From: Unio delphinus
Taxonomy: Eukaryota > Mollusca > Bivalvia > Unionida > Unionidae
Reading direction: 5' to 3'
Assembly (NCBI GenBank): GCA_029339505.1
Contig: JAQISU010000094.1
Span: 2,753,501 to 2,817,500 of the forward strand
Length of the DNA: 64,000 nt
The notes beneath the pieces were generated by a model. The model was given only the letters and a program-made list of their open reading frames with translations. It did not search any database and was not told the DNA's origin. This document shows, one piece after another, positions 1 to 64,000 of the stretch. Each line of letters starts with the position of its first letter. The stretch's first letter is position 1. The position numbers and the translations under genes are program-made.

Positions 1-504
1 GCTGAAATAAATTCAAGTATCGAATCATAATGTAGATCCTACATTACATTAATTTCTCGAATACATTTACCTGTTGGTAGATCATCAACCAATCAAACAT
101 TGTTAAAATCCTTCCGTATCCCCCTTATTTTCTTCGTTCTTCCGGAGATTAATCATTTCTAGCACCTAGTCTGATAAAACTATGCTTCTAGGCTTCTATT
201 AAAGCCTAGTCTACTTTTTGTTTTATTTTAAGGTTCTTTTCCATCGTGTTAGTGACTTTATGAGTTCCTCCCTTATTGCAAAGTTTTCTCGTAGTAATGT
301 CAAAATTTTCAAATCAAATTATTAAGCAATGTACAAAATTTGTCACCTATATACTGTAAAAGAGAAAAAATGATAGAGTCTTAAAGATGATACAATTTGT
401 TGTTTAAAGCAAAGCTTTATCTAATCAGCGCCATATATGCGGTAAAAATATAATTCGTTGAGCTAGTTTAAAAGAACGTTTGCACATAAAAGTAGAAAAT
501 GTAT

Positions 505-511
<7 letters not shown>

Positions 512-552
<41 letters not shown>

Positions 553-660
553 TACATGCATGCATGCATGCATGCATGCATACATACATACATACATACA
601 TACATACATACATACATACATACATACATACATACATACATACATACATACATACATACA
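512..660. repeat. Compound microsatellite (AC)n-(TGCA)n-(TACA)n
   Basis: About 40 bp of AC dinucleotide is followed by about six TGCA units and then 80 bp of TACA units without interruption. Apparent ORFs across it are low-complexity artefacts. Confidence 0.97.
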
Positions 661-1519
661 TTTGGCATTCTATGTTATTTATTAATTCCAAAAGCCTCCG
701 AAAGTTGTGAAGGAGGAACAAGTCTATCCTGTAAATATTTTTCTCATTAAACTTGTAAACATACTGAATTCACAAACTGTACCAATTGTTGGTGTACGTT
801 ACTTATAATCCAGTGTGAAATCCACGTTTATGCTTTACTGTCAAGAACAGTTCAATTATCTTTGAACCAAATTATATTAAGGTCAATGATCTTTGAACCA
901 AATTATATTAAGGCTAATACCTACATCTTGATGGATATGTATTTCTTTTTGTTTCGTGTTGTTTGGTGGGGGGTGGGGGGTATACATTTGATTAAAATAA
1001 TTCATCATTTTATGTAATTGTTTGACAAAAGTCTGTATACTGTAAACAAACAAACGCACTCGTTTGAAAACATCCCACTTTTCCGTTGACTAGTCTATTA
1101 TTTTATGCCTTCTAACGTATGGAATTGCAGTCTTGCACCTGTAGCATATTTTGCATACTTATCGATCTATCTTCGGCATTTGTAGCATCTATCATATCTT
1201 CAAAGTTAAAACCTTTTCGATCTGGTTCACAGACTGTCTCTTCCAATCCGATTAAGCACAAAAAATGTAGAACATAGCACCCTCAAGAAAAAATATACGT
1301 AAGATTTCGTTATTGTGATACAAAATAATATACATGTAGAGACGTTTGAATAGCACTTATTTACTGAGGTTCGGTAAAATCTTCTGGGATAATTAGGAAC
1401 AATCTCATACTTAACGATGCAATAGAATAGGCGTGGAAAACTGCATCACTTTGTATTGATAAAACCCATCTGGAGTTACAAATGATTAAATTTATGTTGT
1501 CTTTCACTGAGTGGAATTT
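661..1519. other. Non-coding host-like DNA
   Basis: Apart from the 31-bp duplication and a G-rich tract near 965-980 I see no gene, RNA or mobile-element signature here. Confidence 0.5.
858..914. repeat. Short tandem duplication, 31-bp period
   Basis: The 25-bp block beginning ATCTTTGAACCAAATTATAT occurs at 858 and again at 889 almost unchanged. Confidence 0.8.
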
Positions 1520-1700
1520 GCCAGAATCATTTACAATCTTGTAAATTCAGTCACAGATTCTTGGCATTGGAATAAATTGGTTTTGATGACACTGTTAACA
1601 TTTCTATAGTCAATACACATACGGAATGGATTATCTCGTTTAGGCACACGAAGATATGACGACCGCTCATATTCAAATAATCGCCGCTTTAAATCACTCT
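1520..1700 (-). pseudogene. Ty3/gypsy-type reverse transcriptase fragment
   Basis: On the minus strand about 45 codons read as a reverse-transcriptase N-terminal block: a VPKRDNPFRMCIDYRNVN-like stretch corresponds to the family's 'VPKKDGSxRxCVDYRxLN' motif. After a frame change the sequence continues in the style of the following 'PRIDD...' segment. No catalytic YxDD box is visible. This is a short decayed relic. Confidence 0.5.
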
Positions 1701-2186
1701 TATGTTCTGGTTGTTCATGTGAAAGTTTCTGGTCCAGATTGTTTAATATGAATTCCGAAGATTGGTTAAATTAAAATTGTTTACATTCTCGCTGTGTGGG
1801 ATAGGTATGAGGAATAATTATGAAGTACAATAGAGCATTCTCACTGATAGCAAACTACGGCTGATATTGCTAAATTATTTATCTATTTAAGGTTATCTTA
1901 TGAAGTTAATGACTCTGAACACGCTTTTCATCCTCAAATTGAGAACAAGTATGACTTTATACTTCTTATATATATACCATAATATCATACATTAAAGTGA
2001 AGGGGGTGGGAGTTTCGTTGTGAGAACACACACGAAGTCAAAACATAGTCAAACTAAATACAAAATATAGAAGTTTAAAACAATTATTAGGTTTCGGCTT
2101 CTAGATTAATGGGTCACCAGAAATGAATGGTTGGTTTGAGTGGCTTATTATCTATAAACGCTAACTTCTTGTCACTCATCACCACA

Positions 2187-2801
2187 TCACATGTCTTCGT
2201 ACAAAGACTCCAGAAGTGACAGTGACTCAATGGCTAGCGTTCCAAACGCGCAATCAATCCTAACATTGGATTGTTCTGGGTCATCTACCTTGGTGTGTTT
2301 ATGAGCAATGTACTTTACTGAAACTCCCTCTTTACTAAATATCCTACTTGTGTTGCTGTGCTGTGAAACACCTATTGATAAATATTCCGTTACTTCGTTC
2401 AGACAATAATATCGTTCAATATAGGTTCTCTTCACAAATGCAGCTAAATCAGTTTTATCTTTGACCACCAACTTTAACGTATCATAAATGGATGGAACAT
2501 AAGTGAAGATATGTGAGTGGAGTTTCTGACACTGAGTAACATCTTTGTTCGTTGGGAATGGATTCCGGTATTGGTGAAATCTAGTTTTCAGGCTCTTTTG
2601 GTGAAACAACATTATTTCCGTTGCATCAATCACGTTTTGTATCAAGCAATCAGAATGAAGGCAGATGTATGGCAGGAGTATCAAGTGATGTACAAAGTAT
2701 GGAGAGTGTAGAAAAGAACACCAATTAAGAAGGTTCTGAGGGACGTTCTGCAACCATGAAATTGCTAAATACATACTCATATAAGGCATGTTATAAGGCA
2801 T
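2187..2801 (-). CDS. Unrecognised 204-aa ORF
   Basis: A single open frame of 204 codons on the minus strand, long for this AT-rich DNA. Its composition is mixed, with a hydrophobic His/Leu/Tyr-rich first third and a more polar C-terminal half. I recognise no domain. The frame ends in an acidic tail. It could be an exon, a degraded transposon ORF or chance. No flanking splice sites or partner genes help. Confidence 0.25.
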   Translation of the reverse strand: MPYNMPYMSMYLAISWLQNVPQNLLNWCSFLHSPYFVHHLILLPYICLHSDCLIQNVIDATEIMLFHQKSLKTRFHQYRNPFPTNKDVTQCQKLHSHIFTYVPSIYDTLKLVVKDKTDLAAFVKRTYIERYYCLNEVTEYLSIGVSQHSNTSRIFSKEGVSVKYIAHKHTKVDDPEQSNVRIDCAFGTLAIESLSLLESLYEDM

Positions 2802-3167
2802 GTATACCCTCTAGTGTCTATATAAAATCGGAACATTGAATATTGAACTATGCAAGTGATTACATAAAAATCAAAGTGTTGCATGTACCACGATACAGAA
2901 AAAGGATCAATACATTAACACAACAAAGAAATACTTGTTGTTTACTTTTATTTCACTTGGTCTGTCCATCAATCCCACACGGGTCATAACTAATGCACAA
3001 TTAAAACGAATCAATCATGTACGAAGGTTATGTACTTAATCATGAAAGAAAACCTTCAATATATGAACTTGCTCAAGTCTCATTTGCACGATATGTAATG
3101 CATCAAAATAGATAAACTTTCTAATCTGTTTTGGATGAAAAAAGTGTTTTTATTCACAACATATTGA

Positions 3168-3300
3168 ATATTTTTGGTATTGGGTTATTCACATTTTTGG
3201 TATTGGGGCATTAACATTTTTGGTATTGGGGTGTTAACAGTTTTGGTATTGGGGTATGAACATTTTTGGTATGGGGTATTAGTAGTTTTGGTAGTGGCGT
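3168..3300. repeat. Minisatellite, ~27-bp unit
   Basis: Five or six imperfect tandem copies of a unit containing TTTTGGTATTGGGG. Confidence 0.85.
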
Positions 3301-4946
3301 ATTGAAAATGAATTATATTATGTCAATCACTTTAACCTAACATTGTTGTAGTAAAAGGAGTTAACTCAGATAGTGAACATAATTCTTTATCTGGCATTAT
3401 TCATATGCATTGGCCTAAAGAGCCTAATATACGTTGATCTCTCATGTTTTGTTTATAAGTAGCCATGCTTTCATTATACTAGGAAATGCTGCACAAGTGT
3501 CTCAAACCGTACGTCACCAATTCTTTTTCAATAAAATCCCTAGGCCATTGCACCTATCCTTCTTCGAACAACAATACTCTACCCACCACATGATGAAAGT
3601 ATATTTTTGTTTCACATTGTCCAGTAATTGAGAACAAACAACTCCATAAATTACATCTACAAGACTGTCTTAGTAACAACATGATGCAGATAGACAACAC
3701 TTAAACAAAAGATAATTAAACACAGAACACCCAGAGAAATGCAATCAACACTCAGACTCACATAATTACGCTTATAAATAATTTGTGAAATTATATCTTG
3801 TGTAGAAATCAAAGTAATCACTGTTTGAGTGGGAATTACGCTGATGTCATGATATCCGATGTTATAGAGTAAGTTATTTTAAGCAATATACCCCATATAA
3901 AAAGGCAAATGCAAAATACTATTTTTATACACAATTTGGTATAATTAATTTATAGATTTTACCTATAAGCTCACATTAGGAAAGATGATATTTAAACGTT
4001 CCCACCCAATCAATACCGATAAAGAATCGTTTAATTCAGGAAATTGCAACTTAAATCTAATACAAATAATCATAATTTGTGATAACCTCTAATCATTTTT
4101 GGAGATATATTGAAAAAAAATTCTTTTTTGATAATAGCCATGAAGAACACTTGGAGAATATACACCATCTGATGTGATAAAATCATACAAAGGTAACACC
4201 GTAATATTAGATCGACTTTTGTTTATATAAGATAGCAAAGGACTGACAGACAACGCAACTGTTAAGTAAGAGTTATTGCTGTCATAACAATTAAACAGTA
4301 GAAAGTTTTTTCTCTACGTTATCTTTAAATAGTTGTTTTGATCTTTCAGCTAATGGTAACTTCTCGATAAATTTTGGATTTAGTTATTAGATATTTATTC
4401 TAGTGCGATTTTCTAAATCTACAAAATGATAAACTGTTTGAGAACATGTTCAGTGTTTGTTTGAAACGTTTCTTGAAATTTATCTCTTCTAATTGCATCT
4501 TTAACTCCTCCAATGTCTGTTTCATGTTTTATATTTTAAAATCTTAAGTCACCAGTGAAGGTGGCATCACAAGCAATAAAAGATACACACAAGAAGCCAA
4601 ATCAGAAAGATTAAACAAAAAAAGGAGGAAGAAGCATATTAAGCATTGCAAAGTAAAGACTAGAGGTGGAGCAAGGACATAGTACGTTTATGACTGAGAG
4701 AACGAAATATGAAGGCGATAGCTCACACAGAATTTAAGCATTTTGTCATAGGAATATGTACTGAAAGTACAGTACGCTCAATTGTTAAATTTAAATGCAC
4801 TACACGAACCATTAAGACTAGTTTAAAAAGCAGATACATGAAGTGTCGTCCCAAAAATGTTGTAAGATGAAAATTAATCATTAACATCATTTTCCATTCT
4901 ATTCTTATGGTACAATTGTGTATTATTTTAACTAGCATATTTAATT
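3301..4946. other. Host-like DNA with no recognised gene
   Basis: AT-rich single-copy-looking sequence up to the element boundary. The few short ORFs have no recognisable motifs and I take them as chance. Confidence 0.5.
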
Positions 4947-4951
4947 AAACG
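4947..4951. repeat. Target-site duplication of E1, left (AAACG)
   Basis: AAACG directly precedes the first base of E1 and recurs at 47461-47465 directly after its last base. Confidence 0.85.
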
Positions 4952-5128
4952 AGCAGCAAGGGGGGAGGGGATGGGCGGGGGGCGTTGCGGACAACCTTTT
5001 ATAGAGGGGTCTATTTGGCAAACCAATGCTTCCTCCAAATCGTAAAAAGACGCCAACGTCATTGTCGCTCCCTCCCTGCTGCTATGGGGTTAAAAATCTT
5101 TTTACGATGAAAATCCTTTTAGGATTTC
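4952..5128. repeat. E1 left terminal inverted repeat
   Basis: It matches the reverse complement of 47253-47460, sharing the AGCAGCA tip, a GGACAACC block, GGTTTGCC/GCTTCCTCC-type sequence and the inner CCCTCCCTGCTGC..ATGGGGTTAAAAATC block. The copies are diverged and the left one is shorter. The tip and the GGACAAC block are shared with the E2 and E3 repeats. Confidence 0.85.
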
Positions 5129-5800
5129 AAACGAATATTTGATCAAGTCCGACACGATATCTTGATCTCGGGTCGTGCAAATGTATCATTACAAATCCAT
5201 GTGGGATTGACTGAGCGTGACTAAAGAAATTTTTAAAGAGATTATAATCCATATCACCGCCACACCAAGTTTGCCAAATATTTCGTAGCGTATGAATATC
5301 AACTTCATTAAATACCGCAATAATATTACAGTTTTCCCTGATCCCTTTTGGTATTTATGTATACTTCTGAGTAACATATATCACATCGGTATTTTTATGC
5401 CTACCTTTGGAAAATATCCTGGCAGGGTTTTCTTGTCTATCTAACATCACATCATCATATACGATTAAATTGTTAATACTTCTATCAAGAGAATCAACAC
5501 TCGGTGCTTCATCGATATCGGTTATAAACTCAATAATATCTTCATCGATTTCCGATTTTGCTTTCTCGTTAAAATCCTTTAACACCTCGTAACATCGCTG
5601 ATCGTCTACACTAGGAGCAATCAAATATAGTTTATCCGATTTCATCCATCTCGTCATTAAATTAAGTAGAAGTTATGTCTTGCCACTCCCAGATGGTCCG
5701 ATTATAATCATGCGAATAGAATTTGGTAGCGCTGCATGGTGCTTAACTGGTTCTCGTGCTTTTGTCGCCGAAAAAACAATCAATTACATTTATGTTATTA
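5127..5800 (-). pseudogene. E1 packaging ATPase (FtsK/A32-like), broken
   Basis: Homologue of the intact E2 ATPase. Walker A (GPSGSGKT) and Walker B (LIVYDDVML) are readable. The start region is frameshifted, a TAA directly follows Walker A, and a stop falls after the VIYVTQKYT segment. The gene runs out towards the left terminal repeat as in E2 and E3, and its last codons lie in that repeat. Confidence 0.88.
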
Positions 5801-5810
5801 TAAATAAATT

Positions 5811-6331
5811 ATGGATCTATATTGTGTGAAATATAAGAAGCGTACTAGCACAAACGACCTGACGATTAAACCTAAAATTAACAGATCAGAACTTGCTGGT
5901 AAGTGTGTAGAATGTGGTACCAAAAAATTTAGATTTGTTTCTATGAAATCTGTAGATGATTTTTAAAAAAACGAGGAGGTGATGTTGCAGCCAAATTAAT
6001 AAAATTACCAGGAACACCATGGGCGAAGTATCCGGGAGAAAAACACCTTCTGGGGCATAGTTATTGTGGTCCCGAGACAAGACTTGACATCAGACTCGAT
6101 GATCAAAACCAACCCCGACCCGGTGAAAACCCAATAAACGCTATTGATAAGGCGTGTCATGTTCACGATGTTGCAAATAAAAGTAGCAATCTGCAAAAGA
6201 GACATATCGCAGATGTAAAATTAATTCATGCGTTGAATTCTATCACCGATAAATCCTTCAAATAAAAATTGGCTTCATGGTTGATAAAATCGTCAATGAA
6301 AGGTAAATTAATGATAGGTGCTGGTAATTAA
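5811..6331 (+). pseudogene. E1 DUF5679 zinc ribbon + phospholipase A2 relic
   Basis: The first frame (5811-5966) keeps one Cys pair (CVEC) but has lost a Cys of the first pair (YCVKY). It stops at TAA directly before the A-run. The second frame carries the PLA2 signature, a YCGPETRLD loop (GPG changed to GPE) and CHVHDVA. An internal TAA lies near 6262. The A_AAA_AAC sequence survives at 5966-5972 but a zero-frame stop sits in front of it. Confidence 0.85.
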
Positions 6332-6338
6332 TAACAAC

Positions 6339-6929
6339 ATGGAATCTATTTATTATTCTCCAAGAGGATACTTGAGAGGTAAAGCAGCAATCAGTAAACT
6401 CGCTAGCGCCGCAAAGGTGAAAAAAACCACTGCAGCGGATTGGTTATCCAAACAGGCAATATGGCAAATTTATCTACCACCTCCTAAACAAATTAACTAC
6501 TCGCATTTTGATGTCAGCGTCCCTAGTGAGGTTCATCAAGCTGATATATTATTTTTTGCCGCATGATGGTGTTTACAAGTATGCGCTAACCGTAGTTGAT
6601 GTTGCGAGTTGATGCAAACAAGCAGAACCTCTAAAAACAAAATCATCAACTGACGTTGCTTCTGCGTTTGAAAGGATTTATCGTAGATGTTCTCTGCATT
6701 GGCCAAATCTATTACAAGTTGATCCTGGCAAGGAATTTCAAGGTGCAGTGTTATCAACAATGAAGCATCATAATGTCACCATCAGACGAGGACATACTGC
6801 ATTACATCGCGATCAGGCAATTGTTGAACGATTTAATCGGACACTTGCTGATCGGTTATTTGGATATCAATACGCGAAGGCATTCATTCAGGATAAACGA
6901 TCTCGTGAATGGGTCAAGAGATTACCAGG
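6339..6929 (+). pseudogene. E1 integrase, 5' part (split by E2)
   Basis: N-terminal and catalytic portion of the DDE integrase. It has the MESIYYSPRGY start, HQAD (first Asp), VDPGKEF (second Asp) and RDQAIVERFN (Glu). A frameshift and stops lie around 6560-6615. The frame ends at 6929, where E2 begins after CCAGG. The missing C-terminal part is at 37121-37477, and the two halves join in frame when E2 and one target duplication are removed. Confidence 0.93.
6925..6929. repeat. Target-site duplication of E2, left (CCAGG)
   Basis: Lies in the E1 integrase coding sequence immediately before AGCAGCAG. Confidence 0.95.
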
Positions 6930-7224
6930 AGCAGCAGAAGGGGCGAATCGGACAACATTTTAAGACAAGTTTTCACTGAAATCACGCTTAAAAACAATGA
7001 AACCAATGACATCAGGCCCCAATGTGTGTGTGAATCTGATATCGTTTCATGGATTAGGTCAAAAAAAAAAATATGAAAAAATCAATGAAATTAATGAAAT
7101 CCTCCATCGATTTTTTTGGGAAAAGGGACTACAACGTCGTTGTCACTCACCCCTTCTGCTGCTATGGGTTAACCGAATATTTGATCCAGTCCGATACGAT
7201 ATCGTGTTCGAGGGTCATGTAAAT
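6930..7224. repeat. E2 left terminal inverted repeat (~295 bp)
   Basis: Inverted match to 36824-37120. The outer 234 bp (6930-7163) is itself bounded by an inverted repeat, AGCAGCAGAAGGGG at the tip and CCCCTTCTGCTGCT at 7150-7163. The inner part overlaps the last codons of the ATPase gene. Confidence 0.95.
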
Positions 7225-7840
7225 TTATTGTTACAAATCCGTGTGGGGCAGACTGAGCATGACTAAAGAAATTTCTAAATTGATTGAAATCCATATCGGA
7301 GCACCATGTCTGCCAAATATTTCGTAGCGTATGTGTATCAACACCGTTGAATACAGCAAGCATATTACAGTTATCTCTAATCACTTTTGGAATCTGAGTG
7401 TAGCGTTGAGTGACATAAATCACATCCGTGTTTTTATGCCTGCCTCGGGAAAATATTCTAGCAGGATTTGTTTGATTATCTAACATGACATCGTCGTATA
7501 CAACTAAATTGTTAATACTTCCATCGAGGTCATTCACGGATGGCACCTCGTCAATATCGGTTATAAATTCAATAACATCCTCGCCGGCAATCTTTGAAGC
7601 GTTTTCATTAAAATCTTTTAGCACTTCATAGCATCGTTGATCATCTACGCTAGGGGCAATTAAATACAACTTATCCCACTTCATCCATCTCATTATTAAA
7701 TTGAGCAACAATTGCGTTTTACCGGATCCAGATGGCCCGATTATAATTGCGCGGATAGAGTTTGGTAGCGCTGCATGATGCTTCACTGGTTCTCTTGTTT
7801 TAGTCGCTGAAAAATCAATTATATTCATATCTCTATACAT
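7169..7840 (-). CDS. Packaging ATPase, FtsK/A32 type (E2, intact)
   Basis: 223 aa, full length. Walker A GPSGSGKT lies at about residues 35-42 and Walker B LVVYDDVML near residue 110. The downstream VIYVTQRYTQIPK segment, with its polar sensor-like Gln, fits A32-like genome-packaging ATPases of Mavericks, adintoviruses and large DNA viruses. It would use ATP to pump viral DNA into capsids. It is transcribed away from the zinc-ribbon/PLA2 gene with only 5 bp between the starts, so the two must share a promoter. The last ~18 codons lie inside the left terminal repeat. This is the only open copy of the three. Confidence 0.92.
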   Translation of the reverse strand: MYRDMNIIDFSATKTREPVKHHAALPNSIRAIIIGPSGSGKTQLLLNLIMRWMKWDKLYLIAPSVDDQRCYEVLKDFNENASKIAGEDVIEFITDIDEVPSVNDLDGSINNLVVYDDVMLDNQTNPARIFSRGRHKNTDVIYVTQRYTQIPKVIRDNCNMLAVFNGVDTHTLRNIWQTWCSDMDFNQFRNFFSHAQSAPHGFVTINLHDPRTRYRIGLDQIFG

Positions 7841-7845
7841 AAATT

Positions 7846-8375
7846 ATGGATCTATATTGCGTGAAGTGTAAGGCGCGTACTGGCACAGATGACTTGACGA
7901 CGATTACAACTAAAAATAACCGATCAGCGCTTTCTGGTAAATGCGTACAGTGTAGTACAAAGAAATTTAGATTTGTTTCTAAACCCAAGAAACCCAAGGA
8001 ACCTTTAAAAAAAAACGAGGAGGTGATATCGCTGCCAAATTAGCAAAACTCCCTGGAACCCCATGGGCAAAATACCCCGGAGAAAAACACCTTCCAGGGT
8101 ATAGTTATTGTGGACCGGGAACAAGACTTGATATCAGACTCAATGATCAAAATCAGCCCCGACCCGGTGAGGAACCAATAAACGCTATTGATAAGGCCTG
8201 TCACCTTCATGATGTTGCTTATAAAAGCAGCAATTTGCAACACAGGCATCTAGCAGATGTGAAATTAATTCATGCGTTGAATGCTATTCCTGATAAATCC
8301 TTAAAAGAAAAATTGGCTTCCTTTTTGATAAAATCGGCTATGAAAAGTAAATTGATGTTAGGTGCTGGTAATTAA
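7846..8375 (+). CDS. DUF5679 zinc ribbon - phospholipase A2 protein, made by -1 frameshift (E2)
   Basis: The zero frame (7846-8043) gives 65 aa with CVKC (residues 5-8) and CVQC (33-36), the four-Cys ribbon of DUF5679. The -1 frame stays open from upstream of the A-run to 8375. It encodes a parvovirus VP1-like phospholipase A2: YCGPGTRLD calcium loop, then KACHLHDVAYK with the His-Asp catalytic pair. This frame has no ATG before its last few residues, so it needs fusion to the zinc-ribbon frame. A_AAA_AAC at 8010-8016 is correctly phased for that. The fused product would be ~176 aa. PLA2 domains of this type breach endosomal membranes in parvoviruses; a virion entry role is inferred here. Confidence 0.82.
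8010..8016 (+). promoter_or_regulatory. Predicted -1 ribosomal frameshift site A_AAA_AAC (E2)
   Basis: The heptamer lies in a nine-A run with zero-frame codons AAA AAC, the canonical X_XXY_YYZ phasing. A -1 slip moves ribosomes into the PLA2 frame. A possible stem (CCCTGGAA pairing with TTCCAGGG) starts about 34 nt downstream, farther than usual. Confidence 0.65.
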
Positions 8376-8382
8376 TAACAAC

Positions 8383-9329
8383 ATGGAATCTATTTATTAT
8401 TCCCCAAGAGGATACTGGAAGGGTAACGCTGCAATCAGTAATCTCGCTAGCGCCGCAAAAGTGAAAAAAAACCACTGCGGCTCATTGGTTATCCAAACAG
8501 GCACTATGGCAAATTTATCTACCACCGCCTAAACAAATTCAATTCTCGCATTTTGATGTAACCGGACCCAATGAAGTTCATCAGGCTGATATATTATTTC
8601 TGCCACATGATCGTGGTTACAAATATGCGTTAACTGTAGTTGATATTGCAAGTCGATACAAAGAAGCAGAACCGTTAAAAACAAAATCAGCCACTGAAGT
8701 GGCTTCTGCATTTGAAAGGATTTATCGAAGGGGCCCTCTGCACTGGCCAAATCTGTTACAAGTTGACCCGGGCAAGGAATTTCAGGGTGCAGTGTTATCT
8801 ACAATGAAATATCACAATGTCGCTATCAGACGAGGGCATACTGCACTGCATCGTGATCAGGCCATTGTAGAACGATTTAATCGGATTCTTGCTGAGCGGT
8901 TATTTGGATATCAATATGCAAAAGAATTCATCCAAGAAAAAAAGATCCCGTGAATGGGTGAAGAGATTACCAGGTGTAGTTACCGCACTGAATAACGAGA
9001 TTACTAGAACCATCAACATGAAACCTATCAACGCGATTAAAAAGAAGTCGATACCTGAAAAACCACAAAAAGATTTCAAAGAACCAATTCTTGGTAGTAA
9101 TGTCATTGTGAGGTATTTATCTGAACCAGGAGAGCTTGAGGGTGGTACAAAAAGGGCTACTGATCCTATTTGGAGCGTCACTACGCATAAGATATCTAGT
9201 ATAACACGATCTACGGGTAGACTTCCAATCTATAAACTGGATTCAACTGCCCCTCAGCGTGGGTTTACTAGACAACAACTACAAGTGATACCCGAGGATA
9301 CTCAATTACCACCGCATGGTCTTAACTAG
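8383..9329 (+). pseudogene. DDE (rve) integrase, frameshifted (E2)
   Basis: Nearly identical to the intact E3 integrase. It has one extra A in the A-run at 8464-8471 and another at 8937-8943, which break the frame in two places. All catalytic blocks (HQAD, VDPGKEF, QAIVERFN) and the C-terminal GELEGG/RATDPIW domain are present across the pieces. It meets the replicase gene tail to tail, overlapping by 8 bp. Because both lesions are in homopolymers, sequencing error is a real alternative to mutation. Confidence 0.9.
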
Positions 9330-12300
9330 CATCCTTGCGTCTATTGCACTCAAGGCAAGTCAACATCACATTATTTCTGACATGACCGAGATTGTTATTT
9401 TTTCTGTCAACGGTGAATTGGCGAGGATCCTTATCCGAAAACTGCCAACGCATTATACAATTGCAACTTGCGCAGTGATTATTTTGTTGTTTCTTCAAAG
9501 TGATTATTAATTCAGCATCAATATCAAATTCTCGTTGTTTTTTTTTTGTCTTGTTGTTTGTAACCGGAGAGTTTTTTATCAATAATATCATTATCATCGC
9601 CAATGATTTCATCATCGCCACTGGCTTCGCCAACGACAATTCTTCGAAGTTGATTTATTTTTCGTACTCTAGACACTGCGAGATAGACTAAATTTGACCA
9701 TTCTATGCGATTATCTACCATCCAAACAGTTGTATCCGATATAGTCAATCCCTGTGAAGAGTGTATTGTTGCTGCATAACCTAGCGTCCATGGGGATTTA
9801 TTAGCACGCAATGCATCTTCAACGACATTGATATCAACCAGCACAATATCATTTAATACGAGAATCTTCTTTTCACGCCCTGACTCTGTCAGGCCTGGAA
9901 TATCAACTTCGATGTTCTGTTTTCGCGTATCCGATGGCCTATAACATAACGGTACTGGAAGTGTTGCAAATTTTTGTTTATGCAATTCAAATAACTTCAT
10001 CTGAAGTGTGTCCCTGACTATTTTTCTACTTGCAATGATTAAATCATTTGGTCTCCACGCTTCCCAAAACTCATTCATGGGAGTTTCCGAAATTATTTCA
10101 CGGGTTATTTCACACTGGATTCTATCCGGTTGTAATCTAATTAGTTTCTTCAATTCTTTTAATTCATTATCAAGTGATCTATGATCAGTATCAATTTCTT
10201 CATAATAGTCTACAAAACCCTTTAGCCATTCATGGGGGGATGCACCGACAAATGGTGGTGGTTGCCCGTGATCACCGCACATGACGACTTTTGTATTCTT
10301 CAATAACAACCACTCAAGAAATATTTTTAAGACATCTTCGGACACTGTGTCTATTTCATCCCAAATGATAATTTCAGGAATAAATTTCTCTCCCATGCGC
10401 TCAGGAGTCCATTTATCTCCCTTGCATCGGAAAAAGCTGTGATAAGTGCAGGCATTTACCCCTCTCTGTATCATTTCTCTTGCAAGTCTGTGAGTCGGTG
10501 TTAGCACAATCATGTTTGGATTGGAAACGCTAGCGTTTCTACGGAATAACTCAATTTCCCGGGTTGTTTTTCCTGACCCACCACAGCCGTTTAAATAAAC
10601 TGTTTTATACAGGCATATTGGATCAGAAATCGGTGGTGCACTAGAAAATTCTGAACACTGATTGCTTTCTAAGTAATTATTTTCAATGGTAACATCTGCT
10701 GATTGAATATAATCATGAATCATTTCTTTCTTAATTCTCCATGATCCCCATTTCTCGTTGCCAGTAGCCTTAAAATCAGCCATTTTGCTATTTATGTAAA
10801 ATGAATCAGTAGCAACTCTAACTGCGGTGGTAGGAAATCTATTGATCATTGAAAACAGATTGATAGAAGCATAACCGAGCATAGAAGCTCTCAAATGTGT
10901 GTACTGCGGATGGTATCCATCATTGTAGGTAACAATTGTACCCAATTTGGTTCCATCGGACAGAAATGCGTCCTTACGATTGACATATAGGCCCTTATTC
11001 GTTAGATCCGCCATTACAAAATCGTATTCAGCGTTGTCTATAATCAATCGTGAAGAATATTTCGTATTATCATCTTTGCCACCTTGGGTAAATTTACCGA
11101 TTATTCTTCGTCCAAGATTTTTTGCTTCATTGTTTCTGATTTCAAATAACTGTCTGGACCAATCCATGATTTGTTGTTCATTAAAATCAGGAAACAGTTT
11201 TCGCTCTTCGCTACTTATTTTTTCTAGATCAGCTTGTGGAAACCAGACTGATTTCTGTGCTCGATAGGATATAATTGCTTCACTGACAATTAATGATTTT
11301 AACATCTTACAATCAAGCATATACCGTAATAACACTATTGGCATCCAGTGTTTTTCAGACATGTGTTTACCAATCCAAAGATAACTACACGGATGAAGTC
11401 CTTCAGCCATTTCAAATGATACTACACAAGCGAATCCGGTTAAATCAAAATCAGGAAGTGGTCCATTAATCGCAACACGGGTCATTTCGTGTGTAGGGTG
11501 TCCAAATCGTTTGAAATATTTCTCACACTCTCCATACCCAAGAAAACTTCCTGGATAACACGCAATCATATCAACGGAAATAACGGTATCAGCGGTGTAT
11601 TTTGTGTTCCATAATCCTCAATGGCTGTATTCAAGACAGGATAATTTGACATCTGATAAAAACTCACTTCGGGTTGGTTTCCACGCGTTTTTCTTTCTAG
11701 CAAAATGTGCTGCAATGGATGGTACTGTGAAACAGTTTGCTAATAATTGATCTTCGATTTCCCCCTCAGAAAACTCACTAGCTAGTTGTTTCATTTGATT
11801 CTGCAGTTCTTCAGTACGGTATAATTCTCCGTTAGGCCTTACAAACTGATCAAATCTGCATTCCTCGTCTGAATTACTATGAAATAGCCACGCTGACACA
11901 GGATCGTTTTTACTCAAATGGTAAATAGCATCAAATAATTTCTGCTCTGAAAAAAACTCTTCGGTTTGGGATAGATATTTTACGGTTCTTTCCCGTGGGA
12001 ATATTGTTACTGCAGATGACCACGCGTGCGCGTTATGATCAATAATTTCAATGGGGGTTCCTTTTTTTGATTGATATTTCGGTTCTTTTAATACTTCACC
12101 GGTGATTGTCCTTACCGATATTGGAAATCTTAATGATGTTTCTAATTTAGTTATATCCTGAATTGTTGCTCCATGCTCTTTTACCGTGAACTCCCACTCG
12201 GTTATTTTTTTTCGTCTTAGATCAGTTAGTTTATTTCCCCGGGACGCATTTGTGAAGTGTTCTATTATTCGTTCTGCTACACAATTGAGCCCTGTCGAAT

Positions 12301-13084
12301 ATTTCATGGGTGCTAGTTTTGAAATATCAGGTTTTTCATTGAGCGGATAGATCCCGTAAACAACTGCTGTGACAGGATAAGATCTTTCGTAGTAGGGTTT
12401 ATCAATTCCAGTCAAAATTCCCGGTTTTGAATCCTGATTCACGGTGACAGTTTTTTTGCCCCTGAGAATGGGTTCAAATTTATCCCTAATAATCCATTTG
12501 TCATCTTCACGGATAATGAATTTGATTCGAAAAATATTTCCTTCTTTCCCAAGACGTGAAATGATCACTGCTGCTTTTTCATCATTCATGGTAGCGTCAA
12601 CAACACCATCAATTCGAAATGTTGACCAACAATAAGATGCCCCATCACGCTTGAATTCATTAAAACAGTCTCTGATGGGTTTATCAAGAATTTTATTCTT
12701 GGGTGTATTAGAAACTATATCAAGATTGAATTGAGCATCCTTCCATGGTGATCTCATGTTTCCGTCTCTTGGACGTTTGTTACGTTTTTTGGGTCTATCG
12801 CGATTAAATCTAGGATTGATTTTCAATAATCTCTTAAACTCTTTCATGTTTCCGTCTCTTGGACGTTTGTTACGCTTTTTGGGTCTATCGATATTAAATC
12901 TAGGATTGATTTTTAATAATCTCTTAAACTCTTTCACGTTTCCGTCTCTTGGACGTTTTTGACGTTTTTTTGGTCTATCGAGATTAAATCTAGGATTGAT
13001 ATTCAATAATCTCTTGAACTCTCTATCAGCATTGAATTTAGCATTTTTCGAAGTCAATCTCTTGAACTCCTTCATGCTATACAT
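9322..13084 (-). pseudogene. Replicase: basic repeats - PolB-like polymerase - SF1 helicase - HNH-like module (E2, two lesions)
   Basis: The frame starts MYSMKEFKRL and has three ~30-aa basic repeats (EFKRLLKINPRFN..RPKKR). A polymerase-like region follows: SVDMIACYPGS near residue 505 matches PolB motif A, RRIIGKFTQGG motif B and VATDSFYI motif C. Next is an SF1 helicase: GCGGSGKT near residue 830, IIIWDE, CGDHGQPPP and IHSSQGLTISDT near 1108. The end is a CxxC...CxxC module with FTVDRKNN, HNH-like. E2 has a TGA at 11618-11620 where E3 has a Gly codon, and one extra T in the plus-strand T-run at 9538-9547, which frameshifts before the HNH module. It would drive element replication. The helicase and HNH assignment is firmer than the polymerase. 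Confidence 0.85.
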
Positions 13085-13117
13085 AAAACAAACATTTAAA
13101 TGAAAGTTTTATGTATA
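13078..13117. promoter_or_regulatory. Divergent palindromic promoter, replicase/zinc-finger (E2)
   Basis: Perfect 12-bp arms TATACATAAAAC and GTTTTATGTATA (13078-13089, 13106-13117) flank AAACATTTAAATGAAA. It lies exactly between the divergent replicase and zinc-finger genes, and each arm carries a TATA-like element facing outward. The replicase ATG overlaps the left arm. Confidence 0.65.
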
Positions 13118-13138
13118 ATAAATCACTGCAAATAGCTC

Positions 13139-13355
13139 ATGATGGGAAATGTAACCCCGTGTAACAAATCATGCAGAAAAAATGAATACTGTAGGTATCA
13201 TATGCAAAGTTTTCGACGTGGAAGTCTTGGTCCGTTACCCTGTATTCGATGTGGGGTTGGGGTCAAGGGAAGATCACAATTGTGTATTGATTGTGGTGGT
13301 AAGCGATATAGGGAATTGAAGCGTTATTATGATAAAAGAATAAAAAATGGACAAT
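13139..13355 (+). pseudogene. Cys-rich zinc-finger protein, 5' part (E2, split by E3)
   Basis: The frame has CNKSCRKNEYCRYH followed by PCIRCGVGVKG and LCIDCGGKRY, i.e. two or three small Cys/His zinc knuckles, then a basic YYDKR tail. The E1/E3 start codon (ATGAATCAC) is ATAAATCAC here and the next Trp codon is TAG, so translation could only begin at the ATG at 13139. E3 cuts the gene after ACAAT. The C-terminal part is at 28405-28544. Likely a regulatory or DNA-binding protein; function unknown. Confidence 0.8.
13351..13355. repeat. Target-site duplication of E3, left (ACAAT)
   Basis: Lies in the zinc-finger coding sequence of E2. The uninterrupted version of this site can be read in E3 itself around 19899-19910. 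Confidence 0.95.
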
Positions 13356-13660
13356 AGCAGCAGAAGGGGCGAATCAGACAATATTTTTAGACAAGTTTTC
13401 ACTGAAATCACGCTTAAAAACAATGAAACCAGTGACATCAGGCCCCCAATGTGTGTGTGAATCTGATATCGTTTCATGGATTAGGTCCAAAAAAAAAATA
13501 TGAAAAAATCAATGAAATTAATGAAATCCTCCATCGATTTTTGGGAAAAAGGGACTACAACGTCGTTGTCACTACCCTCTCTGCTGCTAGAACTTTCAGT
13601 TGGGGTTAACCGAATATTTGATCCAGTCCGATACGATATCGTGTTCGAGGGTCATGTAAA
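13356..13660. repeat. E3 left terminal inverted repeat (~305 bp)
   Basis: Inverted match to 28081-28399. The outer 233 bp (13356-13588) is bounded by inverted AGCAGCAG/CTGCTGCT sequences. Between this unit and the ATPase stop both E3 ends have AGAACTTTCAGTTGGGG, where both E2 ends have only ATGGG. Confidence 0.95.
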
Positions 13661-14277
13661 TTTATTGTTACAAATCCGTGGGGGGTAGACTGAGCATGAC
13701 TAAAGAAATTTCTAAATTGATTGAAGTCCATATCGGAGCACCATGTCTGCCAAATATTTCGTAGCGTATGTGTATCAACGCCGTTTTATACAGCAAGCAT
13801 ATTACAGTTATCTCTAATCACTTTTGGAATCTGAGTGTAGCGTTGAGTGACATAAATCACATCCGTGTTTTTATGCCTGCCTCGGGAAAATATTCTAGCA
13901 GGATTTTTTTGATTATCTAACATGACATCGTCGTATACAACTAAATTGTTGATACTTCCATCGAGGTCATTCACGGATGGCGCCTCGTCAATATCGGTTA
14001 TAAATTCAATAACATCCTCGCCGGCAATCTCTGAAGCGTTTTCATTAAAATCTTTTAGCACTTCATAGCATCGTTGATCATCTACGCTAGGGGCAATTAA
14101 ATACAACTTATCCCACTTCATCCATCTCATTATTAAATTGAGCAACAATTGCGTTTTACCGGATCCAGATGGCCCGATTATAATTGCGCGGATAGAGTTT
14201 GGTAGCGCTGCATGATGCTTCACTGGTTCTCTTGTTTTAGTCGCTGAAAAATCAATTATATTCATATCTCTATACAT
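13606..14277 (-). pseudogene. Packaging ATPase with one nonsense codon (E3)
   Basis: Near-identical to the intact E2 copy, with Walker A and B preserved. TAA replaces a Phe codon at 13786-13788, about residue 164. The remaining ~60 codons, including the terminal-repeat-encoded tail, stay in frame. Confidence 0.92.
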
Positions 14278-14282
14278 AAATT

Positions 14283-14812
14283 ATGGATCTATATTGCGTG
14301 AAGTGTAAGGCGCGTACTGGCACAGATGACTTGACGACGATTACAACAAAAAATAACCGATCAGCGCTTTCTGGTAAATGCGTACAATGTAGTACAAAGA
14401 AATTTAGATTTGTTTCTAAACCCAAGGAACCCAAGGAACCTTTAAAAAAAAACGAGGAGGTGATATCGCTGCCAAATTAGCAAAACTCCCTGGAACCCCA
14501 TGGGCAAAATACCCCGGAGAAAAACACCTTCCAGGGTATAGTTATTGTGGACCGGGAACAAGACTTGATATTAGACTCAATGATCAAAATCAGCCCCGAC
14601 CCGGTGAGGAACCAATAAACGCTATTGATAAGGCCTGTCACCTTCATGATGTTGCTTATAAAAGCAGCAATTTGCAACACAGGCATCTAGCAGATGTGAA
14701 ATTAATTCATGCGTTGAATGCCATTCCTGATAAATCCTTCAAAGAAAAATTGGCTTCCTTTTTGATAAAATCGGCTATGAAAAGTAAATTGATGTTAGGT
14801 GCTGGTAATTAA
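14283..14812 (+). CDS. DUF5679 - phospholipase A2 frameshift protein (E3)
   Basis: Same two-frame layout as E2: a 65-aa zinc-ribbon frame (14283-14480) and an ATG-less -1 frame to 14812 with the PLA2 calcium loop (YCGPG) and His-Asp pair. No stops occur in either part. The predicted fused product is ~176 aa. Substitutions between E2 and E3 leave the A-run length (nine) and the phasing unchanged. Confidence 0.82.
14447..14453 (+). promoter_or_regulatory. Predicted -1 frameshift site A_AAA_AAC (E3)
   Basis: Zero-frame codons AAA (14448-14450) and AAC (14451-14453). The -1 frame then reads CGA GGA GGT into the PLA2 domain. A possible downstream stem pairs 14488-14495 with 14529-14536. Confidence 0.65.
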
Positions 14813-14819
14813 TAACAAC

Positions 14820-15764
14820 ATGGAATCTATTTATTATTCCCCAAGAGGATACTGGAAGGGTAACGCTGCAATCAGTAAACTCGCTAGCGCCGCAAAAGTG
14901 AAAAAAACCACTGCGGCTCATTGGTTATCCAAACAGGCACTATGGCAAATTTATCTACCACCGCCTAAACAAATTCAATTCTCGCATTTTGATGTGACCT
15001 TTCCTAATGAAGTTCATCAGGCTGATCTATTATTTCTGCCACATGATCGTGGTTACAAATATGCGTTAACTGTAGATGATATTGCAAGTCGATACAAAGA
15101 AGCAGAACCGTTAAAAACAAAATCGGCCACTGAAGTCGCTTCTGCATTTGAAAGGATTTATCGAAGGAGTCCTCTGCACTGGCCAAATCTGTTACAAGTT
15201 GACCCGGGCAAGGAATTTCAGGGTGCAGTGTTATCTACAATGAAATATTACAATGTCGCTATCAGACGAGGGCATACTGCACTGCATCGTGATCAGGCCA
15301 TTGTAGAACGATTTAATCGGATTCTTGCTGAGCGGTTATTTGGATATCAATATGCAAAAGAATTCATCCAAGAAAAAAGATCCCGTGAATGGGTTAAGAG
15401 ATTACCAGGTGTAGTTACCGCACTGAATAACGAGATTACTAGAACCATCAACATGAAACCTATCAACGCGATTAAAAAGAAGTCGATACCTGAAAAACCA
15501 CAAAAAGATTTCAAAGAACCAATTCTTGGTAGTAATGTCATTGTGAGGTACTTATACGAACCAGGAGAGCTTGAGGGTGGTACAAAAAGGGCTACTGATC
15601 CTATTTGGAGTGTTACTGCACACAAGATATCTAGTATAACACGATCTACGGGTAGACCTCCAATCTATAAACTGGATTCAACTGCCCCTCAGCGTGGGTT
15701 TACTAGACAACAATTACAAGTGATACCTGAGGATACTCAATTACCACCGCATGGGCTTAACTAG
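14820..15764 (+). CDS. DDE (rve) integrase, intact (E3)
   Basis: 314 aa from the ATG at 14820; a GTG-initiated extension would be unusual in a eukaryote. Catalytic triad: Asp69 in HQADLLF, Asp128 in VDPGKEF and Glu163 in QAIVERFN, with 34 residues between the last two, close to the usual 35. The N-terminal region lacks a classical HHCC zinc finger and instead has a small helical-looking WKGNAAISKLASAAKV block. The C-terminal ~110 aa (IVRYLYEPGELEGG, RATDPIWSV, RGFTRQQLQVIPEDTQLPP) is the SH3/chromo-like DNA-binding part of this family. It should catalyse strand transfer of element ends; all three insertions here imply a 5-bp staggered cut. It is the only intact integrase in the window. Confidence 0.96.
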   Translation: MESIYYSPRGYWKGNAAISKLASAAKVKKTTAAHWLSKQALWQIYLPPPKQIQFSHFDVTFPNEVHQADLLFLPHDRGYKYALTVDDIASRYKEAEPLKTKSATEVASAFERIYRRSPLHWPNLLQVDPGKEFQGAVLSTMKYYNVAIRRGHTALHRDQAIVERFNRILAERLFGYQYAKEFIQEKRSREWVKRLPGVVTALNNEITRTINMKPINAIKKKSIPEKPQKDFKEPILGSNVIVRYLYEPGELEGGTKRATDPIWSVTAHKISSITRSTGRPPIYKLDSTAPQRGFTRQQLQVIPEDTQLPPHGLN

Positions 15765-18700
15765 CACCCTTGCGTCTATTGCACTCAAGACAAGTCAACA
15801 TCACATTATTTCTGACATGACCGAGATTGTTATTTTTTCTGTCTACGGTGAATTGGCGAGGATCCTTATCCGAATACTGCCAACGCATTATACAATTGCA
15901 ACTCGCGCAGTGATTATTCTGTTGTTTCTTCAAAGTGATTATTAATTCAGCATCAATATCAAATTCTCGTTGTTTTTTTTTATCCTGTTGTTTGTAACCG
16001 GAGAGTTTTTTATCAATAATATCATTATCATCGCCAATGATTTTATCATCGCCAATGATTTCATCATCGCCTGACTCTGTCAGGACAATTCTTCGAAGTT
16101 GATTTATTTTTCGTACTCTAGACACTGCGAGATAGACTAAATTTGACCATTCTATGCGATTATCTACCATCCAAACAATTGTATCCGATATAGTCAATCC
16201 CTGTGAAGAATGTATCGTCGCTGCGTATCCTAGCGTCCATGGGGATTTATTAGCACGCAATGCATCTTCAACAACATTGATATCAACCAGCACAATATCA
16301 TTTAATACGAGAATCTTCTTTTCACGCCCTGACTCTGTCAGGCCTGGAATATCAACTTCGATGTTCTGTTTTCGCGTATCCGATGGCCTATAACATAACG
16401 GTACTGGAAGTGTTGCAAATTTTTGTTTATGCAATTCAAATAACTTCATCTGAAGTGTGTCCCTGACTATTTTTCTACTTGCAATGATTAAATCATTTGG
16501 TCTCCACATTTCCCAGAAATCATTCATGGGAGTTTCCGAAATTATTTCACGGGTTATTTCACACTGGATTCTATCCGGTTGTAATCTAATTAGTTTCTTC
16601 AATTCTTTTTATTTTTCATCAAGTGATCTATGATCGGTATCAATTTCTTCATAATAGTCTACAAAACCCTTTAGCCATTCATGGGGAGATGCACCGACAA
16701 ATGGTGGTGGTTGCCCGTGATCACCGCACATGACGACTTTTGTATTCTTCAATAACAACCACTCAAGAAATATTTTTAAGACATCTTCTGACACTGTGTC
16801 TATTTCATCCCAAATGATAATTTCAGGAATAAATTTCTCTCCCATGCGCTCAGGAGTCCATTTATCTCCCTTCCATCGGAAAAAGCTGTGATAAGTGCAG
16901 GCATTAACCCCTCTCTGTATCATTTCTCTTGCAAGTCTATGAGTTGGTGTTAGTACAATCATGTTAGAAACGCTAGCGTTTCTACGGAATAACTCAATTA
17001 CCCGGGTTGTTTTTCCTGACCCACCACAGCCGTTTAAATAAACTGTTTTATACAGGCATATTGGATCAGAAATCGGTGGTGCACTAGAAAATTCTGAACA
17101 CTGATTGCTTTCTAAGTAATTATTTTCAATGGTAACATCTGCTGATTGAATATAATCATGAATCATTTCTTTCTTAATTCTCCATGATCCCCATTTCTCG
17201 TTGCCAGTAGCCTTAAAATCAGCCATTTTGCTATTTATGTAAAATGAATCAGTAGCAACTCTAACTGCGGTGGTAGGAAATCTATTGATCATTGAAAACA
17301 GATTGATAGAAGCATAACCGAGCATAGAAGCTCTTAAGTGTGTGTACTGCGGATGGTATCCATCAGTGTAGGTAACAATTGTACCCAATTTGGTTCCATC
17401 GGACAGAAATGCGTCCTTACGATTGACATATAGGCCCTTATTCGTTAGATCCGCGATTACAAAATCGTATTCAGCGTTGTCTATAATCAATCGTGAAGAA
17501 TATTTCGTATTATCATCTTTGCCACCTTGGGTAAATTTACCGATTATTCTTCGTCCAAGATTTTTTGCTTCATTGTTTCTGATTTCAAATAACTGTCTGG
17601 ACCAATCCATGATTTGTTGTTCATTAAAATCAGGAAACAGTTTTCGCTCTTCGCTACTTATTTTTTCTAGATCAGGTTGTGGTAACCAGACTGATTTCTG
17701 TGCTCGATAGGATATAATTGCTTCACTGACAATTAATGATTTTAACATCTTACAATCAAGCATATACCGTAATAACACTATTGGCATCCAGTGTTTTTCA
17801 GACATGTGTTTACCAATCCAAAGATAACTACACGGATGAAGTCCTTCAGCCATTTCAAATGATACCACACAAGCGAATCCGGTTAAATCAAAATCAGGCA
17901 GTGGTCCATTAATTGCAACACGGGTCATTTCGTGTGTGGGGTGTCCAAATCGTTTGAAATATTTCTCGCATTCTCCATACCCAAGAAAACTTCCTGGATA
18001 ACACGCAATCATATCAACGGAAATAACGGTATCAGCGGTGTATTTTGTGTTCCATAATCCGCCGTGGCTGTATTCAAGACAGGACAATTTGACATCTGAT
18101 AAAAACTCACTTCGTGTTGGTTTCCACGCGTTTTTCTTTCTAGCAAAATGTGCTGCAATGGATGGTACTGTGAAACAGTTTGCTAATAATTGATCTTCGA
18201 TTTCCCCCTCAGAAAACTCACTAGCTAGTTGTTTCATTTGATTCTGCAGTTCTTCAGTACGGTATAATTCTCCGTTAGGCCTTACAAACTGATCAAATCT
18301 GCATTCCTCGTCTGAATTACTATGAAATAGCCACGCTGACACAGGATCGTTTTTACTCAAATGGTAAATAGCATCAAATAATTTCTGCTCTGAAAAAAAC
18401 TCTTCGGTTTGACATAGATATTTTACGGTTCTATCCCGTGGGAATAGTGTTACTGCAGATGACCACGCGTGCGCGTTATGATCAATAATTTCAATGGGGG
18501 CTCCTTGTGATTTATATTTCGATTCGTATAATACTTCTCCGGTGATTGTCCTTACCGATATTGGAAATCTTAATGATTTTTCTAATTTAGTTATATCCTG
18601 AATTGTTGCCCCATGCTCTTTTACCTTGAACTCCCACTCGGTTATTTTTTTTCGTCTTAGATCAGTTAGTTTATTTCCCCGGGACGCATTTGTGAAGTGT

Positions 18701-19635
18701 TCTATTATTCGTTCTGCTACACAATTGAGTCCTGTCGAATATTTCATGGGTGCTAGTTTTGAAATATCAGGTTTTTCATTGAGCGGATAGATCCCGTAAA
18801 CAACTGCTGTGACAGGATAAGATCTTTCGTAGTAGGGTTTATCAATTCCAGTCAAAATTCCCGGTTTTGAATCCTGATTCACGGTGACAGTTTTTTTGCC
18901 CCTGAGAATGGGTTCAAATTTATCCCTAATAATCCATTTGTCATCCTCACGGATAATGAATTTGATTCGAAAAATATTTCCTTCTTTCCCAAGACGTGAA
19001 ATGATCACTGCTGCTTTTTCATCATTCATGGTAGCGTCAACAACACCATCAATTCGAAATGTTGACCAACAATAAGATGCCCCATCACGCTTGAATTCAT
19101 TAAAACAGTCTCTGATGGGTTTATCAAGAATTTTATTCTTGGGTGTATTAGAAACTATATCAAGATTGAATTGAGCATCCTTCCATGGTGATCTCATGTT
19201 TCCGTCTCTTGAACGTTTGTTACGTTTTTTGGGTCTATCGATATTAAATCTAGGATTGATTTTCAATAATCTCTTAAACTCTTTCATGTTTCCGTCTCTT
19301 GAACGTTTGTTACGTTTTTTGGGTCTATCGATATTAAATCTAGGATTGATTTTCAATAATCTCTTAAACTCTTTCATGTTTCAGTCTCTTGGACGTTTGT
19401 TACGTTTGTTTCCGTCTATTGGACGTTTTTTGGGTCTATCGAGATTAAATCTAGGATTGATTTTTAATAATCTCTTAAACTCTTTCATGTTTCCGTCTCT
19501 TGGACGTTTTTGACGTTTTTTTGGTCTATCGAGATTAAATCTAGGATGGATTTTCAATAATCTCTTGAACTCTCTATCAGCATTGAATTTAGCATTTTTC
19601 GAAGTCAATCTCTTGAACTCCTTCATGCTATACAT
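15757..19635 (-). pseudogene. Replicase: basic repeats - PolB-like - SF1 helicase - HNH-like (E3, two stops)
   Basis: About 1,292 codons. A TGA at 19381-19383 interrupts the N-terminal repeats, though an ATG at 19375-19377 could reinitiate after it, and a TAA at 16609-16611 lies between helicase motifs. Everything else is open. There are four basic repeats of about 30 aa (90 bp) versus three in E2. Polymerase-like motifs A (DMIACYPG), B (IIGKFTQGG) and C (VATDSFY), helicase Walker A, DE box, HSSQG box and the C-terminal CASC...CLEC module are all present. A second acidic IIGDD repeat precedes the HNH-like module. The stop codon overlaps that of the integrase. Confidence 0.86.
19195..19575. 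repeat. 90-bp in-frame tandem repeats in the replicase N-terminus (E3)
   Basis: Four tandem units, one slightly altered, encode KEFKRLLKINPRFN + RPKKR-rich linkers. The same repeat occurs three times in E2 (about 12756-13010) and once, unexpanded, in E1. The Lys/Arg-rich units suggest DNA binding or nuclear targeting (inference). Confidence 0.85.
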
Positions 19636-19668
19636 AAAACAAACATTTAAATGAAAGTTTTATGTATA
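19629..19668. promoter_or_regulatory. Divergent palindromic promoter (E3)
   Basis: Identical to the E2 palindrome: 12-bp arms at 19629-19640 and 19657-19668 around a 16-bp AT-rich centre, between the replicase (leftward) and zinc-finger (rightward) starts. Confidence 0.65.
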
Positions 19669-20047
19669 ATGAATCACTGCAAATGGCTCATGATGGGAAA
19701 TGTAACCCCGTGTAACAAATCATGCAGAAAAAATGAGTACTGTAGGTATCATATGCAAAGTTTTCGACGTGGAAGTCTTGGTCCGTTACCCTGTATTCGA
19801 TGTGGGGTTGGGGTCAAGGGAAGATCACAATTGTGTATTGATTGTGGTGGTAAGCGATATAGGGAATTGAAGCGTTATTATGATAAAAGAATAAAAAAAT
19901 GGACAATCCATCAGAAATTATGACCCTGAAAAAGTCTTTGACCCTGACAACATCAAGGATAAAATCATAAGAACTCCGCAAGACTATATCGAAAGATTTT
20001 CCAGTGATGTAATTATTGAACCAAACACTGAATTAGACAAACAATAG
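19669..20047 (+). pseudogene. Cys-rich zinc-finger protein, frameshifted tail (E3)
   Basis: It starts MNHCKW and contains CNKSCRKNEYCRYH, CIRCG and CIDCG. An A-run near 19891 has one more A than the E2 copy, so the frame ends early (...TIHQKL) instead of entering the conserved acidic tail (DPEKVFDPDN...YIERFSSD) readable in the next frame to 20047. The tail is well conserved in E2, suggesting it is a real part of the protein. Confidence 0.78.
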
Positions 20048-20057
20048 AATAGTATAT

Positions 20058-20564
20058 ATGAACCAAGAATTCAGACCACATCCAGTGATTACAAAATATG
20101 AAGCGTCCAGTGATGGTACTGTCAGAAACCGTAGACTGAAAAAATCAGTTGGTTTTGTGAATAATCACGGGTACTTGATGTTTACTGTTGGCGGAGGAAA
20201 AGAAAAGAAAACTTATCTCAATCATCGTTTCGCATTTGAATGTTTTAATGGATTGATCAAAGATGGTTTTGTTATCGATCACAAGGATTCTAATCCGAAA
20301 AACAATTCTTTATCCAATCTGCAAGCTATCACACAGAGTGAGAATTTGAAAAGAGGGGAGACTGGCACTTGCAAAACGGTTGGGAAGAGACCTGTGACAT
20401 CTTTGAATACAACAACTAATGCAGAAATGATTTTTCAATCAATGAATGAAGCCGGTAAGTATTTCAATATTTGTCGATCTTCAGTACGAAGAGTTGCAGA
20501 GGGGATTTATCGATCGGCTATTTCAAAAAAGACGGGACAGAAAATTCGATTTAGTTATGTCTAA
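20058..20564 (+). CDS. NUMOD4-HNH-NUMOD1 homing-type endonuclease (E3)
   Basis: 168 aa. The N-terminal YEASSDGTVRNRRLKK is a NUMOD4-like motif. The HNH core is NHRFAFECFNGLI...FVIDHKDSNPKNNSLSNLQ, with His-Asp-His and Asn-Asn positions. The C-terminal MNEAGKYFNICRSSVRRVAEG is a NUMOD1/IENR1 helix-turn-helix. These nucleases nick or cut specific DNA and are common in phages and large DNA viruses. It follows the zinc-finger gene by ~10 bp, and its stop (TAATG) overlaps a possible ATG of the next frame. It may be a self-spreading passenger or a replication-associated nuclease. Confidence 0.9.
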   Translation: MNQEFRPHPVITKYEASSDGTVRNRRLKKSVGFVNNHGYLMFTVGGGKEKKTYLNHRFAFECFNGLIKDGFVIDHKDSNPKNNSLSNLQAITQSENLKRGETGTCKTVGKRPVTSLNTTTNAEMIFQSMNEAGKYFNICRSSVRRVAEGIYRSAISKKTGQKIRFSYV

Positions 20565-20608
20565 TGCGTCATAATTTCCAATTAGAGATATGTCATTCTT
20601 ATAGAATA

Positions 20609-20965
20609 ATGAATTCTGAAAACATGAATAGCATCATAGTTGAAATAGCAAAATTGAAAAATCAGGATATCAAACTATCAGATGGGTTAAATCCTGATCA
20701 AATTGTGTCTGATTTTCAGGATATAGAATACGGGGTTAGCACTAACAAATATATGCTACCCAAGAAGTATGCACTCATCAAAAAAATTCAGAATTCTATT
20801 AAAGACTCTCTTTCATTTTCCAGTGACATCAGTGTGTTCGTCCCGTTGTATACTATCGTAGAAGGAATACGAAAAGAATTAGGTAACGAATACGAATTGA
20901 AAAAAGAAGTCAACTCTAAAATTAGAAACCTACGGGCATTCATTCAAGAAAATGAACAATTTTGA
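20609..20965 (+). CDS. Conserved ~118-aa protein of unknown function (E3)
   Basis: It starts MNSENMNSII, chosen because the diverged E1 homologue starts at the same codon although an upstream ATG at 20564 is in frame. It is rich in Lys/Ile/Asn with a conserved NKYMLP(K)KYALIKKIQ block and a C-terminal helix. I recognise no domain. It is conserved in all three elements and open in each, so it is probably functional. Confidence 0.7.
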   Translation: MNSENMNSIIVEIAKLKNQDIKLSDGLNPDQIVSDFQDIEYGVSTNKYMLPKKYALIKKIQNSIKDSLSFSSDISVFVPLYTIVEGIRKELGNEYELKKEVNSKIRNLRAFIQENEQF

Positions 20966-21076
20966 TTGACCGACCATTGATTGCCTGACCATTGATTGCC
21001 CGACCATTTTATCATTCCGACCCTCAAGAGATTTTCATTTTTTTAGCATTTTTGGATTGAAAATGTCAAAAATAGA

Positions 21077-21130
21077 ATGAGGAAACTGTGGTAATAATTA
21101 TTTTATATACAATTTCCACACTTTCCTCAT
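21077..21130. promoter_or_regulatory. Covarying hairpin/dyad 1 (E3)
   Basis: 15-bp arms ATGAGGAAACTGTGG and CCACACTTTCCTCAT with one central C/C mismatch enclose a TTTTATATA-containing loop. This is the first of two units 130 bp apart, upstream of the virion gene cluster. Confidence 0.7.
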
Positions 21131-21206
21131 CATTGATAGAAGCTGTTATAGGATGAAATAACACTTCCATGACCGTGTTAAAAATCATCCGACATGTCAA
21201 AATAGA

Positions 21207-21261
21207 ATGGAGCAACTGTCAGTATTATTTATTTTATATACAATTATGACACTTGCTCCAT
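21207..21261. promoter_or_regulatory. Covarying hairpin/dyad 2 (E3)
   Basis: Arms ATGGAGCAACTGTCA and TGACACTTGCTCCAT, with the same single mismatch position as hairpin 1 but a different, compensated stem. The flanking AACACTTCCATGACCGT... block is shared between units. Confidence 0.7.
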
Positions 21262-21369
21262 CATTGATAGAAGGTGTCTCACGATGAAATAACACTTCCA
21301 TGACCGTATCAAAAATCATCCGACATGTCAAGTGTTTTGCAATTGAAAAATAGTTTGCGATTTCAAATA

Positions 21370-22353
21370 ATGGTCAATGAAGCATTAACAACCCGATTGG
21401 CTCGTGAGCGACTAGATGCAATCAGGAGATTTATACCAATTCGTGACTCTGTAAGAAATAAACTGCAACAACGACAGAGTTTACAAACTGATTTTGCTCT
21501 GGGGTCTGAAGAATTGTTTAAACCAGTAACCACAGCAACGAAAGGGGTAGAGCGTGCTTTACTGGGAGATGTTCCCGAGACGGGAAAATCTGTTATTGGT
21601 GAACTTGAAAAACTAGCAGCGAAAACTGAACAAACTGAAAAACTGATCCGAAAAAAACGACTATTTCTCTGTTGAATAAATTTACTGATCATGCTAAAAT
21701 ATTAATAAAAAAAACCTAGTTTATTGAAATCAAAGGATTATCAAGCCTTTGGTAATTTTGCTGCTCAAAGCTATAATTCAAAAAAAGATTTTTTAAAGGA
21801 CGAGTATAAAAATGATAGAATATCAAGTAATGATTGGTTCGATTATTTGTATAAACTAAATAAAGGGATTGGTCGTTTGAATAAGGATGAGATAGGATAC
21901 AAGGAATTTAAAAAGGGAATTAGTAATTATAAAAGAGAACAAATAGAAGAACGACAACGAGAAATAGAAGAACGGCAAGAACTAAAACGTCAAACACCAA
22001 CACGTAGACAAACAAGAAGACAAAAAAAAAAACAACTACCACCTGATGATGATGATGATGATGATTATTTACAAGAAACGGATGTAGAAAAACTAGATGA
22101 AGCAGCTGGTTATAGCGGAAGTGGACTGCAAGATTCCAGTGGACCCCAAAGTGGGGTATGTCCTGATAGTGTTATCAATGATATATCACGATTAGATGTT
22201 CTTGTAGGAGGGTTCCGAGCTGGAAATAATTCACCGGAAATAATTAATGAAGCAGCTGATATCTGTAGACGGTTATTTGCCGGCGGTATCATGGATATCA
22301 AAACCTATCGAGATTTCATTGACGAGTTAGCAAATGGGTATCATAGTGATTAA
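21370..22353 (+). pseudogene. Modular DDDDDD virion protein, broken in the middle (E3)
   Basis: The N-terminal ~95 aa (MVNEALTTRLARERLDAIRR...) and the C-terminal ~105 aa (PPDDDDDDDYLQ... LDVLVGGFRAGNNSPEIINEAADICRRLFAGG) are near-identical to E2. The middle is entirely different: YNSKKDFLKDEYKNDR..., a KREQIEERQREIEERQ coiled coil and a basic TRRQTRRQKKK stretch. The frame is interrupted between 21673 and 21723, near the A-runs at 21653-21659 and 21707-21714. The C-terminal block resembles a conserved segment seen in invertebrate Polinton-type elements. The role is unknown, probably structural. Confidence 0.75.
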
Positions 22354-22364
22354 ATAACAATTGA

Positions 22365-22389
22365 AAACACTATTGTTTTTATAATAATG
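22365..22389 (+). promoter_or_regulatory. Putative virion-gene promoter, AACACTATTGTT + TATAAT (E3)
   Basis: Imperfect dyad AACACTATTGTT, then TATAATA, directly before the ATG. Related dyads precede other virion genes. Confidence 0.5.
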
Positions 22390-22818
22390 ATCATCCATTA
22401 CAATCATGATAAACCAACCCCCGTCTATGTAGTTAATTCACGGTTTCCAGTTTATAAGGCATACTATGGAGATGGCCTCGGCAATACCATTTTAGGATTC
22501 TTTTCAAGAATGGCCCCAAAAGTGATGCCGTTAGCTAAACAGTTATCAATGAAAGCCATTGATGTTATTCGTGATAAGGGTATTAGTACTGTTGGAAATC
22601 TTGCCGGGAAAGCGTTTTCAACTGCGAAGGATAAAATAACATCATTAGTGAGGCGAAAAAAGAAACCGTTACCGTCTACAGAAGAAATGCCTGCAAGTGT
22701 TAGTAAAATAATAAATAACGCAGTAGATGAAAAATTAGCGTCGATGGTAAATCAAGGGGACCAAAGCAATATTGCAAACATGATAGCAGGAAGTGGCCTT
22801 AAAAAACTACGTCGATGA
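22387..22818 (+). CDS. 143-aa virion-type protein (E3)
   Basis: A short polar start (NHDKPTPVYVVNSRFPVYKAYYGDGLGN) leads into an amphipathic GLGNTILGFFSRMAPKVMPLAKQ segment, then a basic RRKKKPLP region and a C-terminal SGLKKLRR. The Gly-rich amphipathic helix plus basic tail resembles the adenovirus minor core/cement-type proteins found in Maverick-like elements (inference). It lies between the DDDDDD gene and the capsid gene. E1 lacks it. Confidence 0.7.
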   Translation: MIIHYNHDKPTPVYVVNSRFPVYKAYYGDGLGNTILGFFSRMAPKVMPLAKQLSMKAIDVIRDKGISTVGNLAGKAFSTAKDKITSLVRRKKKPLPSTEEMPASVSKIINNAVDEKLASMVNQGDQSNIANMIAGSGLKKLRR

Positions 22819-22872
22819 AAATGGAAAAATCGTTTACGATTTCACTATTTAGACTCTGATAAATAGAATAAA

Positions 22873-24306
22873 ATGTTCAAAAAATCATCTGATCCAGCAT
22901 TTGATATAGACGCCCCAGTTGGCAAGGATGATTCTGTACGCGATTATCAATATTACGCCTATCATGCCATAGCCCCAAATAGTCGAGCAAGAATTGAACT
23001 TCAAGTCCATGATACCAGTAAATACTTTTTACCCTGTGAAGCATTTATTGAAGTAGAAGGAGAAATTGTAACAGCTGCTGATACTACTGCTGTACCAGCA
23101 CCGTATCCAGCTGGTACTCAAGTCGGTTTTGTCAATAATGGTATTATGGCGCTATTTGAGAGTGCTAGATATCTCATTGATGGAAAAGAAATTGAGTCCA
23201 TAGATCGTGATGTTGATGTGGCTACAACAGTAATCGGGTTAGCGAGATATTCTGATGATTATACAAGATCCGCAGGACCCTCTATGATGTTTGCAAAAAG
23301 ATGGTAAGAATACCGCTGGTGGAAATCCATTTATTATAAGACAACCAAAAAAACGTGATAATACTAATGCTGAGGTCGAGAATATGATTATAAACAACGA
23401 TGCTAATTTCAATCTAGGAGCTGCAACACGAAATGCAATGTTGCAAGGAGAGCGTAAATCATTTTCATGCGCGATTCCACTGCATCACATATTTGGATTC
23501 TGTAGAAACGTCAGAAAAGTTATCTACGGGGCGAAGCATACAGTATCGCTTGTACGAAAAGTGATGATAATGATGCAATTTGGAGGATTCCAGCAGATGC
23601 TGCAGCCGCCAATGCTGATGCTGGTAAAGTCAATTTAACAAAAATATCATTGTGGATGCCAGTGTTGACTCCAGCAATCACCGCAGAAGGACGATTACTA
23701 TCATTTATGGACCAAGGAGGAAAATCATTACTAAGTTGGCTAACCGTGAGTACAGATGTGAAGCAATCAAATATCAACGGATTATTCACTTGGAACCTAG
23801 CATCAAAACAAGGCGTTTCTGCGCCACGTCATATATTTATTGCGTTACAGGATAACGCACGAGTTGGCAATCAAGAACGAAGCCATATGATATTTGATCA
23901 ATTAGGTGTGAAAGACGTCTCACTGAGAATAAACGGCCAGCAGGAACCATCTGAGGATATACAACTTAATTACACAGAAAATCATATTGCACGAGTTTAT
24001 CATCGTCTGTTGTCATTTATGGCACGCGATCAAAATGTGGATACTGGTTTGCAAATATCACAATATGATTTTAAAAATCTGTATCCGATCTATTACTTCT
24101 CACTGGAACATCTCGATTTGACAAGACAGTCAGTTGTTGATATACACTTTAGAGCTAATGTTACCCGTCCTGTTGGTGCTCCTGGTGGTCTTCCTGCTAT
24201 TGCTGATTATAGAGCGGTTGCTGTCATTCTCAGTGATAAATCAATGCTACTTGAAGGTGTTGGTGGAAGAATGAGAGTGGTAGATGCCCCAGTAGAAAAT
24301 CTTTGA
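22873..24306 (+). pseudogene. Major capsid protein, two frameshifts (E3)
   Basis: Homologue of the intact 469-aa E2 capsid gene. One extra A in the run at 23295-23299 and a missing G near 23557-23561 put about 88 codons in the +1 frame. The rest is open. Before the stop E3 has an insertion relative to E2 encoding a Pro/Gly/Ala-rich loop (RPVGAPGGLPA). Confidence 0.82.
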
Positions 24307-24355
24307 ACGATTTTTCTCGATTTTTCATTGAATTAGAATCAATCAATTATATATA

Positions 24356-24583
24356 ATGTCATATAGTGTTATTAGTGTTACGTTAACTCCTGGTCAAATC
24401 AAAAAATTGCAATCAGAATCGGCTAAAAAATGTGGAACCACAATCACGTTGAAACCTAATCAAATGACTGGTGGTGAAAATAAATTATCGCTGACAACTC
24501 GTCAGGTGAAACATTTCAATGATGCTTTCAAGGATAAAAAGGGGTTCAGATTACTCTCTCTGCGGCTGCTATCAAAAATATGA
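24356..24583 (+). CDS. Small core-type protein, N-terminal frame (E3)
   Basis: 75 aa: SYSVISVTLTPGQIKKLQSE... LKPNQMTGG...LSLTTRQVKHFNDAFKDKKG. This pattern (a VTLTxxQxKKL start and an LTxxQxxxxxxA core) is typical of a small adenovirus pX/pVI-like core protein in Maverick-type elements. Its stop overlaps the ATG of the next frame (ATGA). In related elements the two parts are usually one protein; here the second part is in the -1 frame. Confidence 0.65.
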   Translation: MSYSVISVTLTPGQIKKLQSESAKKCGTTITLKPNQMTGGENKLSLTTRQVKHFNDAFKDKKGFRLLSLRLLSKI

Positions 24584-24894
24584 TGAAAACAGGCGGTATA
24601 TTTCGATTGTTAGCTGCAATACCAGCATTGATTGCAGCAGCAGCCCCAGCGGTGGCTAAAGCAGCAGCGTTAGGAGCCGTTGGTACTGCAGCAGGAATGG
24701 CGTTGAAAAAGGCAGCTGGACAAGGATATTAAAAAAAGAGACGATCCGTTCAAGGATTGGGTCTAAGACTACCAAGAACCCCGTATTCATGGTACAGCGG
24801 AAAAGGTCTAAGACTACCAGGAACCCCGTATTCATGGTACAGCGGGAGATCCGTTCACGGATCAGGCCTGAGACTACCAGGAACGGTTTATTAA
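24580..24894 (+). pseudogene. Small core-type protein, C-terminal frame with a stop (E3)
   Basis: Begins MMKTGGIF, then an Ala-rich hydrophobic helix (LLAAIPALIAAAAPAVAKAAALGAVG) and a basic KKAAGQGY. A TAA at 24730-24732 replaces a Lys codon of E2. After it, three tandem LRLPGTPYSWYSG-like repeats remain readable. Confidence 0.7.
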
Positions 24895-24920
24895 TTCAGA
24901 AATCTTCAATTTCCGAACCT

Positions 24921-25352
24921 ATGATTCCCATGTCCAATTTTGATTTAATGGACGCTGCTAAAAAACTAGTGATTAAAAATTTCAGAGGTGTTTTTATGAA
25001 AGATCAATTACCACATCAACCAAACAAAACTGAAACAGGTATTATTAATCTCGATAACAGCACCGGACCTGGAACTCACTGGGTTGCATACGCTATTGAT
25101 CCACGTGGGATTGTCTATTTTGATTCATATGGATTAGCCCCACCAAAAGAGTTTATGCGTTACATAAAACAATTTCCAATGAAGACTTGGTATTCTACGC
25201 TACCAACACAACAAATCAATGACCCACCAATATGCGGCAGTGAAGTAGTAAATGTCCTTGACGCTATTTCAGCATCTAGAAAACCACCTCATATTGTCAT
25301 TAATGACTACACTAGTAATCGCTTTTTAGAGAGAGAAAGAGTTTTACAATAA
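24921..25352 (+). CDS. Adenain-like cysteine protease (E3)
   Basis: 143 aa from the ATG at 24921 (a longer upstream frame overlaps the core gene). Catalytic order His (GTHWVAYAID), Asp (YFDSYG), Gln (PTQQIND) and Cys (PPICGSEV) as in adenovirus protease/C48-like enzymes, which mature virion proteins. Slightly shorter than the usual ~200 aa. It lacks four residues present in E2 after the Cys region (SASRKPPH versus SNSLGNPRGKPPH). The stop is 1 nt from the fibre gene ATG. Confidence 0.85.
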   Translation: MIPMSNFDLMDAAKKLVIKNFRGVFMKDQLPHQPNKTETGIINLDNSTGPGTHWVAYAIDPRGIVYFDSYGLAPPKEFMRYIKQFPMKTWYSTLPTQQINDPPICGSEVVNVLDAISASRKPPHIVINDYTSNRFLERERVLQ

Positions 25353-25353
25353 C

Positions 25354-26295
25354 ATGATTGATATTTTGGGGAGATCTTTGAAACCCAAACCCGATGGCAC
25401 TGCAACCCCTGATTCTATCAAGGATATAACAAAAAAAATTAAAGATGAAATCGCTGAGACGTTGAATTTAGAAAGTGTTGATCCCAATGAAATAGTTGTA
25501 TTTCAGGACAAACAGGGTAAATTGAAATCTAGAAATATCTCTCTGGATGATATTTTAGTTAAACAACGAAACGCAATCGAGAACACCGTTGCGTTATTTT
25601 CCGATCAGGGTAAATTGAAAACCAGTAATATCTCTCTGGATGATATTTTAGTTAAACAACAAAACGCAATCGAGAACACTCTTGCGTTATTTTCCGATCA
25701 GGGTAAACTCAAACCGGGTGTACTCGTTTCGACGATTACAGATCGATTAAAAATTCTCAACGATGAGTTAAACAATTCTGTGGTTGTACTAGCAACACTT
25801 GAATCTAGAATTGATGAACACATAAAACAGTTTATATCATTTCGTAGAAATATCATTGATAAATTTATTGGAACCCCGTTAGATAAAATTGAACTAAAAC
25901 TCCCTGATATTAAAAAATCCATCGATGAGACGAAAACTTTCATCGAAGACATCAAAGGGGATGCAACGAGGATGATAACAGCCATTGAAAAAACAAAAAT
26001 TCCTCATGAGAAAACCAATAACGTAGTATATACAATCCAACACGGATCATTTGTGTGGACATGTACAAACAACAAATTAGATATCACTGCAACCGTCAAG
26101 GGTATTTATCGATTAACACTGGTGACAACGGCTCAATTTAATATATCATCGTCGAGTTCATCCGGGGTCAATAATACGATTTCAACGATCATCGACAAGG
26201 GTACAATTGAAAAGTTCACTATAACAGCTACTGATAAACATTTGGATAGAGCTCTGGTATCATGGTATGTGGAATTCGTAGTGGATTTAAGTTGA
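25354..26295 (+). CDS. Fibre-like repeat protein (E3, two repeat units)
   Basis: 313 aa. After a ~45-aa leader come 31-aa (93-bp) tandem repeats containing SNISLDDILVKQ and VALFSDQGKLK (two full units plus a partial one), a coiled-coil middle, then a ~95-aa C-terminal domain (TNNKLDITATVKGIYRLTL...) predicted beta-rich. The architecture of repeat shaft plus terminal head resembles viral attachment fibres. The receptor-binding role is inferred. Confidence 0.65.
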   Translation: MIDILGRSLKPKPDGTATPDSIKDITKKIKDEIAETLNLESVDPNEIVVFQDKQGKLKSRNISLDDILVKQRNAIENTVALFSDQGKLKTSNISLDDILVKQQNAIENTLALFSDQGKLKPGVLVSTITDRLKILNDELNNSVVVLATLESRIDEHIKQFISFRRNIIDKFIGTPLDKIELKLPDIKKSIDETKTFIEDIKGDATRMITAIEKTKIPHEKTNNVVYTIQHGSFVWTCTNNKLDITATVKGIYRLTLVTTAQFNISSSSSSGVNNTISTIIDKGTIEKFTITATDKHLDRALVSWYVEFVVDLS

Positions 26296-26320
26296 AAATT
26301 GAGAGGATTTCACAATTGAA

Positions 26321-26348
26321 AACGCTAGCGTTGTTAAAATAAAAAATG
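26321..26348 (+). promoter_or_regulatory. Dyad promoter AACGCTAGCGTT (E3)
   Basis: A perfect 12-bp palindrome 14 bp before the ATG of the two-TM protein, followed by an AAAATAAA stretch. Confidence 0.55.
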
Positions 26349-26993
26349 ATTTCATCATCGCAATATCGCTATGATCAGGTCAGAGAATATCAAACTAGAC
26401 TCAAAACCCTGTCTGAGGAGTATGAATTGAAAATTAAAAAATATCGCAGGAGAATTACCGCAATTGATGTTACTGTGTACGCTGTGAGTGGTGTAATCAC
26501 CGGAGCTGGTATTATACTGTCTTCAGTGACAATGATGGCCCCGATAGCTGTTCCAATTTGCATTTCTGCGGCAACAACAATCGCTGGAATTATTTCAATA
26601 ATCACAAAAAAAATATCCTCATGCAGCCAACGGAAACTACAAGACTACATAATTCAATTTCATGTTGTGTCCACTGCATACTCGCAATTATCCTCATTGA
26701 TATCGTCATCGCTCGATGATACAATTATATCAGAGAGTGAGTTTTCAGCGATGGTAGATATATATGATTCTGCGATGTCAAAATTAGAAGTACAAAAACA
26801 TGAGTATAATAACAATGACAACACCGATGGAATTACTTCAACAAATAGTGGAGAACACAAACCCAGTACAAACAAGCATGATCTCAATAACCTCAACGAA
26901 TCCAGAATTCAGTGTGAATTTCCCCTCTCCGGTCCCAGTGAAGGAGATAGCGCTAGCAAAATTACGAGTATACCACAGTTGGCCAAATATTAG
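26346..26993 (+). CDS. Two-TM coiled-coil membrane protein (E3)
   Basis: 215 aa. The N-terminal helix (VREYQTRLKTLSEEYELKIKKYRRR) is followed by two hydrophobic segments separated by Pro (VSGVITGAGIILSSVTMMAPIA / CISAATTIAGIISII), then a Ser-rich helix. The last ~60 residues, polar Asn/Thr-rich, overlap the penton-like gene in another frame. Proteins of this shape commonly sit beside the minor capsid gene in invertebrate Maverick-like elements; function unknown. Confidence 0.7.
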   Translation: MISSSQYRYDQVREYQTRLKTLSEEYELKIKKYRRRITAIDVTVYAVSGVITGAGIILSSVTMMAPIAVPICISAATTIAGIISIITKKISSCSQRKLQDYIIQFHVVSTAYSQLSSLISSSLDDTIISESEFSAMVDIYDSAMSKLEVQKHEYNNNDNTDGITSTNSGEHKPSTNKHDLNNLNESRIQCEFPLSGPSEGDSASKITSIPQLAKY

Positions 26994-28062
26994 GTCAAAA
27001 TCATTTGGTGGTCAACAACCCAATAATTCACTGGTATTTGCAAATAAGAATAAACCCGACGGTACCCCAGACTGGAATGTTGTTTCCATACCAACCGGAT
27101 CATCTGCCATTGAAATAAGCACAGAAGGATACGTCGTAGATATCTATCAGAGTTCTATTAGAACCGTACTAGGATGGCCTGAATTACCACCCGGTGGAAA
27201 AACCGTTAAATTACCAGAACCACAAAAAACTGATTATATCACCGACAGGACAAAATCTGATAATCCAGTAAAGAGTTATAGAGATTATGACAAATTGAAT
27301 TTTTTCACTGAAAAGATAGATAAGGGAGGGGAGAAATACTACATAACTCGACAGGATAAAATCACTGAAAACTTCACAGCATTCAATAACGATATTTCGT
27401 TGTTGTTAATATCCCTTAAATCCGGCTCTCTCACCCGAGATGAATTTATCAGCGTCATAGAAACATGTAACAGAATCCTCAGTGACATTTATATATTTCA
27501 TTCACTAATTATACGAGAGGTAGCCCTTGCCAGACACCCTAACACGAAAATAGAATTTACGACAAAATATCATATAAGCGTAGAAAATATTTCCGAATTC
27601 AATCTACCAGGATATAATCTCTTAGAACTACAAAAATCTCTCAGTGATGCCATCGATGAAGGTTTCAAAAAAATCCATGATACGTGGAAAAAAACAACAT
27701 CACCGGAAACAACTATCCTGACACATAATAATGACCCAGATGGTGGTGGCAGGCATATTGCTCCGTTCAATGTGAATATTTCAACGGTGATTGCGCTCAA
27801 TTTAGTATGTGATGTGATCGAAGGAAGCAATCAAATAAATTTAGAACGATCAAATCAAGCTCAGCAAGGATATATTTTGTATTCATTTGCACCAACAGCC
27901 CCTCCAGGGTTTTTAATAATTGAGTCCCCGGTGAATCCAGTCTATATGCGATGTCATAATAATTCATTAACCATAATTAATTTCAAACTCACTGACCAGT
28001 CTAATAATCTGATTGATTTACAAGAGGAGGTGTTAGCGATTAGTCTATTTGTGAAATCCTGA
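26815..28062 (+). CDS. Penton-like minor capsid protein with in-frame deletion (E3)
   Basis: 415 aa from MTTPMELLQQ. The N-terminal SMISITSTNPEFSVNFPS and NNSLVFANK blocks and the C-terminal QQGYILYSFAPTAPPGFLII / INFKLTDQSNNLIDLQEEVL blocks match E2. 34 codons covering the conserved PTGSYQIEQIN motif are deleted, probably between ATCAT direct repeats. The central ~120 residues differ strongly from E2. Likely reduced in function although open. Confidence 0.7.
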   Translation: MTTPMELLQQIVENTNPVQTSMISITSTNPEFSVNFPSPVPVKEIALAKLRVYHSWPNIRSKSFGGQQPNNSLVFANKNKPDGTPDWNVVSIPTGSSAIEISTEGYVVDIYQSSIRTVLGWPELPPGGKTVKLPEPQKTDYITDRTKSDNPVKSYRDYDKLNFFTEKIDKGGEKYYITRQDKITENFTAFNNDISLLLISLKSGSLTRDEFISVIETCNRILSDIYIFHSLIIREVALARHPNTKIEFTTKYHISVENISEFNLPGYNLLELQKSLSDAIDEGFKKIHDTWKKTTSPETTILTHNNDPDGGGRHIAPFNVNISTVIALNLVCDVIEGSNQINLERSNQAQQGYILYSFAPTAPPGFLIIESPVNPVYMRCHNNSLTIINFKLTDQSNNLIDLQEEVLAISLFVKS

Positions 28063-28080
28063 AAGGATTTTCGTCGTAGT

Positions 28081-28399
28081 GATTTACATGTCCCCCAGAC
28101 AAGGTCTGGAACACGATATCGTATCGGACTGGATCAAATATTCGGTTAACCCCAACTGAAAGTTCTAGCAGCAGAGAGGGTAGTGACAACGACGTTGTAG
28201 TCCCTTTTTCCCAAAAATCGATGGAGGATTTCATTAATTTCATTGATTTTTTCATATTTTTTTTTGGGACCTAATCCATGAAACGATATCAGATTCACAC
28301 ACACATTGGGGGCCTGATGTCACTGGTTTCATTGTTTTTAAGCGTGATTTCAGTGAAAACTTGTCTAAAAATGTTGTCTGATTCGCCCCTTCTGCTGCT
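28081..28399. repeat. E3 right terminal inverted repeat (~319 bp)
   Basis: Inverted partner of 13356-13660. It contains an extra small palindrome (CAGACAAGGTCTG near 28096) absent from the left copy, which disrupts the captured ATPase codons. Confidence 0.95.
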
Positions 28400-28404
28400 A
28401 CAAT
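28400..28404. repeat. Target-site duplication of E3, right (ACAAT)
   Basis: Follows CTGCTGCT directly and is followed by CCATCAGAAATTATG, as in the unbroken E3 homologue. Confidence 0.95.
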
Positions 28405-28544
28405 CCATCAGAAATTATGACCCTGAAAAAGTCTTTGACCCTGATAACGTCACTGACAAAATCATAAGAACTCCGCAAGACTATATCGAAAGATTTTCCA
28501 GTGATGTAATTATTGAACCAAACACTGAATTAGACAAACAATAG
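28405..28544 (+). pseudogene. Zinc-finger protein, 3' part (E2)
   Basis: Continuation of 13139-13355 beyond E3: acidic tail NYDPEKVFDPDNVTDKII, then YIERFSSDVIIEPNTELDKQ. It joins in frame with the 5' part when E3 and one ACAAT are removed. Confidence 0.85.
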
Positions 28545-28553
28545 AATAGTTAT

Positions 28554-29060
28554 ATGAACCAAGAATTCAGACCACATCCAGTGATTACAAAATATGAAGC
28601 ATCCAGTGATGGTACTGTCAGAAACCGTAGACTGAAAAAATCAGTTGGTTTTGTGAATAATCACGGGTACTTGATGTTTACTGTTGGCGGAGGAAAAGAA
28701 AAGAAAACTTATCTCAATCATCGTTTCGCATTTGAATGTTTTAATGGATTGATCAAAGATGGTTTTGTTATCGATCACAAGGATTCTAATCCGAAAAACA
28801 ATTCTTTATCCAATCTGCAAGCTATCACACAGAGTGAGAATTTGAAAAGAGGGGAGACTGGCACTTGCAAAACGGTTGGGAAGAGACCTGTGACATCTTT
28901 GAATACAACAACTAATGAAGAAATGATTTTTCAATCAATGAATGAAGCCGGTAAATATTTCAATATTTGTCGATCTTCAGTACGAAGAGTTGCAGAGGGG
29001 ATTTATCGATCGGCTATTTCAAAAAAGACGGGACAGAAAATTCGATTTAGTTATGTCTAA
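28554..29060 (+). CDS. NUMOD4-HNH-NUMOD1 homing-type endonuclease (E2)
   Basis: 168 aa, nearly identical to the E3 copy (Ala to Glu in TTNEEMI is one difference). The HNH residues and the C-terminal helix-turn-helix are intact. Confidence 0.9.
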   Translation: MNQEFRPHPVITKYEASSDGTVRNRRLKKSVGFVNNHGYLMFTVGGGKEKKTYLNHRFAFECFNGLIKDGFVIDHKDSNPKNNSLSNLQAITQSENLKRGETGTCKTVGKRPVTSLNTTTNEEMIFQSMNEAGKYFNICRSSVRRVAEGIYRSAISKKTGQKIRFSYV

Positions 29061-29104
29061 TGCGTCATAATTTCCAATTAGAGATATGTCATTCTTATAG
29101 AATA

Positions 29105-29452
29105 ATGAATTCTGAAAACATGAATAGCATCATAGTTGAAATAGCAAAATTGAAAAATCAGGATATCAAACTATCAGATGGATTAAATCCTGATCAAATT
29201 GTGTCTGATTTTCAGGATATAGAATACGGGGTTAGCACTAACAAGTATATGCTACCCAAGAAGTATGCACTCATCAAAAAAATTCAGAATTCTATTAAAG
29301 ACTCTCTTTCATTTTCCAGTGACATCAGTGTGTTCGTTCCGTTGTATACTATCGTAGAGGGAATACGAAAAGAATTAGGTAACGAATACGAATTGAAAAA
29401 AGAAGTCAACTCTAAAATTAGAAACCTACGGGCATTAATTCAAGAAAATTGA
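29105..29452 (+). CDS. Conserved ~115-aa protein of unknown function (E2)
   Basis: Same protein as at 20609, shorter by three residues at the C-terminus. An in-frame upstream ATG exists at 29060, but the E1 homologue supports the MNSEN start. Confidence 0.7.
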   Translation: MNSENMNSIIVEIAKLKNQDIKLSDGLNPDQIVSDFQDIEYGVSTNKYMLPKKYALIKKIQNSIKDSLSFSSDISVFVPLYTIVEGIRKELGNEYELKKEVNSKIRNLRALIQEN

Positions 29453-29568
29453 TTACCCGACCGTTGATTGCCTGACCATTTATCATTCCGACCCTCATTT
29501 TTTTTAGCCGACCCTCAAAGGAGATGTCAAAAATCGATGGACGATATGTCAGATTGATCAAATAAAGA

Positions 29569-29622
29569 ATGTTGAAAGTGTGGTATTAATTATTTTTATA
29601 TGAATTTCCACACTTTCAACAT
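29569..29622. promoter_or_regulatory. Covarying hairpin/dyad 1 (E2)
   Basis: Perfect 15-bp arms ATGTTGAAAGTGTGG and CCACACTTTCAACAT around a TTTTTATATG loop. It occupies the same place as the E3 hairpins but with a different stem. Confidence 0.72.
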
Positions 29623-29696
29623 CAATGGACGAAGGTGTTTTATGATGAAATAACACTTCCATGACCGTGTTAAAAATCATCCGACATGTCAAAAAA

Positions 29697-29750
29697 ATGT
29701 TGAAAGTGTGGTATTAATTATTTTTATAAGGATTTCCACACTTTCAACAT
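29697..29750. promoter_or_regulatory. Covarying hairpin/dyad 2 (E2)
   Basis: Same arms as the unit at 29569, 128 bp downstream. The loop contains TTTTTATAAG. Confidence 0.72.
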
Positions 29751-29862
29751 CAATGATAATGCCGCTTAAACACTTCCATGACCGTATCAAAAATCATCCG
29801 ATGGTGTTAGGTCGGATTGAAAAATTGTTTTACAATTGAAAAATGGTTTCTGATTTCAAATA

Positions 29863-30831
29863 ATGGTCAATGAAGCATTAACAACCCGATTGGCTCGTGA
29901 ACGACTGGATGCAATCAGGAGATTTGTACCAATTCGTGACTCTGTAAGAAATAAACTGCAACAACGACAGAGTTTACAAACTGATTTTGCTCTGGGGTCT
30001 GAAGAGTTGTTTAAACCAGTAACCACAGCAACGAAAGGGGTAGAGCGTGCTTTACTGGGAGATGGTCCCGAGACGGGAAAATCTGTTATTGGTGAACTTG
30101 AAAAAATAGCAGCGAAAACTGAACAAACAAAACAAATAGAATCAAAGAGAACAGTAGATGATTTACGCATGAGATTTAACGAAGAAGGGTTAGCAACAAT
30201 TGATGAGACTGATCCAACAGAAATTCCTACGCTTGTTGTTACTTCTTATGAAAACAGAAAAAAAATGTTGAAAACAGAACATCATAAGTTTGTTAAGAAT
30301 TTCACTCACTGGGCTGATATATTCTACAAAATCAAAACTGGAAAAAGTCAAAAAAAGACAAATAGTGCATCATACATTGAATATATCAGGATGGTGGATC
30401 ACGTGTATAATCAATATGAAGAACTAAAACAACAACAAAAACCGCCAAAATTGCAAAGAAAGCGACAGCAACCTGCAAAGAAAATATCTTTTTCTCCTAA
30501 AAAACAACAACTACCACCTGATGATGATGATGATGATGATGATTATTTACAAGAAACGGGTTTAGAAAAACTAGATGAAGCAGCTGGTTATAGCGGAAGT
30601 GGACTGCAAGATTCCAGTGGACCCCAAAGTGGGGTATGTCCTGATAGTGTTATCAATGATATATCACGATTAGATGTTCTTGTAGGAGGGTTCCGAGCTG
30701 GAAATAACTCTCCAGAAATAATTAATGAAGCAGCTGATATCTGTAGACGGTTATTTGCCGGCGGTATCATGGATATCAAAACATATCGAGATTTCATTGA
30801 CGAGTTAGCAAATGGGTATCATAGTGATTAA
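29863..30831 (+). CDS. Modular DDDDDD virion protein (E2, intact)
   Basis: 322 aa. The N-terminal arm MVNEALTTRLARERLDAIRR is shared with E3. The middle module is unique to E2 (RTVDDLRMRFNEEG..., VVTSYENRKKMLKTEHHKF, ASYIEYIRMVDHVYNQYEEL) and is followed by a basic KLQRKRQQPAKK linker, an acidic run of eight Asp, and the conserved C-terminal segment (LDVLVGGFRAGNNSPEI...CRRLFAGGIMD). The role is unknown; position and conservation suggest a virion or morphogenesis protein. Confidence 0.75.
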   Translation: MVNEALTTRLARERLDAIRRFVPIRDSVRNKLQQRQSLQTDFALGSEELFKPVTTATKGVERALLGDGPETGKSVIGELEKIAAKTEQTKQIESKRTVDDLRMRFNEEGLATIDETDPTEIPTLVVTSYENRKKMLKTEHHKFVKNFTHWADIFYKIKTGKSQKKTNSASYIEYIRMVDHVYNQYEELKQQQKPPKLQRKRQQPAKKISFSPKKQQLPPDDDDDDDDYLQETGLEKLDEAAGYSGSGLQDSSGPQSGVCPDSVINDISRLDVLVGGFRAGNNSPEIINEAADICRRLFAGGIMDIKTYRDFIDELANGYHSD

Positions 30832-30842
30832 ATAACAATTGA

Positions 30843-30867
30843 AAACACTATTGTTTTTATAACAATG
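30843..30867 (+). promoter_or_regulatory. Putative virion-gene promoter (E2)
   Basis: AACACTATTGTTTTTATAACA immediately before the ATG, the same as in E3 with one change. Confidence 0.5.
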
Positions 30868-31296
30868 ATCGTACACTACAATCATGATAAACCAACCCCC
30901 GTCTATGTAGTTAATTCACGGTTTCCAGTTTATAAGGCATACTATGGAGATGGCCTCGGCAATACCATTTTAGGATTCTTTTCAAGAATGGCCCCAAAAG
31001 TGATGCCGTTAGCTAAACAGTTATCAATGAAAGCCATTGATGTTATTCGTGATAAGGGTATTAGTACTGTTGGAAATCTTGCCGGGAAAGCGTTTTCAAC
31101 TGCGAAGGATAAAATAACATCATTAGTGGGGCGAAAAAAGAAACCGTTACCGTCTACAGAAGAAATGCCTGCAAGTGTTAGTAAAATAATAAATAACGCA
31201 GTAGATGAAAAATTAGCGTCGATGGTAAATCAAGGGGACCAAAGCAATATTGCAAACATGATAGCAGGAAGTGGCCTTAAAAAACTACGTCGATGA
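30865..31296 (+). CDS. 143-aa virion-type protein (E2)
   Basis: Almost identical to 22387-22818, with the amphipathic Gly-rich segment (GLGNTILGFFSRMAPKV), Lys-rich centre and KKLRR end. It is separated from the capsid ATG by ~55 bp. Confidence 0.7.
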   Translation: MIVHYNHDKPTPVYVVNSRFPVYKAYYGDGLGNTILGFFSRMAPKVMPLAKQLSMKAIDVIRDKGISTVGNLAGKAFSTAKDKITSLVGRKKKPLPSTEEMPASVSKIINNAVDEKLASMVNQGDQSNIANMIAGSGLKKLRR

Positions 31297-31350
31297 AAAT
31301 GGAAAAATCGTTTACGATTTCACTATTTAGACTCTGATAAATAGAATAAA

Positions 31351-32760
31351 ATGTTCAAAAAGTCATCTGATCCAGCATTTGATATAGACGCCCCAGTTGG
31401 CAAGGATGATTCTGTACGCGATTATCAATATTACGCCTATCATGCCATAAACTCAAATAGTCGAGCAAGAATTGATCTTCAAGTCCATGATACCAGTAAA
31501 TACTTTTTACCCTGTGAAGCATTTATTGAAGTAGAAGGAGAAATTGTAACAGCTGCTGATACTACTGCTGTACCAGCACCGTATCCAGCTGGTACTCAAG
31601 TCGGTTTTGTCAATAATGGTATTATGGCGCTATTTGAGAGTGCTAGATATCTCATTGATGGAAAAGAAATTGAGTCCATAGATCGTGATGTTGATGTGGC
31701 TACAACAATAATCGGGTTAGCGAGATATTCTGATGATTATACAAGATCAGCAGGGCCCTCTATGATGTTTGCAAAAGATGCTAAGAATACCGCTGGTGGA
31801 AATCCATTTGTTGTAAGACGACCAAAAAAACGTGATAATAGTGATTCTGATGTCGAGAATATGATTATAAACAACGATGCTAATTTCAATCTAGGAGCTG
31901 CAACACGAAACGCAATGTTGCAAGGAGAACGTAAATCATTTTCATGCGCGATTCCACTGCATCACATATTTGGATTCTGTAGAAACGTCAGAAAAGTTAT
32001 CTACGGGGCGAAGCATACAGTATCGCTTGTACGAAAGGGTGATGATAACGACGCAATTTGGAGGATTCCAGTAAATGCTGCAGCCCCCAATGCTGATGCC
32101 GGTAGAGTCGATTTAACAAAAATATCATTGTGGATGCCAGTGTTGACTCCAGCAATCACCGCAGAAGGACGATTACTATCATTTATGGACCAAGGAGGAA
32201 AATCATTACTAAGTTGGCTAACCGTGAGTACAGATGTGAAACAATCAAATATCAACGGGTTATTCACTTGGAACCTAGCATCAAAACAAGGCGTTTCTGC
32301 GCCACGTCATATATTTATTGCGTTACAGGATAACGCACGAGTTGGCAATCAAGAACGAAGCCATATGATATTTGATCAATTAGGTGTGAAAGACGTCTCA
32401 CTGAGAATAAACGGCCAGCAGGAACCATCCGAGGATATACAACTTAATTACACAGAAAATCATATTGCACGAGTTTATCATCATCTGTTGTCATTTATGG
32501 CACGCGATCAAAATGTGGATACTGGTTTGCAAATATCACAATATGATTTTAAAAATTTGTATCCGATCTATTACTTCTCACTGGAACATCTCGATTTGAT
32601 GAGACAATCTGTTGTTGATATACACTTTAGAGCTAATGTGACTCGTGGTGCTATTGCTGATTATAGAGCGGTTGCTGTCATTCTCAGTGATAAATCAATG
32701 CTACTCGAAGGTGTTGGTGGAAGAATGAGAGTGGTAGATGCCCCAGTAGAAAATCTTTGA
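31351..32760 (+). CDS. Major capsid protein, double jelly-roll type (E2, intact)
   Basis: 469 aa, within the usual MCP size range for this element type. It starts MFKKSSDPAFDIDAPVGKDD. Recognisable blocks are DTSKYFLPCEAFIEVEGEI, NNGIMALFESARYLIDGKEI, LHHIFGFCRNVRKVIYGAKH and the C-terminal IYYFSLEHLDL / DYRAVAVILSDKSMLL. It should form the hexon-like capsomer of an icosahedral shell. Identification rests on these blocks, size and place between the 143-aa gene and the core gene; no structure was computed. This is the only intact copy. Confidence 0.78.
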   Translation: MFKKSSDPAFDIDAPVGKDDSVRDYQYYAYHAINSNSRARIDLQVHDTSKYFLPCEAFIEVEGEIVTAADTTAVPAPYPAGTQVGFVNNGIMALFESARYLIDGKEIESIDRDVDVATTIIGLARYSDDYTRSAGPSMMFAKDAKNTAGGNPFVVRRPKKRDNSDSDVENMIINNDANFNLGAATRNAMLQGERKSFSCAIPLHHIFGFCRNVRKVIYGAKHTVSLVRKGDDNDAIWRIPVNAAAPNADAGRVDLTKISLWMPVLTPAITAEGRLLSFMDQGGKSLLSWLTVSTDVKQSNINGLFTWNLASKQGVSAPRHIFIALQDNARVGNQERSHMIFDQLGVKDVSLRINGQQEPSEDIQLNYTENHIARVYHHLLSFMARDQNVDTGLQISQYDFKNLYPIYYFSLEHLDLMRQSVVDIHFRANVTRGAIADYRAVAVILSDKSMLLEGVGGRMRVVDAPVENL

Positions 32761-32809
32761 ACGATTTTTCTCGATTTTTCATTGAATTAGAATCAATCAA
32801 TTATATATA

Positions 32810-33040
32810 ATGTCATATAGTGTTATTAGTGTTACGTTAACTCCTGGTCAAATCAAAAAATTGCAATCAGAATCGGCTAAAAAATGTGGAACCACAATCA
32901 CGTTGAAACCCAACCAAATGACTGGTGGTGCAAATAAACTATCGCTGACAACTCGTCAGGTGAAACATTTCAATGATGCTTTCAAGGATAAAAAAGGAGT
33001 TCAGATTACTCTCTCTCTGCGGCTGCTATCAAAAATATGA
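32810..33040 (+). CDS. Small core-type protein, N-terminal frame (E2)
   Basis: 76 aa with the VTLTPGQIKKLQSE and LSLTTRQVKHFNDAF blocks. The end differs from E3: an extra CT in CTCTCTCT shifts the frame. The stop again overlaps the next ATG as ATGA. Confidence 0.65.
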   Translation: MSYSVISVTLTPGQIKKLQSESAKKCGTTITLKPNQMTGGANKLSLTTRQVKHFNDAFKDKKGVQITLSLRLLSKI

Positions 33041-33351
33041 TTAAAACAGGCGGTATATTTCCATTGTTAGCTGCAATACCAGCATTGATTGCAGCAGCAG
33101 CCCCAGCAGTGGCTAAAGCAGCGGCGTTAGGAGCCGTTGGTACTGCAGCAGGAATGGCGTTGAAAAAGGCAGCTGGACAAGGATATAAAAAAAAGAGACG
33201 ATCCGTTCACGGATTGGGTCTAAGACTACCAGGAACCCCGTATTCATGGTACAGCGGAAAAGGTCTAAGACTACCAGGGACCCCGTATTCATGGTACAGC
33301 GGGAGATCCGTTCACGGATCAGGCCTGAGACTACCAGGAACAGTTTATTAA
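33037..33351 (+). CDS. Small core-type protein, C-terminal frame (E2, intact)
   Basis: 104 aa. MIKTGGIFPLL, an Ala-rich membrane-like helix, KKAAGQGYKKKRR, then three tandem GLRLPGTPYSWYSG units. Ala-rich helix plus basic patch resembles adenovirus-type core or membrane-lytic minor proteins (inference). Its C-terminal LRLPGTPY repeats echo the KLPGTPWAKYPG stretch just before the PLA2 domain. It overlaps the protease reading frame upstream of the chosen protease start. Confidence 0.68.
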   Translation: MIKTGGIFPLLAAIPALIAAAAPAVAKAAALGAVGTAAGMALKKAAGQGYKKKRRSVHGLGLRLPGTPYSWYSGKGLRLPGTPYSWYSGRSVHGSGLRLPGTVY

Positions 33352-33377
33352 TTCAGAAATCTTCAATTTCCGAACCT

Positions 33378-33824
33378 ATGATTCCCATGTCCAATTTTGA
33401 TTTAATGGATGCTGCTAAAAAACTAGCGATTAAACATTTCAGAGGTGTTTTTATGAAAGATCAATTACCACATCAACCAAACAAAACTGAAACAGGTATT
33501 ATTAATCTCGATAACAGCACCGGACCTGGAACTCACTGGGTTGCATACGCTATTGATCCACGTGGGATTGTCTATTTTGATTCATATGGATTAGCCCCAC
33601 CAAAAGAATTTATGCGTTACATAAAACAATTTCCAATGAAGACTTGGTATTCTACGCTACCAACACAACAAATCAATGACCCACCAATATGCGGCAGTGA
33701 AGTATTAAATGTCCTTGACGCTATTTCTAACTCCTTGGGTAACCCAAGGGGAAAACCACCTCATATTGTCGTAAATGACTACACCAGCAATCGCTTTTTA
33801 GAGAGAGAAAGAGTTTTACAATAA
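33378..33824 (+). CDS. Adenain-like cysteine protease (E2, intact)
   Basis: 148 aa from the ATG of MIPMSNFD. His53 (THWVAY), Asp68 (YFDSYG), Gln97 (PTQQ) and Cys105 (PICGSE) form the expected catalytic set of adenovirus-type proteases. Its targets would be the capsid and core precursors encoded next to it. Confidence 0.86.
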   Translation: MIPMSNFDLMDAAKKLAIKHFRGVFMKDQLPHQPNKTETGIINLDNSTGPGTHWVAYAIDPRGIVYFDSYGLAPPKEFMRYIKQFPMKTWYSTLPTQQINDPPICGSEVLNVLDAISNSLGNPRGKPPHIVVNDYTSNRFLERERVLQ

Positions 33825-33825
33825 C

Positions 33826-34950
33826 ATGATTGATATTTGGGGGAGATCTTTGAAACCCAAACCCGATGGCACTGCAACCCCTGATTCTATCAAGGATATA
33901 ACAAAAAAAATTAAAGATGAAATAGCTGAGACGTTGAATTTAGAAAGTGTTGAACCCAATGAAATAGTTGTATTTCAAGATCGCCAGGGCAAATTGAAAT
34001 CTAGTAATATTTCTCTGGATGATATTTTAGTTAAACAACAAAACGCAATCGGGAACACCGTTGCGCTATTTTCCGATCAGGGTAAATTGAAAACCAGTAA
34101 TATTTCTCTGGATGATATTTTAGTTAAACAACAAAACGCAATCGAGAACACCGTTGCGTTATTTTCCGATCAGGGTAAATTGAAAACCAGTAATATTTCT
34201 CTGGATGATATTTTAGTTAAACAACAAAACGCAATCGAGAACACCGTTGCGTTATTTTCCGATCAGGGTAAATTGAAAACCAGTAATATTTCTCTGGATG
34301 ATATTTTAGTTAAACAACAAAACGCAATCGAGGATACTATCGCGTTATTTTCCGATCAGGGTAAACTCAAACCAGGCGTACTTTTTTCGACGATTACAGA
34401 TCGATTTAAAACTCTCAACGATTCTGCGTTAGAACTAGCAACACTTCAATCTAAAACCGAAGAACATATAAAACAGTTTACCGCATTTCGTAGAAATATC
34501 ATTGATAAATTTATTGGAACTACATTCGATAAAATTGAACTAAAACTCCCTGATATTAAACAATCCATCGATGAGACGAAAACCTCCATCGAAGACATCA
34601 AAGGTGATCTTTCGAGGATGATAACAGCCATTGAAAAAACAAAAATTCCTCATGAGAAAACCAACAACTTAGTATACACAATCCAACACGGATCATTTGA
34701 GTGGACACCTACAAACAACACATTAGATATCACTGCAACCGTTAAGGGTATTTATCAATTAACACTAGTAACACCATCGTCTCAATTTAATATTTCATCG
34801 TCCAGTTCATCTGGGGTCAATAATACGATTTCAACGATCATCGACAAGAATACAACTGAAAAGTTCACAATCACATCTACTGATAAAAATTTGGTTAGGG
34901 TCTCAACAACGTGGTATGTGGAATTCGTAGCGAATTTAAGTAAATCGTAA
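33826..34950 (+). CDS. Fibre-like repeat protein (E2, four repeat units)
   Basis: 374 aa, 61 residues longer than the E3 version, accounted for mainly by two additional 31-aa (93-bp) SNISLDDILVKQQNAIENTVALFSDQ-type units. The coiled-coil middle and C-terminal beta-rich domain (SSSSSGVNNTISTIID) are conserved. Confidence 0.65.
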   Translation: MIDIWGRSLKPKPDGTATPDSIKDITKKIKDEIAETLNLESVEPNEIVVFQDRQGKLKSSNISLDDILVKQQNAIGNTVALFSDQGKLKTSNISLDDILVKQQNAIENTVALFSDQGKLKTSNISLDDILVKQQNAIENTVALFSDQGKLKTSNISLDDILVKQQNAIEDTIALFSDQGKLKPGVLFSTITDRFKTLNDSALELATLQSKTEEHIKQFTAFRRNIIDKFIGTTFDKIELKLPDIKQSIDETKTSIEDIKGDLSRMITAIEKTKIPHEKTNNLVYTIQHGSFEWTPTNNTLDITATVKGIYQLTLVTPSSQFNISSSSSSGVNNTISTIIDKNTTEKFTITSTDKNLVRVSTTWYVEFVANLSKS

Positions 34951-34955
34951 TTGAA

Positions 34956-34982
34956 AACGCTAGCGTATTTAAAATAAAAATG
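34956..34982 (+). promoter_or_regulatory. Dyad promoter AACGCTAGCGTA (E2)
   Basis: ACGCTAGCGT palindrome followed by ATTTAAAATAAAA and the ATG of the two-TM protein. Confidence 0.55.
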
Positions 34983-35627
34983 ATTTCATCATCTCAATAT
35001 CGCTATGATCAGGTCAGAGAGTATCAAACTAGACTCAAAACCCTGTCTGAGGAGTATGAATTGAAAATTAAAAAATATCGCAGGAGAATTACCGCAATTG
35101 ATGTTACTGTGTATTCAGTGAGTGGTGTAATCACCGGAGCCGGTATTATACTGTCTTCAGTGACAATGATGGCACCGATAGCTGTTCCAATTTGCATTTC
35201 TGCGGCAACAACAATCGCTGGAATAATTTCAATAATCACAAAAAAAATATCCTCATGCAGCCAACGGAAACTACAAGACTACATAATTCAATTTCATGTT
35301 GTGTCTACTGCATACTCGCAATTATCCTCATTGATATCGTCATCGCTCGATGATACAATTATATCAGAAAGTGAGTTTTCAGCGATGGTAGATATATATG
35401 ATTCTGCGATGTCAAAATTAGAAGTACAAAAACATGAGTATAATAACAATGACAACACCGATGGAATTACTTCAACAAATAGTGGAGAACACAAACCCAG
35501 TACAAACAAGCATGATCTCAATAACCTCAACGAATCCAGAATTCAGTGTGAATTTCCCCTCTCCGGTCCCATTGAAGGAGATAGCGCTAGCCAAATTACG
35601 AGTATACCACAGTTGGCCAAATATTAG
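34980..35627 (+). CDS. Two-TM coiled-coil membrane protein (E2)
   Basis: 215 aa. Differs from the E3 copy at very few positions (e.g. TVYSVSG versus TVYAVSG). Overlaps the next gene by about 180 bp. Confidence 0.7.
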   Translation: MISSSQYRYDQVREYQTRLKTLSEEYELKIKKYRRRITAIDVTVYSVSGVITGAGIILSSVTMMAPIAVPICISAATTIAGIISIITKKISSCSQRKLQDYIIQFHVVSTAYSQLSSLISSSLDDTIISESEFSAMVDIYDSAMSKLEVQKHEYNNNDNTDGITSTNSGEHKPSTNKHDLNNLNESRIQCEFPLSGPIEGDSASQITSIPQLAKY

Positions 35628-36807
35628 GTCAAAATCATTTGGTGGTCAACAACCCAATAATTCACTGGTATTTGCAAATAAGAATAAACCAGACGGTACC
35701 CCAGATTGGAATGTTGTTTCCATACCAACCGGATCATACCAAATTGAACAAATCAATGATGAATTCGCGCGTAGAATAAAATCGATTACTGGAGTAGAGT
35801 CAAAAATAGCTATAACAGTTCATGTGCCGACACTATCATCTGCCATTGAAATAAGCACAGAAGGATACGTCGTAGATATCTATCAGAGTTCTATTAGAAC
35901 CGTACTAGGATGGCCTGAATTACCACCCGGTGGAAAAACCGTTAAATTACCAAAACCACAAAAAACTGATTATATCACCGACAGGACAAAATCTGATAAT
36001 CCAATAAAAAGCTATAGATATTATGATAAGTCATATTTTTTCATTAGAGTAGAATATGATGAAAAAATACGACTTATTCATCATCTTGCTAACCGGGATA
36101 AAATCACTGAAAATTTCACAGCTTTCAATAACGATATTTCGTTGTTGTTTATATCCCTTAGATCAGGCACTCTCACCCGAGATGAATTTATCAGTGTCGT
36201 AGAAACATGTAACAAAATCATCAATGACATGGAAACATTTCATTCACAAATTATTCAAGAGGTATTAGGTGACAGTAGTCCTAAAACAAGAGATTTATTT
36301 GCAATAGACTATAAGATCCGCATAAGAGATATTCCAACATTCAAACTACCAGGATATAATCTCTTAGAACTACAAAAATCTCTCGATGATGCCATCGATG
36401 AAGGTTTCAAAAAAATCCATGATACGTGGAAAAAAACACCATCACAACCACAAACAACTATCCTGACCCATAATAATGACCCAGATGGTGGTGGCAGGCA
36501 TATTGCTCCGTTCAAGGTGAATATTTCAACGGTGATTGCGCTCAATTTAGTATGTGATGTGATCGAAGGAAGCTATCAAATAAATTTAGAACGATCAAAT
36601 CAAGCTCAGCAGGGATATATTTTGTATTCATTTGCACCAACAGCTCCTCCAGGGTTTTTAATAATTGAGTCCCCGGTGAATCCAGTCTATATGCGATGTC
36701 ATAATAATTCATTAACCAGAATTAATTTCAAACTCACTGACCAGTCTAATAATCTGATTGATTTACAAGAGGAGGTTTTACAAATTAGTCTATTTGTAAA
36801 GTCGTAG
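35449..36807 (+). CDS. Penton-like minor capsid protein (E2, intact)
   Basis: 452 aa. The start at MTTPMELLQQ is supported by the E1 homologue (MATSQELLQR). The N-terminal NFPSPVPLKEIALAKLRVYHSW and PTGSYQIEQINDEF motifs and the C-terminal LYSFAP..PGFLII...KLTDQSNNLI blocks match the penton/minor capsid protein usually encoded by Mavericks and adintoviruses. The central region (about residues 170-330) is the variable one. It is the last gene before the right terminal repeat. Confidence 0.74.
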   Translation: MTTPMELLQQIVENTNPVQTSMISITSTNPEFSVNFPSPVPLKEIALAKLRVYHSWPNIRSKSFGGQQPNNSLVFANKNKPDGTPDWNVVSIPTGSYQIEQINDEFARRIKSITGVESKIAITVHVPTLSSAIEISTEGYVVDIYQSSIRTVLGWPELPPGGKTVKLPKPQKTDYITDRTKSDNPIKSYRYYDKSYFFIRVEYDEKIRLIHHLANRDKITENFTAFNNDISLLFISLRSGTLTRDEFISVVETCNKIINDMETFHSQIIQEVLGDSSPKTRDLFAIDYKIRIRDIPTFKLPGYNLLELQKSLDDAIDEGFKKIHDTWKKTPSQPQTTILTHNNDPDGGGRHIAPFKVNISTVIALNLVCDVIEGSYQINLERSNQAQQGYILYSFAPTAPPGFLIIESPVNPVYMRCHNNSLTRINFKLTDQSNNLIDLQEEVLQISLFVKS

Positions 36808-36823
36808 TGATTTTCGTCGTAGT

Positions 36824-37120
36824 GATTTACATGACCCTCGAACACGATATCGTATCGGACTGGATCAAATATTCGGTTAACCCATAGCAGCAGAAGGGGT
36901 GAGTGACAACGACGTTGTAGTCCCTTTTCCCCAAAAAATCGATGGAGGATTTCATTAATTTCATTGATTTTTTCATATTTTTTTTTGTTGACCTAATCCA
37001 TGAAACGATATCAGATTCACACACACATTGGGGCCTGATGTCATTGGTTTCATTGTTTTTAAGCGTGATTTCAGTGAAAACTTGTCTAAAAATGTTGTCC
37101 GGTTCGCCCCTTCTGCTGCT
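36824..37120. repeat. E2 right terminal inverted repeat (~297 bp)
   Basis: Inverted partner of 6930-7224. Its inner edge (36824-36880) carries the same 18 codons plus stop that end the ATPase, on the plus strand and without the rest of the gene, just after the penton-like gene. Confidence 0.95.
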
Positions 37121-37125
37121 CCAGG
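37121..37125. repeat. Target-site duplication of E2, right (CCAGG)
   Basis: Directly follows CTGCTGCT. The integrase reading frame resumes here. Confidence 0.95.
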
Positions 37126-37477
37126 CGTAATTACCGCGCTGAATAATGAGATTACTCGAACAATTAAAATGAAACCTAACAACGCGATAAAAAAAAGTAT
37201 ATACCCGTAAAACCACAAAATGATTTTTCAAAACAACCAATACTCGACAATGTCACTGTAAGATATTTATATGAACCAGGAGAGCTCGAAGGTGGCAAAA
37301 AGGGCTATTGATCCTATTTGGAGTGTCACTACGCATAAAATATCGAGTATAACACGATCGAACGGTAGACCAGCAATCTCTAAATTGGATTCAACTGCTC
37401 CTCAGCGCGGATTTACTTGTGAACAACTACAAGTGATACCCGAGGATACTCAATTATCCCCGAGTGGTCTTAACTAG
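37121..37477 (+). pseudogene. E1 integrase, 3' part
   Basis: Resumes at CCAGG with the PGVITALNNEITRTI segment, then a frameshift in an A-run near 37190-37200, and ends with RGFTCEQLQVIPEDTQLS. It continues 6339-6929. Confidence 0.93.
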
Positions 37478-38385
37478 CACCACTGCGTCTGTTGCACTCA
37501 AGACAAGTCAGCATCACATTATCTCTGGTATGACCAATACTACTATCTTTTCTGACACGTTAAATTGGTGAGGATCTTTATCCGACCAAAACCAATGCAT
37601 TATACAATTGCAACTCGCGCAGTGATTATTTTGTTGTTGTTTCAGTGTAATTATTAATTTAGCATCAATGTCAAATTCTCTATTATTTTTTTTCCTGTTG
37701 TTTATAACCAGAAAGTTTTTTCTGATTATTTCATCGCTGATAATATCACTTATTGTAGTGTCATTATAATCTAAAACAACTCTTCGAAGTTAATTTATTC
37801 TTCGTACTCTGGACGCTGCAAGATAAACTAAATTCGACCACTCGATGCGATTATCTATGATCCAAACAATTGTATCGGATATAGTCAACCCCTGCGAAGA
37901 ATGTATCGTCGATGCGTATCCTAGCTTCCGTGGGGATTTATCAGCACGCAATGCATCTTCGACGACATTGATATCAACCAGCACAATATCTTTTTAATAC
38001 GAGTATTCCTGGTTTGGAATCTCGATTCGCAGTGACCCTTCTCTTATCTTTAAAAATTGATTGAAATTTGTCGCGTATAATCCAATTCCCCGTTTCTGAA
38101 CGGATAATGAATTTCACTCTAAAAAATGCTTTTCATATCAAGATGTGAGATTATCACTACTGCTCTTTCGTCGTTCATGGTAACATCAACACTACCATCA
38201 ATTCGAAATGTTGACCAACAGTGAGATTCTCCATCGCGCTTGAATTCATTACAACCATCACGGATTTTACCTATGTTGCTTCTATCACCTAATAGATCCT
38301 TTGGTACATCAGTGGAGACTCTATCGAGATTGAATTTAGCATTTTTCCAAGGCGTAATCTTTGATAATCTCTCGAACTCCTCCAT
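37470..38385 (-). pseudogene. E1 replicase, large internal deletion
   Basis: Minus strand. The HNH-like end (37470-37640) and the helicase C-terminal block (STIHSSQGLTISDT, 37790-37984) are joined near 38000 directly to the N-terminal region (MEEFERLSKITPWKNAKFN..., SHCWSTFRIDGSVD). Compared with E3 about 2.5 kb, including the polymerase motifs and Walker A, is missing. It has only one copy of the N-terminal EFxRL motif, without the RPKKR linkers. Confidence 0.88.
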
Positions 38386-38428
38386 GTTATAATTAAAACA
38401 AGTATTTAAATAGAGAGTTTATTATATA

Positions 38429-38780
38429 ATGAATCATTGCAAATGGCTTATAATCCGATCAGTGACTGCTTGTAACAAATCATGCAGAAATGAATTCTGT
38501 GGATATCATTTACAAAGCGTACTTCGTGGGAGCTTAGGGCCCTTGCATACGATGTGGAGTAGGACTGCGTGGTAAGTCGCAGTTGTGTCTCAGTTGTGGT
38601 GGCATAAGATACAGGGAGTTTGACCGCTAATATGATAAACGTGTCATGAACTCCATCAAAAACTCCATCAATGACTGTCCCTGACAGCGACCTTGACTCT
38701 GTCAAGGATAAAATCATAAGAACATCTCAAGACTACATTGAAAGATTCTCAAGTAATAATTAAACCAAATAATTAATTAG
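38429..38780 (+). pseudogene. E1 zinc-finger protein relic
   Basis: MNHCKWLIIRSVTACNKSC opens well, then frameshifts after GSLGP. CIRCG- and SCGG-type knuckles and the KDKIIRTSQDYIERFSS tail are readable in other frames. Confidence 0.75.
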
Positions 38781-38802
38781 ACAAATAATATATAGTATAC
38801 AA

Positions 38803-39294
38803 ATGGACCAAGAATTTAAAACTCATCTTGTGATCAGCAATTATGAAGCGTCTCGTGACGGTATTGTCAGACACTGCAGGCTGAAGAAACTATTAGGGAC
38901 GGACAATGGTATGGGATATTTGAAGTTTAATGCTGGAGGGAAAAAATATTATTGTGATCGATTCGTCCGCGAGGCGTTTAATGGATTGATCAAGGATGAT
39001 CTTATTATCGATCATATTGATGGATGTCCTCAAAATAACAGATTGGATAATTCACGGGCTATTACGCAGAGTGAGAATAATGTATTTGGGAGAACTGGAA
39101 AATACTCGAAAATTGCAAAATGTGTAAAATCGAAAGATATTCATACAGGCGAACAAAGGGTATTTCAATCAATGAACGAGGCTGGAAAGTATTTTGATAT
39201 TTGTATACCCTCAGTACGAAGCGTAGCAGAAGGAATTTATCGGTCAGCGATTTCCAAAAAGGCTGTACATAGAAATAAATTTATATATGTCTGA
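38803..39294 (+). CDS. NUMOD4-HNH-NUMOD1 endonuclease, intact in the decayed E1
   Basis: 163 aa, fully open. YEASRDGIVRHCRLKK, then CDRFVREAFNGLI and LIIDHIDGCPQNNRLDNSRAITQSENN, then MNEAGKYFDICIPSVRSVAEG. Much diverged from E2/E3 but with the HNH pattern preserved. Notable because almost every other E1 gene is broken. Confidence 0.88.
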   Translation: MDQEFKTHLVISNYEASRDGIVRHCRLKKLLGTDNGMGYLKFNAGGKKYYCDRFVREAFNGLIKDDLIIDHIDGCPQNNRLDNSRAITQSENNVFGRTGKYSKIAKCVKSKDIHTGEQRVFQSMNEAGKYFDICIPSVRSVAEGIYRSAISKKAVHRNKFIYV

Positions 39295-39303
39295 ATTCTG
39301 TTT

Positions 39304-39956
39304 TGTAACACCAAAGGGGAATAACTCCTGTGGGTATGTGTCGGCTTATGAAAGAGTTACGGATCTGAATGGGTTTTTTTTAAACGCTGTGTCACCTGAT
39401 CTCATCGGGTTTTTCCGATTACTCAATTATTGGTTTTAACTACCATGATTCTCAATGGGATAATCAATTACCTGTTTTGTGAGGAAACTAATCAAATAGG
39501 TAGTATTATAACAATTATATTATTTTTTGTGATGTTTTTTCATGTATTCGGTCTTGCTTAGATGCTGTCAATAATCATTATTAAGTACACGAAAGAGTAC
39601 AAATAGCACACCTCATTATTGGCTTGGCACTCTGCCTCAAACTAAGAAATTGACACAATTCCTCTTACACTACGGGAGTGAAACAATACTGTGATTGTAC
39701 ATATATATCGTATTCAAAAGCACATACCTGTAGATACGACCACTAGTGTATTGTATGCACAGATGGAATCTCGTCCTTGAGCCCATCGCTCGATTCTCGT
39801 GACAGACAATTGTTGACGGTACCGATTTCGAGGTTTTTCTATATAATTGAGGGGCGCCAGCCTTAAGGTACTTCGTGTACACCTCACGTCAAATACGTGA
39901 CGGTGTGATTTTGCACCCCCGGGAAATTAATTATTGGGGGGAGGTGTACAACAACA
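39304..39956 (+). mobile_element. Possible LTR with adjoining leader, inserted in E1
   Basis: E1 has about 1 kb extra here compared with E2/E3. It begins TGTAACACC and reaches ...GTGTACAACAACA, followed at 39958 by TGGCGCCC, resembling a tRNA-Lys-type primer-binding site, although the match does not continue. The 39957-40230 leader-like DNA has a duplicated AATCTCTGGTTAT block. I could not find target duplications. Confidence 0.35.
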
Positions 39957-40318
39957 ATGGCGCCCCCAAAATAAAAAATAGCACAGATGTAAAAGCTCTA
40001 TGTCATACAGAAGGGTAACCCCACAGGATATTTCAGAATGAACTATCGGCTAAAAGAAACGGTCATAGGGTCAAAGAGAGAAATCTCTGGTTATAAACAA
40101 CAGCGAAACAAATCTCTGGTTATCAACAACAGAGAGAAAACGAAGAGAAATAAATCTCAAAGAAAAAGAACTCTATGAAAGACACAAAGGCCAAAAAAGG
40201 GACCCATTGTGAATGATAATCGCTCATCATCGCTATTGTTTATTTTTGAAAAATATTAAATATTTTTTTTGTTTTTGTACGATATCACATATTAGAAATA
40301 TAAAATATTATTATATAA

Positions 40319-40696
40319 ATGAACTCTGAAAATATCAATGAGATCATAATCGAGATTTCAAATTTGGAAAATCAAGGAATTCAATTGTCAGATAAATTAA
40401 AAAGTGATAGGATCTTTTCCGATTTTCAAGATATTAAAGATACTATCCGAAGAAATAAATACATGCTGCCGAAATCATACGCCTTTATGAAACGAATTCA
40501 GCACGTTATTTATGACTCGTTCGTATTTAAAAATGACGTAAACAAATTTGTTCCGTTATTCACTGTTGTGGCAAAAATCAGAAAACAGTTAGGAAATCAA
40601 TATGAAATCGAACGAACAGTTAATTCAAAAATTAAAAATATAAAAATGATTATCCAACAAACCGAGAATTCTCCTTTGGTCGCCTCAGCGCAATAA
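40319..40696 (+). CDS. E1 homologue of the ~118-aa conserved protein, intact
   Basis: 125 aa, MNSENINEIIIEISNLENQ..., NKYMLPKSYAFMKRIQ. Its N-terminus fixes the start codon of the E2/E3 homologues. Diverged but open. Confidence 0.72.
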   Translation: MNSENINEIIIEISNLENQGIQLSDKLKSDRIFSDFQDIKDTIRRNKYMLPKSYAFMKRIQHVIYDSFVFKNDVNKFVPLFTVVAKIRKQLGNQYEIERTVNSKIKNIKMIIQQTENSPLVASAQ

Positions 40697-40830
40697 ACAC
40701 ACCACTTACATGAATAATACAATTCTATAGACAGGTTGCACTTACTCACCTAAAACAATTCTATAGACAGGTATATGCGCTCACCTAGAATGAATTTGTA
40801 AGGACAGGTAAGATAGTATATTTTTTTTAT

Positions 40831-40850
40831 CACTGGTGACTTTGTCACTA
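40831..40850. promoter_or_regulatory. Small hairpin GGTGAC-TTT-GTCAC (E1)
   Basis: CACTGGTGACTTTGTCACTA forms a tight stem. A near copy with TTC in the loop lies at 41303-41322. They flank the same interval that holds the large hairpins in E2/E3. Confidence 0.45.
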
Positions 40851-41302
40851 CGCGAAGTAATAAAACACTGTAGTGAATTTCAAAAGAATTTCGGGTTGGT
40901 GAGCATCTAAGGATTTTATATTTATTTGTTAATTAGTGAAACAATTTCAGGGATTTTTTTATTGATTTTTGGTCATTTTTGTGGTGTTTTTGATTATTTT
41001 TGTGGTATTTTTGGCAAATCCGTCCACAAGATTTTATGTGAAAATCGAAGATTTTTGAGGGTGAAAATCCCAGGAGTTCATTTAGAGAAAATCGATTTTT
41101 ATGAGATTTCTATCATTGTGAGGCAAAGTTTGTGGTGTTTTTCATCGTGATCTTCGATGCTTTTATCATTGATTTTGTGCATTTTTTGGCTAATCCGTCG
41201 ACAAGATTTCATGAAAATCGATTTTTCTAAATGAAGTCCTGGGGGTTTTGCCCTCGACTTTCACATGAAATAAATGAAACGCGTAGCTATCTGTGGATTT
41301 TC

Positions 41303-41322
41303 CACTGGTGACTTCGTCACTG
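41303..41322. promoter_or_regulatory. Small hairpin GGTGAC-TTC-GTCAC (E1)
   Basis: Second copy of the stem at 40831, just before the DDDDDD-gene relic. Confidence 0.45.
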
Positions 41323-41348
41323 CATTTAGATCGTATATTATATTTACA

Positions 41349-41937
41349 ATGGTAAATGAATCGCTAACGACTAGATAAGCAACCGAACGGTTATCCACAA
41401 TTAAGAAATATATCCCAGTCCGTGATTCAGTTCGAGAGAAATTGCAAGCGTGACAAAGTCTTCAGACTGCTTGTACTGCGGATACGAAACAGTTTTTCAA
41501 GCCAGTAACCACTGCAACTAAGGGTGTCATATCGACAACTGAAAGAGCCATATGGGGAGATGTCCCCAAGGAAGGAAAAAGAAAGGAAGAGCCTCATCTT
41601 CCTTTACTCGAAAAATTAGCAAAGGGATCCAATCAGGCAAATAAATCTTTTGAAGCACTTCTTGGCGATATGATAGCTTCAATAAAATATCAGAACCAAT
41701 AAGAACTACTTGAATAAGAACAAGAAGAACGATTAGGTGATATTGCAAAAGAAGAGAATGATACCGAACAACTAGGTGAAATTGCAGAAGAACAGCAACA
41801 ACAAGAAGAAAAAGAAAGGAAAAATTTCGAAAGGGAGGAGGAAATACAACACACCTCAAGAGATATTTCCGAAAGAAGTGATAAATAAATTTAAAGATAA
41901 CACGGATGATGAATTAGCTAAATTTGCTATTGATTGA
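41349..41937 (+). pseudogene. E1 relic of the modular DDDDDD gene
   Basis: Starts MVNESLTTR then a stop. The KKYIPVRDSVREKLQ and FKPVTTATKGV blocks follow, then a Glu/Gln-rich region (EEQEERLGDIAKEEN...). The acidic run and C-terminal block are not preserved. Confidence 0.75.
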
Positions 41938-41948
41938 TATATAATAAA

Positions 41949-43078
41949 ATGTTCAAACGGACATCTGATCCAGCCTTTGATATGGACGACCCAGTACGTA
42001 AAGATCAGTCTGTACAGGATTATCAATATTATTACTATCATGCAGTACAACCGGATATTCGATCAAGAATTGAACTTCAAGTCCAAGATACCAGTAAATA
42101 CTTTTTGCCTTGTGAAGTATTTATTGAAGTAGAAGGAGAAATTGTAACAAATGTTGCAGCTAACACTCCATATGACAATAACCCAAGTTGGTTTTGCTGA
42201 TAATGGTATCATGGCGCTATTTGAGAGTGCAAGATATCTCATTGATGGAAAAGAGATTGAATCCATAGAACGTGATGTTGACGTTGCAACAACAATAATT
42301 GGGTTGGCAAGATATTCTGATGACTATGCAAGATCAGCGGGTCCATTTTTGATGTTTTCTAAAGATATTACTGATCCCCCTGAACACGTCCAGTATTCTA
42401 GGGTAAAGGCATAAGCAGCTACTGCAGTTCATCTAGCACCAGCCGGATATATGGGACCAGTGGTGATTTTGATGTCATAGATAATATTCCTAATTACAAC
42501 ATGGGGTTTGCAACACGCGTAGAAACGTTAGAGGGACGGCGTCGACAATTTTCATGCACGATTCCACTGCATCATGTTTTCGGATTCTGTAGAAATGTTA
42601 GAAAAGTTATCTATGGAGCGAAGCATACAGTAGCACTCGTGCGAAATGGTAATGATAATGAAGCAGTCTGGCGTGCTGCTGCTGTCAATGAGGGTAAAGT
42701 CATTTTAACAAAACTAACATTGTGGATGCCAGTAATGATCCCATCAATTACCGTAGAAGATCGATTACTATCATATATGAATCAGGGAGGAAAATCGTTA
42801 CTAAGTTGGCTAAGTTACTAAGTCGTGATCAAAACGTCGACACTGGTCTACAAATAACGCAGTTGGATTTTAAAAATTTATATCTGATCTATTTCTTTTC
42901 ACTGGAACATCTTGATTTAACCAGACAATCCGTAGTTGACATATACTTTAGAGCTACTATAGCCCCTGCCGGTGTTAATTACAGAGCAATTGCTGTCATT
43001 CGCAGCGACTAATCAATGCTACTCGAAGGTGTTGGTGGACGAATGAAGGTAGTTGATGCACCAGTGGAAAATATGTAA
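41949..43078 (+). pseudogene. E1 major capsid protein relic
   Basis: MFKRTSDPAFDMDDPVRKDQ onward is recognisable in several frames, with the LHHVFGFCRNVRKVIYGAKH block intact. About 300 bp is deleted near 42815, joining LLSWL directly to SRDQNVDTG. Frame breaks also near 42190 and 42410. The 143-aa gene expected before it is absent. Confidence 0.88.
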
Positions 43079-43120
43079 TATTTTCAAAAATATGTAACAA
43101 TTAGATCAATCTGTCATTTA

Positions 43121-43147
43121 AACTACTAGTGTTTTTATAATAAGATG
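43121..43147 (+). promoter_or_regulatory. Dyad promoter ACTAGTGT + TATAATA (E1)
   Basis: CTACTAGTGTTTTTATAATAAG lies directly before the ATG of the core-gene relic. Related to the dyads of E2/E3. Confidence 0.45.
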
Positions 43148-43614
43148 TCATACAGTGTTTTTAGTGTTACGTTGACTCCTGGTCAACTCAAGAAATTGCA
43201 ATCGGAATCGGCTAAAAAAATGTGGAACTACGATATCGCTGAAGCACAATCAGATGACTGGCGGTCAGAATAAACTGTCATTGACAGATCGTCAGATAAA
43301 ACACTTTAATGATGCTTTCAAAGATAAAAAGGTGTTCAGATCACTCTCTCTGCGGCTGCGATCAAAAACATGATAAAATCAGGTGGTATATACCCGTTGT
43401 TAGCTGCGATTCCAGCATTAATTGTAGCAGCGGCCCCAGCGGTAGCAAAAGCGGCAGTGTTATGAGCCGTTGGTACCGCGGCAGGGATGGCACTAAAGAA
43501 AGCCACCAGACAGAGATATAAAAAAAATAAACGAGGAAAGGGTCTAAGACTACCAGGAACCCCGTATTCGGGGTACACGGAAAGAGTCTTAGACTAGCAG
43601 GAACAGTTTATTAA
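43145..43614 (+). pseudogene. E1 small core-type gene relic
   Basis: SYSVFSVTLTPGQLKKLQSE opens, then a frameshift. MIKSGGIYPLLAAIPALI follows in the -1 frame as in E2/E3, then a TGA in the Ala-rich helix and one or two LRLPGTPY repeats. Confidence 0.78.
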
Positions 43615-43619
43615 CTCCG

Positions 43620-44282
43620 ATATCGTTGCGGATGTCAATTTTGATGTGAAGTAAACAACCTCATCAGGTCGTAAATGAATATACGAGTAATCGTTTTTTA
43701 GAGAGAAGTAATATACAATAAAACATGATTGATATTTGGAGAAGTTTATTCAGTCAAGTGAAAAGACTAACAGCGGGGTTTTATAAAACCGTTTCTGTTA
43801 ACACGTCACCGAAACCCGTTTTTGCTAACAAAAATGATGAAAAGTCCAATCTTAATCTCGCTGACATGCCACTGAAACCCATAATTGAAAAGTCAGATTT
43901 TAATCTCGCTAACATAGTAAATAAACTCCCCATAAAACATTTCAGAGGTATATTCAGGGAAAATCAGTTGCCGGTACAACCAAAAATCTTTGAAACCGGT
44001 ATAATTGATCGCAGTGATGAAAGAAACCTGGAACATATTGGATAGGTTATGTGATATATCCATAATGTATCATTTATTTTGACCCTTGGAAAGGAGGAGA
44101 AGGATTTACTGAGTATATATCCAAGTTGAATTCTTCGGCCCCTGTTTGGTATTCAGAGTTGCCCATATTGAGCTTATTTGAAGTCTTTGAAACGGTAATG
44201 GCGGTTTCAGCATCATCTGAATCGCCTTATAAAGTTGTCTACGAATACACAATATTGAATTACTTAAAGAGAAGGGCATAAT
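43620..44282 (+). pseudogene. E1 protease-fibre junction, tandemly duplicated and decayed
   Basis: First a mostly deleted protease (MSILM... to ...NRFLER), then a fibre start (MIDIW at 43725), then a second protease-like block (IKHFRGIFRENQLPVQP...ETGIID) with stops, ending at the second fibre start at 44288. The catalytic Cys block is not recognisable. Confidence 0.65.
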
Positions 44283-44287
44283 ATAAC

Positions 44288-45356
44288 ATGATTGATATTT
44301 GGGGGAGATCTCTGTCAATGCTGAACAAACCCGATGCCGATGGACCCGCATCCGGTGATGTAAAAAATAATCGAAGATGAAATATCCGAGATATGGAACC
44401 TCGCAAGTGTTGATACCAATGAAATAGTTGTATTTCAAGATCGTCAGGGTAAATTGAAAACGAGTAATATTTCTCTTGATGATATTTTAGTTAAACGACG
44501 CGACGCAGTAGAAGATACTATTGCGTTGTTTTCCGATCAGGGTAAACTCAAATCGGGTGTACTTGTTTCGACGTTCACAGATAAATTAACAACGCCCGGT
44601 GATAATTATTCATCAACGATAGAATTATTTAAAAAAACTACGTGATCAATACGACGACCATATAACTAAATTCGATCAGTTTTCTGAATTACAAAGAAAT
44701 ATAATTGACAATATTGACAAACCCATGTTAAACGTTTTTGGAAATCCACCGGTGACCACACCGAAGCTAGTAGAAATAAATACCGCTGTTGATAATTTGA
44801 CAAAACTACGATCCGACTATGATGCTCATGTAGCTCAACTTGGTAAAAACTTTAAAAACATAAAAACTTTAACAACACCGATGACTCCGTTGATAAATTT
44901 TTGCCGAAAAAAATTCGAAACTCGAAGGTGTTAAAATAGATCTCGCTGATATTATCACAAAACGCGATAAAATAACAGCAATTAATCGGCGAATATAAGC
45001 TGTTCGCGAAGATATTAAAACCACCAACGATGTCATCAAGGATGATCTACCGAGGATGATAGAAAAACTTGAAAACAAAAAATCCCTCACGAACAAAAGA
45101 ATATCATAAATAACGTGTACGCGATCCAACACGGATCATTTACGTGGACACCGACAAACAACAAATTAGTTATCATCGCGGCCGTCAAAGGTATTTATCG
45201 ATTAACACTAGTGTCGCCGTAGTTCATCTGTAGGTCAACAATATGGTATCAACGATCATCGACAAGGGAACAACTGAACGATTCACAATAGCATCCACTG
45301 ATAATAATTTGGCTAGGGTTTCAGTAACATGGAATGTGGAATTTGTAGTGGATTAA
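44288..45356 (+). pseudogene. E1 fibre-like gene relic
   Basis: MIDIWGRSLSMLN leader, one SNISLDDILVKRRDAVEDTIALFSDQ repeat, a longer coiled-coil middle than in E2/E3, and the C-terminal TPTNNKL...YRLTLVS block in several frames. Confidence 0.8.
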
Positions 45357-45385
45357 AGTAAACAACTACATTGAAATCTATTTAA

Positions 45386-45411
45386 AAACACTAGTGTTTT
45401 CAAAATAAAAT
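45386..45411 (+). promoter_or_regulatory. Dyad promoter AAACACTAGTGTTT (E1)
   Basis: A perfect 14-bp palindrome, then CAAAATAAA and the ATG of the two-TM gene. It corresponds to AACGCTAGCGTT in E2/E3, with symmetric base changes. Confidence 0.6.
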
Positions 45412-45868
45412 GTCATCACAGCAGTATCACTATGATCAAGTCAGAGAATTTCAAATTAAACTCAAAACCCTTACTGAGGAGTATCAAGTAAAAATAAAAC
45501 AAATTCGACGAAGAATCACCGCAGTTGATGTTACCGTGTACTCGCAGAGTGGTGTAATCACCGGAGCCGGTATTATTATCTCCTCGGTGACAATAATTGC
45601 CCCGATAGCTGCTCCAATTTGTATATCAGCGGCGACAATAAGTGCGGGAATTATTTCGATTATAAAAAAAAAAAAAAATCATCATGCAGCCAGCGTAAAC
45701 TGCTAGTTTACGTTGTTAAATGTCATGCTGTCAACCGCGTACTCACAATTATCCTCGATGATATCGTCATCACTCGATGACACATTAATATCAGATAGTG
45801 AGTTTTAAGCGATGGTACGTGTTTATGATTCCGTGGTGTCAAAATTAGAAAAAGATAATAACAATAAT
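45410..45868 (+). pseudogene. E1 two-TM protein relic
   Basis: About 95 codons are open with both hydrophobic segments. An expanded A-run at 45664-45677 then shifts the frame, and the Ser-rich region follows with a TAA near 45808. Confidence 0.82.
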
Positions 45869-45878
45869 AACAACAACA

Positions 45879-47292
45879 ATGGCAACATCGCAAGAACTAC
45901 TTCAACGAATAGCAGAAAATACCAACCCGGTGAAAACAAGTATGATATCAATAACGTCACCCAATCGTGAATTCAGTGTGAATTTCCCTTCTGCGATTCC
46001 CGTGAAAGAAATAGCGTAAGCAAAGCTACGAGTGTCTCACAGTTGGCCTAATATTAGGTCGGTAGCATTTGGTGGTCAACAACCGAATAATTCCCTGGTG
46101 TTTGCGAGTAAGAATAAGCCCGATGGTACTCCAGACTTGAACGTTGTTTCGTAACCATCTGGGTCCTACCAAATCGAACAGATCAATGATGAATTACAAC
46201 GCAGAATAAAATCCATTACTGGAAAAGAATCGAAAATCACTATAACAGTTCATGAGCCGGCGTTATCATCTGCCATTTAGATAAACTCACCCGGTTATGC
46301 CGTAGATATCTATCAGAGTTCAATCAGAACTATACTAGGATGGCCTGAAAAACACCTCCACCTGAACCATAAAAATCCGAGAATGTTACGGATAAACAAT
46401 CATACCATGATATTACCACATCATATAAAGAACACCTCCGTGATATTAAAAAATCATCACTGGCGGGTAGCTATTTTAATTTTGTTGATCAGGATTCCGC
46501 CTTTTGGAGATTTAAGGTTGGACAGACTCCAGAACCAATTACGTATATAAATATATATCCTAACAGAATTATTGAATACTTTTGAGAGATCAATCAAGAA
46601 CACAGGAACAGGCTTTCCATGAGTCAAATCGGAGTGAAATCATTAAACGAATTGAAATATTAAATCAACTTGTATCCGACATGTAATATGTCAACCAGCG
46701 AGTAATTCAAGTAATAATTGATCATAACGATGACAATATTAATTACTCTAAACGAAATTTTCTAACTGTATACATTATAACAGAAGCCGATCTACCGAAT
46801 TTCAAGTTTCCTGGGTATAACTCAAACGAACTAAAAAATTCCGTTAATGATTTTCTCAATGAAAAATTTATTGCGATATTCACCTCATGGAGACAACAAC
46901 ACAAGGGTTCAACTATCCTCAAACATGATAATGACCCAAACGGAGGCGGTAGGCATATCGCTCCTCAAAACGTCAATATATCCTCGGTGATTGCATTGAA
47001 TTTAGTATGTGATGTTATCGAAGGAAGCTACGAAATAAATCTCGAAAGATCGAGTCAAGCCCAACAGGGGTATATTTTATATTCATTTGCACCAACAGCT
47101 CCTCCAGGGTTTCTAATAATTGAGGATTCAACTAATCCAGTCTACATGCGATATCATAATGATTCGTTAACGAGGATTACTTTCAAACTCACTGACAAGT
47201 CCAATAATCTAACTGATTTACGAGGTGAGGTCCTACAAATCAGTCTGTTTGTAAAATCCTTAAAGGATTTTCATCGTAAAAAAGATTTTTAA
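45879..47292 (+). pseudogene. E1 penton-like minor capsid relic
   Basis: MATSQELLQRIAENTNPVKT opens. Stops follow at about 46018, 46155 and 46278. The centre is again unlike E2 and E3. The last ~100 codons are open and the original stop is lost, so the frame reads ~10 codons into the terminal repeat. Confidence 0.85.
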
Positions 47293-47460
47293 CCCCATTG
47301 CAGCAGGGAGGGTGCGACAACGACTTTGGTATCTTTTTTTTACGATTTCGAGGAAGCATTGGTTAGCCAAATAGACACTTTTTTACGATTTTGGAGGAAG
47401 CCTTGGTTTGCAAAATAGACGCCTCTATAAGAGGTTGTCCGATTCGCCCTCCCTGCTGAT
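47253..47460. repeat. E1 right terminal inverted repeat with internal duplication
   Basis: Inverted partner of 4952-5128. It contains a direct duplication of about 57 bp (roughly 47335-47430, unit including TTACGATTT.GAGGAAGC.TTGGTT) that the left copy lacks. Confidence 0.85.
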
Positions 47461-47465
47461 AAACG
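47461..47465. repeat. Target-site duplication of E1, right (AAACG)
   Basis: Right partner of 4947-4951. Confidence 0.85.
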
Positions 47466-50054
47466 AGATTATTCAGCTAAAATGCGTAAGGAAGAAATAT
47501 GTAGATCACTACGTAAGTTTATCATAGGTTCTCCAGATCATAAAAGATACTACCAGCAAAATAATTAAATATTATTAACAAGCGGGCTAAACTGGAAAAA
47601 GCAGTGCAAATACTACGACAAATGCTGCCTGTTTCTAACATCTAAATGAGAGAGGAAATGTCTACTCCAATACAGTCTCGGTGTATCTCAACCATGTTCT
47701 GTATATACTATTACAGTCTACATACAACGGTGTTTAAGTTTAGGTGCATGCAAATTAGCGACATTAATACATGTTTGATTAGAGAGATATAATGTAACTG
47801 AGGTGTAGCAGAACATTGTAATATATCACTGGATAGACTCGATAGAGGTTAGTATGGCAACTGTTTTTGGTGTAATTGGAGCATCGCAGCTGCAGTAATA
47901 TGCTATAAGATTTAGTACACCTCTAGTTTTTATTTGACTGAGGTAACGATACAAGAGCTTGTTTAAAAGATAATAAACAGAAAGGATTTAAACACGATGA
48001 GACTATAACCTAAACAAAATTCAAATAGCATTGATATAATGGTGAATTATGATAAAAACAATAATAAAACATCACGACTCTGTGGACATCACTATTTGTA
48101 TGCATCACGTCATCATATTTAAACAGGAAAGCATTGTGTTTTACTAAGAAGACCGAAAACATGTGAAGGTAACGCATATTTGCTTGAGATAATTAAAGCT
48201 ACAAAATATTTTCATTGTCTATTTTAATGGTAGATTATACATTTAATTGTTTATAACGGATATTACAATATTTAAAAAAAAACGCAATATATTATATTAC
48301 ATTAGCGATAAGAAAGAAAGAAAAACTGTCTTGTTCTTGTGAGAGATTCATTTTAGAACCTTGAAATGTACATTAACAATGACTGATACTAACAACAAGG
48401 AAGAAAACTAAAACATTTTTGTCAGAAAGAGAGCGCTGAAAAATTAATAGAATAACCAACAATAATTCAAAGACTAAGATTGTATAAGAACATGATTGTA
48501 GATTTATATGACTTATATCAGGAAAGATTCGTAAACTAAAATTGAAAAATTACAGTTAAAAGTAACTTTTAATTAGACTATAATATTGATTTGATTATAT
48601 GGTGTTAGGAGAAGAATTCACTTCAAGGATGAACAATTAGCTAGACAATAAAATCACCGCATTTTAAATAAAATAAAGGGAGTTGCCCTCTATGTCACTA
48701 GTAACAGCTGAAAGTCATCTTAAAATGAAATAAAAGTAAAAAAAGAACTCGGCATTGAACGAAATTTAGTCCATTAAGAGGGTTTGTTAGATTGCTTCGC
48801 TTCTTCTGCATCTGCATATTGTCTTTTCGATTACTGATTCGTTTATATAAGTATATGTGTATTTGTGTTGTTAAAGCAATATCAATACAGAGTTGATGGC
48901 ACATACGAGTTAACATTTGCATAAACAATCCATGGGATCGGGAACTCATTTGATACAAAATATAATCCTATATGCGCTTCACTCACGTGCTGGTATATAG
49001 ATCATCTAATAGAATCGATATACATGAACACCGCAAAATAGTGCACATAAATATTTTCAGTTCAAGATTCAGTTTTATTTCTTTTTTTTATAGCGTCTCC
49101 CACAGCACTTCGAGTTTTTACTGTTTGTAAAGATCTGACTATAAATATAAAACATAACATGTTTTTCAAATATACCGAATATACCGAATCCACTGTTACA
49201 CTGAAAATGAAATCTGATTTATTATTATGTTTTAGACAAGAATTTAAATCAACGAAAAGTGATACTTCAAAGTATTTGGAAAGCATTTTATTTTAATTTT
49301 ATATGACATATATAACTGGCCTGAACCCTTTCTACTCTAAATTAGTCTTTTAAAACGGCAAATACAAAACAGAGATAAGACTAATAAAAAAAGATACAAC
49401 AGAAAAACCGCTGAGAGTAACAAACTTTACAGTGCTATTATCTAACTAGCCTGGGAAGAAAAATATATTCAAGCTTTTATTTATGTTGAATTAGCACTGC
49501 TTTTGTCGAGGCGAATTTAACTCGATTGGGACTGGGGAGATAGCAATGCGTGTGGCAATAAAAATAACCCTCGCAGCAAGCTTCTCCCATGCCTTATGTA
49601 TTTGAACGACTCATCCTCATATTGAATCAATTAGGAAAATGAGGAAAAGGAAGTCTTCTGTGATTGGCTTATAACTAAAATACGGAAAAGATAGTAAAAT
49701 AACTTACTGCATAGTTACGGAAGTAATTGATTGGTAAAAATTGCTTCATTTGATTTGCTTTTAACGTGATAAATATTTTCTATGGTTTTGGATACATCAT
49801 AACAATTCGCTCTCAGAATAATCGAGACTAGTACAGGCAGTTGTGTCAACAATCTGTTTGGATCAGGTATCGTATACATATTTTAATTAAATAATGAATA
49901 TTTCCTTTTCAGAAATGAATGGTTTAGAATTTTGTAGTGAGAGTTGTGTTACCTTAAACAAACAGAGACGGCATGTAACACTATAAAATTCTTTTTGAAT
50001 TCAACTATTTTGTGTATCAACATTAACGCCAAGGATTTTAGGTATAAGCATATC
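47466..50054. other. Host-like DNA with no recognised gene
   Basis: Single-copy-looking AT-rich sequence. Short ORFs (e.g. 48698-48958, 49062-49286) have no recognisable features. Confidence 0.5.
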
Positions 50055-50408
50055 TATTATAATTATAATTGTTAATATTATAATTATAATTGTTAATATT
50101 ATAATTATAATTGTTAATATTATAATTATAATTGTTAATATTATAATTATAATTGTTAATATCATAATTATAATTGTTAATATTATAATTATAATTGTTA
50201 ATATTATAATTATAATTGTTAATATTATAATTATAATTGTTAATATTATAATTATAATTGTTAATATTATAATTATAATTGTTAATATTATAATTATAAT
50301 TGTTAATATTATAATTATAATTGTTAATATCATAATTATAATTGTTAATATCATAATTATAATTGTTAATATCATAATTATAATTGTTAATATTATAATT
50401 ATAATTGT
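50055..50408. repeat. 21-bp minisatellite, ~17 units
   Basis: Near-perfect tandem units AATTATAATTGTTAATATTAT. The overlapping ILTIIII ORF is an artefact of the repeat. Confidence 0.97.
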
Positions 50409-51003
50409 TTCAATATATTAGAAAGTAACAATGTGCTGTGTTAAAATATTTACAGGCAGGTGAACTTCTACCTCTCGGTAGCTTGATTTAATCTTTTGTC
50501 CTTTGTTTTAATATGCGCCTTTCAAGAATATTCTTATAGTACTAACCATATCTCCAACGTACGTTACCAGTTTTGTGAAAGCAAAGTATGCGACAAAATT
50601 AACATCTTCAATTCTCCACTATCATACTCTGTACACATTGTTACTAGCATAAAATTAAATATTCTTTTTTTTTGTGGTATCTGTTTCTTTTTATAATAAA
50701 TTATTGGATTAATCCCCTTTATCACGAACATACGATTTCCACACAAACAAACTAAACAAAAACAAAAAACTACCGAGAAACAAATGTTACTTACTGTGCA
50801 TATAGGCCACACCACTGCAATTTTTAAACAAGAAACGTAAAAATGCAAATTTGTACCATCCCAGTCCAGCCACGTCGTGTCTTTGAATGTCTTTGAGGAG
50901 AAGGGGATAAACAGAAAGGACTTCCATGAAATTGTGCAACATGTTGAATTCTTTTTGAAAATGGGGAATGTTAATTCTTTATTTGTTATTTTAGTACGTT
51001 ATT

Positions 51004-51004
<1 letters not shown>

Positions 51005-51075
<71 letters not shown>
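51005..51075. repeat. (AC)n(AT)n microsatellite
   Basis: Short AC tract, then about 60 bp of AT dinucleotide. Confidence 0.97.
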
Positions 51076-51080
<5 letters not shown>

Positions 51081-51460
51081 GTGCTGAATATATTGCTGAA
51101 TAAATTTTTCTTGTATACATAATAGCTACATTGCAATGAAATGTAAAATTGACTTGAATTTATTTTTAACGAGATTTTCCTGTAAAACAGAATACTGTAT
51201 TCTGAATAATTCCTATGAAATTCATCTTTTATGTTGGTGCTGAACAATACAATTATAAATGTTGTTTTGATATTTAGTAAATTTGATAAATATTGGATAA
51301 ACAGCATTTTCTTCAAATATTTACACAAGTATTTTCGAAGTAGCAAACTCTTCCAATTTTAAGAATTTGCACCTTTTCTTTCCGAAATGTCTGGAAATTT
51401 TACCAAATTATTTTCCATATTTTCCTGTATGTTCTAAATGTAAACAATATTCTTTTCAGA

Positions 51461-51566
51461 ATGAAATTCCCTTCGATTGTTATCATCCTAGTGTTGGCAT
51501 ATTCAGTTTGCCTATTACATGGATATACCGTCAATAGGTCTGGTGGACTGGGACTAGTGTTGGCAT
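51461..51566 (+). CDS. Host secreted small protein, first coding exon
   Basis: A TTCTTTTCAG acceptor lies directly before A-ATG, implying an upstream 5' UTR exon. The exon encodes a classic signal peptide (MKFPSIVIILVLAYSVCLLHG) and YTVNRSGGLGLVLA. The best donor is CAT|GTGTGT after 51566 (phase 1). Joined to 52156-52298 the protein is about 82 aa, not Cys-rich. Predicted secreted; family not recognised. TC microsatellites lie in the intron. Confidence 0.6.
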
Positions 51567-51715
51567 GTGTGTATCTCTCTCTCTCTCTCTCGCGATCTCT
51601 CTCGCGACTCTCAAAACAGTCTTTAATCTTTCCTGATTTGGATTGCTCCTGATCTGAGTCTGATCTAACTTGTATTCTTTTGCTTAATTTGAATTGGATT
51701 ATTTACAACTATTAT

Positions 51716-51860
<145 letters not shown>

Positions 51861-52155
51861 TGAAAGATCAAATGTGCATCGTTAAACTGATCATGTTTAC
51901 ATCCACAACTTCCTTGTTTCGAGATGTCGTTGGTAACTGAAGATGAACAAAATTGAAAAAGAAATTATAAATATATGCATTACAATTCACAGATATGTAG
52001 ATTTTGTCTGTTAATTATGCAAACTTTCTAGTGTGTTTCATTTAAATGCGAAACAAATTAAGGATTTAGCGCATGCTCTATGCATTTACAATGAGTTTAT
52101 AATATATATTTCCATCTTTCGAGTCTGATATATGAATACTTATTTTATGTTTTAG

Positions 52156-52303
52156 TTGCTGCAATTGCCCCTCTGCTATTTTCCTTCGGAAATGACAGTA
52201 CCGATAGACGCGTTAGGGTCAACGAAGATAATTATTCTAACGCCACAAACGATATATATCAAGTAGTTGACGCCTACTCCCTTACAATTGGAAGTTAACA
52301 AAG
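52156..52303 (+). CDS. Host secreted small protein, second coding exon
   Basis: A TATGTTTTAG acceptor precedes it. In phase with exon 1 it encodes AAIAPLLFSFGNDSTDRR... and ends DAYSLTIGS, stop at 52296-52298. A perfect AAG|GTAAGG donor follows at 52303/52304. A third, non-coding exon probably starts at 53650 after TTTATTTTCAG. Confidence 0.6.
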
Positions 52304-53284
52304 GTAAGGACCCATCTTTTAAATTCTTCATTCAATATATACAGTAATTATGTTCTTTATCGAACCTAGTTATACCAAAATTCTTGAAATAAGGAACACG
52401 CACAATTAACATAAATATGATATCTCACAACAAGGAACGATTCACACCTATCTTAAATCGTTCGTTGTAGCAAAATATTAATTTATTCGGGTTCATTCAA
52501 GTTTTTTGATGAATAAACGACTGAACTATCATGGCAGAAACCTTCCTTTCAAATAAGAGGTGATCACTTAAAGATCTGTCAATATTAATGATAAGCATAA
52601 AAGGCAGATCACAGAGATCCATGATATGCCAGCAGCAACACATTTGTTGTTGTTGTAGTCAGCTCTTTTTGTTGTAGTTGTACAAATACCATTTAAACTC
52701 AGTAAAATAGTCGTATCATATCAGCATTATTAAGTAAGAATTGTACTCGATAAAATATAGTTTTGAATTGGCCGATTTATCTGACACGATCAATAGCCTC
52801 AGAGACATTATAGAAGACTATACAAATGCCATGTTGATTATAAAAAGGTGCACGTCTTGTGTTACAGTATAAATCGCGTTACGACATATCTGGTGTAACA
52901 TCTATCCAGAGTTACAAATTTATCTAGTGTTCCATATCTATTTAGAGTTACATATATATCTAGTGTTTCATATATAGCACCTGAAATACAACTAAAACGT
53001 TTCTAGAAAATAAATAGAAAATATGAGATCGTACGTGTAAGTGCTTTAAAATAGGTTTTCAAAATAAATCTTCGCATTACTTTTCCTAAGGCACAAAATT
53101 GACTTAAATTTGGATGTATTACTAGCACAAAAATCGTTACTGTTGTTTTCTTTATATTTTTGAATGATATGTAAAATAAACCTTCACTGGTGGAGTAAAG
53201 CTACTGTATAACTGTCGAAATCTTGTATTAAACGAAGTGACTAAAAAAAATGCAATTTCGTTTTTGGACTTTCTCTTTATAGTA

Positions 53285-53520
53285 TCAATAATCTCTTAAT
53301 TGCTCATGAAAACTTTCCTTTCCAATTCTTTTTAGTTTTGTTTAATTATTAACTGAAATTTTAGACATTTTCTAACTTCAGAATTGTGGGGATTTTGCTT
53401 TTCAATAATCTCTTAATTGCTCATGAAAACATTCCTTTCCAATTCTATTTAGTTTTGTTTAATTATTAACTGAAATTTTTGACATTTTCTAACTTCAGAA
53501 TTGTGGGGATTTTGCTTTTT
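53285..53520. repeat. 117-bp tandem duplication
   Basis: The segment from CAATAATCTCTTAATTGC to GGGGATTTTGC occurs twice in direct succession with a handful of mismatches. Confidence 0.92.
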
Positions 53521-54779
53521 TTTCTCTTGCAGTCCAGCATATCACCTCTTCTAAGTATTGTAATGTATATCAGCACATATATATTGACTAAACGATTAAT
53601 GTACATCATGTTTGTTTATATATTTATTTATTAATTTATTTATTTTCAGTGCCAAGACCATGCTCGTGTTGGCAAAATGGGAATAAGTGGCGACATTGGT
53701 ATATGTTTGTATATTGTTGAAAATAGTTTTCCTCATAAAGTACGTCAACAACTTGGCAATATTCGGTGTTGTTTATGTTCAAAGACTTATGCATCCGCAT
53801 GCAAAACTTCCTGCCTCTGCTCCTGAATATTCCCTACCCAAAAATATAAAGAGAAAGGCGAAAGCACCCACGTTTGTTTATTTGCACGGTTATCCTTCGT
53901 TAAGAAAACTACATACCATTGTAAAAGTATTTTTTTTATTACCTCAAGCCATTTTGTGTATGTACACATTCTGCAAATTAGCATACGAATACACATGCGT
54001 TCACAATAGAACAAGTACACACACAATTTATTAGACTGCTGGATGTTAACATGTCATAGGTAAAAATCAGTTTGAGTTTCATTGAAGTCTAGCTTGCTTC
54101 TTAGTTTTCCCAAATCAACTTTGTTTAAGTAAACCATCAAATATTAAATATAGGTGTAAATCGCGGGTATGACACTAATGAGTATGATTTGTAATTTATT
54201 TTGTGAACGTTTATTTTTTATGTTTACTTTAGCGAAATTGTCTTAAATCTGGTATATAACACATCACCAAAATTATCTTCTGAGCATCTAGATCTGATCT
54301 ATTATTAACAGCTGTTTTGCTCTAGTACCACGATGTGTAGGTTGGATACGCACGTGCTTCATGTAAATTGTTGCAATTATTATAGGGATAATTTCAAACC
54401 CATAGGATGAAAACATTGCCAAAATGGGTTTAGATGATAAGTTCTTGTAATACGGTTCCATATTTATAGTTGAGTGAATAAGACAATGTGCGGGAAAACG
54501 ATGAACTGTCATGCGAAGGAAACGGAAACATTTTCCAAATTAAACGTTTGCAATTAAACGAATGATGTACAGTGTTTCTATATAAATCAGTATTCTACTT
54601 AATTGGCTTGTACAGTTGTCTTAAGAGACACAACATCCATTACAATCGTATTAAACACATCAGTATCCTATATAATTGTCATATGCAAATCAGCGTCCTA
54701 TATTAGTATCGTACAAATCAGCATACTGTACGAATGTATTATACTAATTATCATCATGTAAATTTGTTCTGCTCTAATC

Positions 54780-55270
54780 GGCTAATCAGCATCGTATACA
54801 GTTAACTTATGCAACTCAACATCCTGTACAATTATATTATGCTAGTCAACATCCTGTACAATTATACTATACTAGTCAACATCCTGTACAATTATAGTAT
54901 GCTAGTAAGCATCCTGTACAGTTAACTTATATAACTGAACATCATGTACAATACTGTACTAGTCAACATCCTGTACAATTTTACTATACTAGTCAATATC
55001 CTGTACAATTATATTATACTAGTCAACATCCTGTACAATTATACTATACTAGTCAACATCCAATACAATTGTATTATACTCGTCAACATCCTGTACAATT
55101 ATACTATACTAGTCAATATCCTGTACAATTATACTATACTAGTCAACATCCTGTACAATTATACTATACTAGTCAACATCCTGTACAATTATACTATATT
55201 AGTCAATATCCTGTACAATTATACAATATTAGTCAATATCCTGTTGAGTTATTAGTCAAAATCCTGTTGA
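54780..55270. repeat. 30-bp satellite array
   Basis: About 15 imperfect units built on CATCCTGTACAATTATACTA + TACTAGTCAA. Related, more diverged units extend to about 54640 and 55520. Confidence 0.93.
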
Positions 55271-55529
55271 GTTATACTATACTAATCCGCATTCTCTGCA
55301 GTTTTTTCTGTGACAATCAACATGTAAAATTTCCATAATACAAAACAGCAACCTCTGTAAATGTTCTATAACAATCAACATCTTCCAAGCTTCCGTAATA
55401 CAAAACAGTATCCTGTACTGTACAACATTTCAATACAAACAGCATACCGTACAATTGTACTTAACAAACCGTCATCATATATACTCTACAAATGATAAGC
55501 CTATACAATTATACTTAACTAGCCATCAT

Positions 55530-58500
55530 CCCGTACATAATAGAATGATTTATGTTCCGTCTTATCAGGAGTTTGATTCCTGAAAGGTTCTCCAGATGTG
55601 TTCATATGAGACTGGATGATTTTGTTACGAACAAGGAGCTGCGGGGAAGACTTAGTCCATAGTCGGAAATGTGCCGATGTCCTATAGGTTCTGATAATTC
55701 CCAATGAGAGTATCTAGAATATTTTTGAATAAATAATCCTAAAGTAATATTTCAGTCGAAAATCAATTAGCACTTTGTCATTCCAATAATAATTTATATA
55801 AAAATAAATGACTCAGCTCAGATTATGAATGAATGAAAAGAACAGTCATGCTATAAAGAAACAAAAAGACAATAGGAATGTACATGTACTTAGTACTCTT
55901 TATGTTCATCCCAAGAATCTGAGTTGCAATACATTTCTTTCTGACATAAGTCACATTACTTCCCCACCTAATATATGTCACAATACTTACATCATCCAAT
56001 CGGAAAATTGCTTCACACTCTACACAGGTTTATTTGATAAAATATTTTCTCAGATGATAATCAAGAAAGCAACCTATTTGCAGTTTATGATTTTAAAAAT
56101 GAATCTACAGTCATGGACAACAATTAGATCTGTAATATATGTATCATTGTTATTAATGATTGTTATAATATACAATCATGGACAAAAATATTAATTGCAC
56201 AATAAAGGCATATATAACAGTATCCTAACTAGACAACACAAACCCTTGGCGAATAGTTTCCGCGAGAACACTAGTCATGAGAATTATGTGGCGATACGTT
56301 GACATAGTCAATCCTACTTATTTGCTAAGCGAGAATCAACAATAAGCTCCAGATTCATATCATTCGTTTTCGTCAGAGCGATAAAATTCCCACTTAACAA
56401 ACACACATTAAAGCACATTATCGCATTCTATTGAACACTTTGAAACATATATGTACATTGCAAGCTGTTGTTTCCTGTTTGTTCTGATCTCTCATGTCAG
56501 ACCAGTTGGGAAGGATCAAGTCAACATTAAGTAAATGTGTTTTTAACGTTTTAAGTTTGGGAAATATGTGCATTCGAAAAGGAAACATATAAATCAGCAA
56601 AAAAAATGTAATTGTAGGGTTTACTGTTATGTATATCTATGTTGTATGCTTCATTGTTGGCGGTGATTGAGGGGTGTGTATCTAGTTTTCGCCTACCCGA
56701 CTTTTGTCATGGCTGTAGGTAGTAAACAATATGTTTACTAACATTTTAGTTCAAGTTCTGTAGAATTACAGACTATTGTACTGCATCCTACTTCATATGA
56801 AATAAGAATATAAAAGGGGACTTTGTAAAATAAGTAATCATTCACTTTTATGTCAGTCTCTGTAATGCATTTGATCCCAGAGTTTATAGTTGTGTCGAGA
56901 TATAATTCAAGAAGAATTGTTTAAATTATTCATTGGAATCGCTACGTGTTCATTGTCTGGATTAACACAAGATTTTTAAATTATTATTCTTGATTAAAGA
57001 CATTTAGGATTGCATCAATTGTCAAGACCCTTGGTACATCAGCACATTTAAGACATTTACGATTTTTTGGGATTTATTTCATAATACTGCATGTTTTGAA
57101 TTTAACCTATGTATTCAGGAGAAAGAATTTGTTGGATGAAGCTTACTTAAATGATTGACTTCTCTTTATTTCTGGTCCTCCCTTTAGGACCTACAGTCGA
57201 AACAAACTGAACGATGCATGCATGTCGATATGCTTGTAGTTCAGTGTGTAGGTTGATGGTAAAATAACTATTTCTTTTCAAATTAATAGTTTCTCTTTTA
57301 GTTTGCAAAATTTGGGGGTGACTAGATGTCATTAAGGTGTATCTTCGTCGAGTATTACATCTTTTAGTGATCTTCTGCTAAAAGAAAATAATTCAAAGAC
57401 GACATAAGCAAACAAACAGTCAAAATGTATCCAAATGGGGAGATACTACTGTACTTATTATTGAGTGGTTGACAAATTTAGTGAATTTCAAACATAGGTG
57501 GGAAATGATCAGTGATGACGATAGCAATCGCGCGGACCACCAAATGTAACCAGATTTAGAAATGACGTTTTCGTAATAAAACTAAAGTATTAATTTGGCG
57601 GCTGAATCATTCCTGTTTTGACGTTACTGTCAAATTTTTAAGGTCATATCGATAATATAATGGACTTAAGTTCTAAAACAAAACATGTTGCGTCGATGTA
57701 CAATTTAGCATAAAATTAAACTCATCTGGCATTACACATAAGGACGACATCTGTTCGTACCTTTTTGAGTGGCAGACAAATTTAGATTTAAGGGGTAATC
57801 CGTTTTTCTTTCTCATTTCTTTTTCTTCATTTTCATTCTTGATGTACTAAATGAAGACTTTTAGAAGATCAAGTTTTTTCTCTCAAAAGTCAATATTTAG
57901 CAACAAAGCAACAACTACAAAAAAATCACAATATATTTGGACAGGCTTTCATCCGGGTACACAAACACGGTCATACTTTATATAATTTGGATTTGTGGAT
58001 GTTTACCAATAAAGGTATGGTCGCTTTTAGAATCATTCGGAACATCGGCGTCTTTTCTCCGATACCAGTCGATTAACTGTGACTATTTGAAAGAGATTCA
58101 GAGATAATCAAAGTGATACTGACTAATTCAGTACGGTTTTGGCTGACTAACATCCAGCTGTATGAACGAAGAACAGATTCTTATCAAATGACAGGGATTT
58201 TTAAAAAAATAATTCAACTTTGTTTCAACAATTATTGAAATCTTTGCACTCCTAAGATCAAATGTTATTCGTCGAACTTTGCCATGAAAAATGTTAAGAA
58301 TCTATTAGGTTGTTGTTAGCACTAAAACGTCCTAAAAGTCTCGCATTGTCAATTAAATTATTGTAACAAAATAATATTCAGGGGTTTGATGGCAGGTAAA
58401 AGTCGCTTTTAGTTACATAATGTGTTCTTTTCGAGTACGAGACGGAAACAGACTAAGATGTTCAGAATGTTTTTTAATTTTGGGACAATATAAAGCGAAT

Positions 58501-58531
58501 GGAATGTTTATGATTATGGTTTGGAAGATAA
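55530..58531. other. Host-like DNA with no recognised gene
   Basis: No convincing gene or element. Two copies of a CATGGACAA-containing motif occur near 56113 and 56175. Confidence 0.45.
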
Positions 58532-58578
58532 AGGTGTATGTATGTATGTATGTATGTATGTATGTATGTATGTATGTA

Positions 58579-58619
<41 letters not shown>
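58532..58619. repeat. (GTAT)n(GT)n microsatellite
   Basis: About 48 bp of GTAT followed by about 36 bp of GT. Confidence 0.97.
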
Positions 58620-58622
<3 letters not shown>

Positions 58623-59399
58623 TTTTTTTAAGATATAAGTGCTTGTTGTCTGTCTTCCTCTATGTTATTTCATCATGCACTGGCTGTTCAGTTCGTATGT
58701 GTTTCTTCATCTCCATGTTTTGGAAACGACAATAATTATAATTTGTTTCTCATCCGTCTTGCTCCACTGCTACAACGTCCTTTCTTCTTGAATAAATCGC
58801 CAACGCGTGATCGCCAGTCAACCCGTTTATGCTATGATGGTCCTTCATTGATTGCTATAAATGATCATTCCTTGGCTCTCCACTCTACATTGTGCTCAAG
58901 ACTAGACGTACCGATTTGTTTGTTTGTTTATTTGAATTTTAATAGCGCACCAGCACTTTTAGGTTATTTAGCGCCATACAATAGGTTGTAATTATACATG
59001 TTTAAAATTACGAAAGGTTTAGTATCGACCAGCGATATAAAAAAAACAAAATAGTTAAATATAAAATGGTAAAATGTGGGTAACAGTAAAATATTAAGCC
59101 TCCCAATCAACGGGAGACGAACCGAGACTACATTCATCGTTACTTCAATGAAAACGGAAGCGAAAAAGGAAACGTGTTTCAAACGCTGGCAGGCGTAGAA
59201 CAGGAAGAATAATTCAATTTATAAATTTCGCCCTTTCCGGCTCAACATTTTAAAAATTCGACCGTTAATTTTGATAACCTGATTCATTTCCTTGATAAAA
59301 CGTCAACCTATGTGTCAGCTGTCACAGAGATAGCAGTGTGTATTGCATTATTAAATGTCCAATAAGTAGTAGCACCCGAAAAGCGTGCATACATAGTTA

Positions 59400-61240
59400 G
59401 TGGCTAAAAGCATCAGGCGATGAGCCCAAGTGCGTGGATCTAACACCGACCGGTTACTGCATCAAGTCATTCCCCCGCCACTATCACACAGTTGGAATTG
59501 CTGGCATCACAAAGAATTTCATAGTAAATTGTCTTAACCACAACACAATCTTCAATTTATGTCATACATCATTTGAACTAGTCCAAATAACACTCACACT
59601 GGACAAAGGTCGATTCATTTTTCTACCTATACGACCCTCCTTCTAGTAGAAAAAACAAGCTGATTGAATCGCTTGTTTTGGAGCAGTTTACGAATCTTCT
59701 GGAGTATAGAAATAAGATAGGTGTCACCCTGATTATTAATGTAGATTTCAACGTTCACTTTGACTGTCCTGGAAATCCATATTCATCAAAACTCCTATAT
59801 TTAATTCATGTTTTAAACCTTAGATACTCAGTTAACCAACCCACCCATAAACCTGGTCTGGATTCTACATGGACCTAATAATGATATTGTACCGTCCACC
59901 CTTGTATCCCACGTAAGTGCATCAGATCACCTCTGCATTATATGCCATCTGGATGTTATTTGCAACAATGAGAAACCTCTGTATGATAATAGATCCAAAC
60001 TAATGCATGACATCCAAGCAAACATAACAACTTGCTTTTCTCCTACAGCAGAACAACTCGATTACTGCCTGTGTTCGTTGCCTAAAAAATTATTCCCTAG
60101 CCCCCAAATGCAAAGGATCAATTGAAAAGTGTTCTGCGTAGTATAGAAGTGTTTGGAACGAGCTTCGCACTGCTAAAAGAGACCGTTGTAAAGTGGAGAG
60201 GCTTTGGCTTTCCATGAAACTCACTATTCATAAGCAAATCTTAGAAAGCGCTAAGAAGAACTTCACAAACACAGTCCATGCAACCAAAATGTCCCGTTAC
60301 AGTACTAAGATCACGGAAAGTTTCAGCTGAAAAGAGCTCTTTGAGATTAATAACAAGCTAATGTCAAGGAATAAATGTTACACCACTTCCAACTACCTTC
60401 TCTCCGTCCGGACCTGTTGGCTGATTTCTTATAAACAAGGTACAAACCATTAGAGGTAAACTTGATAACAAAAGTTTGACACGTCTACACCATACAGTTG
60501 CGATACAAATTTTCAGTGGCAACCGTTAGCAGCATTTGAACCTGTATCTATGGATTTAGTACATACAATCGTGATGTAGAGTACAGAAAAGTCATGTGAA
60601 CTTGATTCAAATCCAACATCACTGCAGCTTGAGTGCTTAGATCAAATATTGTCTTTAGTAACTGTTATTATTATCTCTCTCTTGTCTGGGGAATCCCCAT
60701 CATTTTTCAAAACTGCTGTTGTAAAGCATCTACTGAAGAAACCAACACTCTACCATAGCGATTTAAAGAACTACCTCCCAGTTTCTAATATACCGGTCAT
60801 ATAAAATATTTTACAAAACGTTGTTCTAAACCAACTTGAATCTCAACTGAATTCAAAGTATTTTTTAGCAATGTACAGTCTGCTTATCGCCCTTGCCACA
60901 CAGTACTGAAACCACTCTTCTAAAAGTATTTAATGACATTATCTGCCATTGATAACGGAAAGATTACAGTCATCATCATCCTTGATTTGTCTACAGCATT
61001 TGACACAATTGACCATAATATATGTATTCACCATCTTCACCAGTATTTGGCTATCACAATAGAGCATTACGGTGGTTCAGATCCTACTAAGTCAACATTA
61101 CACAAATTGTGTCTGCCAATGGAATACACTCCAGCCAAGTTGATATATGTTGTGGGGTTCTACATGGGTCTGTTCTTGAACATGTTCTCTTCATTCTTTA
61201 CAAATTTGTACAAAATCCAAGCTAAATTCGTACGAATGTA
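59400..61240 (+). pseudogene. Decayed LINE (CR1/L2-like) endonuclease and reverse transcriptase
   Basis: Plus strand, many stops and frameshifts. Endonuclease portion: TGYCIKSFPRHYHTVGIAGI, then LIINVDFNVHFDCPGNPYSSKLL, NQPTHKPG and VSASDHLCII. Reverse-transcriptase portion near 60,740-61,040: LKKPTLYHSDLKNYLPVSNIP and IIILDLSTAFDTIDHNI (the family's LDLSAAFDTIDH motif). The pieces are in the right order for a non-LTR retrotransposon ORF2; no poly-A tail located. Confidence 0.88.
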
Positions 61241-61439
61241 ATGGTGACAAATTCCGTCCTTCACATATGTGTTGACCTTGATTTGATTTTCTTAAGCGCT
61301 TTACCCTCTCAAAAGAAAAACAAATTTCACAATGGAAAGTGGGTGATGAGGAAAATAAAATTATTCACCACAATTACAAATCACAACACTGCAAACGTCT
61401 CTTACGATTGTCAGTTCATAACCTAAAGAAATAAATTAT

Positions 61440-62830
61440 TTAATTTAACTAAACTAGTTCAGTTTGCTTCTTTCTATTATATAGTTTAAGAACTAGATAC
61501 ATAACATAAATTGGGGACTCGTCCAGGGTCCGAATTTCACAAATATTAAAAATTGTCTATAAAATTTATATTTACTTTGCTTTAAACATTTCATTGCCCA
61601 AGGTTAAAGATTTTTATCTCACACAATTCAAACATCATTAGTCAAATCAACAAACATTCACCATGTCATCTAAAGTGGAGATGGGTGGTTTCAATGACCC
61701 TGGCCTACCATATCTGAAGATGTCGCTAGTTCTCTTTTGTGGAAAAACATTTTGAAGACCAACATCATTGGCTTGTTTGGCATATGGACAACCTGGATGC
61801 TGGTAGTACAGATTAATGATTCACTATCACCACTACCAGCTGCTCCAAAAATCCTGGCTAAATGGAGAGATTTCTCACTTAGATCATTGTTAGTGTTATG
61901 GCAAGTTGCTGACAGTGCAGCTAAACAGACAGAGCTGTCATGAAGATCCTCATACATGGATTGTTTCAATGAAAAGGTCCCCATTCCGGGATGGCTGGTG
62001 TCAGCTGGATGGCCGGTAAACATGCAACATTATGAACTGGATCCAATGTTTCTAGCATAAATAGCCCAAATCATGCTAACTCATAAATGAAAGCATCAAG
62101 TCAACAATATCATGGTGTAACATAGTTTTAAATAGACAAAGTCTCATGGTGCAACATAGTTTTAAATAGACAAAGTCTCATGGTGTAACATAGTTTTAAA
62201 TAGACAAAGTCTCATGGTGTAACAGTTTTAAATAGACAAAATCTCATGGTGTAACATAGTTTTAAATAGACAAAGTCTCATGGTGTAACATAGTTTTAAA
62301 TAGACAAAGTCTCATGGTGTAACATAGTTTTAAACAGACAAAGTCTCATGGTGTAACATAGTTTTAAACAGACAAAGTCTAAAAGGACTACAGAATCAGT
62401 CAAATGTGGCAGAAATAGCATAATGTATACAACCTAAAAACTAGCGACACCTAGCCGTGGCAAAAGAAGGTAATGTTCAAGAGTTATTGCCCTTCATATA
62501 TGAGATAAACTAAGAAAAAAAGTTTCATCGTTTAGCAGGGCTGGATTTGCGAGACAGATGGCTAATATTCCTAACATAATATGATTGTGTAACATATCTT
62601 ACGAAGAAATAAACTATAACCATTGTAAAAGTTTTTTTTAAAAAGACTTGTTGGCTTTTCCAAATTTTGTTCATCTTGATCAAGGATCGAATTTTATATT
62701 TGGAAGTTTCAGTTTTACTTTGCATGAATTAGGCATCCAACAGTTAATCTTCTATCTATCACCTTTAAAATCAAGGGGGCATCTGAAACTTTTCATCAAA
62801 CAAAGAAGAATATGATTCGGTCATATTGCT
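61440..62830 (+). pseudogene. Ty3/gypsy-type LTR element relic, internally deleted
   Basis: TGGGGACTCGTCCAGGGT at 61512-61529 closely resembles the tRNA-Pro primer-binding site of many retroelements. An ATG ORF (61663) follows as a gag candidate. Near 62,660-62,800 the plus strand reads HLDQGSNFIFGSF and LHELGIQQ, the second-Asp region of a gypsy integrase, in decayed form. Reverse transcriptase is missing between them, so this is a deleted copy. Confidence 0.5.
62110..62385. repeat. 34-bp minisatellite, ~8 units
   Basis: Units of CATGGTGTAACATAGTTTTA + AATAGACAAAGTCT, one of them shortened. Confidence 0.95.
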
Positions 62831-63540
62831 TTGTTTTTTTTTTTGTTGTTAGGGAAACAATATAAGACCATTAGGGTTTAGTCCGACTCCATTAGGACTG
62901 TCATATGCAAACACCACCACAGTGATACCCTGGATGCATGTGGTAACCATGGAAATAACCGGCTCCTATAATGGAATAGGTCGCATGTAGGAGTCGCGGT
63001 ATTACTTCAACTCCCAATGTAAACATATGGAAAAACACCATCATATTCAAATTTCAATAACTTAACATTTCTGGTTGCTAATGGTCAGACCTATATTTCT
63101 CCATGCACAGCTATCCTTGGTTTAAGCTTCTGTGTGCAGAATACCATATGAGCCGCGGAATGTTTTTAATCTACCCATGCATGAAACAAGTTATTGATTC
63201 TGCACCAAATGAATCAAGTGCTACTTTCATTTTTGAGTACTCCTAAGTCAAGCCTGTACAAATACTAAAATTCCATAATAGAATATTGTCTATGTTCTTT
63301 TAAAATTACAGATAGGATAAGCTCTCAAAAGATATTTGTACTAGAATTTTTCATTATTAACCAATTATGGACCACCAAACCCGTATATACTCGACTATTT
63401 CTTCAGACATTTCTAAATTGGTTCACAGTTCATCCATATAACCAGCACGGTGTGTCCTAGAACGTGATGCAATCTTCAACGAACTCTATTTAAAAGACTG
63501 ACTTTCCTCTTCCTCCAGTGATAATCCGTACAAGTTATTT
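62831..63540. other. Host-like DNA with no recognised gene
   Basis: No ORF or motif I can support. Confidence 0.45.
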
Positions 63541-63710
63541 CGATGGATGGATGGGGTGGATAGGTGAGTGGACGGATGGACGGAGGAAAAGACAGACAGA
63601 CAGACCAATGGAGGGAGGGAGGGAGGGTGGATGACGGGTGGGAAGAGTGGACGGATGGGTGGATTAAAAGACAGATAGATAGATAGATAGATAGGTCGGT
63701 AGTTAGTAAG
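63541..63710. repeat. Degenerate GGAT/GACA/GGGA/GATA short tandem repeats
   Basis: Mixed purine-rich tetranucleotide tracts: GGAT, GACA, GGGA and GATA in succession. Confidence 0.9.
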
Positions 63711-64000
63711 GTAGGTACAAAATACCTAGCTGCAAAATCGAAGATTTGGAATATAAGAATAATTCCAGCAATGACCTTCGGAATTAGGCCTAATTTAACG
63801 GTGGCTCTTTAAGATATATGAGAGTTTTGGCTACAGCAGGAGCGTGCCAAACACTAGCATGATATAGAAAACACAATAAAGGATCAATAGAAATGGACTT
63901 TAATTAGAAATATGGACCATACAATAGTACCAGTCGTTTCCTTTGCATGAAACTGGGCGAAAATGGCACCAAAAATCACGTCCCTGAAAAACAAAATGCA

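Follow-up and report, generated by a model that had tools for sequence, protein, structure and literature searches.

Three nested virus-like elements at a single locus, probably endogenous Tlr1-type Polinton-like viruses

The DNA analysed here, a stretch of 64,000 nucleotides (the window), carries three related elements, of which E3 lies within E2 and E2 within E1, all in one orientation. Judging from their predicted genes, these elements are very probably endogenous Tlr1-type Polinton-like viruses (PLVs) that entered one locus in three successive integrations. The order of insertion, E1 followed by E2 and then by E3, is supported.

Nested architecture and target-site duplications

The original prediction had described this nesting together with exact AGCAGCA-type ends and perfect 5-bp duplications, and it was borne out by the breakpoints of a self-BLAST, by the ends and by the duplications. 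The elements, their target-site duplications and terminal inverted repeats (TIRs), and the uninterrupted copies of the two internal target sites are located as follows.

4952–47460, forward strand: E1, the oldest of the three and the most decayed; 12,313 bp once E2 is subtracted
6930–37120, forward strand: E2, inside E1; 15,142 bp net of E3
13356–28399, forward strand: E3, inside E2; 15,044 bp
4947–4951 (left) and 47461–47465 (right), no strand: E1 target-site duplication AAACG, from the flank-match test
6925–6929 (left) and 37121–37125 (right), no strand: E2 target-site duplication CCAGG, left copy towards the 3′ end of the E1 integrase gene
13351–13355 (left) and 28400–28404 (right), no strand: E3 target-site duplication ACAAT, left copy in a small cysteine-rich E2 ORF
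6930–7224, forward strand: E2 left TIR, 295 bp; aligned with the right TIR, 292/295 identical with 1 gap
36825–37120, reverse strand: E2 right TIR, 296 bp
13356–13649, forward strand: E3 left TIR, 294 bp; aligned with the right TIR, 291/294 identical without a gap
28106–28399, reverse strand: E3 right TIR, 294 bp
8970–8974, no strand: target site of E2 within E1, as it stands without an insertion in E2 itself, from self-comparison
19903–19907, no strand: target site of E3 within E2, as it stands without an insertion in E3 itself

All three elements had inverted-repeat ends of the AGCAGCA type, with one mismatch in the tip motif at the right end of E1; AGCAGCA was over-represented in the window, with 24 matches against 3.85 expected. 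When flank matches of 3–11 bp were checked at each pair of ends, 5 bp was the only length that matched, in 3/3 elements, a duplication length that describes three insertions at one locus. The probability that two random positions of the window share such a 5-mer was 0.0017, and exact duplications in E1, E2 and E3 would arise by chance at a rate of ∼5e-9. The common orientation has a chance of 1/4 alone and carries little weight.

In the self-BLAST, homology between E1 and E2 broke off at 6929 and restarted at 37121 with a 5-bp overlap, while homology of E3 to the right part of E2 began at 19903/28400. The target site of E2 in E1 was uninterrupted in E3 as well, and the undisturbed E3-type site that had been noticed within E3 was indeed present. 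The reading frames of the E1 integrase and of the small cysteine-rich E2 ORF, whose 'zinc-finger' name was assigned by eye, had been said to continue across the junctions. Read separately, the two sides agreed in codon phase at both sites: the integrase codon CCA at 6925–6927 equals that at 37121–37123, and the codon CAA of the cysteine-rich ORF at 13352–13354 equals that at 28401–28403.

The two TIRs agreed at 99% inside E2 and at 99% inside E3, with 3 aligned positions differing in each element. Between E2 and E3, the first 250 bp of the TIR contained 10 mismatches and 15 gap columns. This greater likeness within than between elements fits an equalisation of the TIRs in replication before integration. 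For E1 only a 133-bp core could be aligned (123/133, 8 gap columns). Because E2 and E3 have 3 aligned differences each, their relative ages are indistinguishable by TIRs; of the relative dating that had been proposed, the order stood, with little dating power. The nesting order supplies relative timing beyond what TIR divergence alone offers.

E2 and E3 were ∼97% alike across much of their length, and they are mosaic relatives rather than a parent and its copy. Damage was present in all three copies, with the replicase broken in each, and the E1 replicase was without its polymerase/helicase core (about 2.55 kb absent near 38005). E1 also contained an extra ∼1 kb (39293–40362), which showed neither a clear TIR nor a clear repeat in other parts of the window.

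Gene content

The predicted genes other than the replicase are given below.

7169–7843, reverse strand: E2 packaging ATPase, Pox_A32 (3.3e-11); homologues in E1 at 5133–5804 and in E3 at 13609–14280
14420–14812, forward strand: E3 phospholipase A2 (PLA2)-like protein, PF08398 (3.2e-12)
14799–15764, forward strand: E3 RVE-type integrase, 321 codons open from stop to stop
20037–20564, forward strand: E3 free-standing HNH_3 + NUMOD1 endonuclease-like gene
28545–29060 (E2) and 38773–39294 (E1, HNH_3 only): homologues of the endonuclease-like gene
31345–32760, forward strand: E2 major capsid protein, open for 471 codons between two stops, matching the double jelly roll family PF21738 (5.8e-18)
33189–33824, forward strand: E2 cysteine protease, S273R/adenain-like; E3 homologue at 24732–25349
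35422–36807, forward strand: E2 461-codon protein with no recognised fold; E3 homologue at 26788–28062

The integrase gene was broken in E2 and split by the E2 insertion in E1. The integrase matched PF00665 with an E-value of 3.7e-5 (24.4 bits, under the curated cut-off of 32.6) and a PHROGs transposase with 0.0044, and it had no match among solved structures at E 0.1. The capsid gene was broken in E3 (22867–24303) and in E1, and its profile found no solved structure at E 1. Besides Pox_A32, the E2 ATPase gave weaker matches to other P-loop families. The protease profile matched S273R (8.1e-6) and adenain (0.11), and Peptidase_C5 at 0.0027, which is below the cut-off. No minor (penton) capsid protein was recognised: the proteins of 154 and 461 aa had no Pfam or PHROGs match, and the predicted structure of the latter was useless (pLDDT 34).

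Replicase

15757–19380, reverse strand: E3 replicase in two pieces (923 + 283 aa) divided by a stop, carrying PolB-palm motifs, then an SF1 helicase and, at the C-terminus, an HNH-like motif
9325–13108, reverse strand: E2 replicase, broken too, at sites other than in E3

The replicase spans ∼1200 codons, in which putative PolB-palm motifs are followed first by an SF1 helicase and then by a terminal HNH-like stretch. Motifs A–C were read by eye from one alignment. In motif A, D456, Y461 and P462 were invariant, as was the block IGKFT at 613–617, which we took as motif B; motif C was mostly ATDS instead of the usual DTD, with A709, D711 and S712 each at at least 90%. The helicase part matched Pfam AAA_19 (3.2e-12), and profile matches included the 'AAA ATPase' 8bns (3.4e-6) and the Bacteroides Pif1 5fhd (3.2e-5). 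The C-terminus showed a conserved C-x2-C...C-x2-C stretch with a Cys/His pattern in the alignment and a weak profile match (E 0.44) to the restriction endonuclease PacI, which we take to be an HNH enzyme; no Pfam HNH match was found in the replicase pieces.

Sequence searches with the replicase found no polymerase among solved structures. The predicted structure of the 923-aa piece was poor (pLDDT 54), too poor to judge the TP-like and vOTU domains that the Tlr1 type would carry ahead of the palm, and with this model Foldseek placed no DNA polymerase among the best 50 of 1165 PDB rows (E ≤ 10), these 50 being helicases, thymidine kinases and other proteins. Against viral proteins, the same poor model gave H6WBE3, an entry without a name, as the top row (938 columns, TM-scores near 0.1); the named rows were mostly helicase-bearing, one was called an RNA-dependent RNA polymerase, and a Tetraselmis viridis virus S1 protein stood in row 28.

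Database searches

Among the best 20 matches of each of two protein searches, the named relatives belonged to two mussels of the family Unionidae and to one stony coral, and none was named Tlr1 or PLV. Scanning IMG/VR with two peptide patterns from each of the replicase and capsid alignments tested 30 and 34 stretches, respectively, and confirmed no relative. A GTDB scan confirmed 1/37 stretches (L001); its contig is assigned to a Diapherotrites MAG and has no long ORF over the match, for which our guess is misbinning. In a tblastn search of phage records with a replicase piece, one record matched over 12% of the length, in the helicase part. For the flank ORF at 2187–2810, none of 33 candidates was a homologue at E 0.01, and no tRNA or Rfam match (gathering cut-offs) was obtained.

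Discussion

The predicted genes carry traits of the Polinton-like supergroup (Preplasmiviricota), namely a double jelly roll (DJR) capsid, an A32-type ATPase and an adenain/Ulp1-type protease. We file the elements as Tlr1-type because the replicase appears to unite a PolB palm with an SF1 helicase and a terminal HNH-like part, the layout published for Tlr1-like helicases; section 10 of PMC11071308 reports such a palm-helicase arrangement, with a motif C lacking the first Asp, in that group. This likeness was judged by setting the gene content against published descriptions.

The original prediction had spoken of Polintons, and canonical Polinton/Maverick elements in a nested arrangement would account for the RVE integrase, A32 ATPase, DJR capsid, protease and ∼295-bp TIRs, and for AG-starting ends with a doubled (AGC)2, comparable with the (AGT)2 of vertebrate Mavericks. 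No DNA_pol_B family match was found, however, at E 0.01 in 30 scanned ORFs (28 of the 46 listed ORFs plus two shorter ones; 27 inside the elements), and the only replicase-sized gene was the putative palm-helicase-HNH fusion with, as read by eye, a motif C without its first Asp. This replicase disfavours the canonical type, which we consider unlikely. Far less probable still is an assembly artefact that misjoined three separate copies: the likeness of E2 and E3 could mislead assemblers, but misjoining would not yield exact 5-bp duplications at all six tips or keep the codon phase at both internal sites.

Conceivably, the integrase or the chromatin state steers copies into resident relatives, a variant compatible with the preferred reading. 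Both later insertions fell in relatives; the locus, however, is single and was picked out for being nested, and the three target 5-mers (AAACG, CCAGG and ACAAT) have no common motif. We hold this steering to be improbable, if slightly less so than canonical Polintons. Equally doubtful is its extension, in which germ-line Tlr1-type PLVs of an animal, perhaps a mollusc, would lack self-immunity and steer into their own copies, the newer inactivating the older in nested clusters, and in which each terminus would be a fold-back unit with the integrase tip repeated at its inner edge, a possible second recognition end. The E2 terminal unit folded better than shuffles (z −2.66, 0/200) and that of E3 more weakly so (z −1.34, 17/200); the inner tip copies were checked against chance with pair-block shuffles, not exact dinucleotide shuffles. 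Parvovirus-like hairpin transfer at the termini was not supported, the middle of the unit not being flipped in 3 comparisons (E2 left with E2 right, E3 left and E3 right).

Under three successive integrations of Tlr1-type PLVs, the PolB-SF1 helicase replicase would copy a linear genome and keep both terminal repeats alike, and the RVE integrase would attach the AGCAGCA ends at a target cut whose stagger is presumed to be 5 bases, the gaps being filled by host repair to leave the 5-bp duplication. E1 would have come first; the related virus E2 would then have entered its integrase gene, and E3, a close relative of E2, the small cysteine-rich E2 gene, so that each later insertion would have knocked out one gene of its recipient. 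Since E2 and E3 landed in resident relatives, related copies would confer no absolute target immunity.

Going by excerpts of the published descriptions, Tlr1 of Tetrahymena thermophila has an RVE integrase as these elements do, a packaging ATPase and a capsid gene are common to them, to Tlr1 and to PLVs with a Tlr1-like helicase (pPolB-S1H), and Tlr1-like helicases would share the PolB palm-SF1 helicase fusion and the altered motif C, and perhaps the homing-endonuclease-like end. The C-terminus, in contrast, is HNH-like here and GIY-YIG in Tlr1, and PLA2-like and protease genes are present here, whereas the 2015 PLV set, as excerpted, is without protease. The closest relatives with a name come from animals, whereas Tlr1 is a ciliate element. 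With Polinton/Maverick elements the present ones share TIRs, RVE integrase, A32 ATPase, protease, DJR capsid and AG-starting tips, but a recognisable classical pPolB (DNA_pol_B_2) was absent from the 30 ORFs. Adintoviruses are likewise animal-associated with an RVE-type integrase, and they have a PLA2-type domain; here they differ by the missing DNA_pol_B family match in the same ORFs. The Oxyrrhis marina PLV, in the available part of PMC12721341, likewise has helicase and PolB in one protein, but with an N-terminal helicase, a retained exonuclease domain and no RVE integrase found.

The 5-bp duplications had been presented as a departure from Polintons. They proved unexceptional: the parts of these papers that we consulted give 5–6 bp in mavirus and Maverick-Polintons, mostly 3–5 bp in endogenous virophages (PMC8547959), 5–7 bp for three integrated PLVs (PMC7805220), and 6 bp in vertebrate Mavericks counted as intact, whose tips are (AGT)2/(AG)3 where those here are AGCAGC (PMC8097293). 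As excerpted, PMC12747079, PMC12220804 and PMC8547959 describe retrotransposons nested in PLVs or virophages, once in an RVE integrase gene, whereas here a relative of the recipient is nested, twice in succession. The literature searched, as excerpted, showed no PLV within a PLV, only nested retrotransposons, an absence there that does not amount to absence from print; among the literature matches listed, in one case 10 of 993, none was by title or abstract a paper on PLVs in molluscs.

Together, the locus supplies six ends and three duplications, all of them exact, of a PLV with an RVE integrase and a probable Tlr1-like replicase, and it indicates that related endogenous PLVs can share a locus with no mutual exclusion needed. 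The named relatives, two of them unionid mussels and one a stony coral, point to Tlr1-type replicases in animal genomes. Of the metazoan capsid genes in the excerpt of Bellas et al. (PMC10120064), only those of cnidarians fall outside the main Maverick-Polinton cluster; should a mollusc be the host here, this metazoan range may broaden.

Three related elements nested at one locus

Self-comparison of the window revealed three related segments (n = 3), which are virus-like elements in one orientation. We read the element ends at the six tips, the AGCAGCA-type motifs at the extremes, and compared the flanks at every length from 3 to 11:

E1, 4952-47460: outermost element, net 12,313 bp, perfect 5-bp duplication AAACG
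E2, 6930-37120: inside E1, net 15,142 bp, perfect 5-bp duplication CCAGG
E3, 13356-28399: inside E2, net 15,044 bp, perfect 5-bp duplication ACAAT

The flanks matched at 5 bp alone in 3/3 elements, which confirmed the nested arrangement and the perfect target-site duplications of the original prediction. Since two random window positions carry the same 5-mer with a probability of 0.0017, chance would produce three duplications at predefined places at ~5e-9. The 5-bp length in all three may be a property of this integrase, although the cases are few (n = 3). It had also been set apart from a Polinton length of 6 bp. This contrast held for intact vertebrate Mavericks, which are described with 6-bp duplications and (AGT)2 or (AG)3 ends (PMC8097293), similar in style to the AGCAGC tip, but not for Maverick-Polintons, listed with mavirus at 5-6 bp (PMC8547959). 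Other papers give 5-7 bp for three integrated Polinton-like viruses (PLVs; PMC7805220), and 5-6 bp in general with typically 6 bp for RVE integrases (PMC12220804).

Both E2 (8970-8974) and E3 contain an uninterrupted version of the site that E2 occupies in E1. The site occupied by E3 in E2 is likewise intact in E3 (19903-19907), where an undisturbed copy had already been pointed out. When the two sides were read apart and one duplication copy was counted, codon phase was kept across the E2 insertion in the E1 integrase frame and across the E3 insertion in the small cysteine-rich (putative zinc-finger) frame of E2, in agreement with the proposal that removing the inner elements rejoins both frames. 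In E3 itself, the small cysteine-rich ORF is broken close to the corresponding site. Together, the uninterrupted target copies and the kept codon phase support successive integrations and speak against a misassembly.

Gene content and placement

Pfam searches assigned one gene to the packaging ATPases (Pox_A32, 3.3e-11), one to PLA2-like proteins (3.2e-12) and one to HNH_3/NUMOD1 (1.8e-13), and a 471-codon ORF of E2 matched the double-jelly-roll capsid proteins (5.8e-18). The match of the E3 integrase (321 codons) to RVE integrases (3.7e-5) fell below the curated cut-off. Against solved structures, the protease matched S273R (8.1e-6) and adenain (0.11), and no match was found for the integrase or the capsid profile.

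The replicase gene was recognised as follows:

Replicase, minus strand: ~1200 codons, putative PolB-palm motifs followed by an SF1 helicase

It is split by a stop into 923 and 283 aa in E3 and broken at other places in E2, and E1 is without ~2.55 kb near 38005, the counterpart of E2 9866-12416, which contains the polymerase and helicase core. In an alignment of the window sequence with 15/20 of the homologues among the matches listed, D456, Y461, P462 and residues 613-617 (IGKFT) were invariant. By eye, SVDMIACYP with the first three residues would represent PolB motif A, and the putative motif C, likewise assigned by eye, reads ATDS in most rows, where DTD is the usual form. The helicase matched AAA_19 (3.2e-12) and the profiles of 8bns (3.4e-6) and Bacteroides Pif1 (3.2e-5); an HNH-resembling conserved C-x2-C...C-x2-C stretch lies C-terminal to it. 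The AlphaFold model of the 923-aa piece was poor (pLDDT 54), and its best 50 of 1165 PDB matches in Foldseek comprised helicases, thymidine kinases and other proteins, with DNA polymerases absent.

On the basis of architecture, E1-E3 were placed with the Tlr1-type PLVs, within the Polinton-like supergroup, and not with Polintons themselves. Tlr1, too, is described as carrying both an RVE integrase and a protein with an SF1 helicase; the 2015 PLV set is without a protease, whereas the present elements carry one. Nested canonical Polintons appear improbable, because no DNA_pol_B family match was obtained among the 30 ORFs scanned, 27 of them inside the elements. A small probability is kept for this alternative, since the scan covered a subset of the window's ORFs and the structure searches gave no support for the integrase, capsid and palm. 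Three nested endogenous Tlr1-type PLVs, integrated one after another at one locus, are the most probable reading.

Relatives of the replicase and capsid

The species-named replicase homologues among the matches listed (at least 20) came from the unionid mussel Sinanodonta woodiana (48% over 62%) and the stony coral Desmophyllum pertusum (35% over 69%); those of the capsid (again at least 20 listed) came from S. woodiana (63% over 61%) and another unionid, Potamilus streckersoni (51% over 43%). In the midpoint-rooted replicase tree, in which the window's row and three nearby rows have an unusual letter composition, the window's replicase clustered with the listed homologues P0005 and P0006 (100/99). 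The Sinanodonta replicase formed a long branch within the same six-row part (100/100), and the coral row fell in the other part. In the capsid tree, also midpoint-rooted, the Sinanodonta row lay inside the eight-row group containing the window's capsid (98/97) and the Potamilus row outside it. These affinities hint at a host among the aquatic invertebrates, perhaps a mollusc. A further replicase relative without a long ORF (49% in the best segment) was seen at 673-2331 of L001, a GTDB stretch on a 3.2-kb contig that is binned as a Diapherotrites archaeon MAG, probably wrongly.

Terminal units and flank

All six ends (6/6) contain an inverted second copy of the tip, whose end lies 132-235 bp from the tip:

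Fold-back units: 4952-5083 (E1), 6930-7163 (E2), 13356-13588 (E3), and mirrored right ends

The inverted match exceeded 1000/1000 shuffles in four ends, and 985/1000 and 992/1000 in the two ends of E3. A tip of ~31 bp is common to the E1 right end and the E2 left end; the alignment stops beyond it, and none was found between the unit middles of E1 and E2. The integrase might use the inner copy as a second end, or the copy might act as a signal for replication. In the flank, at 59591-61241, LINE-like endonuclease and reverse-transcriptase pieces were recognised from ORFs by eye; the single piece scanned gave no Pfam match.

History of the copies

Terminal inverted repeats (TIRs) were identical at 292/295 positions in E2, 291/294 in E3 and 123/133 in the alignable core of E1. 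The predicted relative dating stands in so far as nesting orders the insertions, but the TIRs do not order E2 and E3, whose order is given by nesting only. The two TIRs of one element resemble each other more closely than they resemble those of another element, as would be the case if replication equalises them.

E2 and E3 have different copy numbers of two tandem repeats, one of 90 bp at the replicase N-terminus (12754-13022, 19194-19573) and one of 93 bp in another gene (25513-25707, 33985-34365). In E1, ~1 kb (39293-40362) had no E2/E3 counterpart in the self-comparison and no clear TIRs.

When the alignment of E2 with E3 was divided into 58 blocks, each of 250 bases, at most 14 positions differed in 48 of them. 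The other 10 blocks were strongly diverged and all lie at 29400-30690 (23 to 108 differences), 34171-34925 (16 to 28) and 35835-36340 (29 and 55) of E2. This mosaicism suggests recombination among sublineages, which a replicating virus population would be expected to show.
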